From positions 806,001-870,000 of the forward strand of contig JARUPZ010000037.1 in assembly GCA_031213475.1 (NCBI GenBank): a stretch of 64,000 nucleotides of DNA, read 5' to 3'. Of the stretch, positions 1 to 64,000 are shown one piece after another. How positions within the stretch are numbered: position 1 is the first letter of the stretch; each line of letters opens with the position of its first letter. The position numbers and the translations under genes were made by a program. Origin of the DNA: Nereocystis luetkeana. Its lineage: Eukaryota; Sar; Phaeophyceae; Laminariales; Laminariaceae. A model generated the notes under the pieces. That model was not told the origin of the DNA, did no database searches, and saw only the letters and a program-made list of their open reading frames with translations.

Positions 1-560
1 TGAGCGGTACATAACCTCGAGTGCAAGCAGTACTCGCAGTGCAAACATGCGAAACACTGAATTCGGAAATTCTGCGAGTACTTCCAGTGTACATGTATTT
101 ATTCCCGAAATACTCCCTGCGGTATTATATGTAATCCAGTTGCCCCCCCCAAAGTGATTCGCTCCAACTCCCACTCGCGGGACCATCTGCGAATAAATGG
201 GGATGAAAATATAAAAAAGGTGCACGAATGGTCGAAGTCTCGTACCACATACAGTACGTCATACTCCTATTAAATATTAATAGTATACTGCGTAACTTGA
301 GAGTATTTTGGTGCTGTGAGTACTCGCAGTACTCGTGGTGCCAGCAATCGAAGTACTGCGAGCACTGCAAGTACTCGCTATACAGAACCCTGAAATACCT
401 GTAGTACAGGGATTTGTCCACAGTATACCCGAAATACTGCGGGTCCGGCAGTGTCCTCAGTACTCAGCGCCGAAATACTGCGAGTACTTTCGCACTACAC
501 GGACCTGAAATACTGCGAGCACATGAAGTACCTGCAGATTTTCTCTCGAAAATTCTTTAC
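1..560. repeat. degenerate tandem repeat, CGAAATACTGCGAGTACT-like unit
   Basis: Variants of a unit reading roughly CGAAATACTGCGAGTACT recur many times here, for example near 75, 305, 345, 425, 470 and 505. The spacing and sequence are degenerate. Related sequence lies at about 53920-54260, including a GGGAGCATCTG / CAGATGCTCCC segment found in both places in opposite orientation. The short ORFs in this stretch follow the repeat and are not credible genes. Confidence 0.6.
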
Positions 561-1035
561 TTTACTCCCCGGTACTGGGAGCATCTGTTTGCTGCCGTAC
601 CGCTGTGTATCAGTTCAGCAGTACAGGGTAGAAGTACTGCTGTATGCCGAACTTCTGGCCTGGCCATGGTTGGCTTGGAGCTGCAGCTTCACAAGCCTGC
701 AGCTTACTCGTTATAGTAGACCTACAACATTCATTCTACACCTAACATCGGGGTGGAGAGCCCTGTGCTGTTCTCCTGTGCTCTGACACATTATTTGCCG
801 GAGATCCGTACGAAGGGTTTTTTCTATTCCTGGTACCCTGCAGTATATATGACTATTAGTAGTACTCCTGTAGGGGAAGACCATCTACTGTGTAGTACTC
901 TAGTCGTGGGCGTGTACGAGCAGGGTAGGAGGTCGGCGAGTTGAAAGAAGAAGGTTAAGTGTGCATAAGGTCCAGCATTTATTTATAATAATTCCAGATC
1001 CATGAGCAAAACCAAACGGTGTATGTGCTCTCTTT

Positions 1036-1510
1036 TTGTTGGTAGAACCGAATTTGGCAGAAAAAAATGGAAACAGCCTGTCCTCCCTACTCGGTCGTCC
1101 GGTCATCACCTTGCCAGCAAGGACAACAACAGCAGTAGTGTCCGCCACGACTTGGTTGAATGAGTACGGCAGTATGGCAGACGGGTGCTCCCGTGGTCGG
1201 GGAGGGGCGGATTGCACGGAATGCCCGGGTTCAGCGGCACCAGCACAGTATCCAGTGCTCCGGCTGGGCGTCATTCTGCCGGAGTTGCCCCAAACCCATC
1301 CATGTCCCCAACGCGGCACGCCCTCACCCACCCTATCCGGGAACAAGCGGGTAGCGCCAACCGGACTTTCGTTTGTGGCGGATATGTCTCAGCACGAGCG
1401 CGAGACGCGTCCGCGCTGCGGCTTCGTCTCTGCCAAGAGCCAAATCCATGGTGTACGCAGGCGCTGTAGCCCGCCGAGCTACTGAGAGTAGCAGCAGCAT
1501 CAGCCACGTC
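1036..1510. other. GC-rich, coding-like stretch of unknown strand
   Basis: Base composition is higher in GC than the surroundings, and both strands are open for roughly 450 bases (plus 1036-1485, 149 codons; minus 1346-900, 148 codons). I recognise no domain on either strand. The plus frame contains several Cys residues in the middle but no clear zinc-finger spacing. No convincing splice pair could be placed. It may be an exon of an unrecognised gene or an old element. Confidence 0.25.
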
Positions 1511-2249
1511 CTCCAGCCCATGCGGTGTTCTACGTGTTTGTTTGTGGACTTGCGGACCATTTTCATTTCACCCATGTTTTATCACACCTTTTTCTGGCCA
1601 AAACCCGATATCGATTTTTGTATCAAGGGATTTGCGTGTACGAATATCGTGATATTGAATTCGGCGTAAAGAGTCGAAATATCACCCTCTCTTGAGTTTT
1701 ATACCTATCGGGTATAGCTCTAATCAGGCACTAAGGGCACGCGCATCCAGATTGACGGCATTGGAAATACATCGTGACACCTTTCTATAGACGCATCGCT
1801 CGGCATTGTTAGCGTGTGCACCCTCACCGTTGCAAATCCGCTTCGAAATTCCTCCCAGGATGTATGTTATCTTATCACACGGGTGATAGTCTATTAATAA
1901 TAGTATTAAACATACCTACGGCATTATTTGTTGGTTGTACTCCGGTATGTACTTGCGGTGAGCAAGCTTATCATATCATACATATTTATATACTTGGTTT
2001 ATGATACGTAGCCTCGTGGGGTGGGCAGAAGTGTCAAGAGCAATGAGCCTGAACATGAATGACTGGTGATACACGATAAAACCTCACGCCCCGCCTTGCC
2101 CAGTCCTTGCCCTGAGCTTATGTCCACCATCCTTTCCACCTGCTGTCCTCACATTTTTCAAGTTTGACATGGGGATTCGTTGCGGTACTGCATCGTTGGC
2201 GTCGTTGTACATGCTGCTGCCGCTGTATTGTATGCGATCTGGCGAAGGT

Positions 2250-2381
2250 GTCGATGATCGTAGGGCAGCGACCATTGGAGTTTATAAGGCGCAAGGCGTG
2301 GACGGCAGACCCGGTACGCTTCGGCAACGGCATCTCGGCGGTTACAAGCCTTTGCCTGGTCGACCAACCTAGCGCCGGAGG
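2250..2381 (+). CDS. candidate internal exon, probably 5' part of the WD40 gene
   Basis: One plus-strand frame reads smoothly through alternating hydrophobic and polar residues (for example RFGNGISAVTSLCLVDQ) and ends at a consensus donor, GGAG|GTGAGT, at 2382. That leaves the reading frame in phase 1. The pattern is compatible with a beta-propeller strand. The acceptor is not certain; several AG dinucleotides lie between 2160 and 2250. I infer from strand and position that it belongs to the WD40 gene ending at 7907. It could instead be an isolated gene fragment. Confidence 0.35.
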
Positions 2382-3399
2382 TGAGTTTGGAGCAGTCCAC
2401 TGCTACCAGGTATGTAGTATGGTAGTCTCGGACTAACCTCGTGCAGCTTGCGACAAACTGGTACCAGGAGCGCTAACGTGTAGCTGTTGGCTACCAGGTA
2501 CCGAAAAGCTGACAAGTGTAAGTATGTACGGTATCACCAACAGCCTAAAATCAGTTCGAGTAGTGAAGTGCATCGCGCGTCGGACTTTGAAGACTGCATG
2601 TGCAACTCCCTAACGCTAACCCAGCAGCCCGGGGTGATTCAGCAAGTGCTCTCGAGCCCGCACTATCGTGAAACTGTCACAGCCCGACCCCTACAGTAGT
2701 CCTGTAAACTGAACATGGATCCTACTCTAAGTCCTAAGGACTCTATTAATAGTGCCTTTGCTGGAAATGGAACTCCCGCTTTGCGTGGGCGATACTGTAT
2801 TCGTCTTTTTATTTCGTCGCAAGTTCTCTCAGTAGCGCATATGTGATTTGTTCAGCCATCCCGCGCTTGGTTTGAAGCTATCCTGCTCTGCTTTGTGTCT
2901 TTGTGTGTATAGACTGTCAATAGCAACAAGTTCTGCGAGCGTACCGTTACTTGGTAGAGTAAAAGAGCTGTAAGTAAGACAGCCCTTCGCAAAGCACGGC
3001 AGTGTTGCGTTCATGTGAGCATTGCATGCAAATCTCTCTCTCGAGCATGCTCTACCTTCAAGCATGCGCTATTGTAGCTTAATGCCATGATTATATCGTC
3101 ATTTGTGTGGTGCATTATACCACTGACGTGAGCGTCTGATGCTTTTTGAAATTCAACGGAAGTATGAATATATATATATATATAATATGCCTTATACCCT
3201 GACACTGATGGCAGCCGTAAGTGTTAAGCGGGGGCAGGCTGACCCTTTCAACACGCCCTCCCCTTCTTGGCGCTTCTTGTTCTTAATGCCTTAATGCCCA
3301 TCTACCTCCATGTACCGGTGCTGCCGTGCCTGGCATATTTCGTGGTGAAAGATGTACTCATGACATCACTATCCTTGTGACAGCAGTAACAGTTATTCG

Positions 3400-3510
3400 G
3401 AGATTTGGTACGGAGATTTGGATCTGGTACGGAGATCTGGCGGGGCATTGCGGGAATATTGGGAGATACGTGTGGGAACTTGGCTTTGAGTCTGGTTTCA
3501 CTTGACCAAG
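3400..3510 (+). CDS. candidate internal exon of the WD40 gene
   Basis: The plus frame encodes a propeller-like stretch containing GDTCGNLALSLVSLDQ and reaches a usable donor CAAG|GTGGCT at 3511, in phase 1. Phase 1 is what the next small exon at 3720 needs; the join would read SLDQ-G-PALLIAGDEDGG, which looks like consecutive WD40 strands. The 5' boundary is uncertain because a short tandem repeat (GGTACGGAGAT, twice) obscures the acceptor. Confidence comes from phase agreement and sequence style only. Confidence 0.4.
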
Positions 3511-3719
3511 GTGGCTCCCTTTTCGTGTTGGTATGGGCTCGCGCCGAGCCCCCTTCCACTTCCACAACTACTTCGAGAACTACTTCTTCTTCTCAACGTG
3601 CACGATAGTACACATTAACTAACAGGCCGATCTAGGCCGCCTGCCTTCATTCTGAGAGCCCCGTCATTTGGGCCGACAGCACCATTCATGATTTACCTAT
3701 GACGTGGTATACCTCGCAG

Positions 3720-3773
3720 GCCCTGCTTTGCTCATCGCGGGGGATGAGGACGGGGGTGTGTCCGTCCAACGTG
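3720..3773 (+). CDS. small internal exon, WD40 strand
   Basis: A micro-exon of about 51-54 bases follows the acceptor CCTCGCAG at 3712-3719. It encodes PALLIAGDEDGGVSVQR, a typical WD40 beta-strand/turn pattern (AGDEDGGVSV). Two donors are possible, GT at 3771 (phase 1) or GT at 3774 (phase 0); the latter would join in frame to a start at KVLPDQ in the 4855 exon. The following intron of about 1.1 kb contains a MITE and a SINE. Confidence 0.45.
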
Positions 3774-3963
3774 TACCGGATGTCAGTAAAGGGGGGGGGG
3801 GGGGGGACGTCCAAACGCTCAACAACCTCGGACCTTCGGCGTGCTGGAATACACTATTCTAGTGTCAACACGTGAGGCGGCTGTTTTCTTTCCTTTAGTT
3901 GTCATCCCATTTATTGTATTTGCCGTTATTTTGTCTCTCCCTCCCTCCTACTAGTATTGGTAG

Positions 3964-4072
3964 TATTACGGGGGGGCATAGTTAATAGGACCAAATATTG
4001 TTAGTAAAAATGGTTAAATATATAGGTTTTTATGTATACCATAGGTCCTGTTAACTATGGTCCCCCGTAATA
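3964..4072. mobile_element. TA-flanked MITE, copy 1
   Basis: A 109-bp element with terminal inverted repeats beginning TATTACGGGGG and ending CCCCCGTAATA. Inside the termini it carries the family signature CATAGTTAATAGGACC and its inverted counterpart GGTCCTGTTAACTATGG. It sits in or against the SINE copy at 4074-4447. It has no coding capacity, so it must have been moved in trans by a TA-targeting transposase (inference). Confidence 0.85.
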
Positions 4073-4073
4073 G

Positions 4074-4447
4074 TCCAAACTCAGATCCGGGGTCACATTA
4101 CAGGCAGTCTGTCCCCCCCCTTCCCCACTGCGGTTCGCGCCTTCAGTCTTATTGCTGTCAAAAGAAGAATCATTCGATCCTGTATTCCCTTTTATATATG
4201 GATGGTGTGATTGGAATAAGCACAAATGTATACATTGTCAGATGGCAAATGCCAGAAGAGTTCGGCGCCTTCTTCCCTCGTCGACTTGCGTCTGATTGAT
4301 TGTGCCTATCATACCCACGCTACGCGCTCTGGATTCCTTTTTATTTTGCAAATAGACATTGTTGGGATTTGAACTCACGAAATCAACACTTGTATTAATG
4401 GCAGCATGCGAGGGTCACCACTATTAATAGACCACCGGGGCGACCGC
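4074..4447 (-). mobile_element. tRNA-derived SINE, diverged copy
   Basis: Read on the minus strand, a tRNA-like head (CCGGTGG... then a B-box-like TTCAAATCCCAAC) is followed by a body shared with the copies at 34690, 57725 and 31712: the ATCCAGAGCGCGTAGCG region, the TCGACGAGGGAAGAAGG region, and GTGACCCCGGATCTGAGTT near 4085. The head carries a CTATTAATAG word at 4431-4440. It lies in an intron of the WD40 gene. Confidence 0.7.
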
Positions 4448-4854
4448 CGGCTGTACACTATTGATAATACTGTGACAATAATAATTCCCAGGTACATGTT
4501 TCCTTCTGACGCTAGCACGCGCGCTTCGTGGTTTTTCGTTGCTGTATTGTTGTGTTTGGTTGTTGGTACGCTTGAACGGTGCATACATCATCGGGATGGT
4601 GTGGAGCGTTCTTCATGAAAGCATACCAGTATACAAACGGACAGAGGAAGCTGACTAGAAATAGCTCCCCGAGTACTGTTTTTTAAATTATTGTCGTCGT
4701 CCACCGAACGAAGCTTGCTGCTGGAGAAAGACTGCAACAACACAAGGAAGGACGGTAGGCGTCAAGGCCGAGACCCCGCAGTATGACTTTTGCTTGATTG
4801 CTTTACGTATATTATTTCCGATATTCATGCTCGTTACGCCCACCGCTCGTGTGG

Positions 4855-7800
4855 CATTGCAGCATCAAGGTTCTCCCAGACCAACGGGGTTTCGTCTGCG
4901 CCGGAGACGATAGCGTCATTAGCGCGGTGGCCACGTTGGAGGTGTCCTCCGAGGAAGATATCCGAAGGGCATCTTTCGCCTTGACGGGACACTCGGGATT
5001 CGTCACCGATTGCGATACGGCAGCTTGCGGACATGCCATCCTTTCTAGCAGGTATTTACGGGACTGTAGGACGAGCTGGAGGGTTGTGTAGTTTAGGGTT
5101 GCTCCCCTCTAGCTGTCGGGTATTATCGCGTGAACGACGTACGCTACGCGAACGTAGTTTGTTCGTGGGTATATGGTGTGGTTTTTGTACTTGAAAAGGT
5201 AGTGCGGTACTTGGGTTGGCACACACCTATCATCCTTGTCCTCACCCGGCGCATGCGTCCAACTTCCAACCCCGTCGTGACCATGTTCCACACGTTTGAC
5301 CCATGATCTTGAAGTGACCTTGTGTGGGTCGGGTCACCTCAGTCCCTACAACGGCGCAGGGCGCTCGAGATGCCGAGTCTAGAGCTTCTTCCACCAGAAA
5401 AAAGCCAACGTACGTGCTTATTTAAGAAATATTGTATTCAGCAGTATTGTACGTGTTCAGCTGGAGCTAACTTCTCCCGCCCTCCCTCGGGTCCCCACCG
5501 CGCTCCCAGCACTGACGGGAGGATGCTTCTGTGGGACCCAGTGGCTGCCAACACGCCCGTCGCTAGCGTCACCGTTGGCTGTCCGCTGAACAGCGCTTGC
5601 TTCTCCGCTGGGGACCCGTATGCGCTTATTTGCGCCCCCGAGCTAGGGGTGGCTTGCGCGCAGGGCGGTCGCGTCAGAAGTGGGCGCAGCAGTTACACAG
5701 GGGGCGACATGTCTAACGATCTCGTTCAGATCTGGGACCTCAGGTGACGGCGCGAGCTAGTGTTAATAATACTAACAATGCTAACGCTCTTGGTGTTAAT
5801 GTTGACAGGAGACGTTACTACGACCTTAAGGAAAAACATACCAGTACCTGCTCTGAATTTTTATAGATCGGTGGAATCAGCTATTTATAGTTTCTCTATA
5901 ACATGTCGTAGGCCCGACTCCAAGCTCATACTTCCGCTCACACACCCCACTCCTCTGTTCGGGTGCCCGTGCATGCTCGTTACTGCTGTACGGTATGTCA
6001 TACCTTGAAAGATCCCTGAGGTGTTTCCGGGACGCCGTTCCAGCAGCCGTGGCAACAGCCTTCGGGGATGCTCAAGGTCACGCTCAAACGGCATCCGCAC
6101 CCCAACCCGCGCCCATGCAGCCGCCGCCACCTCAATACCCTTCCTCTATCTGGGCCGACGACAGCTCCTCCGGAGCAACAAGCATTAGGATAGCGCGTAC
6201 TCCGGTGCAGACTCCGTCGTGGTTAACTATGGCACTAGGGTCTACTTCGACAGCCTCGCCAGCGACGCCCCTCTTGGTAAGTGGACACGCGTCATTGATT
6301 CTATCGGTACTGCAGGTACCCGTGAATAGCGAAGGTAGAGCAATACCAGTATGTAAGTAGGATGAGGGGGTTGGGGTCGTTAGTAGATACCTGGTATTAG
6401 ATACCAACGGTAGGCTTAGGAGACATAGCACCTAATTTTTATGAGGCTCCTGAGTTTAGGAGCAAGACAATCAAATGGGCTATTAAGTAGGGTGACGTAG
6501 ATATCCAGTCTGACGAAAACTATTGCAATGGTTGGTGGCTACATCGGGCCCCAATATGTTGGGTATGTTGGGTAGGATAGCTCCTCGGTTTTAATGTTCG
6601 ATGTTTCAGGAATCCCGTCACCTCACGGAGAAATGTTTGTGGTGGAAGCAAAGTGCAGCCACTTTCGTAGCACGGCTCGTTGACCGTGTACCATGAATCT
6701 CCCTCAACTTTCGATCATCATGGTATTTGCTTTGCGTCATGATGTCGGCATTAAATACCGTATTCATTGCCAGCGCACACACGTCAATTCAAGCCATGTT
6801 TCGCTTGTTGCGTTTCGACAGAGAAAACCTGCCTGGGCGGACGACAGCAGCGACAACGAGTCCGTGCCCTCGGGGAGCAGGTGGCATCGCGGACGAGGCA
6901 GCTTATGGCATTGTCAAACCCCGGACGCCGGCGAACGGGAAAATATTTTTCCCGATAGCACCAGCCCGACCACGAAAAACTCTGCTTCCAGCCGAGGCAC
7001 ATATTTAGGGAGTGAGACCGACTCGACACGTTTTTCTTACAGTAGTGGTAGCAGGAGAAGCACCAGCACTTCCCCCGCCTCAGGAGGATCCTCCACCCCT
7101 TCCCGCTCTCTGACTCCGAGTTCTAGGGAAAAGGGTGGCGGGGTGTCCGGGTTACCGAAGCTCAACAGGGGAGCGACACCGGTGCCTGGCGGACCTGCGG
7201 TAACCGTTTCCATGGCGTCTCTTCCCGACGCGGCATGCCTACACGAAGGGGGAGGCAAAACCTGGGTTCCCGGCGGCTTGATGACGTGGCAACCCAGCAA
7301 GCGGCGGGCTCACACGGCGACGACTCGACGGTGTGACCAGCCCGCAGCCAAGGGTTCTGTGGAATCGGGGGGGGTGTCTATCCCGACGCTTTCCCCGACT
7401 TGCCCCAAGTGCAGAGACGGTAGGCAGAAAACCAGCAATGGGATGGGCGCGAGCGTATACAACTTACAGGTTTCGTCAGACGGGAAATCGATCCTCATGG
7501 CCTCACGAGATGCAACGGTAACTCTGTGGGATACTCAGTCGCGGGAGGTGGTGTACCGCTTCGGGCATCCGCGCCTTTCAATGCGTGCCCGTCCCATACT
7601 CGTGGAGGGAGCCTTGAATGACGGGGGGGGAGGGTGGGGTAGAGCCGGGGGAGGGGGAGGCGGGGGCAGGGGAGACGTGTTCGCTGGCACGACAGACGGA
7701 GAGGTGAAAGCATGGCGCGTGGGATCGCGGTTTCCGAACAGGGTATATAAACCACACAGACGGCACGAAGGTTTCGAGGTCACTTGCTTATCCACGAGCC

Positions 7801-7907
7801 GGGACGGAACCATGTTCGCCTCGGCCGACTCTAGCGGCACAGTTTATGTCCAGTCGGCCACGGCGGGACGGTGTGCTGTAGACGGTGGGGAAGGGTTTGA
7901 CGACTGA
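4855..7907 (+). CDS. multi-exon WD40 repeat protein (core and C-terminal part)
   Basis: Exon 4855-5051 (acceptor TTGCAG, donor AGCAG|GTATTT, phase 2) joins exon 5510-5743 (acceptor CTCCCAG) to read HAILSSSTDGRMLLWDP, a textbook WD40 blade, then VQIWDLR before the donor at 5744. A short exon from about 5809 (RRYYDLKE) probably follows. Exon 6189-6276 (AYSGADSVVVNYGTRVYF, donor CTTG|GTAAGT) joins in phase to 6610-6670 (acceptor TTTCAG). The last exon, from the acceptor TTTCGACAG at about 6829 to the stop at 7905-7907, has a Ser/Pro-rich linker and then blades SDGKSILMASRDATVTLWD, DVFAGTTDGEVKAWRV and SRDGTMFASADSSGTVYVQ. WD40 propellers are protein-interaction scaffolds; no specific family was recognised. 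Two junctions, around 5840-6188 and 6670-6829, are unresolved. The gene converges on the WDR44-like gene. Confidence 0.75.
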
Positions 7908-8889
7908 TTAAGAAGGGCAAGGAGACTGCTTGACGCTGCTTCAAAGAACCTATGTCCTGGTTCGTATGCGGAGCAGTGTTGGCGTTATTTAGGCAGGCAC
8001 CAGGTATTTACTACAGTAAAACAAGTGTGAAATGGTCACGATAAGTACCAAATGGTCAGTGAGAAAGTGGGAAGATAGTGGACAAGAGGGATTTTATTGC
8101 CGCGTTTTTTTTTGTGCAGTTTTTCAGAGGGGGCTTTCATATAAACCTCCCTCCTGGCTCCTTCGTGGAGCGTAGACCTGTTTTTTTTTCTGTATTGCGC
8201 TTGTCATTCCACCGACAGAATCCCATGATCGTGGTTGCAAGTTTGGCGAGGTTGTTGAATGGGCGTTCCTTGTGATGCCGCGATATATTTATAGCGATTG
8301 CCGTGAGCGTCGAGGTCGTGAATGAAAACCATGGGATTCAGCCAAGAAGCGCGGCACATAGCATGTACCAGGTACTGCTGTAGTGCCAACTGAGGCATAA
8401 TGCAGTTGCCAATCGGGCAGCATTCTGAACGACGAGATGAAAGCTCAAGTTTGACTAATAATGTGGGAGGGGCCCGTGTATCGCGACCCAACACGGATGT
8501 CGACAAAACGGAAGCGAGCGGTGTACTCAAGCACGAAGAGAGCCACACACCTGGTACATGAGATAAAATACCAACGCATGCTATCAGCCCGAAAAAAAAT
8601 AAGCATAATATTTTACAGGATACCAGGTACTTGCTAAACAATAATGCCTCATGCCGACAGACTCATGGTCGATGACGACGGGCTTCACCACAAGTGCCAG
8701 CTACCGCGACGCAGTCGCCGCTCTCCAACGTAACTAAATGCAACATTCAACATTATTGGTGGTCAACGCCAACGAATAAGCATATCACTTCTGCACATCA
8801 CAACAAACACCTGTAGTGCAAACCGAGCAAATGTAATACCTGACAATGTGTACTGCAATGCAAGAGAGGGGTTTACAACAATACATGCC
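7908..8889. other. intergenic, no gene seen
   Basis: Non-coding sequence between the two convergent WD40 genes. It holds poly-T runs near 8105 and 8180 and several TA-bounded words (TACCAGGTA near 8368 and 8622). ORFs here are short and compositionally unlike exons. 3' untranslated regions of both genes probably extend into it. Confidence 0.6.
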
Positions 8890-8975
8890 ATATGAAACCC
8901 GCAGTACGCGCGATCGAAGTATCACACACAGCTTGCAAAGATGAGTTTCGACGAAATGCTCCATCTCACAGCTGC
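8890..8975. repeat. dispersed repeat (AAACCCGTACG...GATGAGTTTCGACGAAAT), copy 1
   Basis: The run AAACCCG...CGCGCGATCGAAG...TATCACACACAGC...GATGAGTTTCGACGAAAT...CTCCATCTCACAGCTG is shared with 32840-32935 and, more diverged, with 55848-55980. Only this core aligns by eye. I do not recognise the family. Confidence 0.6.
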
Positions 8976-9951
8976 TTTTTTTTAGTTTTGTCAGTACCAC
9001 AAAGCCAACACCAAAAAATAAACCCTGAAAATACGACGCTGGGGGCTGCATCAATGCCATACGTTTTGTATCGCGGTGTCCCGAAATGTAACACATCACA
9101 CTGCCCTGCCTACACATACGTGGTTTACCCAAAAACAAAACGCACGGGAGTAACTGGCTTGACACACAATACACAAGCCCCGTCACAAAATACACAAAAC
9201 ACCGACTCCCTGCGTTGTTGCAGTACGGCGGTCATGTTACAGACCATCTTTTATTTTTCTTGACCAAAAGTGCATGGCTGTCGCATCTCTGTTGGCCGTC
9301 GCATCAAGAACAACAAATAACCTCGTGACTTTACCCTTCCTGATGCAGTCGTCTATCAGGTGTGATTTATCTATTGCCCTGTAATAGGCGCATTCTGTCC
9401 ATTCCATCCCTTCGTCCGTGTATATACGCCCATACGCCGCACTTCCCACCCCTACTATCTTACCAGGTACTACACTATTTTACTGTACGACTATATACTA
9501 CCGTATCACTAGCAACGCGGGCAGTACACACACATCAAGGTGCCGAGTTCCTTGTACCCACTGTAACCAGCGGGACGCAGCACCCAAGTCACAACGTGCT
9601 TCAATCTCATTATTCGCTTGTACGAGAACCGAGTATCGTAGGGCAGCGATACATTAAAAAACACGGGGGGGAAACCCTCTAACTACTGGAACACACACCA
9701 AACATTACCACTGGTACATAGGTATAAAGCTGCGAAGGTCTTGAAAACTTACGAGGTGCACACACGGAAGGAACAGGGAAGAGGCGTTCCGCGCTGAACA
9801 AACGCATAAAAAGTAACAGAAATCATGAGGACAAAGGAAGCTTCGACACAGCGTCTGCCTCTCGGTCGAGGGTACGTACGTAGGTACGGCAAGCAGTCAG
9901 CCAACACCCGCCCCCTCTGCAGCTCGACGCCCCCCGACAAAACGCAATCGA
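8976..9951. other. intergenic, no gene seen
   Basis: AT- and CA-rich non-coding sequence up to the stop codon of the WDR44-like gene. It contains a TACCAGGTA at 9471-9479. The region immediately below 9952 is expected to hold that gene's 3' untranslated region; no definite poly(A) signal can be assigned. Confidence 0.5.
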
Positions 9952-11533
9952 TCAGCCAATAAACACCTTCAAGTAGCCTTCGTCGTCACCCGTAACGATA
10001 GCGCGGCTCCACTCTCCTCCGACGCTGCTGGGCGCAAATATGGCAACAGGGACCGCCACCGACTTTTCGCTCACCCGCGCCCGCTCGTGTCCCTCCCTCC
10101 CGCTTGACCGCGCCACTCGCCTGGAGGCGCTGCCGAAGGCGGTAGTTGGCGTGGACCAAACGTGGACGTTTCCATCCGACGAGCCGCTGATGACCAGTTC
10201 GCCGTCGTCGCTGTATCGAGCCATCGTCCGCCGCCCGAGCAGCCCCTCCGTGTTGTGTCCTTTCAGCTTCAACCCGACGGTTACATTGCCCCCGTTCCCC
10301 GAGACCAACACCCTAGTGCGGGAGTCGTTTGTGCTGACGAGGAGGTCGGCCATGGACCCGACCAAGGAGGGCTGGTTGTCACCGTCGTTGCTACTAAAGT
10401 TTGCCGAATCCACGGCGGCCTCATCCTCCACGCTGGCAGCCGGAGCTCGTGCCCGCACCACGCTGTCTGCATCAAGTTGGCGGCTCCTGTTATCCCCACT
10501 CCCACTCCCCCCCCCGCCCCCACCCCCCCCGCTGCCCCCGGCACCGCCGCCACCCACCGTGTCGCTTGCACTGCTCAGGCGTCCTTCCAACTCGGCCTTC
10601 GCAATCGAGCTCGAACTCCAAGCCCCCTTCGCCTGCGGACGGAAGCAAAGCCCGGTGACCCTCTCCTCCGTATAGCCTGAGAACCGCGCTCCCGTCCTCG
10701 GCCCCATGGTGTCTCGTCGCCGCCTTCCGCGTCCGTTCCCAACCCCGGACCCGCCGAAAGCCCCATCATTGGTCGCGCCGACGCGTCCGTTGCTGCTACC
10801 TGACAGCCGTCTCACAGGGCTCGTTGCGTGACGCGCGTGCTGCGAAGCCGAGTGCCTGATACCATGCCGACGACACTCAGCAGTGAGCTCCCGTACCACA
10901 CCCTCCGTGCGATAGAACCCGACGCTTCCACCGACGAAACCCGCCACGAAAGCCGCGCCGCCAGGGGCGAACGCAACGGCGGTCACGGGCCTCTCCGCCA
11001 GTATGCACTCCTCCGGTTCCGAGGAATCGATGGCAAACAGCCGGAGCTTCCCATCCATGCAGCCACTTAAGAAACGCCCCCCCCCAGCGGAGCCCGATCC
11101 TTCGCCGGCGACACGCGCAGAAGCAGGGTCCCAACATACCGAGGTCACGCCTCCGCCGTGCTCGTAAACGCCCGAACACTCGCTCCCTTCTAGTGGGTTC
11201 CAGCAGCGCACAGTGCCATCCGCCGAGGCCGTCAAGAGCGCGCTGTCGTTAGGCGCCCAGCTGAGGGAAACGATCTCCCCAACGTGGCCCGACAGAACCC
11301 TCAACGGTTCGTCGTCGAAGAGCCGCCCTGAAAATCCAGCACCAGCATCCAGTGCATGCTGCGGCTGCGACGACAACGCCTCCCCCAATGTTGTTGTTGC
11401 TGTTGAAGGGAGAACAGGCGTTACAGCAGCAGTAGTAGTGGTAGCATGACTAGTAGTAGCTCCTGTTGCCGTAAAAACCATTGCCGCCGACGAAGCAACC
11501 CCAGCCGCAAGCAAATCCGAAGAACCTTCTCCA

Positions 11534-11564
<31 letters not shown>

Positions 11565-12711
11565 CCGCCGATGGCTGACGACGCTGGTGCACCCGGAATA
11601 CGCAGCAGCGATGGTCCGCGCCGGCAGTGGCGAGGAAGGCCCCCGTGGGGCTGAAACACACCGCACGGATACCCCCAGGGTGGAGCCGCGGCACTATCTG
11701 CGCGGTGCTCATGTTGCTCAGCTTGAAACCACGAGTAAAGGTGCTGGCGCCGAAGATAGCAGCACCGCTGCTACCGCTAAGGCTGCGACCGTGAGAGTCG
11801 CTGCGCACCCGTGACGAGACGTCCGCTGGCATTGACGACCTCCCCCTCGCCTCGCTGGGCGACCCACTGGCCTCTCTCAACGAAAGCTGGAGCGCGGGTG
11901 GGCTCGGAGGTCCTACAGTTGCAGCAGCAGCAGCAGCAGCAGGGAAATAGAGGGAGTTGCCGACGTTCGTACCCCCACCGTTACAATGGGGAAGGAGCGT
12001 TGGTCGACGATATATCGGACCGTTGTTGCGCTGCCTCCTCGACATCCAACCGCCGCTCCCTTGCGATGGCCCCAATTGCGGCGAGCCCGCGCACCAGGTC
12101 TGCTGCGGGGTGGGTCGACGGGCCATCAGCGCCTCCACGAAGGCAGCAGCCTCCACCTCCTCCCCTGTCTCACGGTTTCGCAAGAGCCACTTAGACGGGT
12201 CCGCCAACGCCTTGTGCACAAGGACGGCTCTCGCATCTCCGCTCACATGACCAGCAAAAGCTCCAGCAACAGCTCCAGCTGCAGGTCCAGAACCAGGCCC
12301 GGCAGGCCCAATAGCTGATTGCCACTCACCAACTTTGAAATTGGAGGCGTTGGAGCTGGAGTCCACACCCTTATAGACCGTGCCGTCTCTCTCCGTCACT
12401 CTCTCCGTCAAATCAGGTGGAGCAGGCGGTGGAGGAGCAAGAGGCGCCTTGGAAAAAGTCGGCTTGCCATCTGTCGCCGGCGCGTCGTCTGATGCGGCAG
12501 GACCTTGTGCACCAGCAGAATTAATAGCGTTGATAGAAGCACCGCTCGCCAGTGGGGTGCTGGCTGCCCCGATACCACCGCTGCTCGTACTGGCAGTACT
12601 ACTGCTGCTCGTCGGTGCGACCGCGTTTTTGTTGACGGGGAAAGGAGGGGCGGAGTCTGGGGTAGCCCAAAGAATGTATCGCGAAACATGGCTATTATTA
12701 ATAATAGGCAT
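9952..12711 (-). CDS. WDR44-like WD40 repeat protein (long 3' exon)
   Basis: A single open frame of about 920 residues ends in TGA at 9954-9952. The first 340 residues are low-complexity Ala/Ser/Pro. WD40 units follow: PGGIRAVCFSPTGAFLATAGAD (about 345), LSGHVGEIVSLSWAPNDSALLTASADGTVRCW (split here as about 475-510), FLSGCMDGKLRLFAID (about 555), VTAVAFAPGGAAFVAG (about 575), then after a Gly/Ser insert ADLLVSTNDSRTRVL (about 795), DDGELVISGSSDGNVHVWS (about 835) and a C-terminal VTGDDEGYLKVF. The order 'SGCMDGKLRLF ... LLVSTNDSR ... VISGSSDGNVHVWS' matches the known WDR44 (RAB11-binding) family pattern. That family acts in membrane trafficking; this role is inferred by homology. The frame is open to 12729 and the first ATG is at 12711. 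A TATTAATAATAG word sits just inside, so the true 5' boundary may be a splice acceptor and upstream exons may be missing. Confidence 0.8.
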
Positions 12712-12729
12712 GATGACCGCCACCGGGCT

Positions 12730-13840
12730 CTACCTGAACAACAGCAGCAGTGAGAGCAGCAGCAAAGAACAATGCATAAACGGAGTGCGCAAACGGCAGG
12801 CTGAAAACGCAGCGGCAGCAATGCAGCAGCACGTATTCGTATGGTATGATATCACACGAATTAAAAAAGACGGGCTATATATGACACTCAACGGATATCG
12901 GGAGCCCGGGTTGGGGCGGTGGCGACCGCTGCTTCCACCTTCCACCCACCACCCATAGCACACCCAACCCCGCCGGGGTAACATAGTAAGCAACGACAAT
13001 AGACAATACCAGGTACTGAATACCAGGTATGATAGACAGATAGAAGGGCGCAGACAAACTTACAATTTACCTCGTACCTGGGTAGGTATTAATAATAGTC
13101 AGCTGATCGTAGTATACCGAATAGCTTGCCTGCGATAAATCGTGTGATGCCGAGATGAGGACTTAAAAGGATTGGTCGCCGGAAACTTCGCTGAACTCGA
13201 ACCCCCACCCTTAGCATTCGCCCTGCAGGTAAGCCGCAGGCGATTGTATATTATCAGAGCACCTCTCAGCACAGAAGGATTGCGCTCGCTGTGAGAATTC
13301 CCCAACACTCGCTCTTGCACGCACCTCGTTTTTGGTAAGCCGAGCAGCCTGCGAGTACGAGAGTGCGGTTGGGATGGAAACAGACCAGCTCGTTGGCGCA
13401 CCAAATACATGTACATACGTACCATCTGGTACGTACCGAGTACGGTGACTTATTTCGTGAGACAAAAAAGCAAAAAAGACCCAAGCTAAATGACGCCAAG
13501 AAATTCTGAAAGATTAAGATTTGAAAAAAAAAAATTTGAGATGAAGTACGACCTGACAGTCTCGCGAGTGAACGGCACTCGAGGTCTGGTCGTGAGTTCG
13601 TGATCGCTCCACCACGTTCGTACCTTGCTGCATTGCTGCACATCGCTGCATTGCTGCTGCTGCTGCAGCTTAGCTGACACCTGGTCCCTGGTGTGCCCTA
13701 GCAGGACTACTAGCGGGAAGACTAGCGGGATGCTCCATACTTGCTCCTCCTTGCCCCCCCTTTCTTCTCCTTACGAAGTGCGTGAAGATACCGCTCTTTC
13801 GCGCAGGCAATCTCGCGATTCGATGTCTGTCGAATATTAT
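12730..13840. other. upstream region of the WDR44-like gene, no exon assigned
   Basis: This stretch should contain 5' exons or the promoter of the minus-strand WD40 gene. I could not place a convincing exon. It contains CAG/CTG-rich runs at 12740-12775 and 13620-13665 and several TACCAGGTA words near 13010-13030. Confidence 0.4.
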
Positions 13841-13949
13841 TATTACGGGGCAACACAGTTAACAGGACCTATGGTATACATAAAAACCTATATGTTTAAC
13901 CATTTTTAATAACAATATTTGGTCCTGTTAACTATGGCCCCCCGTAATA
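13841..13949. mobile_element. TA-flanked MITE, copy 2
   Basis: A 109-bp copy with TATTACGGGG and CCCCCGTAATA ends. At 13889-13890 it preserves an uninterrupted AAAACCTATATG. This is the empty-site counterpart of the double CCTGGTA insertion seen in the copy at 61491. Confidence 0.85.
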
Positions 13950-14432
13950 ATACTACTACCTGGTACAGAGTATTGTATTGCTGTGCACGAGGCTGAGCGA
14001 GCATGTATGTTCCGTTTGATCGAAAAAGCAAAGGAGGGGAGTATCAGATCTAATGTATGTACCTGTGGTGCCATGCGTATTTCTGTTGAGCGTTGAGAGC
14101 TGCGGAAAGGTATCATATACCGGAGTCCCTTCAGCAGCAGCCGCCTCTGTTGCTCTGCTCCTACCAGCCTACAGGGTACAGGCGTATAAGCGAGGTGTTG
14201 TCCTCCAGTAGAAATGGGACGAGGGATTTCAGCACTCAAGGCTCAAGGCTCACGAGGCTCAAGGCCACAGATTTACTTTTTCCATGGGTACCCCACGAGC
14301 AACGAGTGACGCCCAGTTTATTACCCTGGTACTATATAGTATGTTGTTTCGTTCTCAATTGCAGACGCAAAGCTCTTGCCTACTCAGTACCAGGTACCTG
14401 GTATACTAAGTTCGTAGATGCAATGAAACCAT

Positions 14433-14885
14433 GGTTCTTTGTCTTACTCTGTTCACAAGCAGTGAGTGGTGTTTTTTGTTATTTCTTCTTTTTTCCAGCT
14501 CGTTCTTTTTTAAGTGTTGGCCACCTCGCCTGCGGGGGGGGGGACACGACAGATTGTTTCTCTTAGATTTTGCTTTCATTTTTCTTCTTTTTCTTTTTCG
14601 ATTTGTCTACCTTGTTTTTGTTTTCTCTTTGATTGTTTCTTTTCGTTTCACTATTTCATAGATTGCGTATGTCGTGCCTGTCGTATCTAGTATGATGACA
14701 TGGCTTTGCATTGCCCACTGCAGTTTACACTGCACACGTGGCAACGTAGTATCTCTGTGGCGTAGCTTTGTGACCACAGAACTTGTATCTCTTCTAGGAT
14801 TGAAGAATCGGCACGGACACTGGTTGTGCTGGATGTCGACGGGTAGAAAGAACGGTTTAATGTGAAGAACACACACACTATACAC
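14433..14885 (+). mobile_element. LINE 3' fragment (plus orientation)
   Basis: A 5'-truncated non-LTR retrotransposon 3' end. Its pyrimidine-rich untranslated region (CTCTGTTCACAAGCAG, GTGTTGGCCACCTCGCC) and terminal segment (CGACGGGTAGAAAGAACGG, then GTGAAGAACACACACAC) match the minus-strand copies ending at 15456 and 52455. The ACACAC tail marks the 3' end. It has no coding potential. Confidence 0.75.
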
Positions 14886-15455
14886 GATGCACCACTACGG
14901 AGGATATGATGCCACCATGCACTATACAGACTGCCTGTGCGGTATGTATGTGTTGTGTTTGTGTTGTGTAAATGCCAACTCTACTACAAGCTACAGTACT
15001 GCTGGTGTAGTTGCGCTGTCATCAGCACCAGACCGAACCAACGAGGCAACTAACTCGTTACTTCCCTGAACGCTCTCGCTCGTTACTTCGTGTCTACTTT
15101 CTTTCTGCGAACGGAAACAATCCAAAACGAAGTTATATACGTATATCCAGAAAACAGCACACACACACCCAGCTCTCTCGCCAGCGTCGGAACACAACAA
15201 CAGTGGGCGCCCGGTGCACGTCAGTTTGGCGTCGAGGCGTAATGTCTTGTTTGTTTTCCGACCTTGATCTACGTAATAACTCTATTATAATTGTATATTA
15301 GGTACGATTAGAGATTGTTGTGGTCCCACTCACGTCTGGGTAGCATTTATTTTCTTATTGTTCGTGCCGATCTGAGCCTATTTTTCTCAACATAATGCGC
15401 GCGCGCAATGCCATGCTGTATACCAGGTACATACCAGGTATGCTGTATATCGCTG

Positions 15456-16978
15456 TGTGTGTTCTTCACATTAAACCGTTCTTCCTACCCGTCGACATCC
15501 AGCACAACAAGTGTCCGTGCCGATTCTTCAATCCTAGAAGAGATACAAATTCTGTGGTCACAAAGCTACGCCACAGAGATGCTACGTTGCCAGGTAAGCA
15601 CGGCAGTGGGCAATGCAATGCCATGTCATTATACTATTATAGATACGACAGTCACGACATACACATTCTATAAAATAGAGAAACGAAAGGAAATAATCAA
15701 GGAGAAAACAAAAACAAAGAAGACAAATCGAAAGAGAAAAAAAAAAAAAAATGAAAGAAAAATATAAGAAACAATCTGTCGTGCCCCCCCCCCCGGAGGC
15801 GAGGTGTCCAACACTTGAAAAAAAAAACAAAAAACACCACTTCTTGTAAACAGAGTAGAAACAGAGAACCAAGGAGAAAATAACAAAGGGAAAATAACTA
15901 AGGGAAAATAACAGGCAGATCAAAGCCCAGAGCACCCTCCAGGTGGAGGCAGCAGTTTGTGGTACGAGTAGTATATATCCAGGTTCTCCCTGATAATCCG
16001 ACTGGTACCTTGCTACCCAGACTGCCGTCTCCGCCCTGCGTTCGCCAACTATGCCCAGCCCCTTGGCGTCAGACAATACGAAACGAGCAGAGCAGGTTCG
16101 TCACCCAACCACGCCACACGACTCCTTCAATACGGCTTATCAATCACAAAAAAGGAAGAGAAAGAAATAAAATGCAAATCACGGAGAATCAGCGCAAGAA
16201 ACAAAAAAACAAAACGAAAACAGAAGACAAGGGAAGACCGCGTTCGAACCAGCTGCACCAGTTGGTGGCACTATTAATAGTAGCATGGTCATGTTCTACT
16301 TCCTAGTCGGCCTGGTGCCTTGACTACCCTGTCTGCCATCTCCTTCCTACTTTCGTCTACCCCCGTTTCCTTTCTACTCCTCCTGTTCCCCCCCCTCTCC
16401 GCATTCCCTTGGTCGGGTTTTCTGCCACTTCAGAATCTCCTGTTGCCCCCCCCCCCCTCCCATTCCCTTGGACACCATTCACGGCGGATGCGCGGCGCTG
16501 CCTACTCATCTCAGCCTCAGCCTCGTGCCACCTCACCATGAACCGTTCGGCTGCTTCAAGGATCCCCCGGTACCACTTTCCCGCCTTTTTGGCTGCAGTG
16601 GACCACAACGCGGTCTCAACTCCAAACACCAAGGGAGCAACTTCCGTTGACTCTTCGGTGGCTCGGAACTCCCTATTAGTAAGGTCTTCGACTATGCATC
16701 TATCTATGCCAAGTGTTACACTGTCCGCCTGGTCTCGGGTTCTCCCCACCAGCTATCGTCCCGAACATTACCCGACTGGGTAATCGCTCATTGCTTTGCC
16801 GTGCCACGCCCCCCGCAAAGAAGAGCCGCCGTTTACGAATGGCCGTTTCGATGCTCTCGCAACGTGTCATCTTGAGGGCCTTCGCGTACGAGAGGGTGGC
16901 ATGGTCAGTACGAAGTCGGCGCTGGAAGCCAATGTCTCGCAACAGGACTTGGTGGCGAGCCGTTCCGCGCCTCGGTAT
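15456..16978 (-). mobile_element. LINE 3' fragment with partial RT-C-terminal ORF
   Basis: On the minus strand, about 16978-16400 encodes the tail of a LINE polyprotein (RTDHATLSYAKALKMTRC, RRLFFAGGVARQSNERLPSR, WYRGILEAAERFMVRW). A long untranslated region follows and ends in the common GAAGAACACACAC terminus near 15456. The same segment occurs at 52455-53903. Compared with that copy, this one carries an extra TTAATA at 16276-16281, an extra TTAGTA at 16676-16681 and a CTAT duplication near 16700. The TTAGTA falls inside the ORF and disrupts it. 5' truncation is typical of target-primed reverse transcription. Confidence 0.8.
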
Positions 16979-19900
16979 ACCTGGTATCTATTAATTATAT
17001 ATAGGCATCGTGATGCCCAATTCATAACTTCATCGGAGTATTGCCTCTAATACCAACTTGTTGAAAAAATATACCAGGTATACCTCATCTACTCACAACT
17101 TTTTAAAGTTCCCTTCATGCAACAACGTAAAAAAAAATGTATCTCTCACATACTCCGAAATCACCTTTTGCAAGCTGCCTTCGTGCAACGTTCCAAGATC
17201 TTGTCCTTCGCGGCGTCATCTTCGAAACACGCATGTGTTCCTGCCCTCCTGCGCTTTGAACATCCGGCCCTTGTCATCTACCGCCGCTTCACCCGAAGCC
17301 CATCGAAATGAGAGTCTTTCGAGCTACCGAGAGGTTACGCAATCCTCTCTGTCGTCTTTGTACCCTACATACGCCGTGCTGTGGACTATACTACTGCAGA
17401 CAACAAAGCAGTACCTTCCTCTATTATTACCATCACCATTAATTTACACTCGGCCAATATCAATATATATCATGAGGGGTGCTGACGATTACCATCGTTA
17501 CTATCACTACTTTCTGCTGCTGCATCGCCGACTGGCATCTCAATCTCCCAAAACGATCACATTTTGAATACTTTACTGTATGAACAGGTGGCCACAATAT
17601 TTGCATGTGACATCTGCATGGAGACTCTCATGGATCAGCAGCGGCATCACTACTGCTCCGGTGTACCTGGCGCAGCAGTATAAATATCGGTGTTGACACC
17701 TACCTGACGACTTCAAGTCAGAGAAGAGCTGGAGAGCGAACGGGACCACTACTACTCTGTATTTGTAGATGTTATAAACCTGGTACATATTTCGAAGTAT
17801 AAAGCAAAAAAAATAAAGCAAATCAGACGCTGGGCGGTGAGTTTGTGCGAGTAGGCAGTTTTGTCAAACTCCTTTCCACTGCAATAGGTAGGTGCATAAA
17901 GCATGTTGCACTTGATAAGTATTCGGTGACATGCTGAAACCCATGAAATCGTACGAATCTTTATTTTCTTCAACGAACGTGTGTATGTATGCTCAATGCC
18001 TTGTCCACCTTGGGTATACTGTACTAAGGCAGCATCGACAGTAGCAGAGCGTACATTCTCTCTCTCGTACCGTCGATATGACACGATGGTGTAACGAAGT
18101 AACGCTCACAACGCGCTAGTAGCTGGGCGGTAGCTGGGTGATTGGTCGATGCTATCGAGCATACTTTGTTACCCATTTATCAGTCCCAGGAGGGGGGGGG
18201 TCAGCCGGACTGATGTCGACGAATGCAGAAACTAAGTGATAGATCGGGTGGCTACAGTAGGTATCGGTTCGACTAGCTCTAAGACTTACAGTCTAGCAGA
18301 GTTTTGTTTGTTTCTTGTTGAGTTGTTCAATGGGCGGGGGGGGGCGGGGCGACAGCGGCAGTACTGAAACTTGGCACCGCTATTATTGACGAGGGTAGGA
18401 AGGAGACGGCGAAGGGGGTGTGGCTAGGTGCCCGAATCGGTTTTTTAGGTCTGACGGGCACCCATGTTACTATCACCGCCTGGAGTACGATGTTCTCTTT
18501 CCCCCCCTCCTCTCTTCCTCCTCGCTTGTTTTGCCTTGTCTCTCCCTTAGTTTCCTTTCCCCTCCCCGCCGTCCCTATGCAGGTATATCTTCCTCTCCTT
18601 CGTGTTGCTTCGTCCGTGTAATTTCGCCCCTCGTCCTTCCCTCTACTGTAGTCGCGCCTGCGGCTTGCTGCGCACCAGGTACTCGGGTAAATATACATGT
18701 ACAGTACATACACGTACGATATTGTTGGCCCTGCACTCTCAGCGCTCCTCAGTGTTTCGTAGACGTATTTTTTTGCGTTGTTCGTGCTAGCGCGAGATGA
18801 GATTCACCTCACGGGACGAAACTGCCCCATTGTGATCCCCGCCCCCGACTGTGTCGGGGGCGGCCTCGGGCGTGCATTCGCCGTGCCCTGGCTGCCGGCT
18901 GGCCGGGTGTGAATACGTCAGCTGTGAGTCCGACCAGTGAGTGGTCGATACTTGATTTATCACTGTCTCGTGGCCAAAGAATTTGGTTGACGGCCTACCT
19001 TTGCCCCGTCAGGCCTAATTTTGGTCCGTCAATAGCCGCTACGTATAATACGTAGTACCTGGTAAATACTTTTGTTTTCACGTTTATAAAATGTGGCGGG
19101 TCGGGTCGGGTCAGGAGGTAACCTACGCTACGCTACTGTCTCGGCTACAGTCAAGGGATACACATAACTTACGATGATTGTGCCCAGTGCTGAACACCCC
19201 GTGCCTTTGCCGTGATTGCGAACACATCCGAAAATATACTTCCACGATCGATCGCGGAAACGAAGGTCATGCGACATAGGGTTTGTGCCACCAACCAGGT
19301 TGGCGGTACAAGCACTATTAACTTGTTTGTGTATTATTAGTGTTGACAGATAGTATTGTTTCAACAAAAAGCTGACGTCCTCCCACCCTCCACCGTTGTT
19401 TCCCCCCTCCTTCACTTTGCTGACTCTTCACCATCCACTCTTTACCAGCGGGCCGGCGGGTGGGTGGGATTGTTAACGGGGTGCATGTACGTAATAATCA
19501 TCGGCGAAAGTTCTCCTTGTATGCCTTTTGTCATCTGTCTTGGACTTTTCACTTCGGGGTCTTATTTGATATGGGGGTGTTCACGTGACGTCGAAGCCAT
19601 CGCAATCTGCGTGATTCGACTGGAACATCATGTTTGGTTATATATTTCGAATCTAAGAATACCCATGAGACTCGCGAGGACTCAATCATTTCAGCCCCTC
19701 GTACCCTTGAGGCTCACTCACGAGGATTCTTCTGTCGTTTCAGTAAATTGACGTACTCTTGGACTCGGTAAATCAAAATAACCGGTGTTCGCGAGTGAGT
19801 CCCGATGACTGGGCAATGGTACTCTGCCGACCTTTTTTGTTTGTGCAGTAATAGTATGTAGTTATCGCTGCAAATTTTCACTCCTACCCAAAATGCATCT

Positions 19901-21535
19901 GGCCTCTGCAGTATAGTGTTATTACATCGCTGCTGCTTTTTCTTCTCTTCTACCCCAAAATGCACATGTTACTGTTTCTGGCCGACGTCTGTGCGAATGT
20001 ATCGTTCCTGCTCTTAGGCCGCTTTTCTAAGCCCGACCATTCCCTGAAATTTCCATACCTCCGTCCAACCTTGTATAGAATGGTAACACCTAGGGAACAG
20101 CAGGGCAACGCTTGCCCTGCTCTACATTATGAGTATTGCCCCCGTGTTCATTCATTAGACTCAAAGTACCGACGGGCATCCAAATTACAAAATTTGAGTG
20201 GCGCGAAGAGTCTGCTGCTGTGTATCAATTCCTGTACTCGTAAAAACAATGGTGGTCAACACGTAGGAAAACTGCGGGCAGTAACAAACTATCGGGACGG
20301 GTCTTCCATGGGTCGGGCTGTTCCCTACTGCGGGAATTTGCGGGCTGTTTATAGGAAGCATTTCTTACTACTGTAGTCTGTAGTGGGGTGAAGGTGCGGG
20401 CGTATACCCAACCTGATCCGTAGCGGCAGCCAAAGCGGGCCAACGCTGGTCTGAAACGTGGCTGCACCGCCTTCGCATCAAGCGAGAAATTTCCGAACTG
20501 CGGCTCCTCCAGAGCACGATTCCGATGTGCGGACTACTAGAATATCTGCAATATTTGCCGTTCTTCCATTAGTAATCACCGAGTGGTCGGGTGAAAGTTT
20601 CCGGGATAATTACAGTCGCTAGTAACAATAGTGTTTCAATAGTGTTATTAGGGAGAAGATCGTGGAGCGCGGATTCGGAAGGATACAAAAAATACAAAAG
20701 CGTCGCAGCCACGTTTCTCGCCCGTTTTTGAGTCGTTTTGGGTCTGGGTTAGGATAGGTCAGGGCTACAGTATACCTGGTAGGATTTAGGAGTTGGGTAA
20801 GGGTCTGCACCCGTACCCTGATCCCTCTAGGAAGTGGTTCCCAGTCCGCAAACAACGAACAGCCCGACCCCTGCAAGATCCTACCGGACACTCGGTTGAT
20901 GGCCCTCTTTGGGGTCAAAACTGCTGAGAATTTTCCGCCCGGACACATTGTTAAAACTGCAGTACTATGCTTGGCACTGGCACGGTATGCACTGGCAGTA
21001 TTATAGTAGTCTACTGGTCGAGTCGGCCAGTATGTTCGCTAGTGGTTTTTATACTACGTCCGTCCAAGAAAAACGCTAAAATTTACTCCGGAAATCCACC
21101 AAATGCGTTTCGGGGGAAAAGAGGACAAATCGTCACATCATCACCGCACGTTGTATGCATTTTCGTTGATACTTACCGCGTCCATAAACGCAATCACCCC
21201 CGGCCATTGGATGCAATTTTGGGTCCCGATTATTTTGGGAAATCGTCAATAATGTGTTTTGCCTCCTACGCACCTAGCGGGCCCCCCTCCCAGCCGAGGG
21301 GCGCGCTCTTGGCCACCTCCGTTTTTTCATGTTGTAATATGAACATTAATATGGCTGTAGTTTCAAAAACAATACTAGCACTATATTACAGATACATAAC
21401 GCACCCGTATTCATGAAAAAACAAGCGCAGCAGGGGTAGTGCGTAAGACTCTCCTCCACCCGTAGCTCAAACTTAACGCCAGGCACAAGCTACTATAGAC
21501 TAATATTAATGTTAATGCTGGAGATACCAAGCCAG
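16979..21535. other. long non-coding region, no gene supported
   Basis: About 4.5 kb with no ORF that shows domain sequence or consistent splice sites. I see scattered TACCAGGTA and TATTAATA words (16979, 17069, 19050), poly-G runs (18190, 18336), and GGTCGGGTCGGGT runs near 19098. Sequence of similar composition (GGGTCTGGGTTAGG) lies at 20740-20820. A stretch on the minus strand at 17322-17165 looks weakly coding but is frameshifted (see rejected items). Confidence 0.5.
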
Positions 21536-21745
21536 TCGACATGTGAGGTACAGGTACCTAACTAACCAATCAATGTGGGAGTTACCGGTAACCAATTAAC
21601 CAATCAACGTGGAGGGTACTTAACTAACCAATCAACGTGGAGGCACGGGCACCTAACCGATCGATCAACGTGGGAGGTAGGGTACGCAACCAAGCAACAC
21701 AGGAGATAAGGGTACTTAACTAACCAATCGACGTGGACTGTACGG
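21536..21745. repeat. minisatellite, ~38-bp unit
   Basis: Five to six imperfect units built around AACCAATCAACGTGGAGG and GGTACTTAACT. Units differ by substitutions and small indels, and internal pieces are interrupted by TACCGGTAA-like words. It is a non-coding tandem repeat. Confidence 0.75.
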
Positions 21746-23184
21746 GTGTAAAGAAACAGTACAGTAGATCGATCCATCACCACAACACCACGCCATAACG
21801 CGACACAGTCGTCAACAACAAAACGCAGGGGGTGTATACGAGTACTCCTATGTGTTGAGAAACACCAATATACCACTGTATATACCGGGTATAGGCAGTA
21901 GTATAGGAAGGCCACGGCGAAGCAACCTGCTTCATGCCTGGTACGCTAGATCTACGACTGCCGCCCACAGGATCTACTCGCCTGCACTGCTGTACTCATG
22001 CCAGGTACGCGCGCTATAGACAGTTGCTCTTACTACAGCACTACCAAATGTCCGCGGAGTAATATCTGGATGTTTGATTTCAATACCGTGATCGTTACAA
22101 AATTCATGAGCTGCATGCTGCCAAATGCACGATCACGGTTGCCGACTTGACGAGCGATTTGCTCTGTTCAATCGATAAATATCACGGATCTCATGGCCTA
22201 GCGTCTCCGCCGCACATGTGCAAAACACTAAAAAAAATACAGCTTTACATGTTCACAATGCGTTCTTGTATATGAATCAAAGTTATCCTCACAGGAGACC
22301 TAGACTACTAATACACAAGACAGCCAGACAGATTCAGTAGTGTAAAGACAGGAGATAATGGGGGCAAGAACGACCATGAGTGAATACTGTACTGGTGTAC
22401 TGTACTTGCAATAACTCCGCACCGAGGAAAGGGAATGGGGCAATCGTTTACACACCCAAGGCGTGATATCGCTACTAATGCTTGTCAACAGCACACAGGA
22501 AACACCCCGCTTGGACAACAAAATACCACTGAACGGTACAGAGTAGATAACCCGAATTGAGGTAGAGAACCACGACTTGGGCGTATCCATGCCCCAAAAC
22601 AATCTCAGCGTTGTCAGCAAGATGTTGTGGTGGTGCTCCCGCACGTAACCCGAAAGAGCCCGTCTACTTTACTCTAGGTCTAGGTCTGACCCTGTCCTCA
22701 TCAGGGGGGAGGAACACACACAACATAACTATTCATATCTGCTCCCTCACGCTGTCACACTGACGATCGTTTCGTTTCTATCCATGCCGTTGTCTTCAAA
22801 ACACGACTGTTTCAAGATCCCAGGAGGCACAGACCAGAACACTAACGCACGGGCCTCAGACACTCATCTTATAGTACAGTAGTAGCAAATTGACAGGCAT
22901 ACGCTACTACTCGAGCTCAAAAATGCAGCGCCTGGTCTGGATTGACGCACAACGACCACCAACACGCGCCGGTTTCACCAAGGTCTAAGCCGAAAACAAA
23001 AAAAACTACTACTGTACGATATAATTACTGTCGATGCGGCACGGTAAAGTATGGTAGGAAGTGCCTCACATCTGCTGACACCACCAAAGGACGGAGCAGA
23101 TCAAAGATACGTACCGGTATGCTACTAGTCCTACCAGTCCACTGTACAAAGTCCTGTTCCTCGGACGACAGCAGTATCTTCAGT

Positions 23185-23218
<34 letters not shown>

Positions 23219-23223
23219 AACTC
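21746..23223. other. non-coding, downstream of the TOM1-like gene
   Basis: No gene seen. Contains TA-bounded words, a palindromic CGTGATCGTT/CACGATCACGG pair near 22090-22140, and an AGC microsatellite at 23185-23216 close to the stop codon of the minus-strand gene. Confidence 0.5.
23185..23216. repeat. AGC trinucleotide microsatellite
   Basis: About ten uninterrupted AGC units lie immediately downstream of the stop codon (23224-23226) of the TOM1-like gene, so probably in its 3' untranslated region, where it would be transcribed as (GCU)n. Confidence 0.85.
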
Positions 23224-26200
23224 TCACAGGTGCACCCCGGGTCGGCTCTCGGCAAAGGGATTATCGTCTTCAACATGGCTTCCGAATAAGGTTCCGGCGA
23301 TCAGCGGCTCCTCTTCTGAAGCGGAGGGCCCTTGCCTATAGTTGACCCTTCTCCTTTCTCCTGCCGAGGTTGACAGCGGTGCCATTCTGTTGTGTGCCAA
23401 AACAATCCCAAGTGGCAGAGCGTCGAGAAGCCCCCAGTACGCAAGAATGCCCAAAAGATCCCACTGCCAGCGTCGGAGAACACACGGGGGAGGGGGGCAT
23501 CGAGGGAGGGAGGGATGGAGGGAGGGGGGGCACGTCAGGGATGAGGATAGGGGTTGATTGGAGGGAAAGCGGGGAAGGAGCAAATCAAAGGGGCAGAAAA
23601 TTGGATAGTATTTCCCGTCCTGTGCCCAGAGGCTCAATATGCTGCAGAGAAAACCTGGTACAAGATAGCTCGCCTGTTCCACGGTGATCTGAGCGGTCGT
23701 GCATGCCGGTCGTGTTGTGCAGTTCGTGCATCATGCAGCTTCAACAACAACAACGCTACCACCCTCACCCGAATCTTCTGCTCTACTCCTCTACACCTCG
23801 GCTCAGTCAAGTGTGATTCGCCGTTCACGACTCAAGTATAAAAAATGATAAGTCTTGTGGGCGACTGCACCCAATAGCAAATTGTACTTCCAAACGTATG
23901 ATCAAGTATGATGGAGCATCCGAAACTCGAGACAACTGGCAAACGCACCACTATGTTTGTCTCAGCATGCCATGCTTTACTACTCAAATATTAAACCAAG
24001 TGAAACACAGCAGTAGAAATATGTCGCAAGGCGGTTGCTCACAAAGTTGTCGACGGTGATGTCGTTTCCTGCCAGTATGATCAGTATTACAGCCCGCACC
24101 AAGAGGCACACGGCGACAGAGATCGTGATTGCTCCCACGTGGAAGACTCGGCGTCGCCGGGTAGGCAGCTCGATTGGAACCAGCCTGAAAAAAGGGGCGG
24201 GGGGGGGGACAACAGACGTTTGAATGAACAAGCACATGAGGGGAGGAAGGGCCAACTCGAGTTCAGCAGCTGATGTTACACATTCCAAGAATGTTCATTC
24301 TGTTGAATCTATACTAATACTACGTACTATATTATTGTACCAGTATGCCGTGTGTGGTCGTTACATGTGAAGAGCAACCACGCACAACAACTCGTGGAGG
24401 CGCGACGTCGGCTGCCCACCCTAGCGCATGGCAACGACACCCACGTAATTCTGGGTCACAGCAGTTAGTAGTTCTAGATGAACTTATGCTGCACCACCTG
24501 TCTATGTTCTGTATTTCTGCATCAGCTTACTTGTACATTATCTTACTTGTATTCTAGACAATCTCACCTATTAATATTGTGGATTGACCTTAACCATAGG
24601 GCTGTCTCTCAATTCCCAAGGGTGAGCGATCACCAGTATCACAGCAACACTGCGACTAGAATAGTACGAGGTATAACAATGCCAGCGTGTCATACAGCCA
24701 GCAACTCCTTGCAGTGTAACGGAGACTAAACGACAATGCACACGTGTCGGCGATGCTTTGATAATCCAAACCTTTGTTTCGTGAGGTTTTCCCTGTCCAC
24801 TACCAGGTATGTACACCATGTATAATTAACTAGCACTCCTGTGTGCCACTGTATAATAAAGCACCTAAAGGGTTGGTCACCCTCTACATCACCTAAATTC
24901 TACTATTAATACTGTCTTAATAATTATATACTACTGTAAGTATTTCCCCCAAGGCAACATTATTAATACCTGGTACCTTAGTTCCACGACGGCGTAATGA
25001 GCAGACGTGATCATGAGGATGGCAGCGACAATGTACAGGCCGGCTTCCACAAACGATGTCCACATGCTCACCGAAGCATCTGGCAATGACATGGCAGTCC
25101 ACGGGAGGGCGGCATTCAGCATATTCTAAACATGTACTGCACGACAATTAATGCCGCCGACCATCCATTCCCAGCAACGGATTTCACGCTTTCATGCGGG
25201 AGGCATGGGAAAAATAGTCGAACAATGATCATGCCAGCCAGGTTCATCACGCGCACGATTTCTCCTGTTATTACAGTATTCATAGTATTGTGGAATACAG
25301 CAGTGTTAGTAGTACAGCAGTAGTAAAAACGAAACACAGCAAACCACATTACCAGGTTATGTCTAACGGCCGAGTAAGGGTTCGGTGACAGCGAACGATA
25401 CTGCTCCAGTGCAGAGAGTTATCCAGTTGGCACAATATCAAGGCTCCAGGAATATTGTCACATAGTGCTATTCAAGAAGACTTTTCTTGACGGTCCTCAC
25501 AACTACCCTGCGCTCCCGATTGGCACCCTCCTCCCACCCCGATTTGGTAGATTTGGTACCAGCTACAGCAGTAGTCTAGGCCTGAACCCTTCAAAGTGGC
25601 CCTGGGTATACTCAAGTCTACTACAGTATACCAGGCACCATCAACCGTCAGCAGGGATTAGAGGCTGAAAGCGACTGGTCGCCCACAGCCACGAAAACCG
25701 AGCATCCGCCCCCCCTAACACTCGCGTCTTTGTGGCTATACTACTCTACACTATTATACAGTCTATGTTGTCACGGAGCAGTGTGGCGGGCGATGGCAAT
25801 CAAGCCCCTAGAGCCACCAACATAACTCAATAAACCAATAACAATACGAAGCGACAGGAGGCAGTACTATCGACGTCTACCAACATACGCGCGCGGTTGA
25901 CGCTTGCTGCTTGCTATACGCAAGTCACACCCTACGAACTACAATAGCAACTCAAGGGTGCCGCAGTTACCCTGCGCTACCAACATGGACATACTAAAAT
26001 GATGCCTGGTACGAAGTTTCAATAGATGCACATTTATGGTTCATCACCTGAATGACGGCATGTTTGGGATCAATCTCACCATCATCTGTCCACAGGAGGA
26101 CTTGCAGCAGCGTCATAATGATGGCAGCGCCAAACACGACGAGGCTGGAGCAGCGTTGCACGTCTGGCGCGATTTTCAAAATCAGCGGCGTTCTTCCTCG

Positions 26201-28764
26201 GGGTCTGGGGGATCAACACATCAAGCCGCGCAGTCGGTCGGCCGAGCAGAGGGGAAACACTTGGGTTGGGATGAGCGACATGAGCGGCATGAGCGACATG
26301 CTATCATTGCGCCCTTGACCTTAACTGCTTGAACCGTCAACACCGTGCCTTAAGGCGGTGGACGTTAAGCGAGCAGGGCTTCCTGGCAGTGCACGCCATC
26401 CAGCGGACTAAAGAGAGTGTGCCGTACGCTATTACTGCACACGCCTCAATGGTCATTTAGTCATTTAGTCATTTAGTCATTTAGGGGAGGGGGGAGGGGG
26501 GCCAACTAAGGCCAGGTCGCTATAAATCGGAACACAACAACAACAACAACAACAACAACGTTATCCTGTTGCGTACGACGACGGTGTTGGTTTACCATCA
26601 ACACACTACATCAGAAAAGTGATTGTACCGTGGTCTTACATAGTTGCCACGTCCGGCAATATACAGTAGCGGTCTCGGACAGATTTCAATGTTGTACACG
26701 TAGGATTTCTACAGGCACAAGTAGGCTCCCAAAAGGTGCTGAGGGTGACATGCATCTTGACCTGGCAATCGGCCACACGGGTACCTGTGCCTGCTGGAGA
26801 TTACAATAAAAAGCAGAATTCCACACCGAAAGGCTCTTCGTCCGGCTTGACGCCCCGCACGCAAAAGCGTTTGGCATGCGAAACATCCGAAGAACGCACA
26901 TCGTGCCCAGTCCGGCTCAACCAACACCATCAAAGCGTCGTCACGGCAGCATCAACAACGGATGCCGAAAAAAAAACCAGCGTTGCGAAGCGCTCTCCAT
27001 TCAACATAACCCATAACATCCAAGACTCCACATATGCGCTCAGCATACCATATCAAATATCACACCATATCGTTTCATACCATACCATCCGCGTCCTCGG
27101 TGGCTTGGCAGCTGGTCCGCGTGCTTACGAGGATCAACTTCGTGGGTTTGAGTTTCACCGAGTACACACTAGTAAAAAGTGACTTTTTCTCGCATAAAAA
27201 ATGACTAGGGGAAAGCGCGAGAGCATGAGTTAGCAACATTCGACGCAAATCGACGAGCAGTGGGAATGCTGAACCCTATGCGCGATAAAAAAATAAAGGC
27301 ATGTACCGGGGGGGAGAAGGGACGATACTTGTGACCACGGCTTGTCCAGAATATCGCTGAGGGTTAAACCTCCGATGAGTTGAGCTGGAAAGTAAAAGTG
27401 ATGATTTGAAAAAAATAGAAAAAACACACACCGTAGTATCATACCACACGATGGCGTACCATCGTATCATATAGCATATTTCGGTATCGTCCCATACCAA
27501 ATACGGTAGGTATCATATCATACCTGTACTCGTCGCCTCCTCCAATGGGACGCGGCGTGCCCGTCCCCTGCCTGGCGGCGTAGGCCAAGTCCGCCCAGAA
27601 ACGCGCGACGACAGCGTAGAGGGTAAACGCGGTCGCAGCCAGAATGGCATCGAGAGAGTAGAAAGCCACGCGGAAATACTTACCAACAGAAGAGTCGGCA
27701 TCTCCGTACGCGCCCCACGCCATGAACGCGATTATCACCCACGCGACGCGAACTGCGTACAGGCAAGGGGCAGGGCAGGGTAGGCGAGGGGCAAGTTGTG
27801 CTTCAGGGAAAGGGGGTAATATTGATATTGGCGTTGTGTGTTGGGACAAGTCTAGCTGTCGTCTCAGACAGAAAACGGCGCAGCTAGCACCGCCCTTCCC
27901 CATGCGCAGACGCTGTGTGCGCTGTACGGCTGCCGTCGTATGAAGTGGGAGCGAGTGGCAGACTAGCCTAACCTAACCGTGTAGACTAACTTTATAGAGT
28001 ACTGTAGTATCAGGTATCATATTGTACTGGTGTACGACGGTGTGCCTCAGCACTGCACACAAGCCGACACACCAATACAACACACCACATCAACACAGCA
28101 AGAGGGCCTTGGCACACGCGAACGAGTATTGAAACTAACACACTGCTAGTGCTAATAACACAGCTGACGGACGAGGCGTGACGTGACAGAGTAGGGCATG
28201 CCATGGTATATTATGTACAGTACGAAATCATACAAGGGATTGTGTACTGTAGACATGTACTACTGTACGTAGACATCGACCGTCGACCGTGTATGGCAAC
28301 CGTGAATGCCAACGACTCGCAAGCTCACAGATGCGTAACGTGACAGACGCGTCTGCCGAGTGCGGAGGAGGGCCTGGTAGAAACGACCAAGCACTACAAC
28401 ACGTTCGTACCTGGTACCAGGTACGCGGTAAAATAAAGAGTCACAACACAAAGCGTACACAACACACACAGTATAACACAGTTGGATATCACTCACGTCC
28501 TGTCGCCAACGTCAGCAAGAGCAACAGCGCCTTCTGGGTTGTCCACGGCCGACAAGCACCCAGCATCAACTTCATTTTGCTGGAGCTGCGCGGGTCTCCC
28601 CCGTCGTCCAGCGCAAGCAGCCTTCGTCGTGGACTGTTGTGGGCATCTCGAGCTCCAGCCCGGAGCAGTCTCAACAAGGTCACGGCGGCAATGCAAAACA
28701 GGACGGCATTGATAGCGCCGACCACAACGCACGCGATGAAGAGTCGGATTTGCTCGCCGGTCAT
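23224..28764 (-). CDS. THH1/TOM1/TOM3-domain multispanning membrane protein
   Basis: Seven exons join in phase: 28764-28497, 27752-27524, 26204-26080, 25264-25188, 25125-24977, 24184-24043 and 23463-23224. Together they are 1230 nt, i.e. 409 residues plus stop. Donors and acceptors are GT-AG (for example GGAC|GTGAGT, TACAG|GTATGA, TTTTTTTCAG). Exon 1 starts MTGEQIRLF, gives one membrane segment and ends in the family motif WTTQKA. Exon 2 has RVAWVIIAFMAWG and a TM segment ending ARFWADLAYAAR, the counterpart of the plant FWAEIYYQAR. Exon 3 has a TM ending LLQVLLW. Exons 5-7 give three more TM segments, VFHVGAITISV...LLVRAV, then LLGILAYWGLLDALPLGIVL. About seven TM segments are expected. The family is named for plant TOM1, a tonoplast protein used by tobamoviruses; its cell role is poorly defined. 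The protein is longer than plant members (about 290) because of loops and a polar tail. The 25187-25126 intron would be only 62 bp and is the least certain junction. Confidence 0.85.
26453..26484. repeat. tandem TCATTTAG octamer
   Basis: Four head-to-tail copies of TCATTTAG within an intron of the TOM1-like gene. Confidence 0.9.
26534..26559. repeat. CAA trinucleotide microsatellite
   Basis: Eight to nine CAA units in an intron of the TOM1-like gene; no coding role. Confidence 0.85.
27225..27350 (+). mobile_element. tRNA-derived SINE body, diverged partial copy
   Basis: The order ATTCGACGCAAATCGACGAG, then GCGATAAAAAAATAAAGGCA, GTACCGGGGGGGAGAAGGG and TTGTGACCACGG follows the body of the SINE at 31712-31995 with many substitutions. 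It lies in the intron between exons 2 and 3 of the TOM1-like gene. On the minus strand it mimics an exon. Confidence 0.6.
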
Positions 28765-29930
28765 GGTCCTGTGCAATCAAATGATCAACGATAACAAGGC
28801 AGGGGGAAACAGAAGGGTAATAAGCAGAGGGTAGGACAGGAGAAGGACGAAATATAGCGCGGGGGGGGGCGACGGTGATACGATATTGTGCTGACGCAAA
28901 TGTATCGCAACCAAATAACCGACCAAACTCAACCTTTCCACATACCCCAATCAAGCCTTTGCCTTTCGAAGATACCACAACGACCCTGATTGGGGTTGAT
29001 CATCTCATCAAGTCATCAAGCAGATTCTGGGCGCCATCTTGCTCACGGCCTCATAATTGCGTTGTTGACATACGGGATAGTACACCTTCATTTAAGAGAA
29101 TTTTTTTAATGTTGCACTAACAAAAGGGTCCAAACGTTAAAAGCCCATTTACAACAACTGGACCACGTATTTATTCGTGTATAATATTTGCGACAAACTA
29201 TTAATACCCAATATCTGGAAGTAGACTCGAAAACTGTCAGCATTATCAAACTGAAAACTGTCATCAGCCACTCTCATGTACGTTACCAGGTATGCATCAT
29301 TGAGAAACACCGTCCCGAAGTAGGCAGTGCCTGGTAGCCAGTACCTGGTAGGCAGTAGGTGTTACTGGCCTGCAACTTAGCTCTATGGATCAACCCTGTG
29401 CGCCCGTACTGATACTAACCGAGGTCGGCCTTTTTTACCGGGGACTGTAAATCTACCTATCAAAATAGTCACACATACTCCGCACCCTGGTATCCCACTA
29501 TTGTTTAATACGAAGTACATATCATTCAGCTATCAGGTCGGCCAAGCCAATTGAAGTGGCCGATTATGAAGCTTTGAAGACCAAATGAGACGTCACTGCA
29601 CAAGCTCATCAAGTAATAAGGATACTGCTGTACATATTGATATTAGTAGCAGTAAAATCAATCTTCGTAATATATACCTGGCAGGGAGGTTGTGCATAGA
29701 GGGTATGCTGGCAGAGGAGTTTCGGAAGGTGCTCTGTAATCTAAAAGCAAACGGACGCATCAGCGATCGCTTAAAGCCCAATAACGAGACAATATTGCAA
29801 GATATACAGTAGGATACCAGGTATCAAACATCGTGGCGCTCTGTAGCTCTGTAGTGCCGACGAGGAGGTCAAGAGGCTGGCAACGATGATACACTGCTGT
29901 GCATACCGTATGTGACGCAAGGTACCGCCC
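28765..29930. other. upstream of the TOM1-like gene, no gene seen
   Basis: Likely 5' untranslated region and promoter of the minus-strand gene just above 28764, then non-coding sequence with TA-bounded words (for example 29285, 29347, 29817). No definite promoter element can be named. Confidence 0.4.
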
Positions 29931-29933
29931 TTC

Positions 29934-30035
29934 TTTTAGATACCACCCCACCACAGGACATCTTCCCCGGTGATAAAAGAGCAACACTAAAGCAAACAGG
30001 CACGTCATCACCGGGGCACGCTAAATATCACGTCC
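29934..30035. repeat. ATCACCGGGG-containing repeat, left copy
   Basis: Carries TTAGATACCACCCCACCACAGGA and ATCACCGGGGCACG. Both recur with small changes at 30604-30660 in the same orientation. The two copies flank the open frame at 30139-30573. Confidence 0.5.
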
Positions 30036-30138
30036 CTGAGCCGATACGCCTTCCAACCAACCTAAAAAATATCACCCCCCGGGGGACCCCACACTAAAGT
30101 ACTGACTGTAGCACCCATATATTTCGGCAGCACACATC

Positions 30139-30573
30139 ATGATGAACGACGACAACATTGAGAAGGCGCGGAGCCCTTCCGCACGGGCGGGCGGCCCATC
30201 ACCGTGGGCAGAACGCGGCTGTGGCCCCGGAGAAGCCAGCTGCCCCGACATGGTCTACTGGCGCGTTTCCAGCCACGAGTGGGACCACGATCGCTTCGTT
30301 GTTCGTCTGTCCGCAGACCACCCCTGCTGCACCTGCGCCTTAAACTCCGCCCGTAGCATAGGAGCCAGCTACAGTAACGCGTGCCACGCCAGCCACAGCA
30401 GCAAGTCCTTCGCCACTCACGGCGTCTACGGTCCCGGCACAACTCATCGATCATTGAACCCCGGCATCGGCAGCGTCAGTCCCCCCTTTGTTATCACCCC
30501 CCTGCGGCCGGGGTGGGTGCAGTACGTGTGCCAGATATTACATATTTGTACTCCCATCACCCCCCGGTGGTAA
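30139..30573 (+). CDS. hypothetical ORF, 144 aa
   Basis: ATG-initiated open frame in a locally GC-rich segment, rich in Ser, His and Cys, with no motif I recognise. The minus strand is also open here (30454-30137), so the coding strand is unsure. Two copies of an ATCACCGGGG-type repeat flank it, which suggests cargo of, or debris from, a small mobile element (inference). The last 30 codons run into repeat sequence, which weakens the case. Confidence 0.2.
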   Translation: MMNDDNIEKARSPSARAGGPSPWAERGCGPGEASCPDMVYWRVSSHEWDHDRFVVRLSADHPCCTCALNSARSIGASYSNACHASHSSKSFATHGVYGPGTTHRSLNPGIGSVSPPFVITPLRPGWVQYVCQILHICTPITPRW

Positions 30574-30603
30574 ATGTCGCCAAAATCGGATAAAACATGT
30601 ACA

Positions 30604-30660
30604 TTATCACCGGGGTACGTTAGATATCACCCCATCACAGGAAACAACCCCGGGTGATGA
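30604..30660. repeat. ATCACCGGGG-containing repeat, right copy
   Basis: About 57 bp starting ATCACCGGGGTACG and ending CCCCGGGTGATG, so it is also internally palindromic at its ends. It is a direct-repeat partner of 29934-30035. Confidence 0.5.
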
Positions 30661-31711
30661 AAAAAAAACGCGATTTAGCTTACGTCATACCAGTATACCA
30701 GTACAGTATACGGTACATGCATATACAAGGCGTTTCGCTCCGCGGGCGGCTTCCGTGCCCGCTACGCTCGCGCACGAGGAAGAAGAGAGCAACACGTGAA
30801 GGAAGCGCACAGAAAGGGCCACGATTTCAGGTGCAAATTGAAGACTTGTAAATTCCAAGATATCGGTGGTAAAAACAAATCGTATGGCGGAGATTCTAAA
30901 TGCTCGACGACATGCTGGCTCTACCCAACTCTGCCTGCTTGCTAGCTTGCGTTACCGCGCTCTGATCGGCGCGAACGTACTTTGCTGCTTTGTGCGGGGC
31001 TTGTTGCGCTGTGCTGTGTTGTGCTTGCGGTAATGCTTGATGACAACATGCTCGTACGTGTAAATTAATGGCCCACGAAAAAAAAAGGGGAAAAATTAGG
31101 AAAAACAAGGCTCATCTGAAAAAAAATGAAAAAGAAAAAAGGCTCGCCGGCAACTAATACTACTATTAATAGGATGCGTTACTCGAGTGGGAGCTCTGAG
31201 AGGCCAGGATTGTGCCAACCGAACCCGCCTAGGACAGGAGGAAACAAGACAAAAACATGAGGTCTACGCGTACAACAAGCGTAAAACTGTAATTTTTTTC
31301 GGCGGCGCCTTGAGCAAGATCCCCCTATTGTTTTGACTCTTGTATATGTCGAGCTTTCCGCGGGCCCTGCTGCGCCTCAGGGGCGGGAGTGGGGGGGGGG
31401 GGGCGTTCCCTTGGCTTGCCTTTAGTCGACTAAAGTCAGCAAAGTCAGCTGACAGGTACGTTGTCGACTGCAGTTGACTGACTTCGCCACCCCACTATTC
31501 CTACCTTACTACCACTATTACAGGAGCATATCATAAAAAAGTAATACAGCTGCAGCGGTATGATGCAGCAGTTGTCATATTGATAGTGTATTATTATTAG
31601 TATTAAAAGTCATCAGAACCAAATATGGTGTGTGAACATACTGAACATAGGGGGAGATACATGCTTTTTGGGCCCATGGTGGATACTGATTACTACCCTA
31701 TAATATGGTTC
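30661..31711. other. non-coding, no gene seen
   Basis: A-rich tracts (31080-31140), a poly-G run near 31390 and a CTATTAATAG word at 31163-31172. The tract GTCGACTAAAGTCAGCAAAG...AGTTGACTGACTT near 31425-31480 is locally repetitive. Confidence 0.5.
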
Positions 31712-31995
31712 CCAGTGGTCGGACTTTTGACTTTATTTGCAAAAAAAAAAAAAAAAGGATTCAATTGTTGAGAGCGCCTTGCAGCGTGGGTAGGCACAAT
31801 TCGATGCGAGTCGACGAGGGAAGAAAAGGCTGAAATCTTCTCGCGATAAAAATGAAGGCACGTACCGTAGCGGGAAGGGGGGAGAAGAGCCTGCTATGTG
31901 ACCCCGGATCTGAGTTACGAGTTGGAAGGAGAGAGAGAAGAAGATGGGCGAAGATAATAAATGGGATGAGCAAAAAAAAAAAAAGAAAAAAAGTG
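31712..31995 (+). mobile_element. tRNA-derived SINE, 5'-truncated copy
   Basis: Starts at the end of the tRNA-related head (GTCGGACTTTTGACTTTATTTGC). The full body follows: GAGAGCGCCTTGCAGCGTGGG, ATTCGATGCGAGTCGACGAGG, GATAAAAATGAAGGCACG, GTGACCCCGGATCTGAGTTACG. It ends in an A-rich tail after GGGATGAG at about 31970. It is close to the copies at 34690 and 57725, which are in the opposite orientation. The tail is followed by TATTAATA at 32027. Confidence 0.8.
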
Positions 31996-32839
31996 CGAAT
32001 AACAACCAACACTCTGACACTTCTACTATTAATACCTCTATTAAAATACTACCACTACTACTGCTACTACTAAAAGTCGCCACCTCGTTAGTACAGTCAG
32101 CGTAGTAAGCCAACTACTGCTGTAATGACTCATAGCCCGAATAGATAAGATGAAACAACATGAGATACGGCAGCGACGGTAGAAAATACTTGTAGACATG
32201 CATGTAGCATACCAGGGTACCAGGTATGTATGCAACGGTCGTAAACAAGGGCCATATTAGCGTTGATATTGGCACCTGCTACAATTTAGTAGGATACGTT
32301 ACCATTAATATTAATATTAAAAGTAGATACAGAGTACTCGTGCTCGTGCACTCCTTCTCCTGCGACATGGTAATCTGCTGCGCATGGTAATCTGCTGCGC
32401 ATGTGCGGGCTCCTTGCGCATAAGCGTGATCACGGGGTACATCACGGCAACGTTACTGCTGCTGCGGTACAACAACAAAAGATGGCTGTTCTACTTATAG
32501 GCTTGAAGTTGAAAATACAAAATGTAAACTACTGTACGTATAACGGGGAACTGATGTACGTGACAAGCAAAACCGCAAAACAAGCAATTCCGATTTTTTC
32601 GTATCGACAGATCCGACAGCTTATGCTACTAATATAAATAATACCAGGTACCTGGCATTATTTCAATAATATTAATGGTATTTTGTTTCAAATGTTGCAC
32701 ACAGCAGTAGTATGTACATACTGCTGTATGTAGTACATAATCGGAAAACGGTTTGCCAAATATAGACCCATTCCTTGAATTCTGCAGCTCCAGATGTTCT
32801 TTTCCTCATACACAAAATGTGTATCGTGGATGAGGCCAA
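31996..32839. other. non-coding, no gene seen
   Basis: Contains many TA-bounded words (for example 32216 and 32641) and a direct repeat of CATGGTAATCTGCTGCG near 32365-32400. No ORF shows a recognisable domain. Confidence 0.5.
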
Positions 32840-32935
32840 ATAAAACCCGTACGAGTAGCACGCGCGATCGAAGCACCTATCACACACAGGTTGAAAAGAT
32901 GAGTTTCAACGAAATCCTCCATGTCACAGCTGTCG
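32840..32935. repeat. dispersed repeat (GATGAGTTTCAACGAAAT), copy 2
   Basis: Shares AAACCCG, GCGCGATCGAAG, ATCACACACAGG, GATGAGTTTCAACGAAATCC and GTCACAGCTG with the copy at 8890-8975. This copy contains a TACGAGTA word just after AAACCCG. Confidence 0.65.
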
Positions 32936-32959
32936 TTTTTCAATTCTATTGGTAAATAA

Positions 32960-33789
32960 GGGCCGGTCTCATCGAGGGTAAAATAAACGAAAAAAAACGT
33001 TATGAAAAAACGAAAAACAGAACTAAAGAGTACGTGAGTTTTATTGGTCAAATTATAAAAATTAGAAGTGGAGATCCCGATACCTCCGTTTTCACATTTC
33101 GTTTTTTGCAAGTCCCAGAGGACTTGAAAAAAAAACGAAATGGGTGCCAAATAAACGAAATATGGGATACCCAGGGTCGAAGAGGAACATAGGAGGAGCT
33201 CGAAGCGTTGGGATGTTGGGATGAAGTTCCGATAAAGTTTCTACGACCGGTTGGCAAGCGCACGATGGCCGAGGTAGTGCATGTGGCTGCCACGCGGCTT
33301 GTCTGCTGACGGCGCGAGCACATATGGGTAGGGAATCACCATGGGGTGCCCTCGTAAGAAACCGGGGGGTCAGGAAGTGGCTGTGGCGGTATATTTTTCC
33401 ACATGAGCCCCACCCAACATTCAAACGTCTGCCATCGAACAGCGATGGCCGATTTACAAGTTCTAGAGCACTCCGTAGAGAGCGGGTTGGACCACGGGAA
33501 CCGCCTGCTGTGGAGGGTGCCTTACGTGTGCGACTTGTGTCTATCCACCGTCGCTGTCGAGCGCTATCGCCGGGAACCACGTGCTGTGGCGGTTGAGTCA
33601 TTCCGAAAAATTGCACCGCGTAAAAAATCGACTCGGCCCCTTATTTTTGTTTCGTTTTTTTTTTCGTTTTTTTTTTCGTTTTTTTTGCCCTCGTTAGGAC
33701 TCAACCGGCTGTTTTTTGCGAGAAAAGAAAGTCTGTTCGTTTTATTTCGTTTTTTTTTTCGTTTTTTTTGCCCTCGTTAAGACCGGCCC
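32960..33789. mobile_element. ~830-bp non-autonomous TIR element
   Basis: Inverted ends of about 40 bp: GGGCCGGTCTCATCGAGGG followed by AAACGAAAAAAAA at the left, and the reverse complement at the right (TTTTTTTTGCCCTCGTTAAGACCGGCCC). The flanks AAATAA and AAATAG may be a target duplication. The interior has direct repeats of GGGAACC(GC/AC)...TGCTGTGG and duplicated CGTTTTTTTT runs. A minus-strand ORF of 174 codons (33616-33092) is probably incidental; I see no transposase motif. Confidence 0.65.
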
Positions 33790-33931
33790 AAATAGTACTG
33801 ATACTCATACCTGTATATTCCACACGTCGGAGGTACAGCGTACGGAATGCTATATACGTACTGGTACGTAGGTAAGATGAATGTATGGGTGGTACACTGG
33901 ATGGAAAATACAACAGCAGCACAGCAGCTAA

Positions 33932-34040
33932 TATTACGGGGGACCATAGTTAATAGGACCAAATATTGTTAGCAAAAATAGCGAAATATGGAGGTTTTTG
34001 TGTGCACCGTAGGTCCTATTAACTATGGCCCCCCGTAATA
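33932..34040. mobile_element. TA-flanked MITE, copy 3
   Basis: TATTACGGGGGACCATAGTT at the left and AACTATGGCCCCCCGTAATA at the right, 109 bp; same family as 3964-4072. Confidence 0.85.
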
Positions 34041-34140
34041 GTAATAGTACAAACATGTGTGTATCTGGCATATAAATACATGACAGAACATGAGAAGATG
34101 AAGCTTACCATCTGTAGTATGAATGTACCAAGATACAAGA

Positions 34141-34205
34141 TACATACCAGGTACAGCAGTATACCAGGTACCTGGTACAACCTGGTACCTGGTACCAGGT
34201 ATACA
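34141..34205. repeat. nested array of TA-bounded words
   Basis: About 60 bases consist almost wholly of ATACCAGGTA, TACAGCAGTA, TACCAGGTACCTGGTA and TACCTGGTACCAGGTA sharing their TA ends. This is what repeated insertion at the TA of an earlier word would produce. Confidence 0.7.
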
Positions 34206-34539
34206 TTAGTGGTACAGACGAGGAGGGAATAGCCACCCAACCTCCTATCATGTACTCGAAGCAGTATTACTCGTTGTACTGCTGTAGTACTATTAAATAG
34301 TATCAACACAGACTAATCCATTATTAGTACTAGTATGCCCATCAGTACTGCTACTGCTGAATGACGGACTGCTGTTTGCACATACGAGTACGCAGATCGC
34401 AGCACTCGTACACCCACTAGACAGACCAAGCCACGCTACGAGCAGCCCCGAGGTATCTCATTTCGGTATATTTCGGGATACTGCTGTACGTGGATAGAAA
34501 ATTAAAAGAAGCTATAAAAACTACATGAACTACGCACCA

Positions 34540-34600
34540 CATGGTTGCCGGGTGTGACATGTACCTGGTAGTAGATACCTGGTAGCTCTTCTGCACATGT
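34540..34600. repeat. TTGCCGGGTGTGA unit carrying two CCTGGTA insertions
   Basis: Homologous to the tandem units at 35225-35350 (TTGCCGGGTG...GAGATAGCTCTTC...CAGCACATGTT). At 34576-34584 it reads GATACCTGGTAGCTC where the other units read GATAGCTC; a second word sits at 34562. Confidence 0.7.
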
Positions 34601-34689
34601 TGGCACACCATTGACAGATCTGCACGACCTGTACCTGGTAGGAGACAGCGCTCTTCTGCGCCTATTTGTTGTGAGTGATCTATATATAT

Positions 34690-35033
34690 ATATATATATA
34701 TTTTATTTTCTTTTCTCATCTCATTCATTATCTTCGCACATCTTCTTCTCTCTCTCCTTCCAACTCGTAACTCAGATCCGGGGTCACATAGCAGGCTCTT
34801 CTCCCCCCTTCCCGCTACGGAACGTGCCTTCATTTTTATCGCGAGAAGATTTCAGCCTTTTCTTCCCTCGTCGACTCGCATCGAATTGTGCCTACCCACG
34901 CTGCAAGGCGCTCTCAACAATTGAATCCCTTTTTTTATTTTTGCAAACAAAGTCAAAGTCCGACCCTCCTGGGGCTCGAACTCAGGACTCAAACAAGTAG
35001 AATTCGATGTTAACCACTTGAACCACCGGGGCT
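34690..35033 (-). mobile_element. tRNA-derived SINE, near full-length
   Basis: On the minus strand the head reads CCCCGGTGGTTCAAGTGGTTAA (A box) and then GAGTTCGAGCCCC (B box), both of the tRNA promoter type. The shared body follows, ending in GAGATGAGAAAAGAAAATAAAA and a TA run. It is not a functional tRNA: the acceptor stem and anticodon arm do not close. Pol III transcription from the boxes is expected from SINE biology. Confidence 0.85.
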
Positions 35034-35111
35034 ACCAGGTAGGGAATACCAGTAGTTTTTTGGCACATATTTTCCAGCGATAATCTGATAATCTGTAAGA
35101 GCTACATGAGC

Positions 35112-35220
35112 TATTACGGGGGGGCATAGTTAACAGGACCAAATATTGTTAGTAAAAATGGTTAAACATATAGGTTTTTATGTGTGACATAGGTCCTGTT
35201 AATTATGGTCCCCCGTAATA
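35112..35220. mobile_element. TA-flanked MITE, copy 4
   Basis: TATTACGGGGGGGCATAGTT to AATTATGGTCCCCCGTAATA, 109 bp. Confidence 0.85.
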
Positions 35221-35224
35221 CATA

Positions 35225-35395
35225 CGTTTGCCGTGTGTGATCTGTTGGAGATAGCTCTTCAGCACATGTTTGCCGGGTGCGATCTGTTGGAGATAGTCCT
35301 TCAGCACATGTTAGTCCGGTGCGATCTGTTCTTGTGCACATGTTCGCCGGGGGTGTGATCTATAGGGGTGTGATCTATAGGGGACAGATTCATTA
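35225..35395. repeat. tandem repeat, ~55-bp unit
   Basis: Three to four units of GTTTGCCG(G)GTGTGATCTGTTGGAGATAG... CAGCACATGTT, the last ones shortened to GTGTGATCTATAGGG. The empty TA site used for comparison with 34576 is at 35252-35253. Confidence 0.75.
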
Positions 35396-37484
35396 ACTCA
35401 TGATTATCTACAAATTGAAATTTCAGTATTCCATTTAAAAAAAAACAACGTTTGAGACCAAATCTTCATAGCAGAGCTCATGGATTATAAATAATATACC
35501 AGGTATATATATACTCAGGTATATATACTCAGTATGTATTACGTATACGAGTACGGTTTTTCGCCCCGGCGACTCGCCGTCACCCCTTGAACGTTCCTTG
35601 CATTGGCCGTTCGGGCATCAGGCACAGAAACCTTGCACGTATAAACGCAAATTGCGTTATTGTCGAATCATGAATGGACCCATTTTTTCTTGTTGCGATG
35701 ATCGAGCTGTCCTACGCGTACTATTCGCCGTGTCCCGTGCTTGCCCTCGACAATCGTGTAGGGGGGGGGTTGTTCAGGAGGTGTAAGGCTGGACTCACCC
35801 TCAAGGGGCAGCACCTTCCAGGACTACAACTATATATCAGCAGTCACTCAATCTGACATGCCCATCCTATCTATATCCCATCTATATCCTATCCCATTGC
35901 CTATTCATAGGTTCGCGCTAGAGTTGCGGTCAACGGCGGCGGTGCGCCAGACACAACCCATTTGCATTCCCGATTCGCGGGCCTCGTAATACGGAGAACC
36001 CTGATACGGAGAACCCTGAAGGTGGTGGGTGCGGAGACAGATCGCTAGTGTGTTAATGTGCTAGTGTCGGGGACAATTGCTACAGGCATGATGCACTTAT
36101 AGAAAGCTGTCGCCTGGGTAGAGGCGACGCTCGCACAGAGAGTACCAGTGAGCTGGATTCGGCAGTGAGGATGGAGTGAGAGAGAGACCGATCACTGACG
36201 AGCGGGGATGGGTTTGGTTTGAACCCTTCACCTCACGTTCATTTTTAGATCGCAAAGAGCAGAGAGGCGCTTTGACGAGGGCTACTATTTTCTTGCATAT
36301 ACCAGATACTCGATAACATAGCATGCGTGTGAGGCACTGAGCGAATCGAGTGGGGCTGGAGACTGAAGGGCGCCCGGAGAAGGACTAGCGCCGCGCCCGC
36401 GCACGAGAGCAAAGGCGCTCCGTAAAGCCCCCGGCGAGTTTCTATCAATAGGCAGCTGCTGTTGACCATGGAAACGCCCGATTGGATGGTTGACATCTGC
36501 GGCAGTAGTCGGGCGATAAAGAAATGCCATGGGGATGCCATGGGGATGCCATGGTCGACTCGTCGCGACCGAAGGACCGATTGCTGTTGTTGGAGGTGCA
36601 CGTGTGCTCTACTTTGGCAAATAGTGAAGGGGGCGGGGGGTGTGACAGCGTGTACTCGTCGTGGTTTGGTTTCCAGCCTTCGTTCACTGCGTTTGTCGGA
36701 CGTCATTCAAGCCATTCAGCCTGTACTATTTCTCGCTGTCGTTCTTGTGTGCATACAGCACTTGCACATACTGTAGAGGGCCGTACAGTCCGGTCATGAT
36801 GGCATTCAAAACTGACGACACTCCCGACAGCAACGCCAGACGGCAACGATAGTCTCAAATAAATAGGGCGCAGCAGCAGCACAGACGTGGGTGTTAATTG
36901 TTTTCGAGCGAAGCCCTTGTGCTACGAATAGCTATGTCGCACGCGATGTCGCACGCTCGTAACTTTATGCAGTACAGCCAGTGACGCTCATGTACCGATA
37001 TCATACTACTGTCGGTATACCAACACACTTTTTTCTCTTTTCTGTGTTGTGTGTAACAGGTTGTGGGATTGTCTACTCCTATCATTCTAGACCCCGACTA
37101 AGACATAATATAGTGGAATGCGTTTTGATTTGGTTTCCTATCAATCCTTCGACTATATATGTATGTACTATTAATATCAATAATAGACTAACGCACTGTT
37201 TGTGCCTTTTCGTGACCGCGGGCTAGAATATGACAATAATATTACCAGGTATGGCACAAATGTATCACGAGCTGGGTCCAAGAAAATGCGTAAAATTACA
37301 CGTTCAGGCAAAATAAAGGGCGGAACATGTTGATTTGTTCAAAACTGAAGATATCCACCTGCCCGCATGGACAAGGGGAACATGTCGAGGAAGAGATTTT
37401 TGGCGGGCGAGTTGTAGTTCGCGAGACATGGTAATTGTTCGTATTAATTAGGGAGGTGTCATTTTCAAGGGATTTTAGATTCCT
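35396..37484. other. non-coding or unassigned region
   Basis: No convincing gene. ORFs at 36706-36245 (minus, 153 codons) and 36462-36776 (plus) overlap in a GC-rich patch that contains a triplicated GGGGATGCCAT at 36530-36555; neither has a recognisable domain. Words such as TACCAGGTA (35496, 37243) are present. Confidence 0.4.
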
Positions 37485-37591
37485 ATTACGGGGGGCCATA
37501 GTTAATAGGACCTATGGTATGCATAAAAACCTATGCATCTAACCCTTTTTTCCAACAATATTTGGTCCTATTAACTATGGTCCCCCGTAAT
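37485..37591. mobile_element. TA-flanked MITE, copy 5
   Basis: ATTACGGGGGGCCATAGTT to AACTATGGTCCCCCGTAAT. The right flank reads TG instead of TA, so one target dinucleotide has mutated. Confidence 0.85.
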
Positions 37592-38261
37592 GCAGAAAAA
37601 ACTACCTGGTAAATAATTTGTTTCAGCATACATCCGTCAATACTGGTGCCGTTCACTACAGCAGTAATACCCGCTCATTGAAAAAAGCAGGATCAGGTGG
37701 TGTTGGGCACGAAAAAGATTTCGCGCCCGCTGTTTTCTGATTGGTCAAAAATTTAGGTTGGAATTGGTTGTTGGTGGGAAATTCTTGGTCAACATTTGTC
37801 GTGACACTCTCTTCTTGGATTTTTTTCTGGAAAATTGGCCGTGAATGATGACGTCAGTCTTCTTTTTTCGGGAAATTGACCGATCAGTCAATTAGAAAAC
37901 TGCGGGCACGGAAAATATTTTCTCACTTGGAGCCGCTCATCATTCGCTTCATGGAATGCATCGTACAGCAGGCATGCACTATCATACCGAACTGGTTCCT
38001 GGAACGATCGTGGGTGTACGTGGATACGAGTACTGTTGGGCTGCCGGATGCACACTATTAATAGAGGTGAAACCAGGGCTGGGTGCTAGGAGCTCCAGCC
38101 AGGACAAGGGATCCTGGCTCCGTCAGCAGCCAGAAGGCTGAATCCGAGCCGGAGCCTGGTCGTGGCGAAGCCGCAACAACCGCCCCCCCCCCGGCTGGTG
38201 ATATCGAAACATGTTGACAATTTGCAAGGGGTTGCATAGGGATCACCTAATCTGTTCAAGA
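37592..38261. other. non-coding, no gene seen
   Basis: AT-rich between the MITE and the TA microsatellite. It includes a CTATTAATAG word at 38055-38064 and a CCAGGGCTGGG/GGAGCCAGGATC-type locally symmetrical stretch at 38080-38150. Confidence 0.5.
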
Positions 38262-38329
38262 TATTATATATATATGATATATAATATATATATATATATA
38301 TATACCTGGTATATATATATATATATTAA
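38262..38329. repeat. TA microsatellite with an embedded TACCTGGTA
   Basis: Two (TA)n blocks separated by ACCTGG, i.e. one CCTGG word sitting inside a TA run. The block ends exactly where the LINE reverse-transcriptase frame (DLIVAVEAA) begins. Confidence 0.85.
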
Positions 38330-39095
38330 CGACCTGATAGTAGCAGTCGAAGCAGCAAGGCACGGGGTCACGGTGGGGGAAGATACGGTGTCGTGATTGA
38401 TATTTGCGGAGGATTGCAGAAGCAAATACAGAAGGCGCTAGAATACACAAGGAAATGGAGGGTGACGGCGAACGTCAAGAAGTGTGCCTAAGTTGCATGT
38501 AAAGGTAAACCCGGTCAATTCCAGTTGGAAGTGGGGAGAGGATGAATTGCCGATCGTAGACCACTTTACGTACCTTGGCGTAGAGATATCAAAAGACTGC
38601 TCTTGAGATACGAGTACACACATAGCAAAAGTAAAGCACACGTAGGGAAGGTGGGTGAGATCCTAACAGACTCGCATTTTGACACTAGGATCAAGATATG
38701 TATTCTGATGAATGTGATAGTACCAAAGCTAGAATATGCAGGAAAGTATGGGAAGCGAACGCGAAGTTCGTAAAACAGCCGGAAACAGTTGACAGGAGCA
38801 AGAAAATACTGAGATGCTCATGTACGACTAGAAATACAGAACCGAGAAAGTACCCACTCAAGAGAACTAAGAGACTTGCGAAAGTTGAAATGACAATATA
38901 GAGTAAGGAACAAGCCAAGAAAGAGGTGGCCAGCCATAGTTGATAGAGCTGTATGGGAGAAAGTACCAAAAGAGCGAGCTGGAATAAGGTGGGATAGCGT
39001 AGGTGAGACAGTATGGGAGGACATAGGGGAAGTTGATGTCCGCAGAGAAGTTTCGGAAGTACAAGAAAGGATAGAAAAAAGGGAAAGAACAGATG

Positions 39096-39474
39096 AATCG
39101 GAAAAATGGGAACGAAGCCTAAAATGAGAACCAAGCCGTATCTCCAGAACCATGTGGTGTATCAAAGAACCAAAATGATCCTGCGAAACCCCTTGGCCAG
39201 CCCTGTGAGAGGAGCTCGTCAGAACGGTCATGCTCCATCTCGTGCCTTCGGGTGGGCGCAAAAAGCGATATACCCTGGCTCTATTGTGATTTCTCTAGAT
39301 GCTGGCTACCGCGGCGATGCCGAGGACTTCCAGCCTGAGCGACAGCTCATTCGAAGGCTGCTGTACAGCCCCACAGGACTGTCAACTTTTTTTCTTGGGG
39401 TTGTACACAATTGGTTTGCTTTCTAAAAAAAAACGTCCGTTCTCATTTTAGGCTTCGTTCCCATTTTTCCGATT
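39096..39474. mobile_element. fold-back element with perfect 36-bp inverted ends
   Basis: 39096-39131 is the exact reverse complement of 39439-39474 (AATCGGAAAAATGGGAACG... at the left). The roughly 300 bp between them have no homology to the LINE that resumes on either side, so the unit is an insertion. No transposase is encoded. Perfect arms in an otherwise decayed LINE suggest a recent insertion or gene conversion between arms. Confidence 0.75.
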
Positions 39475-39655
39475 TACCTGTTAAAGGCTAGCGCTAGGAA
39501 ACAAGGTGGAATAGGAGAACCACTTGGAGATATACGGGGGATTGAGCGAAGGGATAGGAAAAAAAACGTATTTGCACGGCTCAACGGACTTCGCGAAAAC
39601 ACTGAAACTGCCATTTCGTGTAGGTGACCTGGACCTACCAGAAAAAAGAAAGAGA

Positions 39656-39664
39656 TACCTGGTA
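39656..39664. repeat. TA-bounded micro-insertion in a LINE ORF
   Basis: With CCTGGTA present the frame reads KRYLVYQ and stops. Removing exactly those 7 bases gives KRYTSSREEKEVDAQFNQC and continues open. This marks the word as a later insertion at a TA. Confidence 0.8.
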
Positions 39665-40050
39665 TACCAGTAGCCGGGAGGAAAAGGAAGTAGACGCACA
39701 ATTCAACCAGTGTGGCAAAGCAATGGAGAGTATAACTCAAATAAAAGGATAATGTGGCATGTACAAGGAGGAGCGGGATGTGTTCGAAGAGATGAGGGAC
39801 ATAGACGAGTGTGACATGGAGGAGTTGGGCACACTAGATAGAAGCGAGAACACGATCGCTGTATGTGGCCAGAGGAGGCGAAACAGGACGGGGATACGAA
39901 AAGCAAAACATTGAATGACAATATATATGGAAACAACGAAAAGAGCGCCGAAATGATGGAGGTGTCTCTATTACGGGTAGGAACGGTGCTCGGTCTCGAA
40001 AGGGATGCGTGGTCAATGGTCAAATGGCTAAGGCACGCAACAAATAAGTA

Positions 40051-41810
40051 CGCCCCCCCCCGCCCGGGAGGAGTGCTGCCGTGGGCACATTTATACGCGA
40101 TTTGGTATCACTGGAGCTAAAAAAATTGTTGGATTAGCGCCATGTTTCAGAGGCGAATTTTGGGTAAGGGGTAGTGAATTGACTCAGGAAAATACTCGAA
40201 AATGCGGTAAAGCGTATGATGTCCTTTACGAGCAGACGCCCAGGGCTCACATTCATGGGTTTCCGTTGTACTTTGAGGCATTCAAGCAGGTTCACCAATG
40301 TATTGGCATCCTGACAGCCCCCTCAGCCAGGAGACATGTACTGCCAGTAGAGCTTGGTCCCGTACCCAGCCCTCGGTGTAACCCTTACCCTTTCGCCAAC
40401 AAGCGGATACTGATGAGTATTACCCGGTCCGCCAATACCCGTCATGGGTATGAGAAACACTCCCCGCCCGCCGGGTATTTGGGGCCTCGCGTACCCGGGA
40501 ACCCGTTTGAAAATCAAATATCTCAGGGTGTCTTAACTTCCTCTTATTAATAGATAGTTGGGACGGTTGGAATGGAATTGTATGGTCCCCAAGAAATGCT
40601 GCTGATTAGTATGAGCGATTTTCAAAGGAATTAATCTATTTATTGGAAGAATCGCGACTTACACCTTGTTTGTTAATAGGAGGGTACGGGGACGGAACGG
40701 CCCAACCGAACGGGCACGAAGAACGAGATGAACTTGCAGTCATTGGTGCTGGGTCCTAGGAGTGTTGCGCTACTTGCCGGGGGGTCCACGGCGGTATGGG
40801 GATACATTATACATTACACCGGTATGACATAGGACCACGCGATGACGCATGTGCAGACGCCCCAGGACTCACCTGCGGCCGGAGCCACGCGCTATGGCGA
40901 CTGTAGTCTGGCCAGGAGGCTCACGAGGGGAAAAACAGGGAGGCAGACGAGCCTCTGGCGATGTATCTCTAGCAAAAGTGCCGAACTGATGTTCACAGAT
41001 ACTCCAGGAGTACCCTTCGAGCAGTGACGGCGATATCATAGGTCTAGCTTTGTCCCGAGGGTGCCACTTGGATGGCTAGCACTGCCTGTTCTGCGGCATG
41101 CTGCGCGTGAAGATATCCTTTGTATGGAGAGTTAAGAGCACTCGCTTCTCCCGTGAAGGTACTCCAGTCTTGGAGTCAACCAGCACGGAGCAGTCTCTCC
41201 ACGAAAAACAGTTGCGTTAGTTATTCGGATATTCTACCATGTTCATTGCCATTTACGAGTCTGTTCAGGTTCGGTTGCCCAGATCTACAATCGGACACCC
41301 CCCCCTGAAACCAGCTTCGAACGGAACCAGTAACCACGAAGAATGTCGTTCCATTCCGATTTCTGACCAGGCAAACCGGTTAATTGAAGTCAAGAGACAC
41401 CTTCGAACACCCAACACACCCATCACACATCCAGCTTCGACTTACGCAGGCCGCGCAATGAGTTTTTGGATCGGATCTCTTCGTAGGTATATACCGTACG
41501 TGCAAAAATACGTGGATATCATAGTGTCAATTGTCCTGTCGAATGTTATACCCGTTGCGCTACCAACGCTTGTCCGTTGCTCGTTGCAACAAGGGGTTCG
41601 ATAAGGAATAAGGCCCCGCTAGGTACACCGGCACACGGCCGAAAATAGCCGAAAATAGCCGTCAGTATTCGCTCGTTGTACTATTAATATTGACATTAGG
41701 CTGTTTCTTATGCGGTTCGATTTTGAGTTTCAGATTTGTGTTTTTCGATCTCGAAAATGAATGACCCTGCTTATGCTGTCCAAATATGCAAAATCCGAAT
41801 GGAATTTTTT
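40051..41810. other. non-coding or unassigned region
   Basis: No recognisable gene. The stretch 40350-40510 is rich in ACCCG/CGGGTA motifs. Short plus ORFs at 40842-41027 and 41239-41604 have no domain and no clear splice sites. Confidence 0.4.
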
Positions 41811-42425
41811 CGATTTGAGAATCCGATGACCCAAGTCGTTGGATTTTGGCCCAAAACCCGACGACCTGGGTCATCAGATTTTCAAATCGAAAAATGGCAT
41901 GCTCTCTAAATTAAATATGTTATCCATGTGACAGCAAACAGCAGCAGCAGAAAGATCGATGAGTTGGATGGCGACAAAGCGGTATAGCGACGTTGCTTCG
42001 CGCCCGACGCTCGGGCGGCCCGTCCCTCCGTGGCCACTACAGTCGCCTCGTGCGGGTTCGGGCCTAGAGACCAAGAGAAGCGCACTCGGCACGCACCTCC
42101 CCGTGGATACGTACCAGTACTCGTAGACAACACTGCTGTTGTACAGCAGCAGTCAGTCACAAAATGGAGCACAAAATACCAACACAGGTCGGCTCTAGCG
42201 CACTCGCCACGTCTCTTTGCCGCCAGACCAGAGGCAGTCAGCCTTGGCTCGGACGGTTGGGTTCTACGCGCAGGGCAGCGCACCCAGCTCGAATCTCTAC
42301 ACACACTGTAAATCTGATTTTATCGCATAGGAAGACTGCTTCGATTTGCCAAGTTCACATCTGAAAATGCGATTGGGTCAAAATCTGAAGCTCAAAATCG
42401 AACCACACAAGAAACGGCCACTTCT
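41700..42425. mobile_element. probable fold-back element
   Basis: TTCTTATGCGGTTCGATTTTG near 41705 is mirrored by CAAAATCGAACCACACAAGAA near 42392, with further inverted matches inside. Related phrases (GGAAATCGGAAACC, TTTCCGACTGGATA) continue to 42600 and recur around 43220-43290. The interior (41900-42330) has no recognisable gene. Confidence 0.5.
41811..41889. repeat. 79-bp near-perfect palindrome
   Basis: Arms 41811-41849 and 41851-41889 are reverse complements with five differences, all transitions. A transcript or single strand would fold into a long hairpin. It lies near the left side of a larger inverted arrangement (41700-42420). Confidence 0.75.
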
Positions 42426-42806
42426 TATGCAGTCGGAAATCGGAAACCAGGATTGAAAATGCTGGTTTCCGACTGGATACAAAAAAAGGCAAAATCTTAT
42501 GCAGTTGAAAAAGCGCCTTTTCGATTAAAAAACGAAACGATTTCGATTTCCAACTGGACCAGACAGTCGAAAATACTGAGATTTCCGATCCAACTCGTCA
42601 GTCGGATTCGTGCATCGGAAATGTTAGAAAGTCCAGCCGCATACTCGTACGAGTATCACACACCCACACAACAACGACATACGACACAACCCCACTCCAC
42701 AACACCGGCGACGCTGGCTTGGTTGCTGTCACTTCTGCTGCTGCTCGGCTCGAGTCAGCGTGATATATCCTCATCTATGTCCGTCAGCAGCACGTGATAG
42801 CACCCG

Positions 42807-42983
42807 ATGGCCGCAGTGTGCGGTATCGATGATGACCTTTTGCCAACTGCTGCGCTGGCTGTGGCTTTGGCAACTGTCGAAGAAACCCAGCGTCTTGATG
42901 GCCTCGAGGACGAGATGGAGGAGAACTCCCCGCGTGTGAAGCTCACACGCTGCTCCAGGAAGAAGCGAGACATCAGCATGTAG
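42807..42983 (+). CDS. small ORF, 58 aa, or 3' exon
   Basis: ATG at 42807, stop TAG at 42981-42983. The product starts MAAVCGIDDD and has an acidic, helix-prone middle (ATVEETQRLDGLEDEMEENS) and a basic end (RCSRKKRDISM). Composition is exon-like, unlike the flanking AT-rich repeats. No family recognised. The minus strand over 43040-42771 is also open, so strand is uncertain; it could be the terminal exon of an unplaced gene. Confidence 0.35.
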   Translation: MAAVCGIDDDLLPTAALAVALATVEETQRLDGLEDEMEENSPRVKLTRCSRKKRDISM

Positions 42984-43606
42984 ATGTGGTTGGACGCAGG
43001 TGGTGCTGGAGGATGAAGACCTCTCTGACCTCACGAGCATTACGGCTATTATAAGCAGTTTGGAACCGACTTCCGTCTACCCTACCCTTTTTTTTCGGTG
43101 CTACAGCAGTGGTCAAGCTACACTCACTCACTTACATCAAGCGTCTCCTGGTCTCCAGAAAAACACACAAAAACTGCTGTGTATTCGATCCGACGGACGA
43201 TAAGAAGGGTAGCTATTCGCAATCCAGTCGGAAAAATAACCGATCGGAAACCGGCTTTTTCAATCCTAGTTTCCGACTGAATAAAAAGTGGCATTTTACA
43301 ACTGTATCAATACTTGCAACTATTAATACTATTATTAGAAGTATAACACCAGTATACCAGGTAAACAGAACCACTGTCCCTAAATATAAGCACCGATTCG
43401 ATTCAATGAACGCGATCCTTATACATCTAGGGACAAAGGACAGAGCGATGCACTTGTATATGCAGGGCGTAGGGCGTGCATGGAACCGCGGTCTAAGGCT
43501 CTATGTACTGCTTGCTATACGTGTTCGTACTCGCAAGTTCGTCCCGACTCCGGAATCCTGAGAGAGAGTTGGTGAGCTACTGAGGTACCAGGTACCAGGT
43601 ACCAGT

Positions 43607-43774
43607 ACCTCGTACCGTACTAAGCTACGTATGAGCTCGTAATTTGCTTTGAGCTTCGTACCTGTAACATGTCCGGATATTGGGTCACGGACCTCGTACC
43701 GTACTAAGCTACGTATGAGCTCGTAATTTGCTTTGAGCTTCGTACCTGTAACATGTCCGGATATTGGGTCACGG
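43607..43774. repeat. exact tandem duplication, 2 x 84 bp
   Basis: 43607-43690 and 43691-43774 are identical base for base. A triple TACCAGGTA-type cluster lies directly upstream at 43585-43606. Identity implies a very recent event or an assembly artefact. Confidence 0.9.
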
Positions 43775-44296
43775 CACGGGTCACGGCAGAGCAGAGAGAG
43801 GAGGAGTTGCTCACCTGGTACCACTTACTCGAGAAATGGTTGACACACACTGCTGTGTACTAACTATTGATAACTAATAACCCTAACCCCAAGTCAAACA
43901 GAGCAACTCCAAACTCCAACCCTGACCCTGATGTCGAACAAATGGTAAGCCAACCGGCAGAGAGAGAGGTTGAGAGTACGAGGGGAGATCTGCGGGAGAT
44001 CCACCGCAAAACCCTCCTGAATTCTCACTGAGTATGTATGAACAATAGTACGCTCACAACAGAAGGAGGGAGTGACGCAGATTAAACGCGCTGACAATTC
44101 GGTACGAATCCCACCCCCCAACCCACATCAAGCCACCCCAGCTCCCCCGCATGCCCACCCTTCTCCAAAAAACACGAGACGTGACCTCGTGACCTTACCT
44201 GTCAGACACTTCTGACTCGATCCTTACTTCGCAAATAAACATATTTGGACGCTGTTGTACTACCGCTGTTGTACACAGCAGCACCAACGTACTCAC

Positions 44297-44400
44297 CAGC
44301 CGCAGTCCGGTCGCAGCGCCTCTCTGGCCCCTCCACCGTCACCAAGCGCACTTCCGGCGATCCACGTTCAGTACCCTCGTATCCGTGCCGTGCTAAAATC
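44297..44400 (-). CDS. candidate exon with strong donor
   Basis: The minus-strand frame reads RHGYEGTERGSPEVRLV then TVEGPERRCDRTAA, and ends at a consensus donor GGCTG|GTGAGT (donor at 44296-44295). The acceptor may be ATTTTAG at about 44390. No domain recognised and no partner exon found. It points away from the RING-finger exon at 45074, so the two could be divergent genes. Confidence 0.3.
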
Positions 44401-44469
44401 GCCACTCAAAATCAACGTTACCAGGTATATATGAATCGCATCAATAGTATCGTCGTACTACAGCAGCAG

Positions 44470-44776
44470 CAGTAGTCGTAGACTCGGCCCGGAGGAAAGG
44501 TGCTACCTGTTCACCGATGAAAAAAAACGTTTACGGCCCTGCTTAGCTCAGCTTCGCAGCAGATTTCCCACAGACGAGCGTAGGGCAGTCCTCCCGCGTG
44601 TTTGGCACCAACGCAAGAAGGTAACACACGCCCGGCGCCAACAGAAGTTACCCTATGATATGTGGGTCTGGTCTAAGGCGCCACGCGACGATCTCCCAGT
44701 TGCACATATATCCCCCCTCCCCCGCCGTATGCAGAGGAGGCGTGTTTGTCAAGCGGTCCGCAGGTCACCCGGTTAG
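44470..44776 (+). other. open frame without ATG, unknown
   Basis: The plus strand stays open for about 100 codons ending at TAG (44774-44776) and is rich in Arg/Lys, with PEERCYLFTDEKKRLRPC and KLPYDMWVWSKAPRDDLP. It looks more protein-like than the surroundings, but I recognise no family. It might be an exon or a transposon remnant. Confidence 0.25.
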
Positions 44777-45073
44777 TCGGCAGGGGTTTATCACTCCGTT
44801 GTGATCGACGAGATCGAGTGTGACTGTCACCCAGTCCTGGTATCAGGGCAGGGTAGTGGACCTCAGCTCAAGCCCCGTTGTCTAAACAATTCGTGGAGAG
44901 GAGCTCAGAGAAACAAGTTCGGCCGTCCTTCCCTTGGACCGTGGCCTTTGCGAGACTCTTGCCGCTGGTGCCTGCGAGAGGACTGGACGCGCACAATACA
45001 AATAAGAAAGATTAACAGGTAGCAGCGGGACGGGTGCCAAACGACTACGAGGAGCAGGGGAGGAGTAGGAGCT

Positions 45074-45252
45074 ATGGCGTCTCGTCAGGGTCTTCGAAAG
45101 GTTGCCGCCGCGGCGCAAGGCCTAACGCCGGTGGCGGGAGACGCGGACCTAACTTCTTGCCCCAATTGCTACCTCTACTTCGACTACAAAGTCAAGGGAA
45201 ACAGCAATCTTGTGCCGAGGCTTCTATCCTGCGGACACCTGGTCTGCTCTAC
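45074..45252 (+). CDS. RING-finger protein, first exon
   Basis: ATG at 45074 follows a GGGGAGGAGTAGGAGCT leader. The exon encodes 59 codons plus two bases and ends at a consensus donor CTCTAC|GTGAGT. After a short Ala-rich lead it shows CPNCYLYFDYKV and then LVPRLLSCGHLVCST. That is the first half of a RING/U-box-like zinc-binding fold: a Cys-x2-Cys pair, then the characteristic PRLLxCGHxxC. The remaining Cys ligands must lie in a later exon that I could not find before the retroelement cluster at 46.85 kb. RING proteins commonly act as E3 ubiquitin ligases; this role is family knowledge, not shown here. Confidence 0.65.
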
Positions 45253-46844
45253 GTGAGTGCCAGTACAATCATAGCACTCCACGTAACACCACGAGGTGAC
45301 GGCATTATGGTTAGTTTATGGCATTACGGCGAAGGTCGTTCCCAGTCTTGCTGCTTGGTTCCAGCGGAAAATGTTAAAATAAGCTGGTTCTCCCTGTCGT
45401 GGGGTATCGCTGTTTTGTACTGACTGACTCCTGCACTACTACTACTGCTGGTACAGAGCCCGATTTTTTTCGTGTGGAGCGGTCTATATTTGTTTTGATT
45501 CAGGATCATCACCTACTCTCTCCTCTCTCAACATACTGGTACTGGTACGAGTACCGCGTGATCTATTATTGTTAATAATAATACTATTTAATACCAGCCC
45601 TGACCGTACGACAACTCTGAACGACAACACCACAACTCTTTCTCGGCGTGTTCGATCTTTTGATTTACGTTTAATTTACGAAGCTTATGTGTGGCGCAGG
45701 TACTCAGGTGGATACTGGTACGTAACTAAAATGCAGCAGCGCGTAGTGCGAGTATGAGTGCACTGTTTTATCATCGTAGTGCTGCCAAGTACATATCGGT
45801 AGCTGCAGTCCTTGATTAGTACAGAAAGACTAAGTATCATTGTTCCGGCCTCATCCCGGATGCTCTGTCGTAATGCTCTACGAGGTGCATCGTACTACTG
45901 TAGGTTAGTTGATACTGCTGTACGCGTAGTGGGAGACTGGCGATGTACGAGTACGCGGTCTCCTTTGGTGGCGTGCCGGACGCTCCTCGTAGTGTTGCGT
46001 GGTTTTTGGTCACTTGCCGAAACTTGGCGAGTTCTCATCATCATCGTAGTTGGCGGGGCGACGTCGTTAACTACGATGGTACGAGTTATTTTATTTAATA
46101 CGACACGACGTATGGAATATTATCATAACATGACCCAAGCATGACCCAAGTGTAGGCACGGCACGTCCGTCGCCTGAGGCAAGGAAGCAGGGGCTTGTCC
46201 GCGTTGATTGTTTGGAGCACGCAAACCCGAAGTCGGTTAGGCTCGTACATAGTGGTACTATTGATGTAGCTATACTGCTCTATCATACCAGGTATTGACT
46301 ACTTTCGTTGTGATTAACATATACTGGTGGCATTAACTGTTCGAAGTGTTACGAAGAGTACAGGTAAGATGGCTCGAGTAAAGTACTCGTATATAAATAC
46401 CATCAATACGCCTGCTGTGTTGTTCCAGGTAGCTCGTACCTGCATACCTGGTAGAGTCTATCGTATTGTGTCTTCGGGCGGCTTGGTCGTGGTCGTGGTG
46501 TCGTGAAGTGAAATTTGAACCAAGCACGAGTATTCCATGAACATGTACTGGTATCATATACCTACAGCAACAAGCCCAGCTCCTTGCCGCCAAGAGTGCC
46601 TGTCAGGCAATGCCGCCAGGTCATCTTGGCGTTATTCATTTATTCCTATTCCTGTATTCCTATTCCTGTAGCGCCGTGTAGTCCGAGTCTGCATGCCGCA
46701 CCTGCCCTTGTTAATTATCGATATCATATCATAAACCAGGTAGGTACCTGGTGCCGGGTGGAACAGTACCGGTTGGTAAAACCTATTAGTAATAGTCTCC
46801 CAGTGTGACTCTTGCTGCTGCTGCTTCTACTGCTCTTATTAATA
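45253..46844. other. probable intron or intergenic, no exon assigned
   Basis: Downstream of the RING exon. AT-rich, full of TACTGGTACGAGTAC, TATTAATA and TACCTGGTA words (45540-45600, 46285, 46440). No second half of the RING domain was seen. Confidence 0.45.
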
Positions 46845-46849
46845 TAGTA

Positions 46850-47095
46850 GTGGTATGTGTATGTCGTGCCTGTCGTATCCAGTACGATGAACATGGCATT
46901 GCAACACTTCTTATTTTTTTATTAACAGCAGTAATGGTATCTCTGTGTGTCGTAGTTTTGTGACCACAGACAGAGCTTTTGCCTCTATTAATCAATACCA
47001 GGTAGGATTATTCAAGAATCTGCACTGCTGTTGTGCTGGATGTCGTCGGGTAGAAAGAACGGTTTAATGCGAAGAACTCACACACATTCACCTGT
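46850..47095 (+). mobile_element. LINE 3'-end fragment
   Basis: ATGTCGTGCCTGTCGTATCC at the left to GAAGAACTCACACACA at the right matches the terminal 230 bp of the 14433-14885 copy. Relative to that copy it has extra ATTAAT and ATACCAGGTA words around 46990-47005. Confidence 0.75.
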
Positions 47096-47334
47096 TGTAG
47101 GATGTAGGACCATCATTTTTTGCTCATAATAAATCGACATAAAAAAGATACATCAACAGCAGGACATTGTGGTGCACTTGAAGCCGATCGTCAAATGGTA
47201 TCATGATATCATACTTTCACCGTGCCCGAGTGCTCGTGCCCATGGCAATTTGAGCTCTTCCTTCGATGCTTCAAATTGAAAGTTTGGAGTTATAGTTTTT
47301 CAGAGAAAACGATACTATAGCAGTTCTCGTGCAC

Positions 47335-47585
47335 TTGTGTGCGTGTGTTCTTCACATTAAACCGTTCTTTCTACCCGTCGACATCCAGCACAACCAGTGT
47401 CCGTGCCGATTCTTCAACCCTAGAAGAGATACAAGTTACCGGTATGTGGTCACAAAGCTACGCCAGAGAGATACTACGTTGCCACGTACCCTGGTATGCC
47501 GTAAGCACAGCAGTGGGCAATGCGATGTCATGTCATCATACTAGATACGACAGGCACGACATACACATTCTATGAAAGAAACGAA
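47335..47585 (-). mobile_element. LINE 3'-end fragment
   Basis: Reverse orientation of the same 3' terminus (GTTCTTCACATTAAACCG). It contains extra ACCGGTA at about 47437 and a TACCCTGGTA-containing insert at about 47488 compared with the copies at 15456 and 52455. Confidence 0.75.
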
Positions 47586-47649
47586 AGGAAACAATCAAAG
47601 AGAAAACACTCGTAATCTACTGCGTGAAAAGTAAAAAAAAAGACACTGC

Positions 47650-47705
<56 letters not shown>
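47650..47705. repeat. GTT trinucleotide microsatellite
   Basis: About 18 GTT units at the 3' end (minus strand) of the next LINE fragment, i.e. an (AAC)n tail. The same but shorter tail ends the copy at 56345. The open 'Val' frame through it is an artefact. Confidence 0.9.
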
Positions 47706-47706
<1 letters not shown>

Positions 47707-48128
47707 AGTAGTTGTTGTACTCACATTAACTCATCGCCACAATACAATGCAGTCCGTGGTCGCAGGACAGGCTCCAATAACTCTGGAGTGGAAGAAATAC
47801 CTCGGTAGTTAAACAGAGGCAAAAACAAAAAAACAAGCATTCGCATTACACCACTAAGGACACCAGGGAAGCAAACAGGAGATACCATTAATAGCAGACA
47901 AACCACTAAAAAAAGAAGATGAAGCGAAGCAAAAAAACAAAAACTAGAACAAAAGCAGATAGCAAAACGCAAAAAAGCAAAAACAGAGACACAAAGAGGT
48001 ACAAACGGGAAAGAAAGAGAGATAAAAATCAAAAAGATGGGACAAAAAGGGACAAACACGGGCGGGGGGGAAAGAAAATACGAAAGGCAGGCATACAGAC
48101 ACGCAAAGTTGCCCAGGTGGCACCATGC

Positions 48129-48137
48129 TACCTGGTA
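48129..48137. repeat. clean TA-bounded micro-insertion (CCTGG)
   Basis: Reads CATGCTACCTGGTAGTTAC; the paralogous LINE copy at 56795-56804 reads CATGCTAGTTAC. The difference is exactly CCTGG plus a second TA. Confidence 0.9.
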
Positions 48138-48825
48138 GTTACTTGGGTCCCAAAGAAGGGAGTGCATCATGACGATGATGGCCATAACCAGGCTTCAGTC
48201 TGTTGGGCAGACAGCCTCCCCCCCCCCCCCCCCCCCATTCCCCCTCGTCCCCCTTTCGCCCCCCCCCTCTTCCCTGCCATTCTGCGCACTCGCGTTGGCG
48301 TCAACGGTTGTGGTCGTGGTTGCAGTTGCAGCTATCCTATGCCGTTCTGCCGATGCCTCCTTCTCATCTGTATGCCATTTCCGCATGAAGACCTCCGCCC
48401 CTTCCTCGACCCGTCGGAACCATCTGCCGGCTTTCTGTGCTGCCTCGCGCCACCCTTCGAGCTCCATGCCGAACTCCTTGAGGTCCTCCTCAAGGTACCT
48501 CATGCAGTCCCACTCCTGTCCTCCGGAGTAACCCTTACCCCCAACCATCTCCCCAAACATCGCCCTCTTCGGCAGACGCTCCTCTCCCATGCGTGTCACA
48601 AAGCCCGCAAACAAGAGCCTACGTCTGCGTACCGTCGTCTCAACGCTCTCAGAGTTTGTCCTGACAAGCGCGCTAGCATAGGATAGAATGTGGTCTTCGC
48701 GCTTTCGTTTTCGCCAGCCGATGCATCGGAGAAGCATCTTGTGGTGGACCTCCCGTAGCCTACCGTAATCAGTCTTGCTCGGGCTCCAAGTAACGCAACC
48801 GTAGAGCAACGTTGTATACACGTAT

Positions 48826-51800
48826 GTATAATAGTCTCGTTTTGCTTAAAAATGAGGCAATAGAGTATTAGCAGTATAGATTCTAGACGTCTAAACTATT
48901 ACTTCGTACCTGGTATATTAAAAACAGAGTACTACGTGCGTGTACTCGTAAATAGAGCCCGTACTCACTATTGATAGAGGAGCTGTCTACCACCAGGTAC
49001 GAGGTAGACTCGTTTTAGTATACGAGTACATGAGGCAATAGCCTAGACTACTCTTACTCGTATACTCGTAAAATATACCAGGTATCATACCAGGTGACAG
49101 GTTCTTGGGACGAGTATGTCCCAGGGTACAGAGTACTGTTACTGTAACCCTGACCAAGGGTTGGCCGCATTCCAGTGCAGTACGACGATGCACCTGATAC
49201 CAGGTATACCAGATACCATACAATGTACCTGGTACATCGCTATTCAAGTATTTCAATTATTAATAGACGAAAGGACTCGTTAAATGAATGCCTGAAGTTT
49301 ATTGATGCTGATTTCTGAATAAGGCAGCAGGGCGCACGGACTATCAATACCAACTCTGTACCATAAATCATTATCGTCACTCGTACTCTCTGTGTCCTAT
49401 TAATAGTACTTCAACCTTGTAAATACCAATACTATTAATATAACTCATTCGCGTATACGATACTCGTAAGGTACTGTACTTCCCGGGCGTGCGTCTTTCT
49501 ATTGTACTTTCTTGTATAATACGGTGGGGCGAATATCATACCTGTATGTACGAGTCCCGGTTGACAGTTGATCTTGGTGCTGGTAGTGATATGCACCGGC
49601 TAGATCTAGACTCCTTGTGCATTTTCTCAACGGTATGGTATGTCTGTGCTACGTACTCGCACAAAATTATAGATTTTAAGGGTACGTTTGGAAGCGTATA
49701 ACGGTACCCGGGGCATGTTTTATCGACGTGCCCAAGTTACCGAATTGTCGGGTCCCGGTATTGAAGTCGTACCGAACTTACCGAAGTGTCAGGTAACGGT
49801 GTCGAGTTCGTGCCGAACCTCATGAGAGTGTTCGGTAGAGTATTGCGGCCTTAACCATCACTCCGGTAAAGTTCGCTAGGGTATTGCGTCCGTACCGAAC
49901 ACGCCGGTAAGGGTCGGGTACCGGTATTTATCCAGCAAATACCCCCGGTTTATTTTGGTGCGTATCCTGCCCAACATACCCTTGGAATTACTGTAGTAAA
50001 GTATTGATTACAAATTAACGATGTGAAAACACAAAAACAGCAATCTGGCACGTAGTAGGTACTCCCTGGTACGATGTTGGACTCCTTAGTCTATTAATAG
50101 AAGATTAATTGTTACGAACAGCAAAAGCGTTTGTCAGACGAGAAGCAGCATATTTTGGGTTTTAGATTTTCATCACTCGGGATGGTATATATACTGCTGT
50201 TGGGATGTGGGTTATGTACACAGCTGTACCCCCGGCGATAACATTTCGTTTGGGATTTTACTGTAGGTTATTCACTACCCCCTTGTTGTATACTATAGGG
50301 ATGTGATAGCATGGGGGGGTGATGGCAGTGGTTACGAACGACATGACGGCATTCAATGTTCAACAACAGAATATAATGGAGATGAGGCAACACCAACTAC
50401 TCCTACAGTACGCCCCACTGTCGACCATCCTTCCAAGGCACTAACGCGCACAAGTTGACGACAGTTTAACATCCTGCTGCTGATAATAGAGTTCCTAGCG
50501 AAACCTACACACTACGGTATCTTCTTACGTAGGCGTCCAAAACGGATAATTTGCGGCGCGGCGTCGGTTTTCAACTCGTGCTTGACATCGCGACCTTCGT
50601 TCGGTATTCTGAGAGCCAGATTTGTCAAGGACGCCATATGCAAACACGAGTTGAGTGGAACATTGATCTGGTATGGGATTATTTGCACAACACACCACAA
50701 CGGCGGCGATAGACTATACTCACAGGAACCGGCCCGTCTGTTGCTAGTGAGGCAATGTCTCAGGGTGTGTGGTATACACCGCGCTCCGGTTGACGTCCCT
50801 TGGGTAGCGGTGTAGGATTTGAATGGCCACCCGGTTGGTTACCTGCTGTGGGTGTGTGGTATGCGAGGTAGAGTGTGCTACACATTGCTGTCATATACGG
50901 TACGAGTACAGAATACGAGGAGACAATAGGGGCATTAGAGGTACCGGTACTTCACAAGACGTGTACGGCTATATAGCGACCTCAAATGGCTTGAAACTAC
51001 TTTTAATAGGAGCTCAATACAAGCTGAGTCGTCTAATATGGGTACCGTACCTATAAAGGGCGGGCGATCGCCTTTTACATATGACTCCTATGATACACGG
51101 ATAGAAGTTCCAGGGCATCCTGTGGCACTGTCCCTCCCCTCGCCCCCCAAGCGGCCCGTTATTTTCGCATCTGCTACTACACCTCTCCGTGCAATGTATT
51201 AATATAGTTATTCAGACAAGACCTTCGGCAACCTGAAGAGAAGCCAGCCGCAACGACGACACGCCATGCGTCTCCAGCCCCCCCCCTTTCCTCCCCTTTA
51301 AATCCATCCTCCCTCCAAGGCGAAACCCACTACCAGGTACCTCAGATAATCATACACCCCTCTCCCCGTTCAAAGTCATGTCTCTTCCTGAGCCGCCTTT
51401 GCCGCATGGATTATTTGTCTATCAAGTATGGCAATCGGGGAAATTGGTATGGCCCGCGTGTGGTTCAGGTGTTCTGAGAAGGAATTAAAATAATTGCAGT
51501 ATATAGTCTTTATTTTCATCACGTACGTACCGCGTTCAGGCCACTCGGGCGAGTGGCTCTCTATCTCATTCAAAATTGGGCTCGAAAACAATTTGTTGGT
51601 GCAACGTTAACAAACCCATGGCAGTGCTTATCGTGGATCAAAAGTAGCATAAAACCTCTTGACTGCAAATACATACCCTAGTACAGTAGGAGACTTACTC
51701 GGCCGAGTGACTGCGCGGTTGAAAAACAATTACCAGGTATCTTGGCTGACCCTCCCCCCCTCCGTACGTAGCACCAGTCTAGGCCGGCCGGCCGAAACTG

Positions 51801-52450
51801 GCTTTTAGGAGGGCACATGCCTCGAAGAGATCGGCCACGCAAGCGGACGTTAAAGGTGCATTTTAAGAGCGAGCACTATTTGCGCATCATGTTCGAAGAC
51901 CGTTGGGACGGCATGTACTGATGTTTCGCTCCGTGGTATATAAGTGACTGGTGTCCGGCGTTCCTCATGATATGCCAGGCTTTTTGTACTCAGGTGCAGT
52001 ATGATGCTGAAACAAATGACAACTATCTGTTGAAAGCAGCGGACTGAAATGTATATAGGTCCACAGCTGCCCTCTGTCGCAGATCATCCCGAAGTAACGC
52101 TGTTGAGCTGGACGTCAAGCTTGCGAGAAATAATATGGTCTGAGGACATGATAGAACTCACGTTCTCCCGCAGCTCCAAACCTGAAAGTTGACACTGAAT
52201 AAGGTGCTATGTTCGCTACATGGCTGAGTAGTACCGATGCAGAGCGATACATCTCATACAGCTACGGTACCGAAATAAGGCGATACGCCTTACCAAGTAC
52301 CTGGTGATACTCGTACAGCTTTTATCTCTTGCTATTAGGCGAGGTCGACTATAAGGAGACTTCAAGCCGCTTGTAACTACTACTGTATGTGTACTGCAGG
52401 TCGCCTTATAACGGGACCACTACTGCTGTTTTGACAACTACAGCCACCAT
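48826..52450. other. non-coding region rich in TA-bounded words
   Basis: About 3.6 kb without a supportable gene. It has a high density of TACGAGTAC, TACTCGTA, TACCAGGTA and CTATTAATAG (50091-50100) words. The segment 49700-49935 is internally repetitive around TACCGAA...TCGGGTA. Poly-C runs lie near 51280 and 51755. Confidence 0.5.
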
Positions 52451-52454
52451 TGGA

Positions 52455-53903
52455 CGGTGTGTGTTTGTGTTCTTCACATTAAACCGTTCTTCCTACCCGT
52501 CGACATCCAGCACAACCAGTGTCCGTGCCGATTCTTCAATCCTAGAAGAGATCCAAGTTCTGTCGTCACAAAGCTACGCCACAGAGATACTACGTTGCCA
52601 GGTAAGCACAGCAGTGGGCAATGCAATGCCATGTCATTATACTATTATTAATACTAGCTAAATACGACAGTCACGACATACACATTCTATGAAATAGGGA
52701 AACGAAAGGAAACAATCAAAGAGAAAACAAAAACAAAGAAGACAATTCGAAAGAGAAAAAGAAAAAAAAATGAAAGAAAACTAGAAGAAAAAATCTGTCT
52801 TGCCCCCCCCCCCGCAGGCGAGGTGGCCAACACTTGAAAAAAACAAGCTGGAAAAAAAATAAAACAACAACAAAAACACCACTGCTTGTAAACAGAGTAA
52901 GGCAAAGAACCAAAAAATAACAAAAGGGAAAATAACAGGCAGACCAAAGCCCAAAGCACCCTCCAGGTGGCGGCAGCAGTTCGTGGCACGAGTAGTATAG
53001 CCAGGTTCTCCCTGATAATCCGCCTGGTACCTTGCTACCCAAACTGCCGTCTCCGCCCTGCGTTCGTCAACTATGCCCAGCCCCTTGGCGTCAGACAATA
53101 CGAAACGAGCAGAGCAGGTTCGTCATCCAACCACGCCACACGACTCCTTCAATACGGCTTATCAATCACAAAAAAGGAAGAGAAAGAAATAAAATGAAAA
53201 TCACGTAGAATCAGCGCAAGAAAGAAAAAAACGAAACAAAAACAGAAGACAAGGGAAGACCACGTTCGAACCAGCTGCACCAGTTGGTGGAACTAGTTGT
53301 ATGGTCATGTTCTACTTCATAGTCGGCCTGGTGCCTTGCTACCCTGTCTGCCATCTCCTTCCTACTTTCGTCTACCGCAGTTTCCCTTCTACTCCTCCTG
53401 TTTCCCCCCCTCTCCGCATTCCCTTGGTCGGGTTTTCTGCCACTTCTCCTGTTGCCCCCCCACCCCCCCCATTCCCTTGGAACACCATCCACGGCGGATG
53501 CGCGGCGCTGCCTACTCATCTCAGCCTCAGCCTCGTGCCACCTCACCATGAACCGTTCGGCTGCTTCAAGGATCCCCCGGTACCACTTCCCCGCCTTTTT
53601 GGCTGCAGTGGACCACAACGCGGTCTCAACTCCAAACACCAAGGGAGCAACTTCCGTTGACCCTTCGGTGGCTCGGAACTTCCTAAGGTCTTCGACTATG
53701 CATCTATGCCAAGTGTTACACTGTCCGCCTGGTCTCGGGTTCTCCCCACCAGCTATCGTCCCGAACATTACCCGACTGGGTAATCGCTCATTGCTTTGCC
53801 GTGCCACGCCCCCCGCAAAGAAGAGCCGCCGTTTACGACTGGTCGTTTCGATGCTCTCGCAACGTGTCATCTTGAGGGCCTTCGCGTACGAGAGGGTGGC
53901 ATG
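52455..53903 (-). mobile_element. LINE 3' fragment with RT-C-terminal ORF
   Basis: The same structure as 15456-16978, with the ORF region intact from about 53903 (HATLSYAKALKMTRC) through CIVEDLRKFRATEGSTE to WHEAEAEMSRQRR. It lacks the TTAATA and TTAGTA insertions of the other copy, so it serves as the empty-site reference. It does carry its own TATTAATACTAGCTA insert at about 52645-52660, where the other copy reads TATAG. The 3' end is GAAGAACACAAACACAC near 52455. Confidence 0.8.
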
Positions 53904-53919
53904 CTGTGATGATACCATG

Positions 53920-54260
53920 CAGATGCTCCCAGTAGACTTTCGGGGAGAATTGCTGGATGTTCCGCGAGTGCCCGGAGTTTTCCAGGGTTGTAAAGTTCTG
54001 ACCTTCTAGATATTTCATGCACATGTACTGTACAAGTGCATATGCGGATACGAGTACGAGTGCGCGCACTAGTTTGGGGTCCTGAGCATATTTCAGCTGT
54101 TAATTATGATCATGCTGCGAGTACTTGCCGCACCAAATGATTTCAAATGCCCCCGACATTTCGGGTGCTGTACTGCGGGTACTGCCAGTGCCGGCAGTAT
54201 TTCGGCCGTTAGTTCTCGCAGTAGTAAATACGCTTTGTTAAGAAGAGTGTGGAGCATATT
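53920..54260. repeat. degenerate repeat related to the 1-560 array
   Basis: Contains GCGAGTACTTGCCG, TACTGCGGGTACTGCCAG and CAGTATTTCGGCC, plus CAGATGCTCCCAGTA, which is the inverse of a segment near 575-590. Probably the same repeat family as the window's left end, partly inverted. Confidence 0.5.
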
Positions 54261-55847
54261 GGGAGCATATGTGCAATCATTACGTACGTACAGTAGGACT
54301 GAGTCCTGATGGCTCAAGCCAGTTCACTACCAATACACAATACACAATACACGGGATCCAAACAGTACACGGCTTCGGCGACCTCCGCTCCCCCCTCGGC
54401 TGCTCGCGGGAGGCATATTTGACGCGAATTGACTCAACTAGAGCTAAAGAAAATGGGTTGATTTTGGGGCATGTTTCAAAGGTAATTTGGCGGTAGATTG
54501 ACTGGCAGTGCATGCTGAGCCGAGGGCCCAGTTGTCGTAGCAATCATGCGGCGGCGCCGTATTTGTGTATTACCACTCGTGATGTTGTAAGTATTATAAG
54601 TAAATAGCCAACAAATATTCTCAAAACTCGTGTAATATTTTTGTGTTTTTACGCTCTTTACCTAATATCAATACCAGGGTACGATGTTTTAGGGAATTCA
54701 TTGTTGCACCGATAAATTCGCCTACGTACGTACTGAACATCGTATATATATAAATATTTATTTCTACAGCAGACGTACTGAACGTCCTATATATATAAAT
54801 ATTTATTTCTACAGCAGTAGATGGTATTTACCAACATCATAAAAGGCCTCATTTTCTCATTTTGTTTCGCTCATTTGTTTCTTGGTCGTTGACCTCGCGC
54901 CCTCTTCAACCTTCAAAAGTTGTGAAGTATTAATATTAATATATCCCTTTTGTCTTTCCCTTCGTGCCTTCCCCTTCCCTTTCGTACGCTGCTTTCGTTC
55001 GTCCCCAGATGTGTGGGAGATCTCTTCTGTGACGGGTCCCTATGCTGCCCGACTTGCTGCGAGATTCATAACTGCGGTGAGCTATCTGTACGGTACGCAT
55101 GATGATTGGAAAATGAAAATACTACAGTGCGTAAAGCAGGATATTGTCTTCGACACACTCCTGAATGTATGAATATCATATCATATGTTCAAGCAGGAAT
55201 GTCGTGTAGGTGGAGGCGTTTGGGAATTCGAATTCGATTATCGCAGGGGCAGCAACAATAGCGGCAGTGGCCCAAACAGCATCATGAGCTGGTTTGCAAA
55301 TAGCTACTATTTATAATATAAGATCGCCAGAGTTTGGAGTGCCCTGTCACGAGAGCCCCTGCTTCCTGTGCTTGTCATAAACAGTCTGGTACCGGAGATA
55401 TAGTATAAGCTTCACAGCAGTCAGTAAGAGACAGTGCCCGATACCTGGTACCTGGTACAGAATACAGCAGCGCATCGGTTTTCCCACCCTGTCGCTGAAG
55501 AAGGGAGGGAGGAGACTCAGGTTGGAACTAGTCAGTGTGCGAGTTGATAGCTCCGCGGGAAAACGCACTGGGCTACAATTGTTCGGGCTATATAGCCTGG
55601 TGCACAGATTAATTGTGGTCGTTGATCCATCGAACTCTACGGGGTGTCAATAGTCAATAATGAAAACGGGAGATACAACGGGGCGCCTGACGGCCGTGTG
55701 AGATGCTGCCTTAGCCATACTTGGGGTTTTCGCACGGCGGTAGGAGAGGTTTACCAGGTATGCAGCAGCGCATTCGACGTTCGATACACTTTTCATTGTT
55801 CACCTAATACTCTACGAGGTATGTAAGTAGTTCCTTGACGAGGTTGA
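54261..55847. other. non-coding, no gene seen
   Basis: Includes a two-copy tandem repeat at 54727-54819 (unit about 46 bp: ACGTACTGAACRTC, then TATATATAAATATTTATTTC, TACAGCAG). No ORF with recognisable sequence. Confidence 0.5.
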
Positions 55848-55980
55848 TAAATCCCGTACGGGTAACACGTGCGATCCAAGTATCATATCCTATCATCATA
55901 CCAGGTATCAAACATATCACACTCAGCTTTTCAGCGTGCAAAGTCTGACTTTCGACGAACTTTCGATGTCACACAGGTGA
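55848..55980. repeat. dispersed repeat, copy 3 (diverged)
   Basis: AATCCCGTACGGGTAACACGTGCGATCC...ATCACACTCAGC...TTTCGACGAA...GATGTCACACAGG parallels 8890-8975. Extra sequence containing TACCAGGTA separates ATCAT from the ATCACACTCAGC part. Confidence 0.5.
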
Positions 55981-56344
55981 GGTGGGCCGTCTTTTGAGCT
56001 TTCATGATACTAATCCGGAATTCTCGGGCCAAACCGAAGTTTAAGTTTATGCCGTATTTTGCCTTGTGTTGAAGTACTGATTGATGGCACTCACTGCCTG
56101 TAATTCTTTGTTTTTTCATCTCTCGATCGCCTGAACGTTTTCTGACTTCCTCTGTTCTTCCATGACAATGTCAAATTGTGAAACAACATGAAATTTCGGA
56201 ATACTGCTGCGGTACAGGAGTATCGGAATGGCTATTCAGATTCCTGGCACAGGCTTTCACATATTCAGCTGTCAGGGCACACAGCAGTAGCAGTACAGTA
56301 CTACGTACTCAGTACGAGTCTGTACTGCCGTGTACTGGTAGTTA

Positions 56345-56960
56345 TTTGTTGTTGTTGTTGTTCTCACATTAACTCACAATTCAATGCAGTCCGTGGTCGC
56401 AGGACAGGCTCCAATAACTCTGGAGTGGAAGAAATACCTCAAGTAAAAACAGAGGCAAAAAAAACAAAAAACAGGCATACGCACTCCACCACTGCGGACA
56501 CCAGGGAAGCAAAAAGGAGACTATTAATAGCAGACAAAAACCTAAAAAAAGAAGATGAAGCTAAGCAAAACAAAAACAAAAACAAAACTAAAACAGACGC
56601 AGATAGCAAAACGCGAAAAAAAGGCAAGGCAAAACGGACCATACTAACAAAGACACAAAGAGGTACAAACGGGAATGAAAGAAAAATGAAAACAAAGAAG
56701 GGACAAAAAAGCGATAATCACGGGCGGGGGGGAAAGAAAATACCAAAGGCAGGCACTGGAGCATACAGACACGCAAAGTTGCCCAGATGGCACCATGCTA
56801 GTTACTTGGGTCCCAAAGAAAGGAGTGCATCATGACGATGATGGCCATAACCAGGCTTCAGTCTGTTGGGCAGACCGCCTCCCCTCCCCCCCCCCGCCAT
56901 TCCCCCTCGTCCCCCTTTCGCCCCCCCCCTCTTCCCTGCCATTCTGCACACTCGCGTTGG
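56345..56960 (-). mobile_element. LINE 3' fragment, 5'-truncated
   Basis: Matches the 3' untranslated part of the 47640-48825 copy, ending in a short (AAC)n tail. It lacks the coding module. It provides the empty TA at 56799-56800 for the 48129 insertion. Confidence 0.8.
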
Positions 56961-57058
56961 CTATGTCAGACCACGGCGTGACCATGAAGAGTCTTCCACG
57001 TACGTCTGTCGATCTGTCTGTCACTTCTATTGTTCCATATTATTACAGGTATTATACG

Positions 57059-57167
57059 TATTACGGGGGGCCATAGTTAACAGGACCAAATATTGTTAGT
57101 AAAAATGGTTAAACATATAGGTTTTTATGTGTACCATAGGTCCTGTTAACTATGGTCCCCCGTAATA
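57059..57167. mobile_element. TA-flanked MITE, copy 6
   Basis: TATTACGGGGGGCCATAGTT to AACTATGGTCCCCCGTAATA, 109 bp. Confidence 0.85.
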
Positions 57168-57259
57168 GTTGTCCAACCAGACCGATCGCGCGGTGGCCAG
57201 ACCGGTCGCCGCGGTGCCCTACCCAGCAGTGTGGTAAAGTAGTAGCAGTAGTAGTGGTA

Positions 57260-57700
57260 CGCTCGAATGCTACTATTGATAATAATATTAATACTGAATA
57301 TTTTACAAGAGTTGATGCTGGAGTTCGAACCGCGCGTCGGTCGAAGTTTTGAAGTTTTGAGTTTATTTGCGACAAAAAATATTAAACGGAGTCAACTGTT
57401 TATATTGGAGCGCCTGTTTATAGTACAATATTCATAGTAGAATGTATTATAGTAGAATATTATAGCGTGACAATTCGATGCGAGTCGGCGAAGAAAGGGA
57501 CAGCCGAATGACGTCTTCTCGTGATCAAAACTATAAGTCGAGAGCCGTAGCGGGGAGGAAGGAGAAGAGCCCACTACAGCAATAGTCTGTGTGATACTTT
57601 GTGAACCCGGATCTGAGTTACGACTGATATTTATACCTGGTACGTGATAGGAAGGAGAGGGAAAGAAAGGAAGGCTGCAATCGGATGGGGGAGGAAAAAA
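57260..57700 (+). mobile_element. tRNA-derived SINE, diverged copy
   Basis: A B-box-like GGAGTTCGAACC at 57318, then TTTATTTGCGAC, AGTCAACTG, GATGCGAGTCGGCGAAG, CGTAGCGGGGAGGAAGGAG and AACCCGGATCTGAGTTACG. Extra TA-bounded material (TTTATACCTGGTACGTGATA) interrupts the body near 57630. It runs tail to tail into the minus-strand copy at 57725. Confidence 0.65.
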
Positions 57701-57724
57701 ACTACGGGATATATATATATATAT

Positions 57725-58070
57725 ATATTTATTTATTTTCTCATCCCATTCATTATCTTCGCACATCTTCTTCTCTCTCTCCTTCCAACTCGTAACTCAG
57801 ATCCGGGGTCACATAGCAGGCTCTTCTCCCCCCTTCCCGCTACGGTACGTGCCTTCATTTTTATCGCGAGAAGATTTCAGCCTTTTCTTCCCTCGTCGAC
57901 TCGCATCGAATTGTGCCTACCCACGCTGCAAGGCGCTCTCAACAATTGAATCCTTTTTTATTTTTGCAAATAAAGTCAAAGTCCGACCCACCTGGGGCTC
58001 GAACCCAGGACTCAAACAAGTAGAATTCGAGGTTAACCACTTGAACCACCGGGGCGACCGGCTACCATAT
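57725..58070 (-). mobile_element. tRNA-derived SINE, best full-length copy
   Basis: The minus-strand head GGTCGCCCCGGTGGTTCAAG has an A box (GGTTCAAGTGGTTAACC) and a B box (GGGTTCGAGCCCC) and ends GGTGGGTCGGAC. The body is as in the other copies, and the tail is A-rich, then (TA)n. About 345 bp. Read as a tRNA it does not give a closed anticodon arm, so I call it a SINE head, not a tRNA gene. Confidence 0.85.
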
Positions 58071-58193
58071 TTCCCGCCGTGGTGTTTCTTTAATTGTAAT
58101 TTGATACCTGGTATCTGTTTGTTACCTGGTACCAGGTACCTGGTAGTATAGTTGTTGTCCTGTCAAATACCAGGTGATACTTTATTTACCTGG

Positions 58194-58302
58194 TATTACG
58201 GGGGGCCATAGTTAATAGGACCTGTGGTATACATAAAAACCTGTATATTTACCCATTTCTACCAACAGTATTTGGTCCTATTAACTATGGTCCCCCGTAA
58301 TA
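58194..58302. mobile_element. TA-flanked MITE, copy 7
   Basis: TATTACGGGGGGCCATAGTT to AACTATGGTCCCCCGTAATA. It is inserted directly behind a TACCTGG word (58187-58194), whose TA is shared. Confidence 0.85.
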
Positions 58303-59061
58303 GGATATACGAGTATACGAGCTGAGCCAGCGTCGGATTGGTCATGCCCCCATCACTTTTACGAATATGGGCTTCTTGCTTTTTTTCCACGTAGTTCATG
58401 CACTCACCCACCACGCATTGAGGGTCGACCCTCATTGAATATACCAGGGTACATATTTTCCCCCCGAGATCTATGACCTCTCCAACAACCCCAACGAATA
58501 CAAAAGCGACCAAAACTAATGTTAAAAATAGTAAAAAAAACACACACACACTCCTACGGCCGACACTCTTTGCTATCCATATACGGGGTTGGAACTTGAG
58601 CGCAAATATTTCAAAATTGAGCGGGGCATCGCAGAAATGCCTTTCTTTGCGTAATTACTTCGATTTATAGATGGAATTGAGTTTTGGTGAGATCTCCTGA
58701 TGGGTGGCGAATTGGGCAACAAGACTTACATCCACCGTCTCCTCGGGCCTTCACTTTCATCTTAATTGAAAATTACGTTTTTTTTAGGAATTTAGTGTAA
58801 AAAATATTGGGTTTTTGAGTTTTCGCGATATTGTATCTAGACGAGATAGGGTCGGAAAAGAAAATTTAGATTTTTTCGTAGTACTGTTTTTATTTATCGA
58901 ACATGCAGTGGTGTGTCAGGGTTAGTGACTACCTGGTACAATTTTTGCAGCCTAATTTGCAGTGGTTCACGATACACGACTTCAGAAAGCTTTCTCCGTT
59001 TTATGGCTGGCCCAGCTCGTACGAAAAATATAATGTGATACCAGGTATCGTATACCAGTAA
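58303..59061. other. non-coding, no gene seen
   Basis: AT-rich, with no supportable ORF. Contains one TACCTGGTA at 58931 and a TACCAGGTA at 59039. Confidence 0.5.
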
Positions 59062-59756
59062 GGGCCGTTTTTAACGACCAAACAAAATAGCAAAAAACTT
59101 GCTATTTTGATAAGACAAAATTTCCATAAAGTTGCCAAAACCTTCTACCGTGAAACGCTGCATATGTGGGAATATTGGCAAATGTTCGCATCATAACGCC
59201 CTCAGATCTTAGGCAAACCCCTCACAGCAGCGGCAACAGGTAGCCGACGGCACGCCGACGCTCTTTATGGAGTACGTGCTGCCGCAGAAAGGACTCCAGG
59301 CATAGCCCACGTACCTCAGAGGTTGGCAGCCCTCCCAGCCCGGCCAAAATCCCCTGGGAAAAGCTGGAATGGCTGCTGTTGTTCATTCTGTTTTAGCCCC
59401 CGCACAAAACGACACCCATGTTGCCTCCACACGGGGCTCACGGCCAGTGTCGCCAGCCCTATAATCACTGTGATCAATGCCACCGGGTATCTTTCGTATC
59501 TCCCTCTACTACACAAGTTAGAGCGAGTCTAGCGTAGGGCGCCATGGCGTCGTCTGTTTTACAACCTTGCGTTGGCGTTGTTGGGCTAAAATAGCAAAGA
59601 AAATTGAAAAATTCTCTTGCCATAAATTTGCCAACGAACAGGAAGTGTAATTTCCAAAGAAAAGCTTGGCAAGTTTTTTGCTATTTTGGCAAGTAAAAAA
59701 TTCCATATGGAAATTTAGTAAGTTTTTCGCTAAATATGCGTCGTTAAAAACGACCT
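59062..59756. mobile_element. ~695-bp non-autonomous TIR element
   Basis: The left end GGGCCGTTTTTAACGACC is mirrored by GTCGTTAAAAACGACC at the right. Just inside, CAAAATAGCAAAAAACTTGC (left) is inverted as GCAAGTTTTTTGCTATTTTG (right). The interior has no transposase. A minus-strand ORF at 59778-59518 lies over the right arm and is not a gene. Confidence 0.65.
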
Positions 59757-60498
59757 TCGTATATACTCGAGCCGTCAACAGGGGTATATTGTTTTAGAGC
59801 ACATGGAGCGCGTCCGTCCTCCGATAGAGTATGTGTCACTACTGTCACTAGCACTACTGTCACTGCTGTCAGCACTATCAGTACAATGATCTGCTGCACC
59901 AGCTTTTGGATATACAGAGTATTTTTTACAGGACTATTAATAGTGGGTACCAGAGTTGAGAGCGTCCGTGTGAAAAACATTCCGGGTTCGAGAACGGTCA
60001 AAACGACTTGTCCCGCGTATTCTATAAGCTGTATATTTCCCACTGCAGATAAGACGCCTTTCGGCTGTGACCGGGTGCTCTTAACTCTTCACTTGGAGTA
60101 CATACTCGTAACCCCTCTACAGATATGAACGACGCAGCGAAATAGCAGTAAAATAGGTTCAATTTCCGTCTCAGCAGTTATTACTATTATTAGTATGTAC
60201 CAGTATATACAGCAGTGCAAGTATACCAGGCTAGTACTGCTGCAGTACTGATGTTGTGGCTCCGTGCACCAACGAAAAAGCTTAATGGAAAAATGGGCAC
60301 CATGCATGTTGCGCTTCGTACCTACGTAAGGACCCACTATAACGAAACGAACACTTTTGGATCGTTTTTAAAAAAAATTGTCGAAGACTTCGTAATCAAA
60401 TTGAACTGAATTCGATGTGGTGGTCATTTCTTGTTGTGGGTCCGGGACCCTATATCGGGAGTTACGCAGTGTGTTTTAAAATACCAAAAACGGAAGGG

Positions 60499-60978
60499 TC
60501 AACGAACACTCTTTGGCAACCGACGAGACGAGCAAAGGCACGCGCCCTCCCCAGACCGGCGGCGGCGGCAGCTGTTTTTTCGTGCTGACACCAAGAGGAG
60601 AGGAGCCTTTCCGTCCATATCATAGGTACTTGTTCGGTCCCCTGACGCAACCCTAAAGTAACGCCCTGCGCGGGGAGGAACGACGGCCCTGTAGCTGTCC
60701 GAGTCCCGAGGGAATGCGTGATGTGGTCTGGTTGTTGGTTGCTCGAGTACAGCGCGACGGAAAGCTGGGTTTGCGGCGGCCTTGATTTTTTTTAAGCGCC
60801 GCGCACGTGTAGGCTGTGCTGAGGACCTTGGGAGGTCGCGCTGCGGCTGGTCCTGTGGTCCCACCTCTCTCGCTCGCAATGGCGACTTCCCGCCTCTGAA
60901 CCAGCAGACGACACCGCATAAATTTGCATGCCATGCTATTCTTTGGTTGGGAAGAGCATGCCAGGTCCAGGTGGACAA
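60499..60978 (-). CDS. hypothetical ORF, 159 aa
   Basis: An ATG-led open frame in a GC-rich patch: basic, Arg/Ser/Pro-rich, with no recognised domain or splice context. The overlapping minus frame 60934-60653 is also open, which argues that composition explains both. It is kept as a weak candidate because it is the longest open frame in this half of the window outside elements. Confidence 0.15.
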   Translation of the reverse strand: MSTWTWHALPNQRIAWHANLCGVVCWFRGGKSPLRAREVGPQDQPQRDLPRSSAQPTRARRLKKIKAAANPAFRRAVLEQPTTRPHHAFPRDSDSYRAVVPPRAGRYFRVASGDRTSTYDMDGKAPLLLVSARKNSCRRRRSGEGACLCSSRRLPKSVR

Positions 60979-61207
60979 ACTAATTCAAATCGATTCGATC
61001 GATTCGATTCGATAATTCTCCAGAAGTAATAAGTGTTTTGGGACTTCATAGTTGTCAATTTTATTGAATCGGATTGAATCGAAGCTCCCTTGCCTCAAAA
61101 AATGAAAACGCCTACTTGGTGATCTTGTTTTTGACCAATCAGAGGCATTTTTTTTTTTCAAAAATCGATTCGATTCAACATATTTGTTCGTTAAAACGGA
61201 CTCTAAA

Positions 61208-61700
61208 GTGGTAGCCCCGGTGGCTCAGTATTACCCTCGAATGCTGATATTAATATTAATAGGTTTTGATTGATCCCGTGACGTCAAATCCCACCCTGGT
61301 GATAATTTCCATGATTGAAAGAGCTAAAAGGAAACAACTGCTGATACTGTAGCGCCTACTGTAGCGTGGGTATGATAGGCGCCATTCGACGCGAATCAAC
61401 AAGGGAAGAATGGGCTGAAGTCTCCTCGCGATAAAAATGCCAATGAAGGCACGACCCGTAGTGGAGAGGGAGGAGGAGAAAGAAAGAGCCTATTACGGGG
61501 GACCATAGTTAATAGGACCTATGGTCTATACAAAAACCTACCTGGTACCTGGTATATATTTACCTATTTTACGCACAATATTTGGTCCTATTATCTATAG
61601 CCCCCCCGTAATAGCCTGCTACGTGACCCCGGATCTGAGTTACGACTACTGCTGTACTATTAATATTGACCGGAGAGAGAGGGAAGAAGAGGGGCGAATA
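61208..61700 (+). mobile_element. tRNA-derived SINE interrupted by a MITE
   Basis: The head GTAGCCCCGGTGGCTCAGT, with B-box-like GTCAAATCCCACC, is followed by the family body (GTAGCGTGGGTATGATAGGCG, TTCGACGCGAATCAACAAGG, GATAAAAATGCCAATGAAGG). A MITE splits the body at AGAGCCT. The body resumes AGCCTGCTACGTGACCCCGG. The head carries TATTAATATTAATA at about 61248-61261, and the tail carries TACTGCTGTACTATTAATA. Confidence 0.8.
61491..61613. mobile_element. TA-flanked MITE, copy 8, with a double micro-insertion
   Basis: Longer than its relatives because 14 bp (CCTGGTA twice) follow the TA at 61539-61540. It is inserted in a SINE whose target is known from other copies. AGCCT stands on both sides if the element is taken as ATTACGG...CCGTAAT, so this copy has a likely target duplication. 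Confidence 0.85.
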
Positions 61701-64000
61701 TACTAATGGGAAGAAGACAAAACAAATGGGGAACTGTCAACTGACTTCGACAACATTGAATCAACTCCAGCGTTCAGGGCCGTTCTTGCCGTTTTTTTTT
61801 GTTCCGGGAATATATATCCCAAATTGTGGCATTCTTAAGTGTTCGAAGACAACCTTTTTCGATCAAAACAGAAGAAAAAACTTTAACCGTTGATGAAAAA
61901 ACTCTTTCACTTTCTCGGGAAAACCTAACTGGCGGTAGAGGATCGGGCAGCCGCACCGCACCGCAGGCAGGCGCACAGCACCGCTTGAGCCGTGCTACAA
62001 ACTAGTTACGAGCGCACAACGCTGGCCAAGGCCATTCTTGAGGCCGTTCACTATTCACAGAGCAGACGCGTACCGACGTTTCATATGAATATCATAGCCG
62101 AGTAACTCAACTTGCGGAGGACAGGCAGTCACTGATAATATTACGAGTACTGCGTTGGGTGTCGTGGGCTGGGGTGTGGCGCCAAGAGCTGCGACGTATG
62201 GTCCGTGCAGGTTTCCCCCGTCCAGGTTTCCCCGAGCACCAAGGTCTATTCTTCTCCTCGTACAGGAGTATGATATGTAGTGATAGGATGGCCGACCACA
62301 ATTTGCAAAAATACCTGTACTCGTATAAAATGTACTCCGTTCGTTCTTCCGCGAAGGTGGTCCTTGGCTTTTACTTCGTTGGCGATTTTTGTTTTGCCTC
62401 TGTGTTTCTTCAAACCCTTGAAATAACAGTGCTACATCAATGGGGTGGGAGGAGTACTTTTCGCAACACTATTTAGAGCACGGATTTGAATTGATCTCGG
62501 AATTCCCCAGACACGATGTTCTTCCGATTCAAAGAAAACCAAAAAGACGAAGAGGCAGAAAAACTTCCCCAGAGCGCATGGAAAAATCGATTATCCAATG
62601 GGAAAACTAAAGATAGGCACCCGACAAGGACGAAAGTAGAGGGCTCCAAACTATCCCTTTCGACTATCTATCCACAGACCTAACCTTTCTGATATTTTTT
62701 AATGAATGGAGGTCAATCGACCTATTCTCGATTGTGTGATAATTAGCTGTTTATCGCCCTTGACAAACTGTGACTTAATTGATTTTAGGTTTTCATGGGT
62801 GAACAAAAGAAAATGCCATGAACATTTTTCTTCGCTCAGCCTTGGTGATCACGACTGACTGCTGTTGTCGTTTTATCCCGCAATTCGTCGTATTTCGAAA
62901 GTTCTTTGCCGAAAACGGTTTGGATGAATTATCTTGCACAGACTTAAAAATACTGTTAAAATAATTATTAATAGTGATGGTTTCACAACACGAGGCACGT
63001 TGCTTGAAAATGCACACTAGAGGCAAGGGAATTCCTAGGTTGCCAAGACATCCTTGTCCCACCTTATCTTGCTCTAATTCGCTTTCGTATCGCAGGGGTG
63101 CGTGGCGCCTATGACATCGCATAGTGCAGGGTGGGCTACGAACGCAAATTTCGACGAAATCCTCGATCTCGAGTTTTTTTTTTTTTTCATTTTTATGTAC
63201 CTGGTACAAGAACACATACTGCTGTATACCGGTATACCGGAAGGGCATACGGGCATACCGGCATACTGCCAATAATACCAGGCATATATCTACAGCAACA
63301 AACTACATGATACATCATACATATACCAGTATACGACTTTTGAGCAAATAATTATTTTCGTTCACTTTCCACAGGTTCCCCGGTTTCGAACCCAGGGTTG
63401 TGCTGGAAATGCAAGAAGTAAGTGTTGAAATGAAAACGAGCTTCACGTTACTGCTGTTGCGGACGGCGCATTGTTCGATTACTATTATACTACTGCTGTA
63501 TGATTGTCTGCCGTCCTTTCCTCCTGGCCGCTGGTGCCTCGTGTTTGGTCTGCCTTCTGGCTCCTCGCCGGTGGCCCATGCCATCCAATCCCATTCGATC
63601 CCATTCCATCCTATCTCATCCGATCCCATCCGTTTCCCGTCCGATCCCATCCCGTCCCGTCCCGTCCCATCTCTTATCGTCTTACGAATCGAACACATCT
63701 TGTGATACACCAGCGTACCAGGTACCTGGTATACGGACCTTCATGTTCCCTTTCCTTTATACGAACATACCTGGTACACTTTAAACAACAGTAATTAGTA
63801 ATAGAAATACAGCAGCTCTCCTCCCGAATATAATTCGCACCTTCTGTTACTTTCTTCGTACGAATTATTCATATTATACGTGATTTAAGGTGCCGGTGTA
63901 CGAGTATGATGAAAAAGTGAATGTTGCCAGTATATACCGGTGCTACTACTGTACGTACAATACGCACCACCAGGTATTTTTTTGTTTCGCGTCTATTCTT
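61701..64000. other. non-coding, no gene supported
   Basis: AT-rich with scattered TA-bounded words. A stretch around 63120-63175 (ACGAACGC, TTTCGACGAAATCCTCGATC) faintly resembles the 8890 repeat. A pentanucleotide-like (ATCCC/CCCGT)n tract lies at 63585-63672. ORFs over that tract are artefacts. Confidence 0.45.
63585..63672. repeat. degenerate ATCCC/CCCGT microsatellite
   Basis: Repeats of TCGATCCCATCC and CCCGTCCCGT produce Pro/Ser/Ile/His-rich ORFs on both strands that should not be taken as genes. Confidence 0.8.

What the first reader, a model, noticed from the sequence alone, without database searches (positions are those of the whole stretch)
1..64000. Genome-saturating TA-bounded micro-insertions, a candidate undescribed insertion or footprint system
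The non-coding DNA is filled with a small vocabulary of words that start and end in TA: TACCTGGTA/TACCAGGTA, TATTAATA (often CTATTAATAG), TACTGCTGTA/TACAGCAGTA, TACGAGTA/TACTCGTA, TACCGGTA. They occur dozens of times, in both orientations, and share TA ends when tandem. I see essentially none in the recognised exons. Paralogous repeat copies show that several are real insertions of core plus TA at a pre-existing TA. Known microsatellite slippage does not make dispersed, palindromic, TA-delimited words. Excision footprints of Tc1/mariner-type elements do have the form TA-(few nt)-TA, so I infer past mass excision of several TA-targeting element families.
Basis: partly seen in the sequence, partly recalled or inferred. 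Interest (0 to 1): 0.92.

Follow-up and report, generated by a model that had tools for sequence, protein, structure and literature searches.

The report
Transposon excision scars across algal genome
The non-coding DNA of this genome, probably a brown alga's, is peppered with tiny fixed words that look like scars left when TA-targeting jumping genes cut themselves out, so a kind of mutation usually seen at a few sites can be read genome-wide.

Summary
TACCAGGTA/TACCTGGTA occurs 72 times in the window (about 1 expected) and 182,395 times in the 465-Mb assembly, against 1,744 for the reversed word. They are real insertions of core plus TA at a pre-existing TA: 16 of 33 alignable copies have a paralogue lacking exactly 7 bp, against 0 of 28 control-word sites. 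Excision footprints of TA-targeting cut-and-paste transposons explain them best. TATTAATA shares the target motif (TAC|TA|GTA) of an abundant 105-bp MITE with ends TTACGGGG; in one array the same TA is empty 13 times, MITE-filled once and TATTAATA-filled twice. TACAGTA/TACTGTA is the published Sleeping Beauty footprint, and one pogo-type element here has ends CAGTGGGG. The commonest word has its own palindromic target preference but no intact source was found: of the first 100 of 1,071 matches at one MITE-internal TA, 99 read as micro-insertions and none as an element. TACGAGTA and TACAGCAGTA are enriched but not shown to be insertions (0 of 12, 0 of 1). The kind of scar is known; the scale and the missing main source are not explained by what I found in print.

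The parts
1..64000 (.). 72 dispersed TACCWGGTA words (proposed footprints of an unidentified CC-ended, TA-targeting element), with 35 TATTAATA, 46 TACWGTA and 35 TATSATA
   Evidence: counts and positions; shuffles
48129..48137 (.). TACCTGGTA with an empty paralogous site: 7-bp insertion at a TA
   Evidence: 2 empty alignments, 0 filled
61539..61554 (.). tandem TACCTGGTACCTGGTA inside a MITE copy, at a TA where other MITE copies in the window lack it
16272..16279 (.). TATTAATA with an empty paralogous site near 53,295 (6-bp insertion)
61371..61377 (.). TATSATA word with 8 empty alignments and no filled one
18253..18259 (.). TACAGTA-type word with one empty paralogue (5-bp insertion)
47437..47444 (.). 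TACCGGTA word with 4 empty alignments
47487..47496 (.). one-nucleotide variant of the CCWGG word (CCAGGG/CCCTGG core), with one empty paralogue
34145..34201 (.). cluster of five TACCWGGTA words, some in tandem, with one TACAGCAGTA-type word
58105..58145 (.). cluster of four TACCWGGTA words, three sharing TA ends in tandem
63716..63731 (.). tandem TACCAGGTACCTGGTA
3964..4072 (.). MITE copy TA|TTACGGGG...CCCCGTAA|TA, proposed source of TATTAATA
13841..13949 (.). MITE copy of the same family
33932..34040 (.). MITE copy of the same family
35112..35220 (.). MITE copy of the same family
37483..37591 (.). MITE copy of the same family
57059..57167 (.). MITE copy of the same family
58194..58302 (.). 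MITE copy of the same family
61490..61614 (.). MITE copy of the same family, carrying the tandem CCWGG footprint

Best explanation
The words are excision footprints of several families of cut-and-paste DNA transposons that insert at TA. Each family duplicates the TA on insertion. On excision the transposase cuts a few nucleotides inside the element, and end joining leaves TA-core-TA, where the core is the element's own first few bases. Shown: core plus TA is inserted at a pre-existing TA (CCWGG, TTAA, CAG, and single cases of TCA and CCGG); the words have target preferences outside the word that differ between words; TATTAATA shares the target motif of the 105-bp TTACGGGG MITE, and the same TA with it in one array; one element with ends CAG exists for TACWGTA. 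Inferred: that TTAA is made from the ends TT/TTA of that MITE; that CCWGG comes from an element with ends CCAGG or CCA whose overhangs meet with one central A-A mismatch, so either strand can be fixed (TACCAGGTA or TACCTGGTA); that this element is now rare or gone, the scars having built up as few copies jumped many times. A CCWGG footprint puts a new TA seven bases from the old one and so supplies the preferred A/T and A at -7 and -6, which would explain the tandem copies.
For: Insertion polarity: 16 of 33 CCWGG words inside paralogue alignments (181 words in 335 kb) have an exact 7-bp empty copy; in 14 of the 16 empty alignments outnumber filled ones (up to 18 to 3), in 2 they tie; controls 0 of 28; TTAA 5 of 19, CAG 4 of 26, TCA 1 of 14, CCGG 1 of 10, CCAGGG/CCCTGG 3 of 4. 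Target preference in the 264 kb not chosen for words: CCWGG has A/T at -7 in 181 of 210 half-sites against 0.54 for all TAs (p 1.7e-23), A at -6 in 95 and A at -1 in 99; TATTAATA has C at -1 in 79 of 152 and A at -2 in 92, but no -7 preference; MITE ends have C at -1 in 33 of 54, A at -2 in 27 and T at -3 in 32. Array in L017: of 16 matched GCTGCGCAGC-type sites 13 are empty, 1 holds the MITE (about 8398-8506) and 2 hold TATTAATA (8790, 8852). L041:3552-6163 has 26-bp perfect inverted ends, TA|CAGTGGGGGG..., round a DDE_1 frame; TACAGTA/TACTGTA is the consensus Sleeping Beauty footprint (PMC4378557, passages). Genome scale 182,395 against 1,744. Spectrum at one MITE-internal TA: of the first 100 of 1,071 matches, 99 read on like the MITE: 68 single CCWGG, 9 doubles, the rest CCGG, CCAG/CCTG, CCAGGG/CCCTGG, CCATGG, CCTAGG, CCTTGG, CCCGG/CCGGG, CCTCG and point mutants, like an excision-repair spectrum. 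The centre of CCNGG is A/T in 181 and G/C in 6, 2.2 expected.
Against: No intact element with CC ends was found: none recurs in 288 kb apart from the words themselves, no good inverted pair among 140 half-words, none in the 99 at the MITE site (only 35 letters of each were seen). A 5-nt core is longer than the 3-nt overhang of Sleeping Beauty and mariner (PMC7827188, passages), the 0-4 bp of the pogo-type Passer (PMC9976928, passages) and the 1-4 bp seen for Osmar5/Stowaway (PMC1925063, passages); the minor products CCATGG and CCTAGG suit a 3-nt overhang better than a 5-nt one. In rice most excisions leave deletions or filler, 8 of 94 being perfect (PMC4423477, passages), unlike the uniform words here. 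At the MITE site CCTGG outnumbers CCAGG 48 to 20, which equal segregation does not predict; copying of MITEs that already carry a footprint could cause it and would make the 1,071 sites not all independent. One TATTAATA (L027:8147) has 62 filled alignments to 1 empty. The CAG element's own flanks (G at -1 on both sides, one element) do not match the C at -1 favoured round CAG words. Among non-microsatellite indels TA duplication (63 of 211) is followed by GT (41) and AC (29). TACGAGTA and TACAGCAGTA lack any empty site. No strain or species comparison could be made.
Confidence: 0.8

Rival explanations
1. The CCWGG word is itself the inserted unit: some enzyme joins a short palindromic oligonucleotide into TA sites, with no larger element ever present at most of them.
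For: No intact CC-ended element found; one dominant product; symmetrical target preference at -7/-6/-1.
Against: TATTAATA and TACWGTA in the same genome have candidate source elements; the minor-product spectrum at the MITE site looks like end joining of a break left by excision; I recall no enzyme that does this.
Confidence: 0.1
2. Most words spread by hitch-hiking: a few were captured inside MITEs or other repeats and copied with them.
For: Some words lie in repeats; 1,071 matches share one MITE site and the first 100 show a 48:20 bias; filled-only sites exist (11 of 33 CCWGG, 12 of 19 TTAA).
Against: Flanks of the words are unlike one another beyond the target motif; only 33 of 181 CCWGG words lie in any paralogue alignment within the 335 kb held, and about half of those have empty copies. 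A whole-genome repeat comparison was not possible and would raise the 33.
Confidence: 0.07
3. The words are functional sites, such as binding sites of a regulator or a replication factor, kept by selection.
For: They are short, near-palindromic and rare in long ORFs.
Against: They are empty in many paralogues, inserted with a TA duplication, differ in target motif, and are surrounded by decaying one-mutation neighbours (175 seen against 76 expected, leaving out the reverse complement).
Confidence: 0.02
4. Part of the vocabulary (TACGAGTA, TACAGCAGTA, some TATSATA) is not footprint at all but composition or decayed microsatellite. This could be true alongside the best explanation.
For: 0 of 12 and 0 of 1 empty copies; one-mutant neighbours of TACAGCAGTA are raised, 137 against 41 expected, as in a CAG-rich background; weak target motif for CGAG.
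Against: 27 and 17 in the window against at most 7 and 2 in 200 shuffles; CAGCAG shares the C at -1 with CAG words.
Confidence: 0.4

Closest known systems
Sleeping Beauty / Tc1-mariner excision footprints (TACAGTA, TACTGTA)
   Same: TA-core-TA form, core equal to the element's first bases, one central position resolved either way; TACWGTA is the very word (PMC4378557 and PMC7827188, passages)
   Different: In the passages seen, footprints are followed in engineered tissue or plasmids; here one word alone is present 182,395 times in a natural genome, and its core is 5 nt
Stowaway MITE footprints in grasses and Osmar5
   Different: 1-4 bp and several distinct forms at one intron, against one dominant 5-nt core here
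pogo/Tigger-type elements with DDE_1 transposase, including those of Ectocarpus
   Same: L041 element: TA ends, inverted ends CAGTGGGG, transposase 88% identical to an Ectocarpus protein
   Different: Only one two-ended copy and one single end (L039) were seen; the link to the TACWGTA words rests on the CAG ends
Ectocarpus Mariner-Tc1 non-autonomous elements (PMC12477816, passages)
   Same: Abundant TA-type MITEs in a brown alga
   Different: 'Footprint' occurs 0 times in that paper's text; its supplements were not seen

Membership tests
Excision footprint of a TA-targeting (Tc1/mariner/pogo) transposon | word is an insertion of core plus TA at a pre-existing TA | tested here: met
   CCWGG 16 of 33, TTAA 5 of 19, CAG 4 of 26, TCA 1 of 14, controls 0 of 28; not met for CGAG (0 of 12) and CAGCAG (0 of 1)
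Excision footprint of a TA-targeting (Tc1/mariner/pogo) transposon | core equals the terminal bases of an element in the genome | tested here: inconclusive
   CAG: ends CAGTGGGG in L041; TTAA: ends TT...AA of the MITE; CCWGG: no element found
Excision footprint of a TA-targeting (Tc1/mariner/pogo) transposon | word and element share target preference | tested here: inconclusive
   met for TATTAATA and MITE; the one CAG element does not match the CAG words; CCWGG has a clear preference but no element to compare
Excision footprint of a TA-targeting (Tc1/mariner/pogo) transposon | a transposase of the group is encoded | tested here: met
   DDE_1 (PF03184) 28 matches, all over the cut-off, 10 loci fetched; DDE_3 (PF13358) 0 of 30 candidates; PF01359 did not complete
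Excision footprint of a TA-targeting (Tc1/mariner/pogo) transposon | overhang of 2-4 nt | tested here: inconclusive
   TTAA and CAG fit; the CCWGG core is 5 nt, while minor products CCATGG and CCTAGG would fit 3 nt
MITE of a TA-targeting superfamily (TTACGGGG family) | terminal inverted repeats, TA duplication, short, many copies | tested here: met
   25 two-ended copies in 264 kb, 14 of them 105 bp long, 22 with TA on both sides
Ciliate TA-bounded internal eliminated sequences | eliminated segments of tens of bases or more | tested here: not met
   inserts scored here are 5-8 bp; the family's features are recalled
Heptanucleotide tandem repeat | head-to-tail array | tested here: not met
   138 words, only 12 adjacent pairs in 264 kb; bacterial records found by the triple (so arrays by construction) hold 13 lone words of 150 in 288 kb

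The most novel reading that the evidence does not exclude
A TA-targeting transposon lineage with CC-ended inverted repeats and possibly a 5-nt cut jumped very many times at low copy number in this brown-alga lineage, leaving some 180,000 near-uniform footprints while intact copies all but vanished. Its footprint recreates its own target motif seven bases away, so scars seed new insertions and build tandem arrays.
Probability: 0.45. Interest if true: 0.85.

Novelty: new variant of a known kind. Interest (0 to 1): 0.72.

Why it matters
Transposon excision is hard to count because the element is gone. Here each family seems to leave a recognisable word, so excision history, target preference, end-joining outcomes and relative ages could be read from one assembly, with up to about 10^5 events for one word (fewer if some were copied with repeats). 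At 7 bp each, the excess CCWGG words alone would have added about 1.3 Mb. It would show that footprint mutation can mark non-coding DNA more visibly than the elements themselves, and it offers a natural end-joining assay at a fixed MITE site.

Tried and rejected
Looked for the CCWGG source by inverted-end search in 288 kb, recurrent extensions, boundary analysis, half-words, and round DDE_1 genes: only the CAG element L041 and a long-ended TACAAGG element (L041:339-3499) appeared as candidate TA-ended elements there; L037 also has TA-ended inverted ends starting GCACCGGGG and L038 lies in a longer inverted repeat. Ten of the 28 DDE_1 matches were fetched, five of them with wider flanks. In one search the middle piece of two joined stretches was turned the wrong way; one search repeated it in the right orientation and again found no inverted ends. 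One listed hit at the MITE site (C3:9990097, L086) looked like a longer insert but is not a MITE. Tc1-type DDE_3: none. The triple word in bacterial genomes (40 places) is a tandem repeat, with few lone words; viral contigs 0. The first paralogue BLAST gave no rows and was redone with other gap costs. The tandem count (20) includes loci L001-L008 chosen by a tandem pattern; the unselected count is 12 against 2.5 expected. In one search one CCTAGG was parsed as CC; corrected by eye. Not obtained because the genome search was busy: genome-wide TATTAATA count, empty-site count GGTTAAATATATAGG, PF01359. Seven paper searches, seen as listings, showed no report of footprint words in a brown alga; passages of seven papers were read.


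Full report
What was checked. The window is G000:C37:806001-870000 of an unnamed 465-Mb assembly in 1,987 contigs. The host is probably a brown alga: a transposase from the same assembly is 88% identical, over 87% of the query, to a protein of Ectocarpus sp. CCAP 1310/34. The species is not known to me.

The words are real and far above chance. TACCWGGTA stands 72 times in the window against about 1 expected, TATTAATA 35, TACGAGTA/TACTCGTA 27, TACAGCAGTA/TACTGCTGTA 17, TACCGGTA 6; TACWGTA (46) and TATSATA (35) are raised too. In 200 kb from 15 other contigs TACCWGGTA is 66 against 1.65. In the whole assembly it is 182,395 against 1,744 for the word read backwards. The window (1.1 per kb) is denser than the genome (0.39 per kb).

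They are insertions. In 335 kb of held sequence 300 indels of 4-60 bp between repeat copies were collected without regard to sequence: 84 are bounded by TA, and TACCWGGTA is the commonest type with 18. TA is the dinucleotide most often duplicated, 63 of 211 non-microsatellite indels; GT follows with 41, AC with 29, AT has 17. Asked the other way, of 33 CCWGG words within paralogue alignments 16 have a copy that lacks exactly 7 bases, 11 are filled only, 6 other; TTAA 5 of 19, CAG 4 of 26, TCA 1 of 14, CCGG 1 of 10, CCAGGG/CCCTGG 3 of 4, CGAG 0 of 12, CAGCAG 0 of 1; control words 0 of 28 covered sites. In 14 of the 16 CCWGG cases empty alignments outnumber filled ones (18 to 3, 12 to 3, 11 to 0 at the best covered), so there the insertion looks derived. 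One TATTAATA goes the other way, 1 empty to 62 filled. These counts are alignments, not proven independent copies.

They sit at preferred targets. Outside CCWGG words the bases at -7 (A/T in 181 of 210 half-sites), -6 (A, 95 of 210) and -1 (A, 99 of 210) are biased about the TA (both sides pooled). Of 129 isolated words, 25 sit on pre-insertion sites with all four signature bases, against 487 of 18,795 TAs. TATTAATA has a different motif, TAC|TA|GTA. The words therefore come from more than one targeting enzyme (inference).

Two candidate sources. First, a MITE, commonly 105 bp, with ends TTACGGGG occurs 25 times with both ends in 264 kb, 22 with TA on both sides, and is the only TA-bounded repeat with more than four distinct insertion sites, apart from the words and pieces of the MITE itself. 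Its outside bases are C at -1 (33 of 54), A at -2 (27), T at -3 (32), as for TATTAATA (79, 92 and 73 of 152). In locus L017, of 16 matched GCTGCGCAGC-type sites 13 are empty, one holds the MITE and two TATTAATA. TT and AA are the first and last two bases of the MITE, so TATTAATA is what remains if it leaves. Second, L041:3552-6163 is a 2.6-kb element with 26-bp perfect inverted ends, TA|CAGTGGGGGG, round a DDE_1 frame. TACAGTA and TACTGTA are the published consensus footprints of Sleeping Beauty (PMC4378557, passages), which leaves 3-nt 3' overhangs (PMC7827188, passages). The flanks of this one element do not match those of the CAG words, so the link rests on the ends.

The main word has no known source. 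No TA|CC element recurs in 288 kb apart from the words and half-words do not pair up. The MITE carries an internal TA that is often hit. A pattern for that site followed by TACC has 1,071 matches, 0 for the reversed pattern. Of the first 100 listed (contigs C1 to C4, 35 letters each), one is not a MITE and the other 99 read as micro-insertions: 48 CCTGG, 20 CCAGG, 9 doubles, 5 CCAGGG/CCCTGG, 4 CCAG/CCTG, 3 CCGG, 2 CCATGG, 2 CCCGG/CCGGG, 1 each CCTAGG, CCTTGG, CCTCG, and 3 mutants. This is what repair of one kind of staggered break would give. Self-pairing of CCAGG overhangs with a central A-A mismatch would give CCAGG and CCTGG, and a slip by one CCAGGG or CCCTGG, both seen, the slip variant with the same -6/-7 preference. 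CCATGG and CCTAGG fit a shorter overhang better, so the cut length is open. The 48:20 bias is unexplained.

Tandem copies. In the unselected 264 kb there are 12 adjacent pairs among 138 words, against 2.5 if TAs were hit at random. A footprint puts a TA seven bases from the next, which supplies the preferred T and A at -7 and -6. Self-seeding is an inference.

Age. One-mutation neighbours of TACCWGGTA number 175 against 76 expected once its own reverse complement is left out, roughly 6% mean divergence: an accumulation, not one recent burst. This is a crude estimate.

Verdict. The inference of excision footprints is supported for CCWGG (by insertion, target and spectrum), TTAA (by source MITE) and CAG (by ends and literature). 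It is not shown for CGAG and CAGCAG. The kind is known; I saw no report of this scale or of the missing main source in my paper searches (listings).

Noticed in passing
window 31717-31984, 34682-35036, 57709-58059, partial 61351-61479; L017 about 9000-9600: A dispersed repeat with a tRNA-like B-box (GCTCGAACCC), perhaps a tRNA-derived SINE; ARAGORN and Rfam call nothing in the window.
   Followed up: partly
window 15454-16903 and 52462-53903; 48195-48845 (-): Paralogous remnants that look like a non-LTR retroelement; the 48195 protein has 542 relatives, some with a reverse transcriptase domain (PF00078), the listed ones unnamed.
   Followed up: partly
L041:339-3499: A TA-ended element with 1.2-kb inverted ends starting CAAGGCGCTTCG, 93% alike.
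   Followed up: no
L040:6716-6840: Tandem TACCCGGGTA words near a DDE_1 gene; CCCGGG is 5 against 0.2 expected in 335 kb.
   Followed up: no
L017 about 8700-8740 and L041:3524-3553: Longer TA-bounded inserts with CC...GG ends (TACCTGCGTCTAGGTA; a 30-bp TACCAGG...CCAGGTA), perhaps footprints with filler DNA.
   Followed up: no
MITE internal site, first 100 of 1,071 matches: CCTGG outnumbers CCAGG 48 to 20 relative to the MITE strand.
   Followed up: no
bacterial records L046-L085: The same heptamer occurs as short tandem arrays in metagenome-assembled bacterial genomes of several groups.
   Followed up: partly
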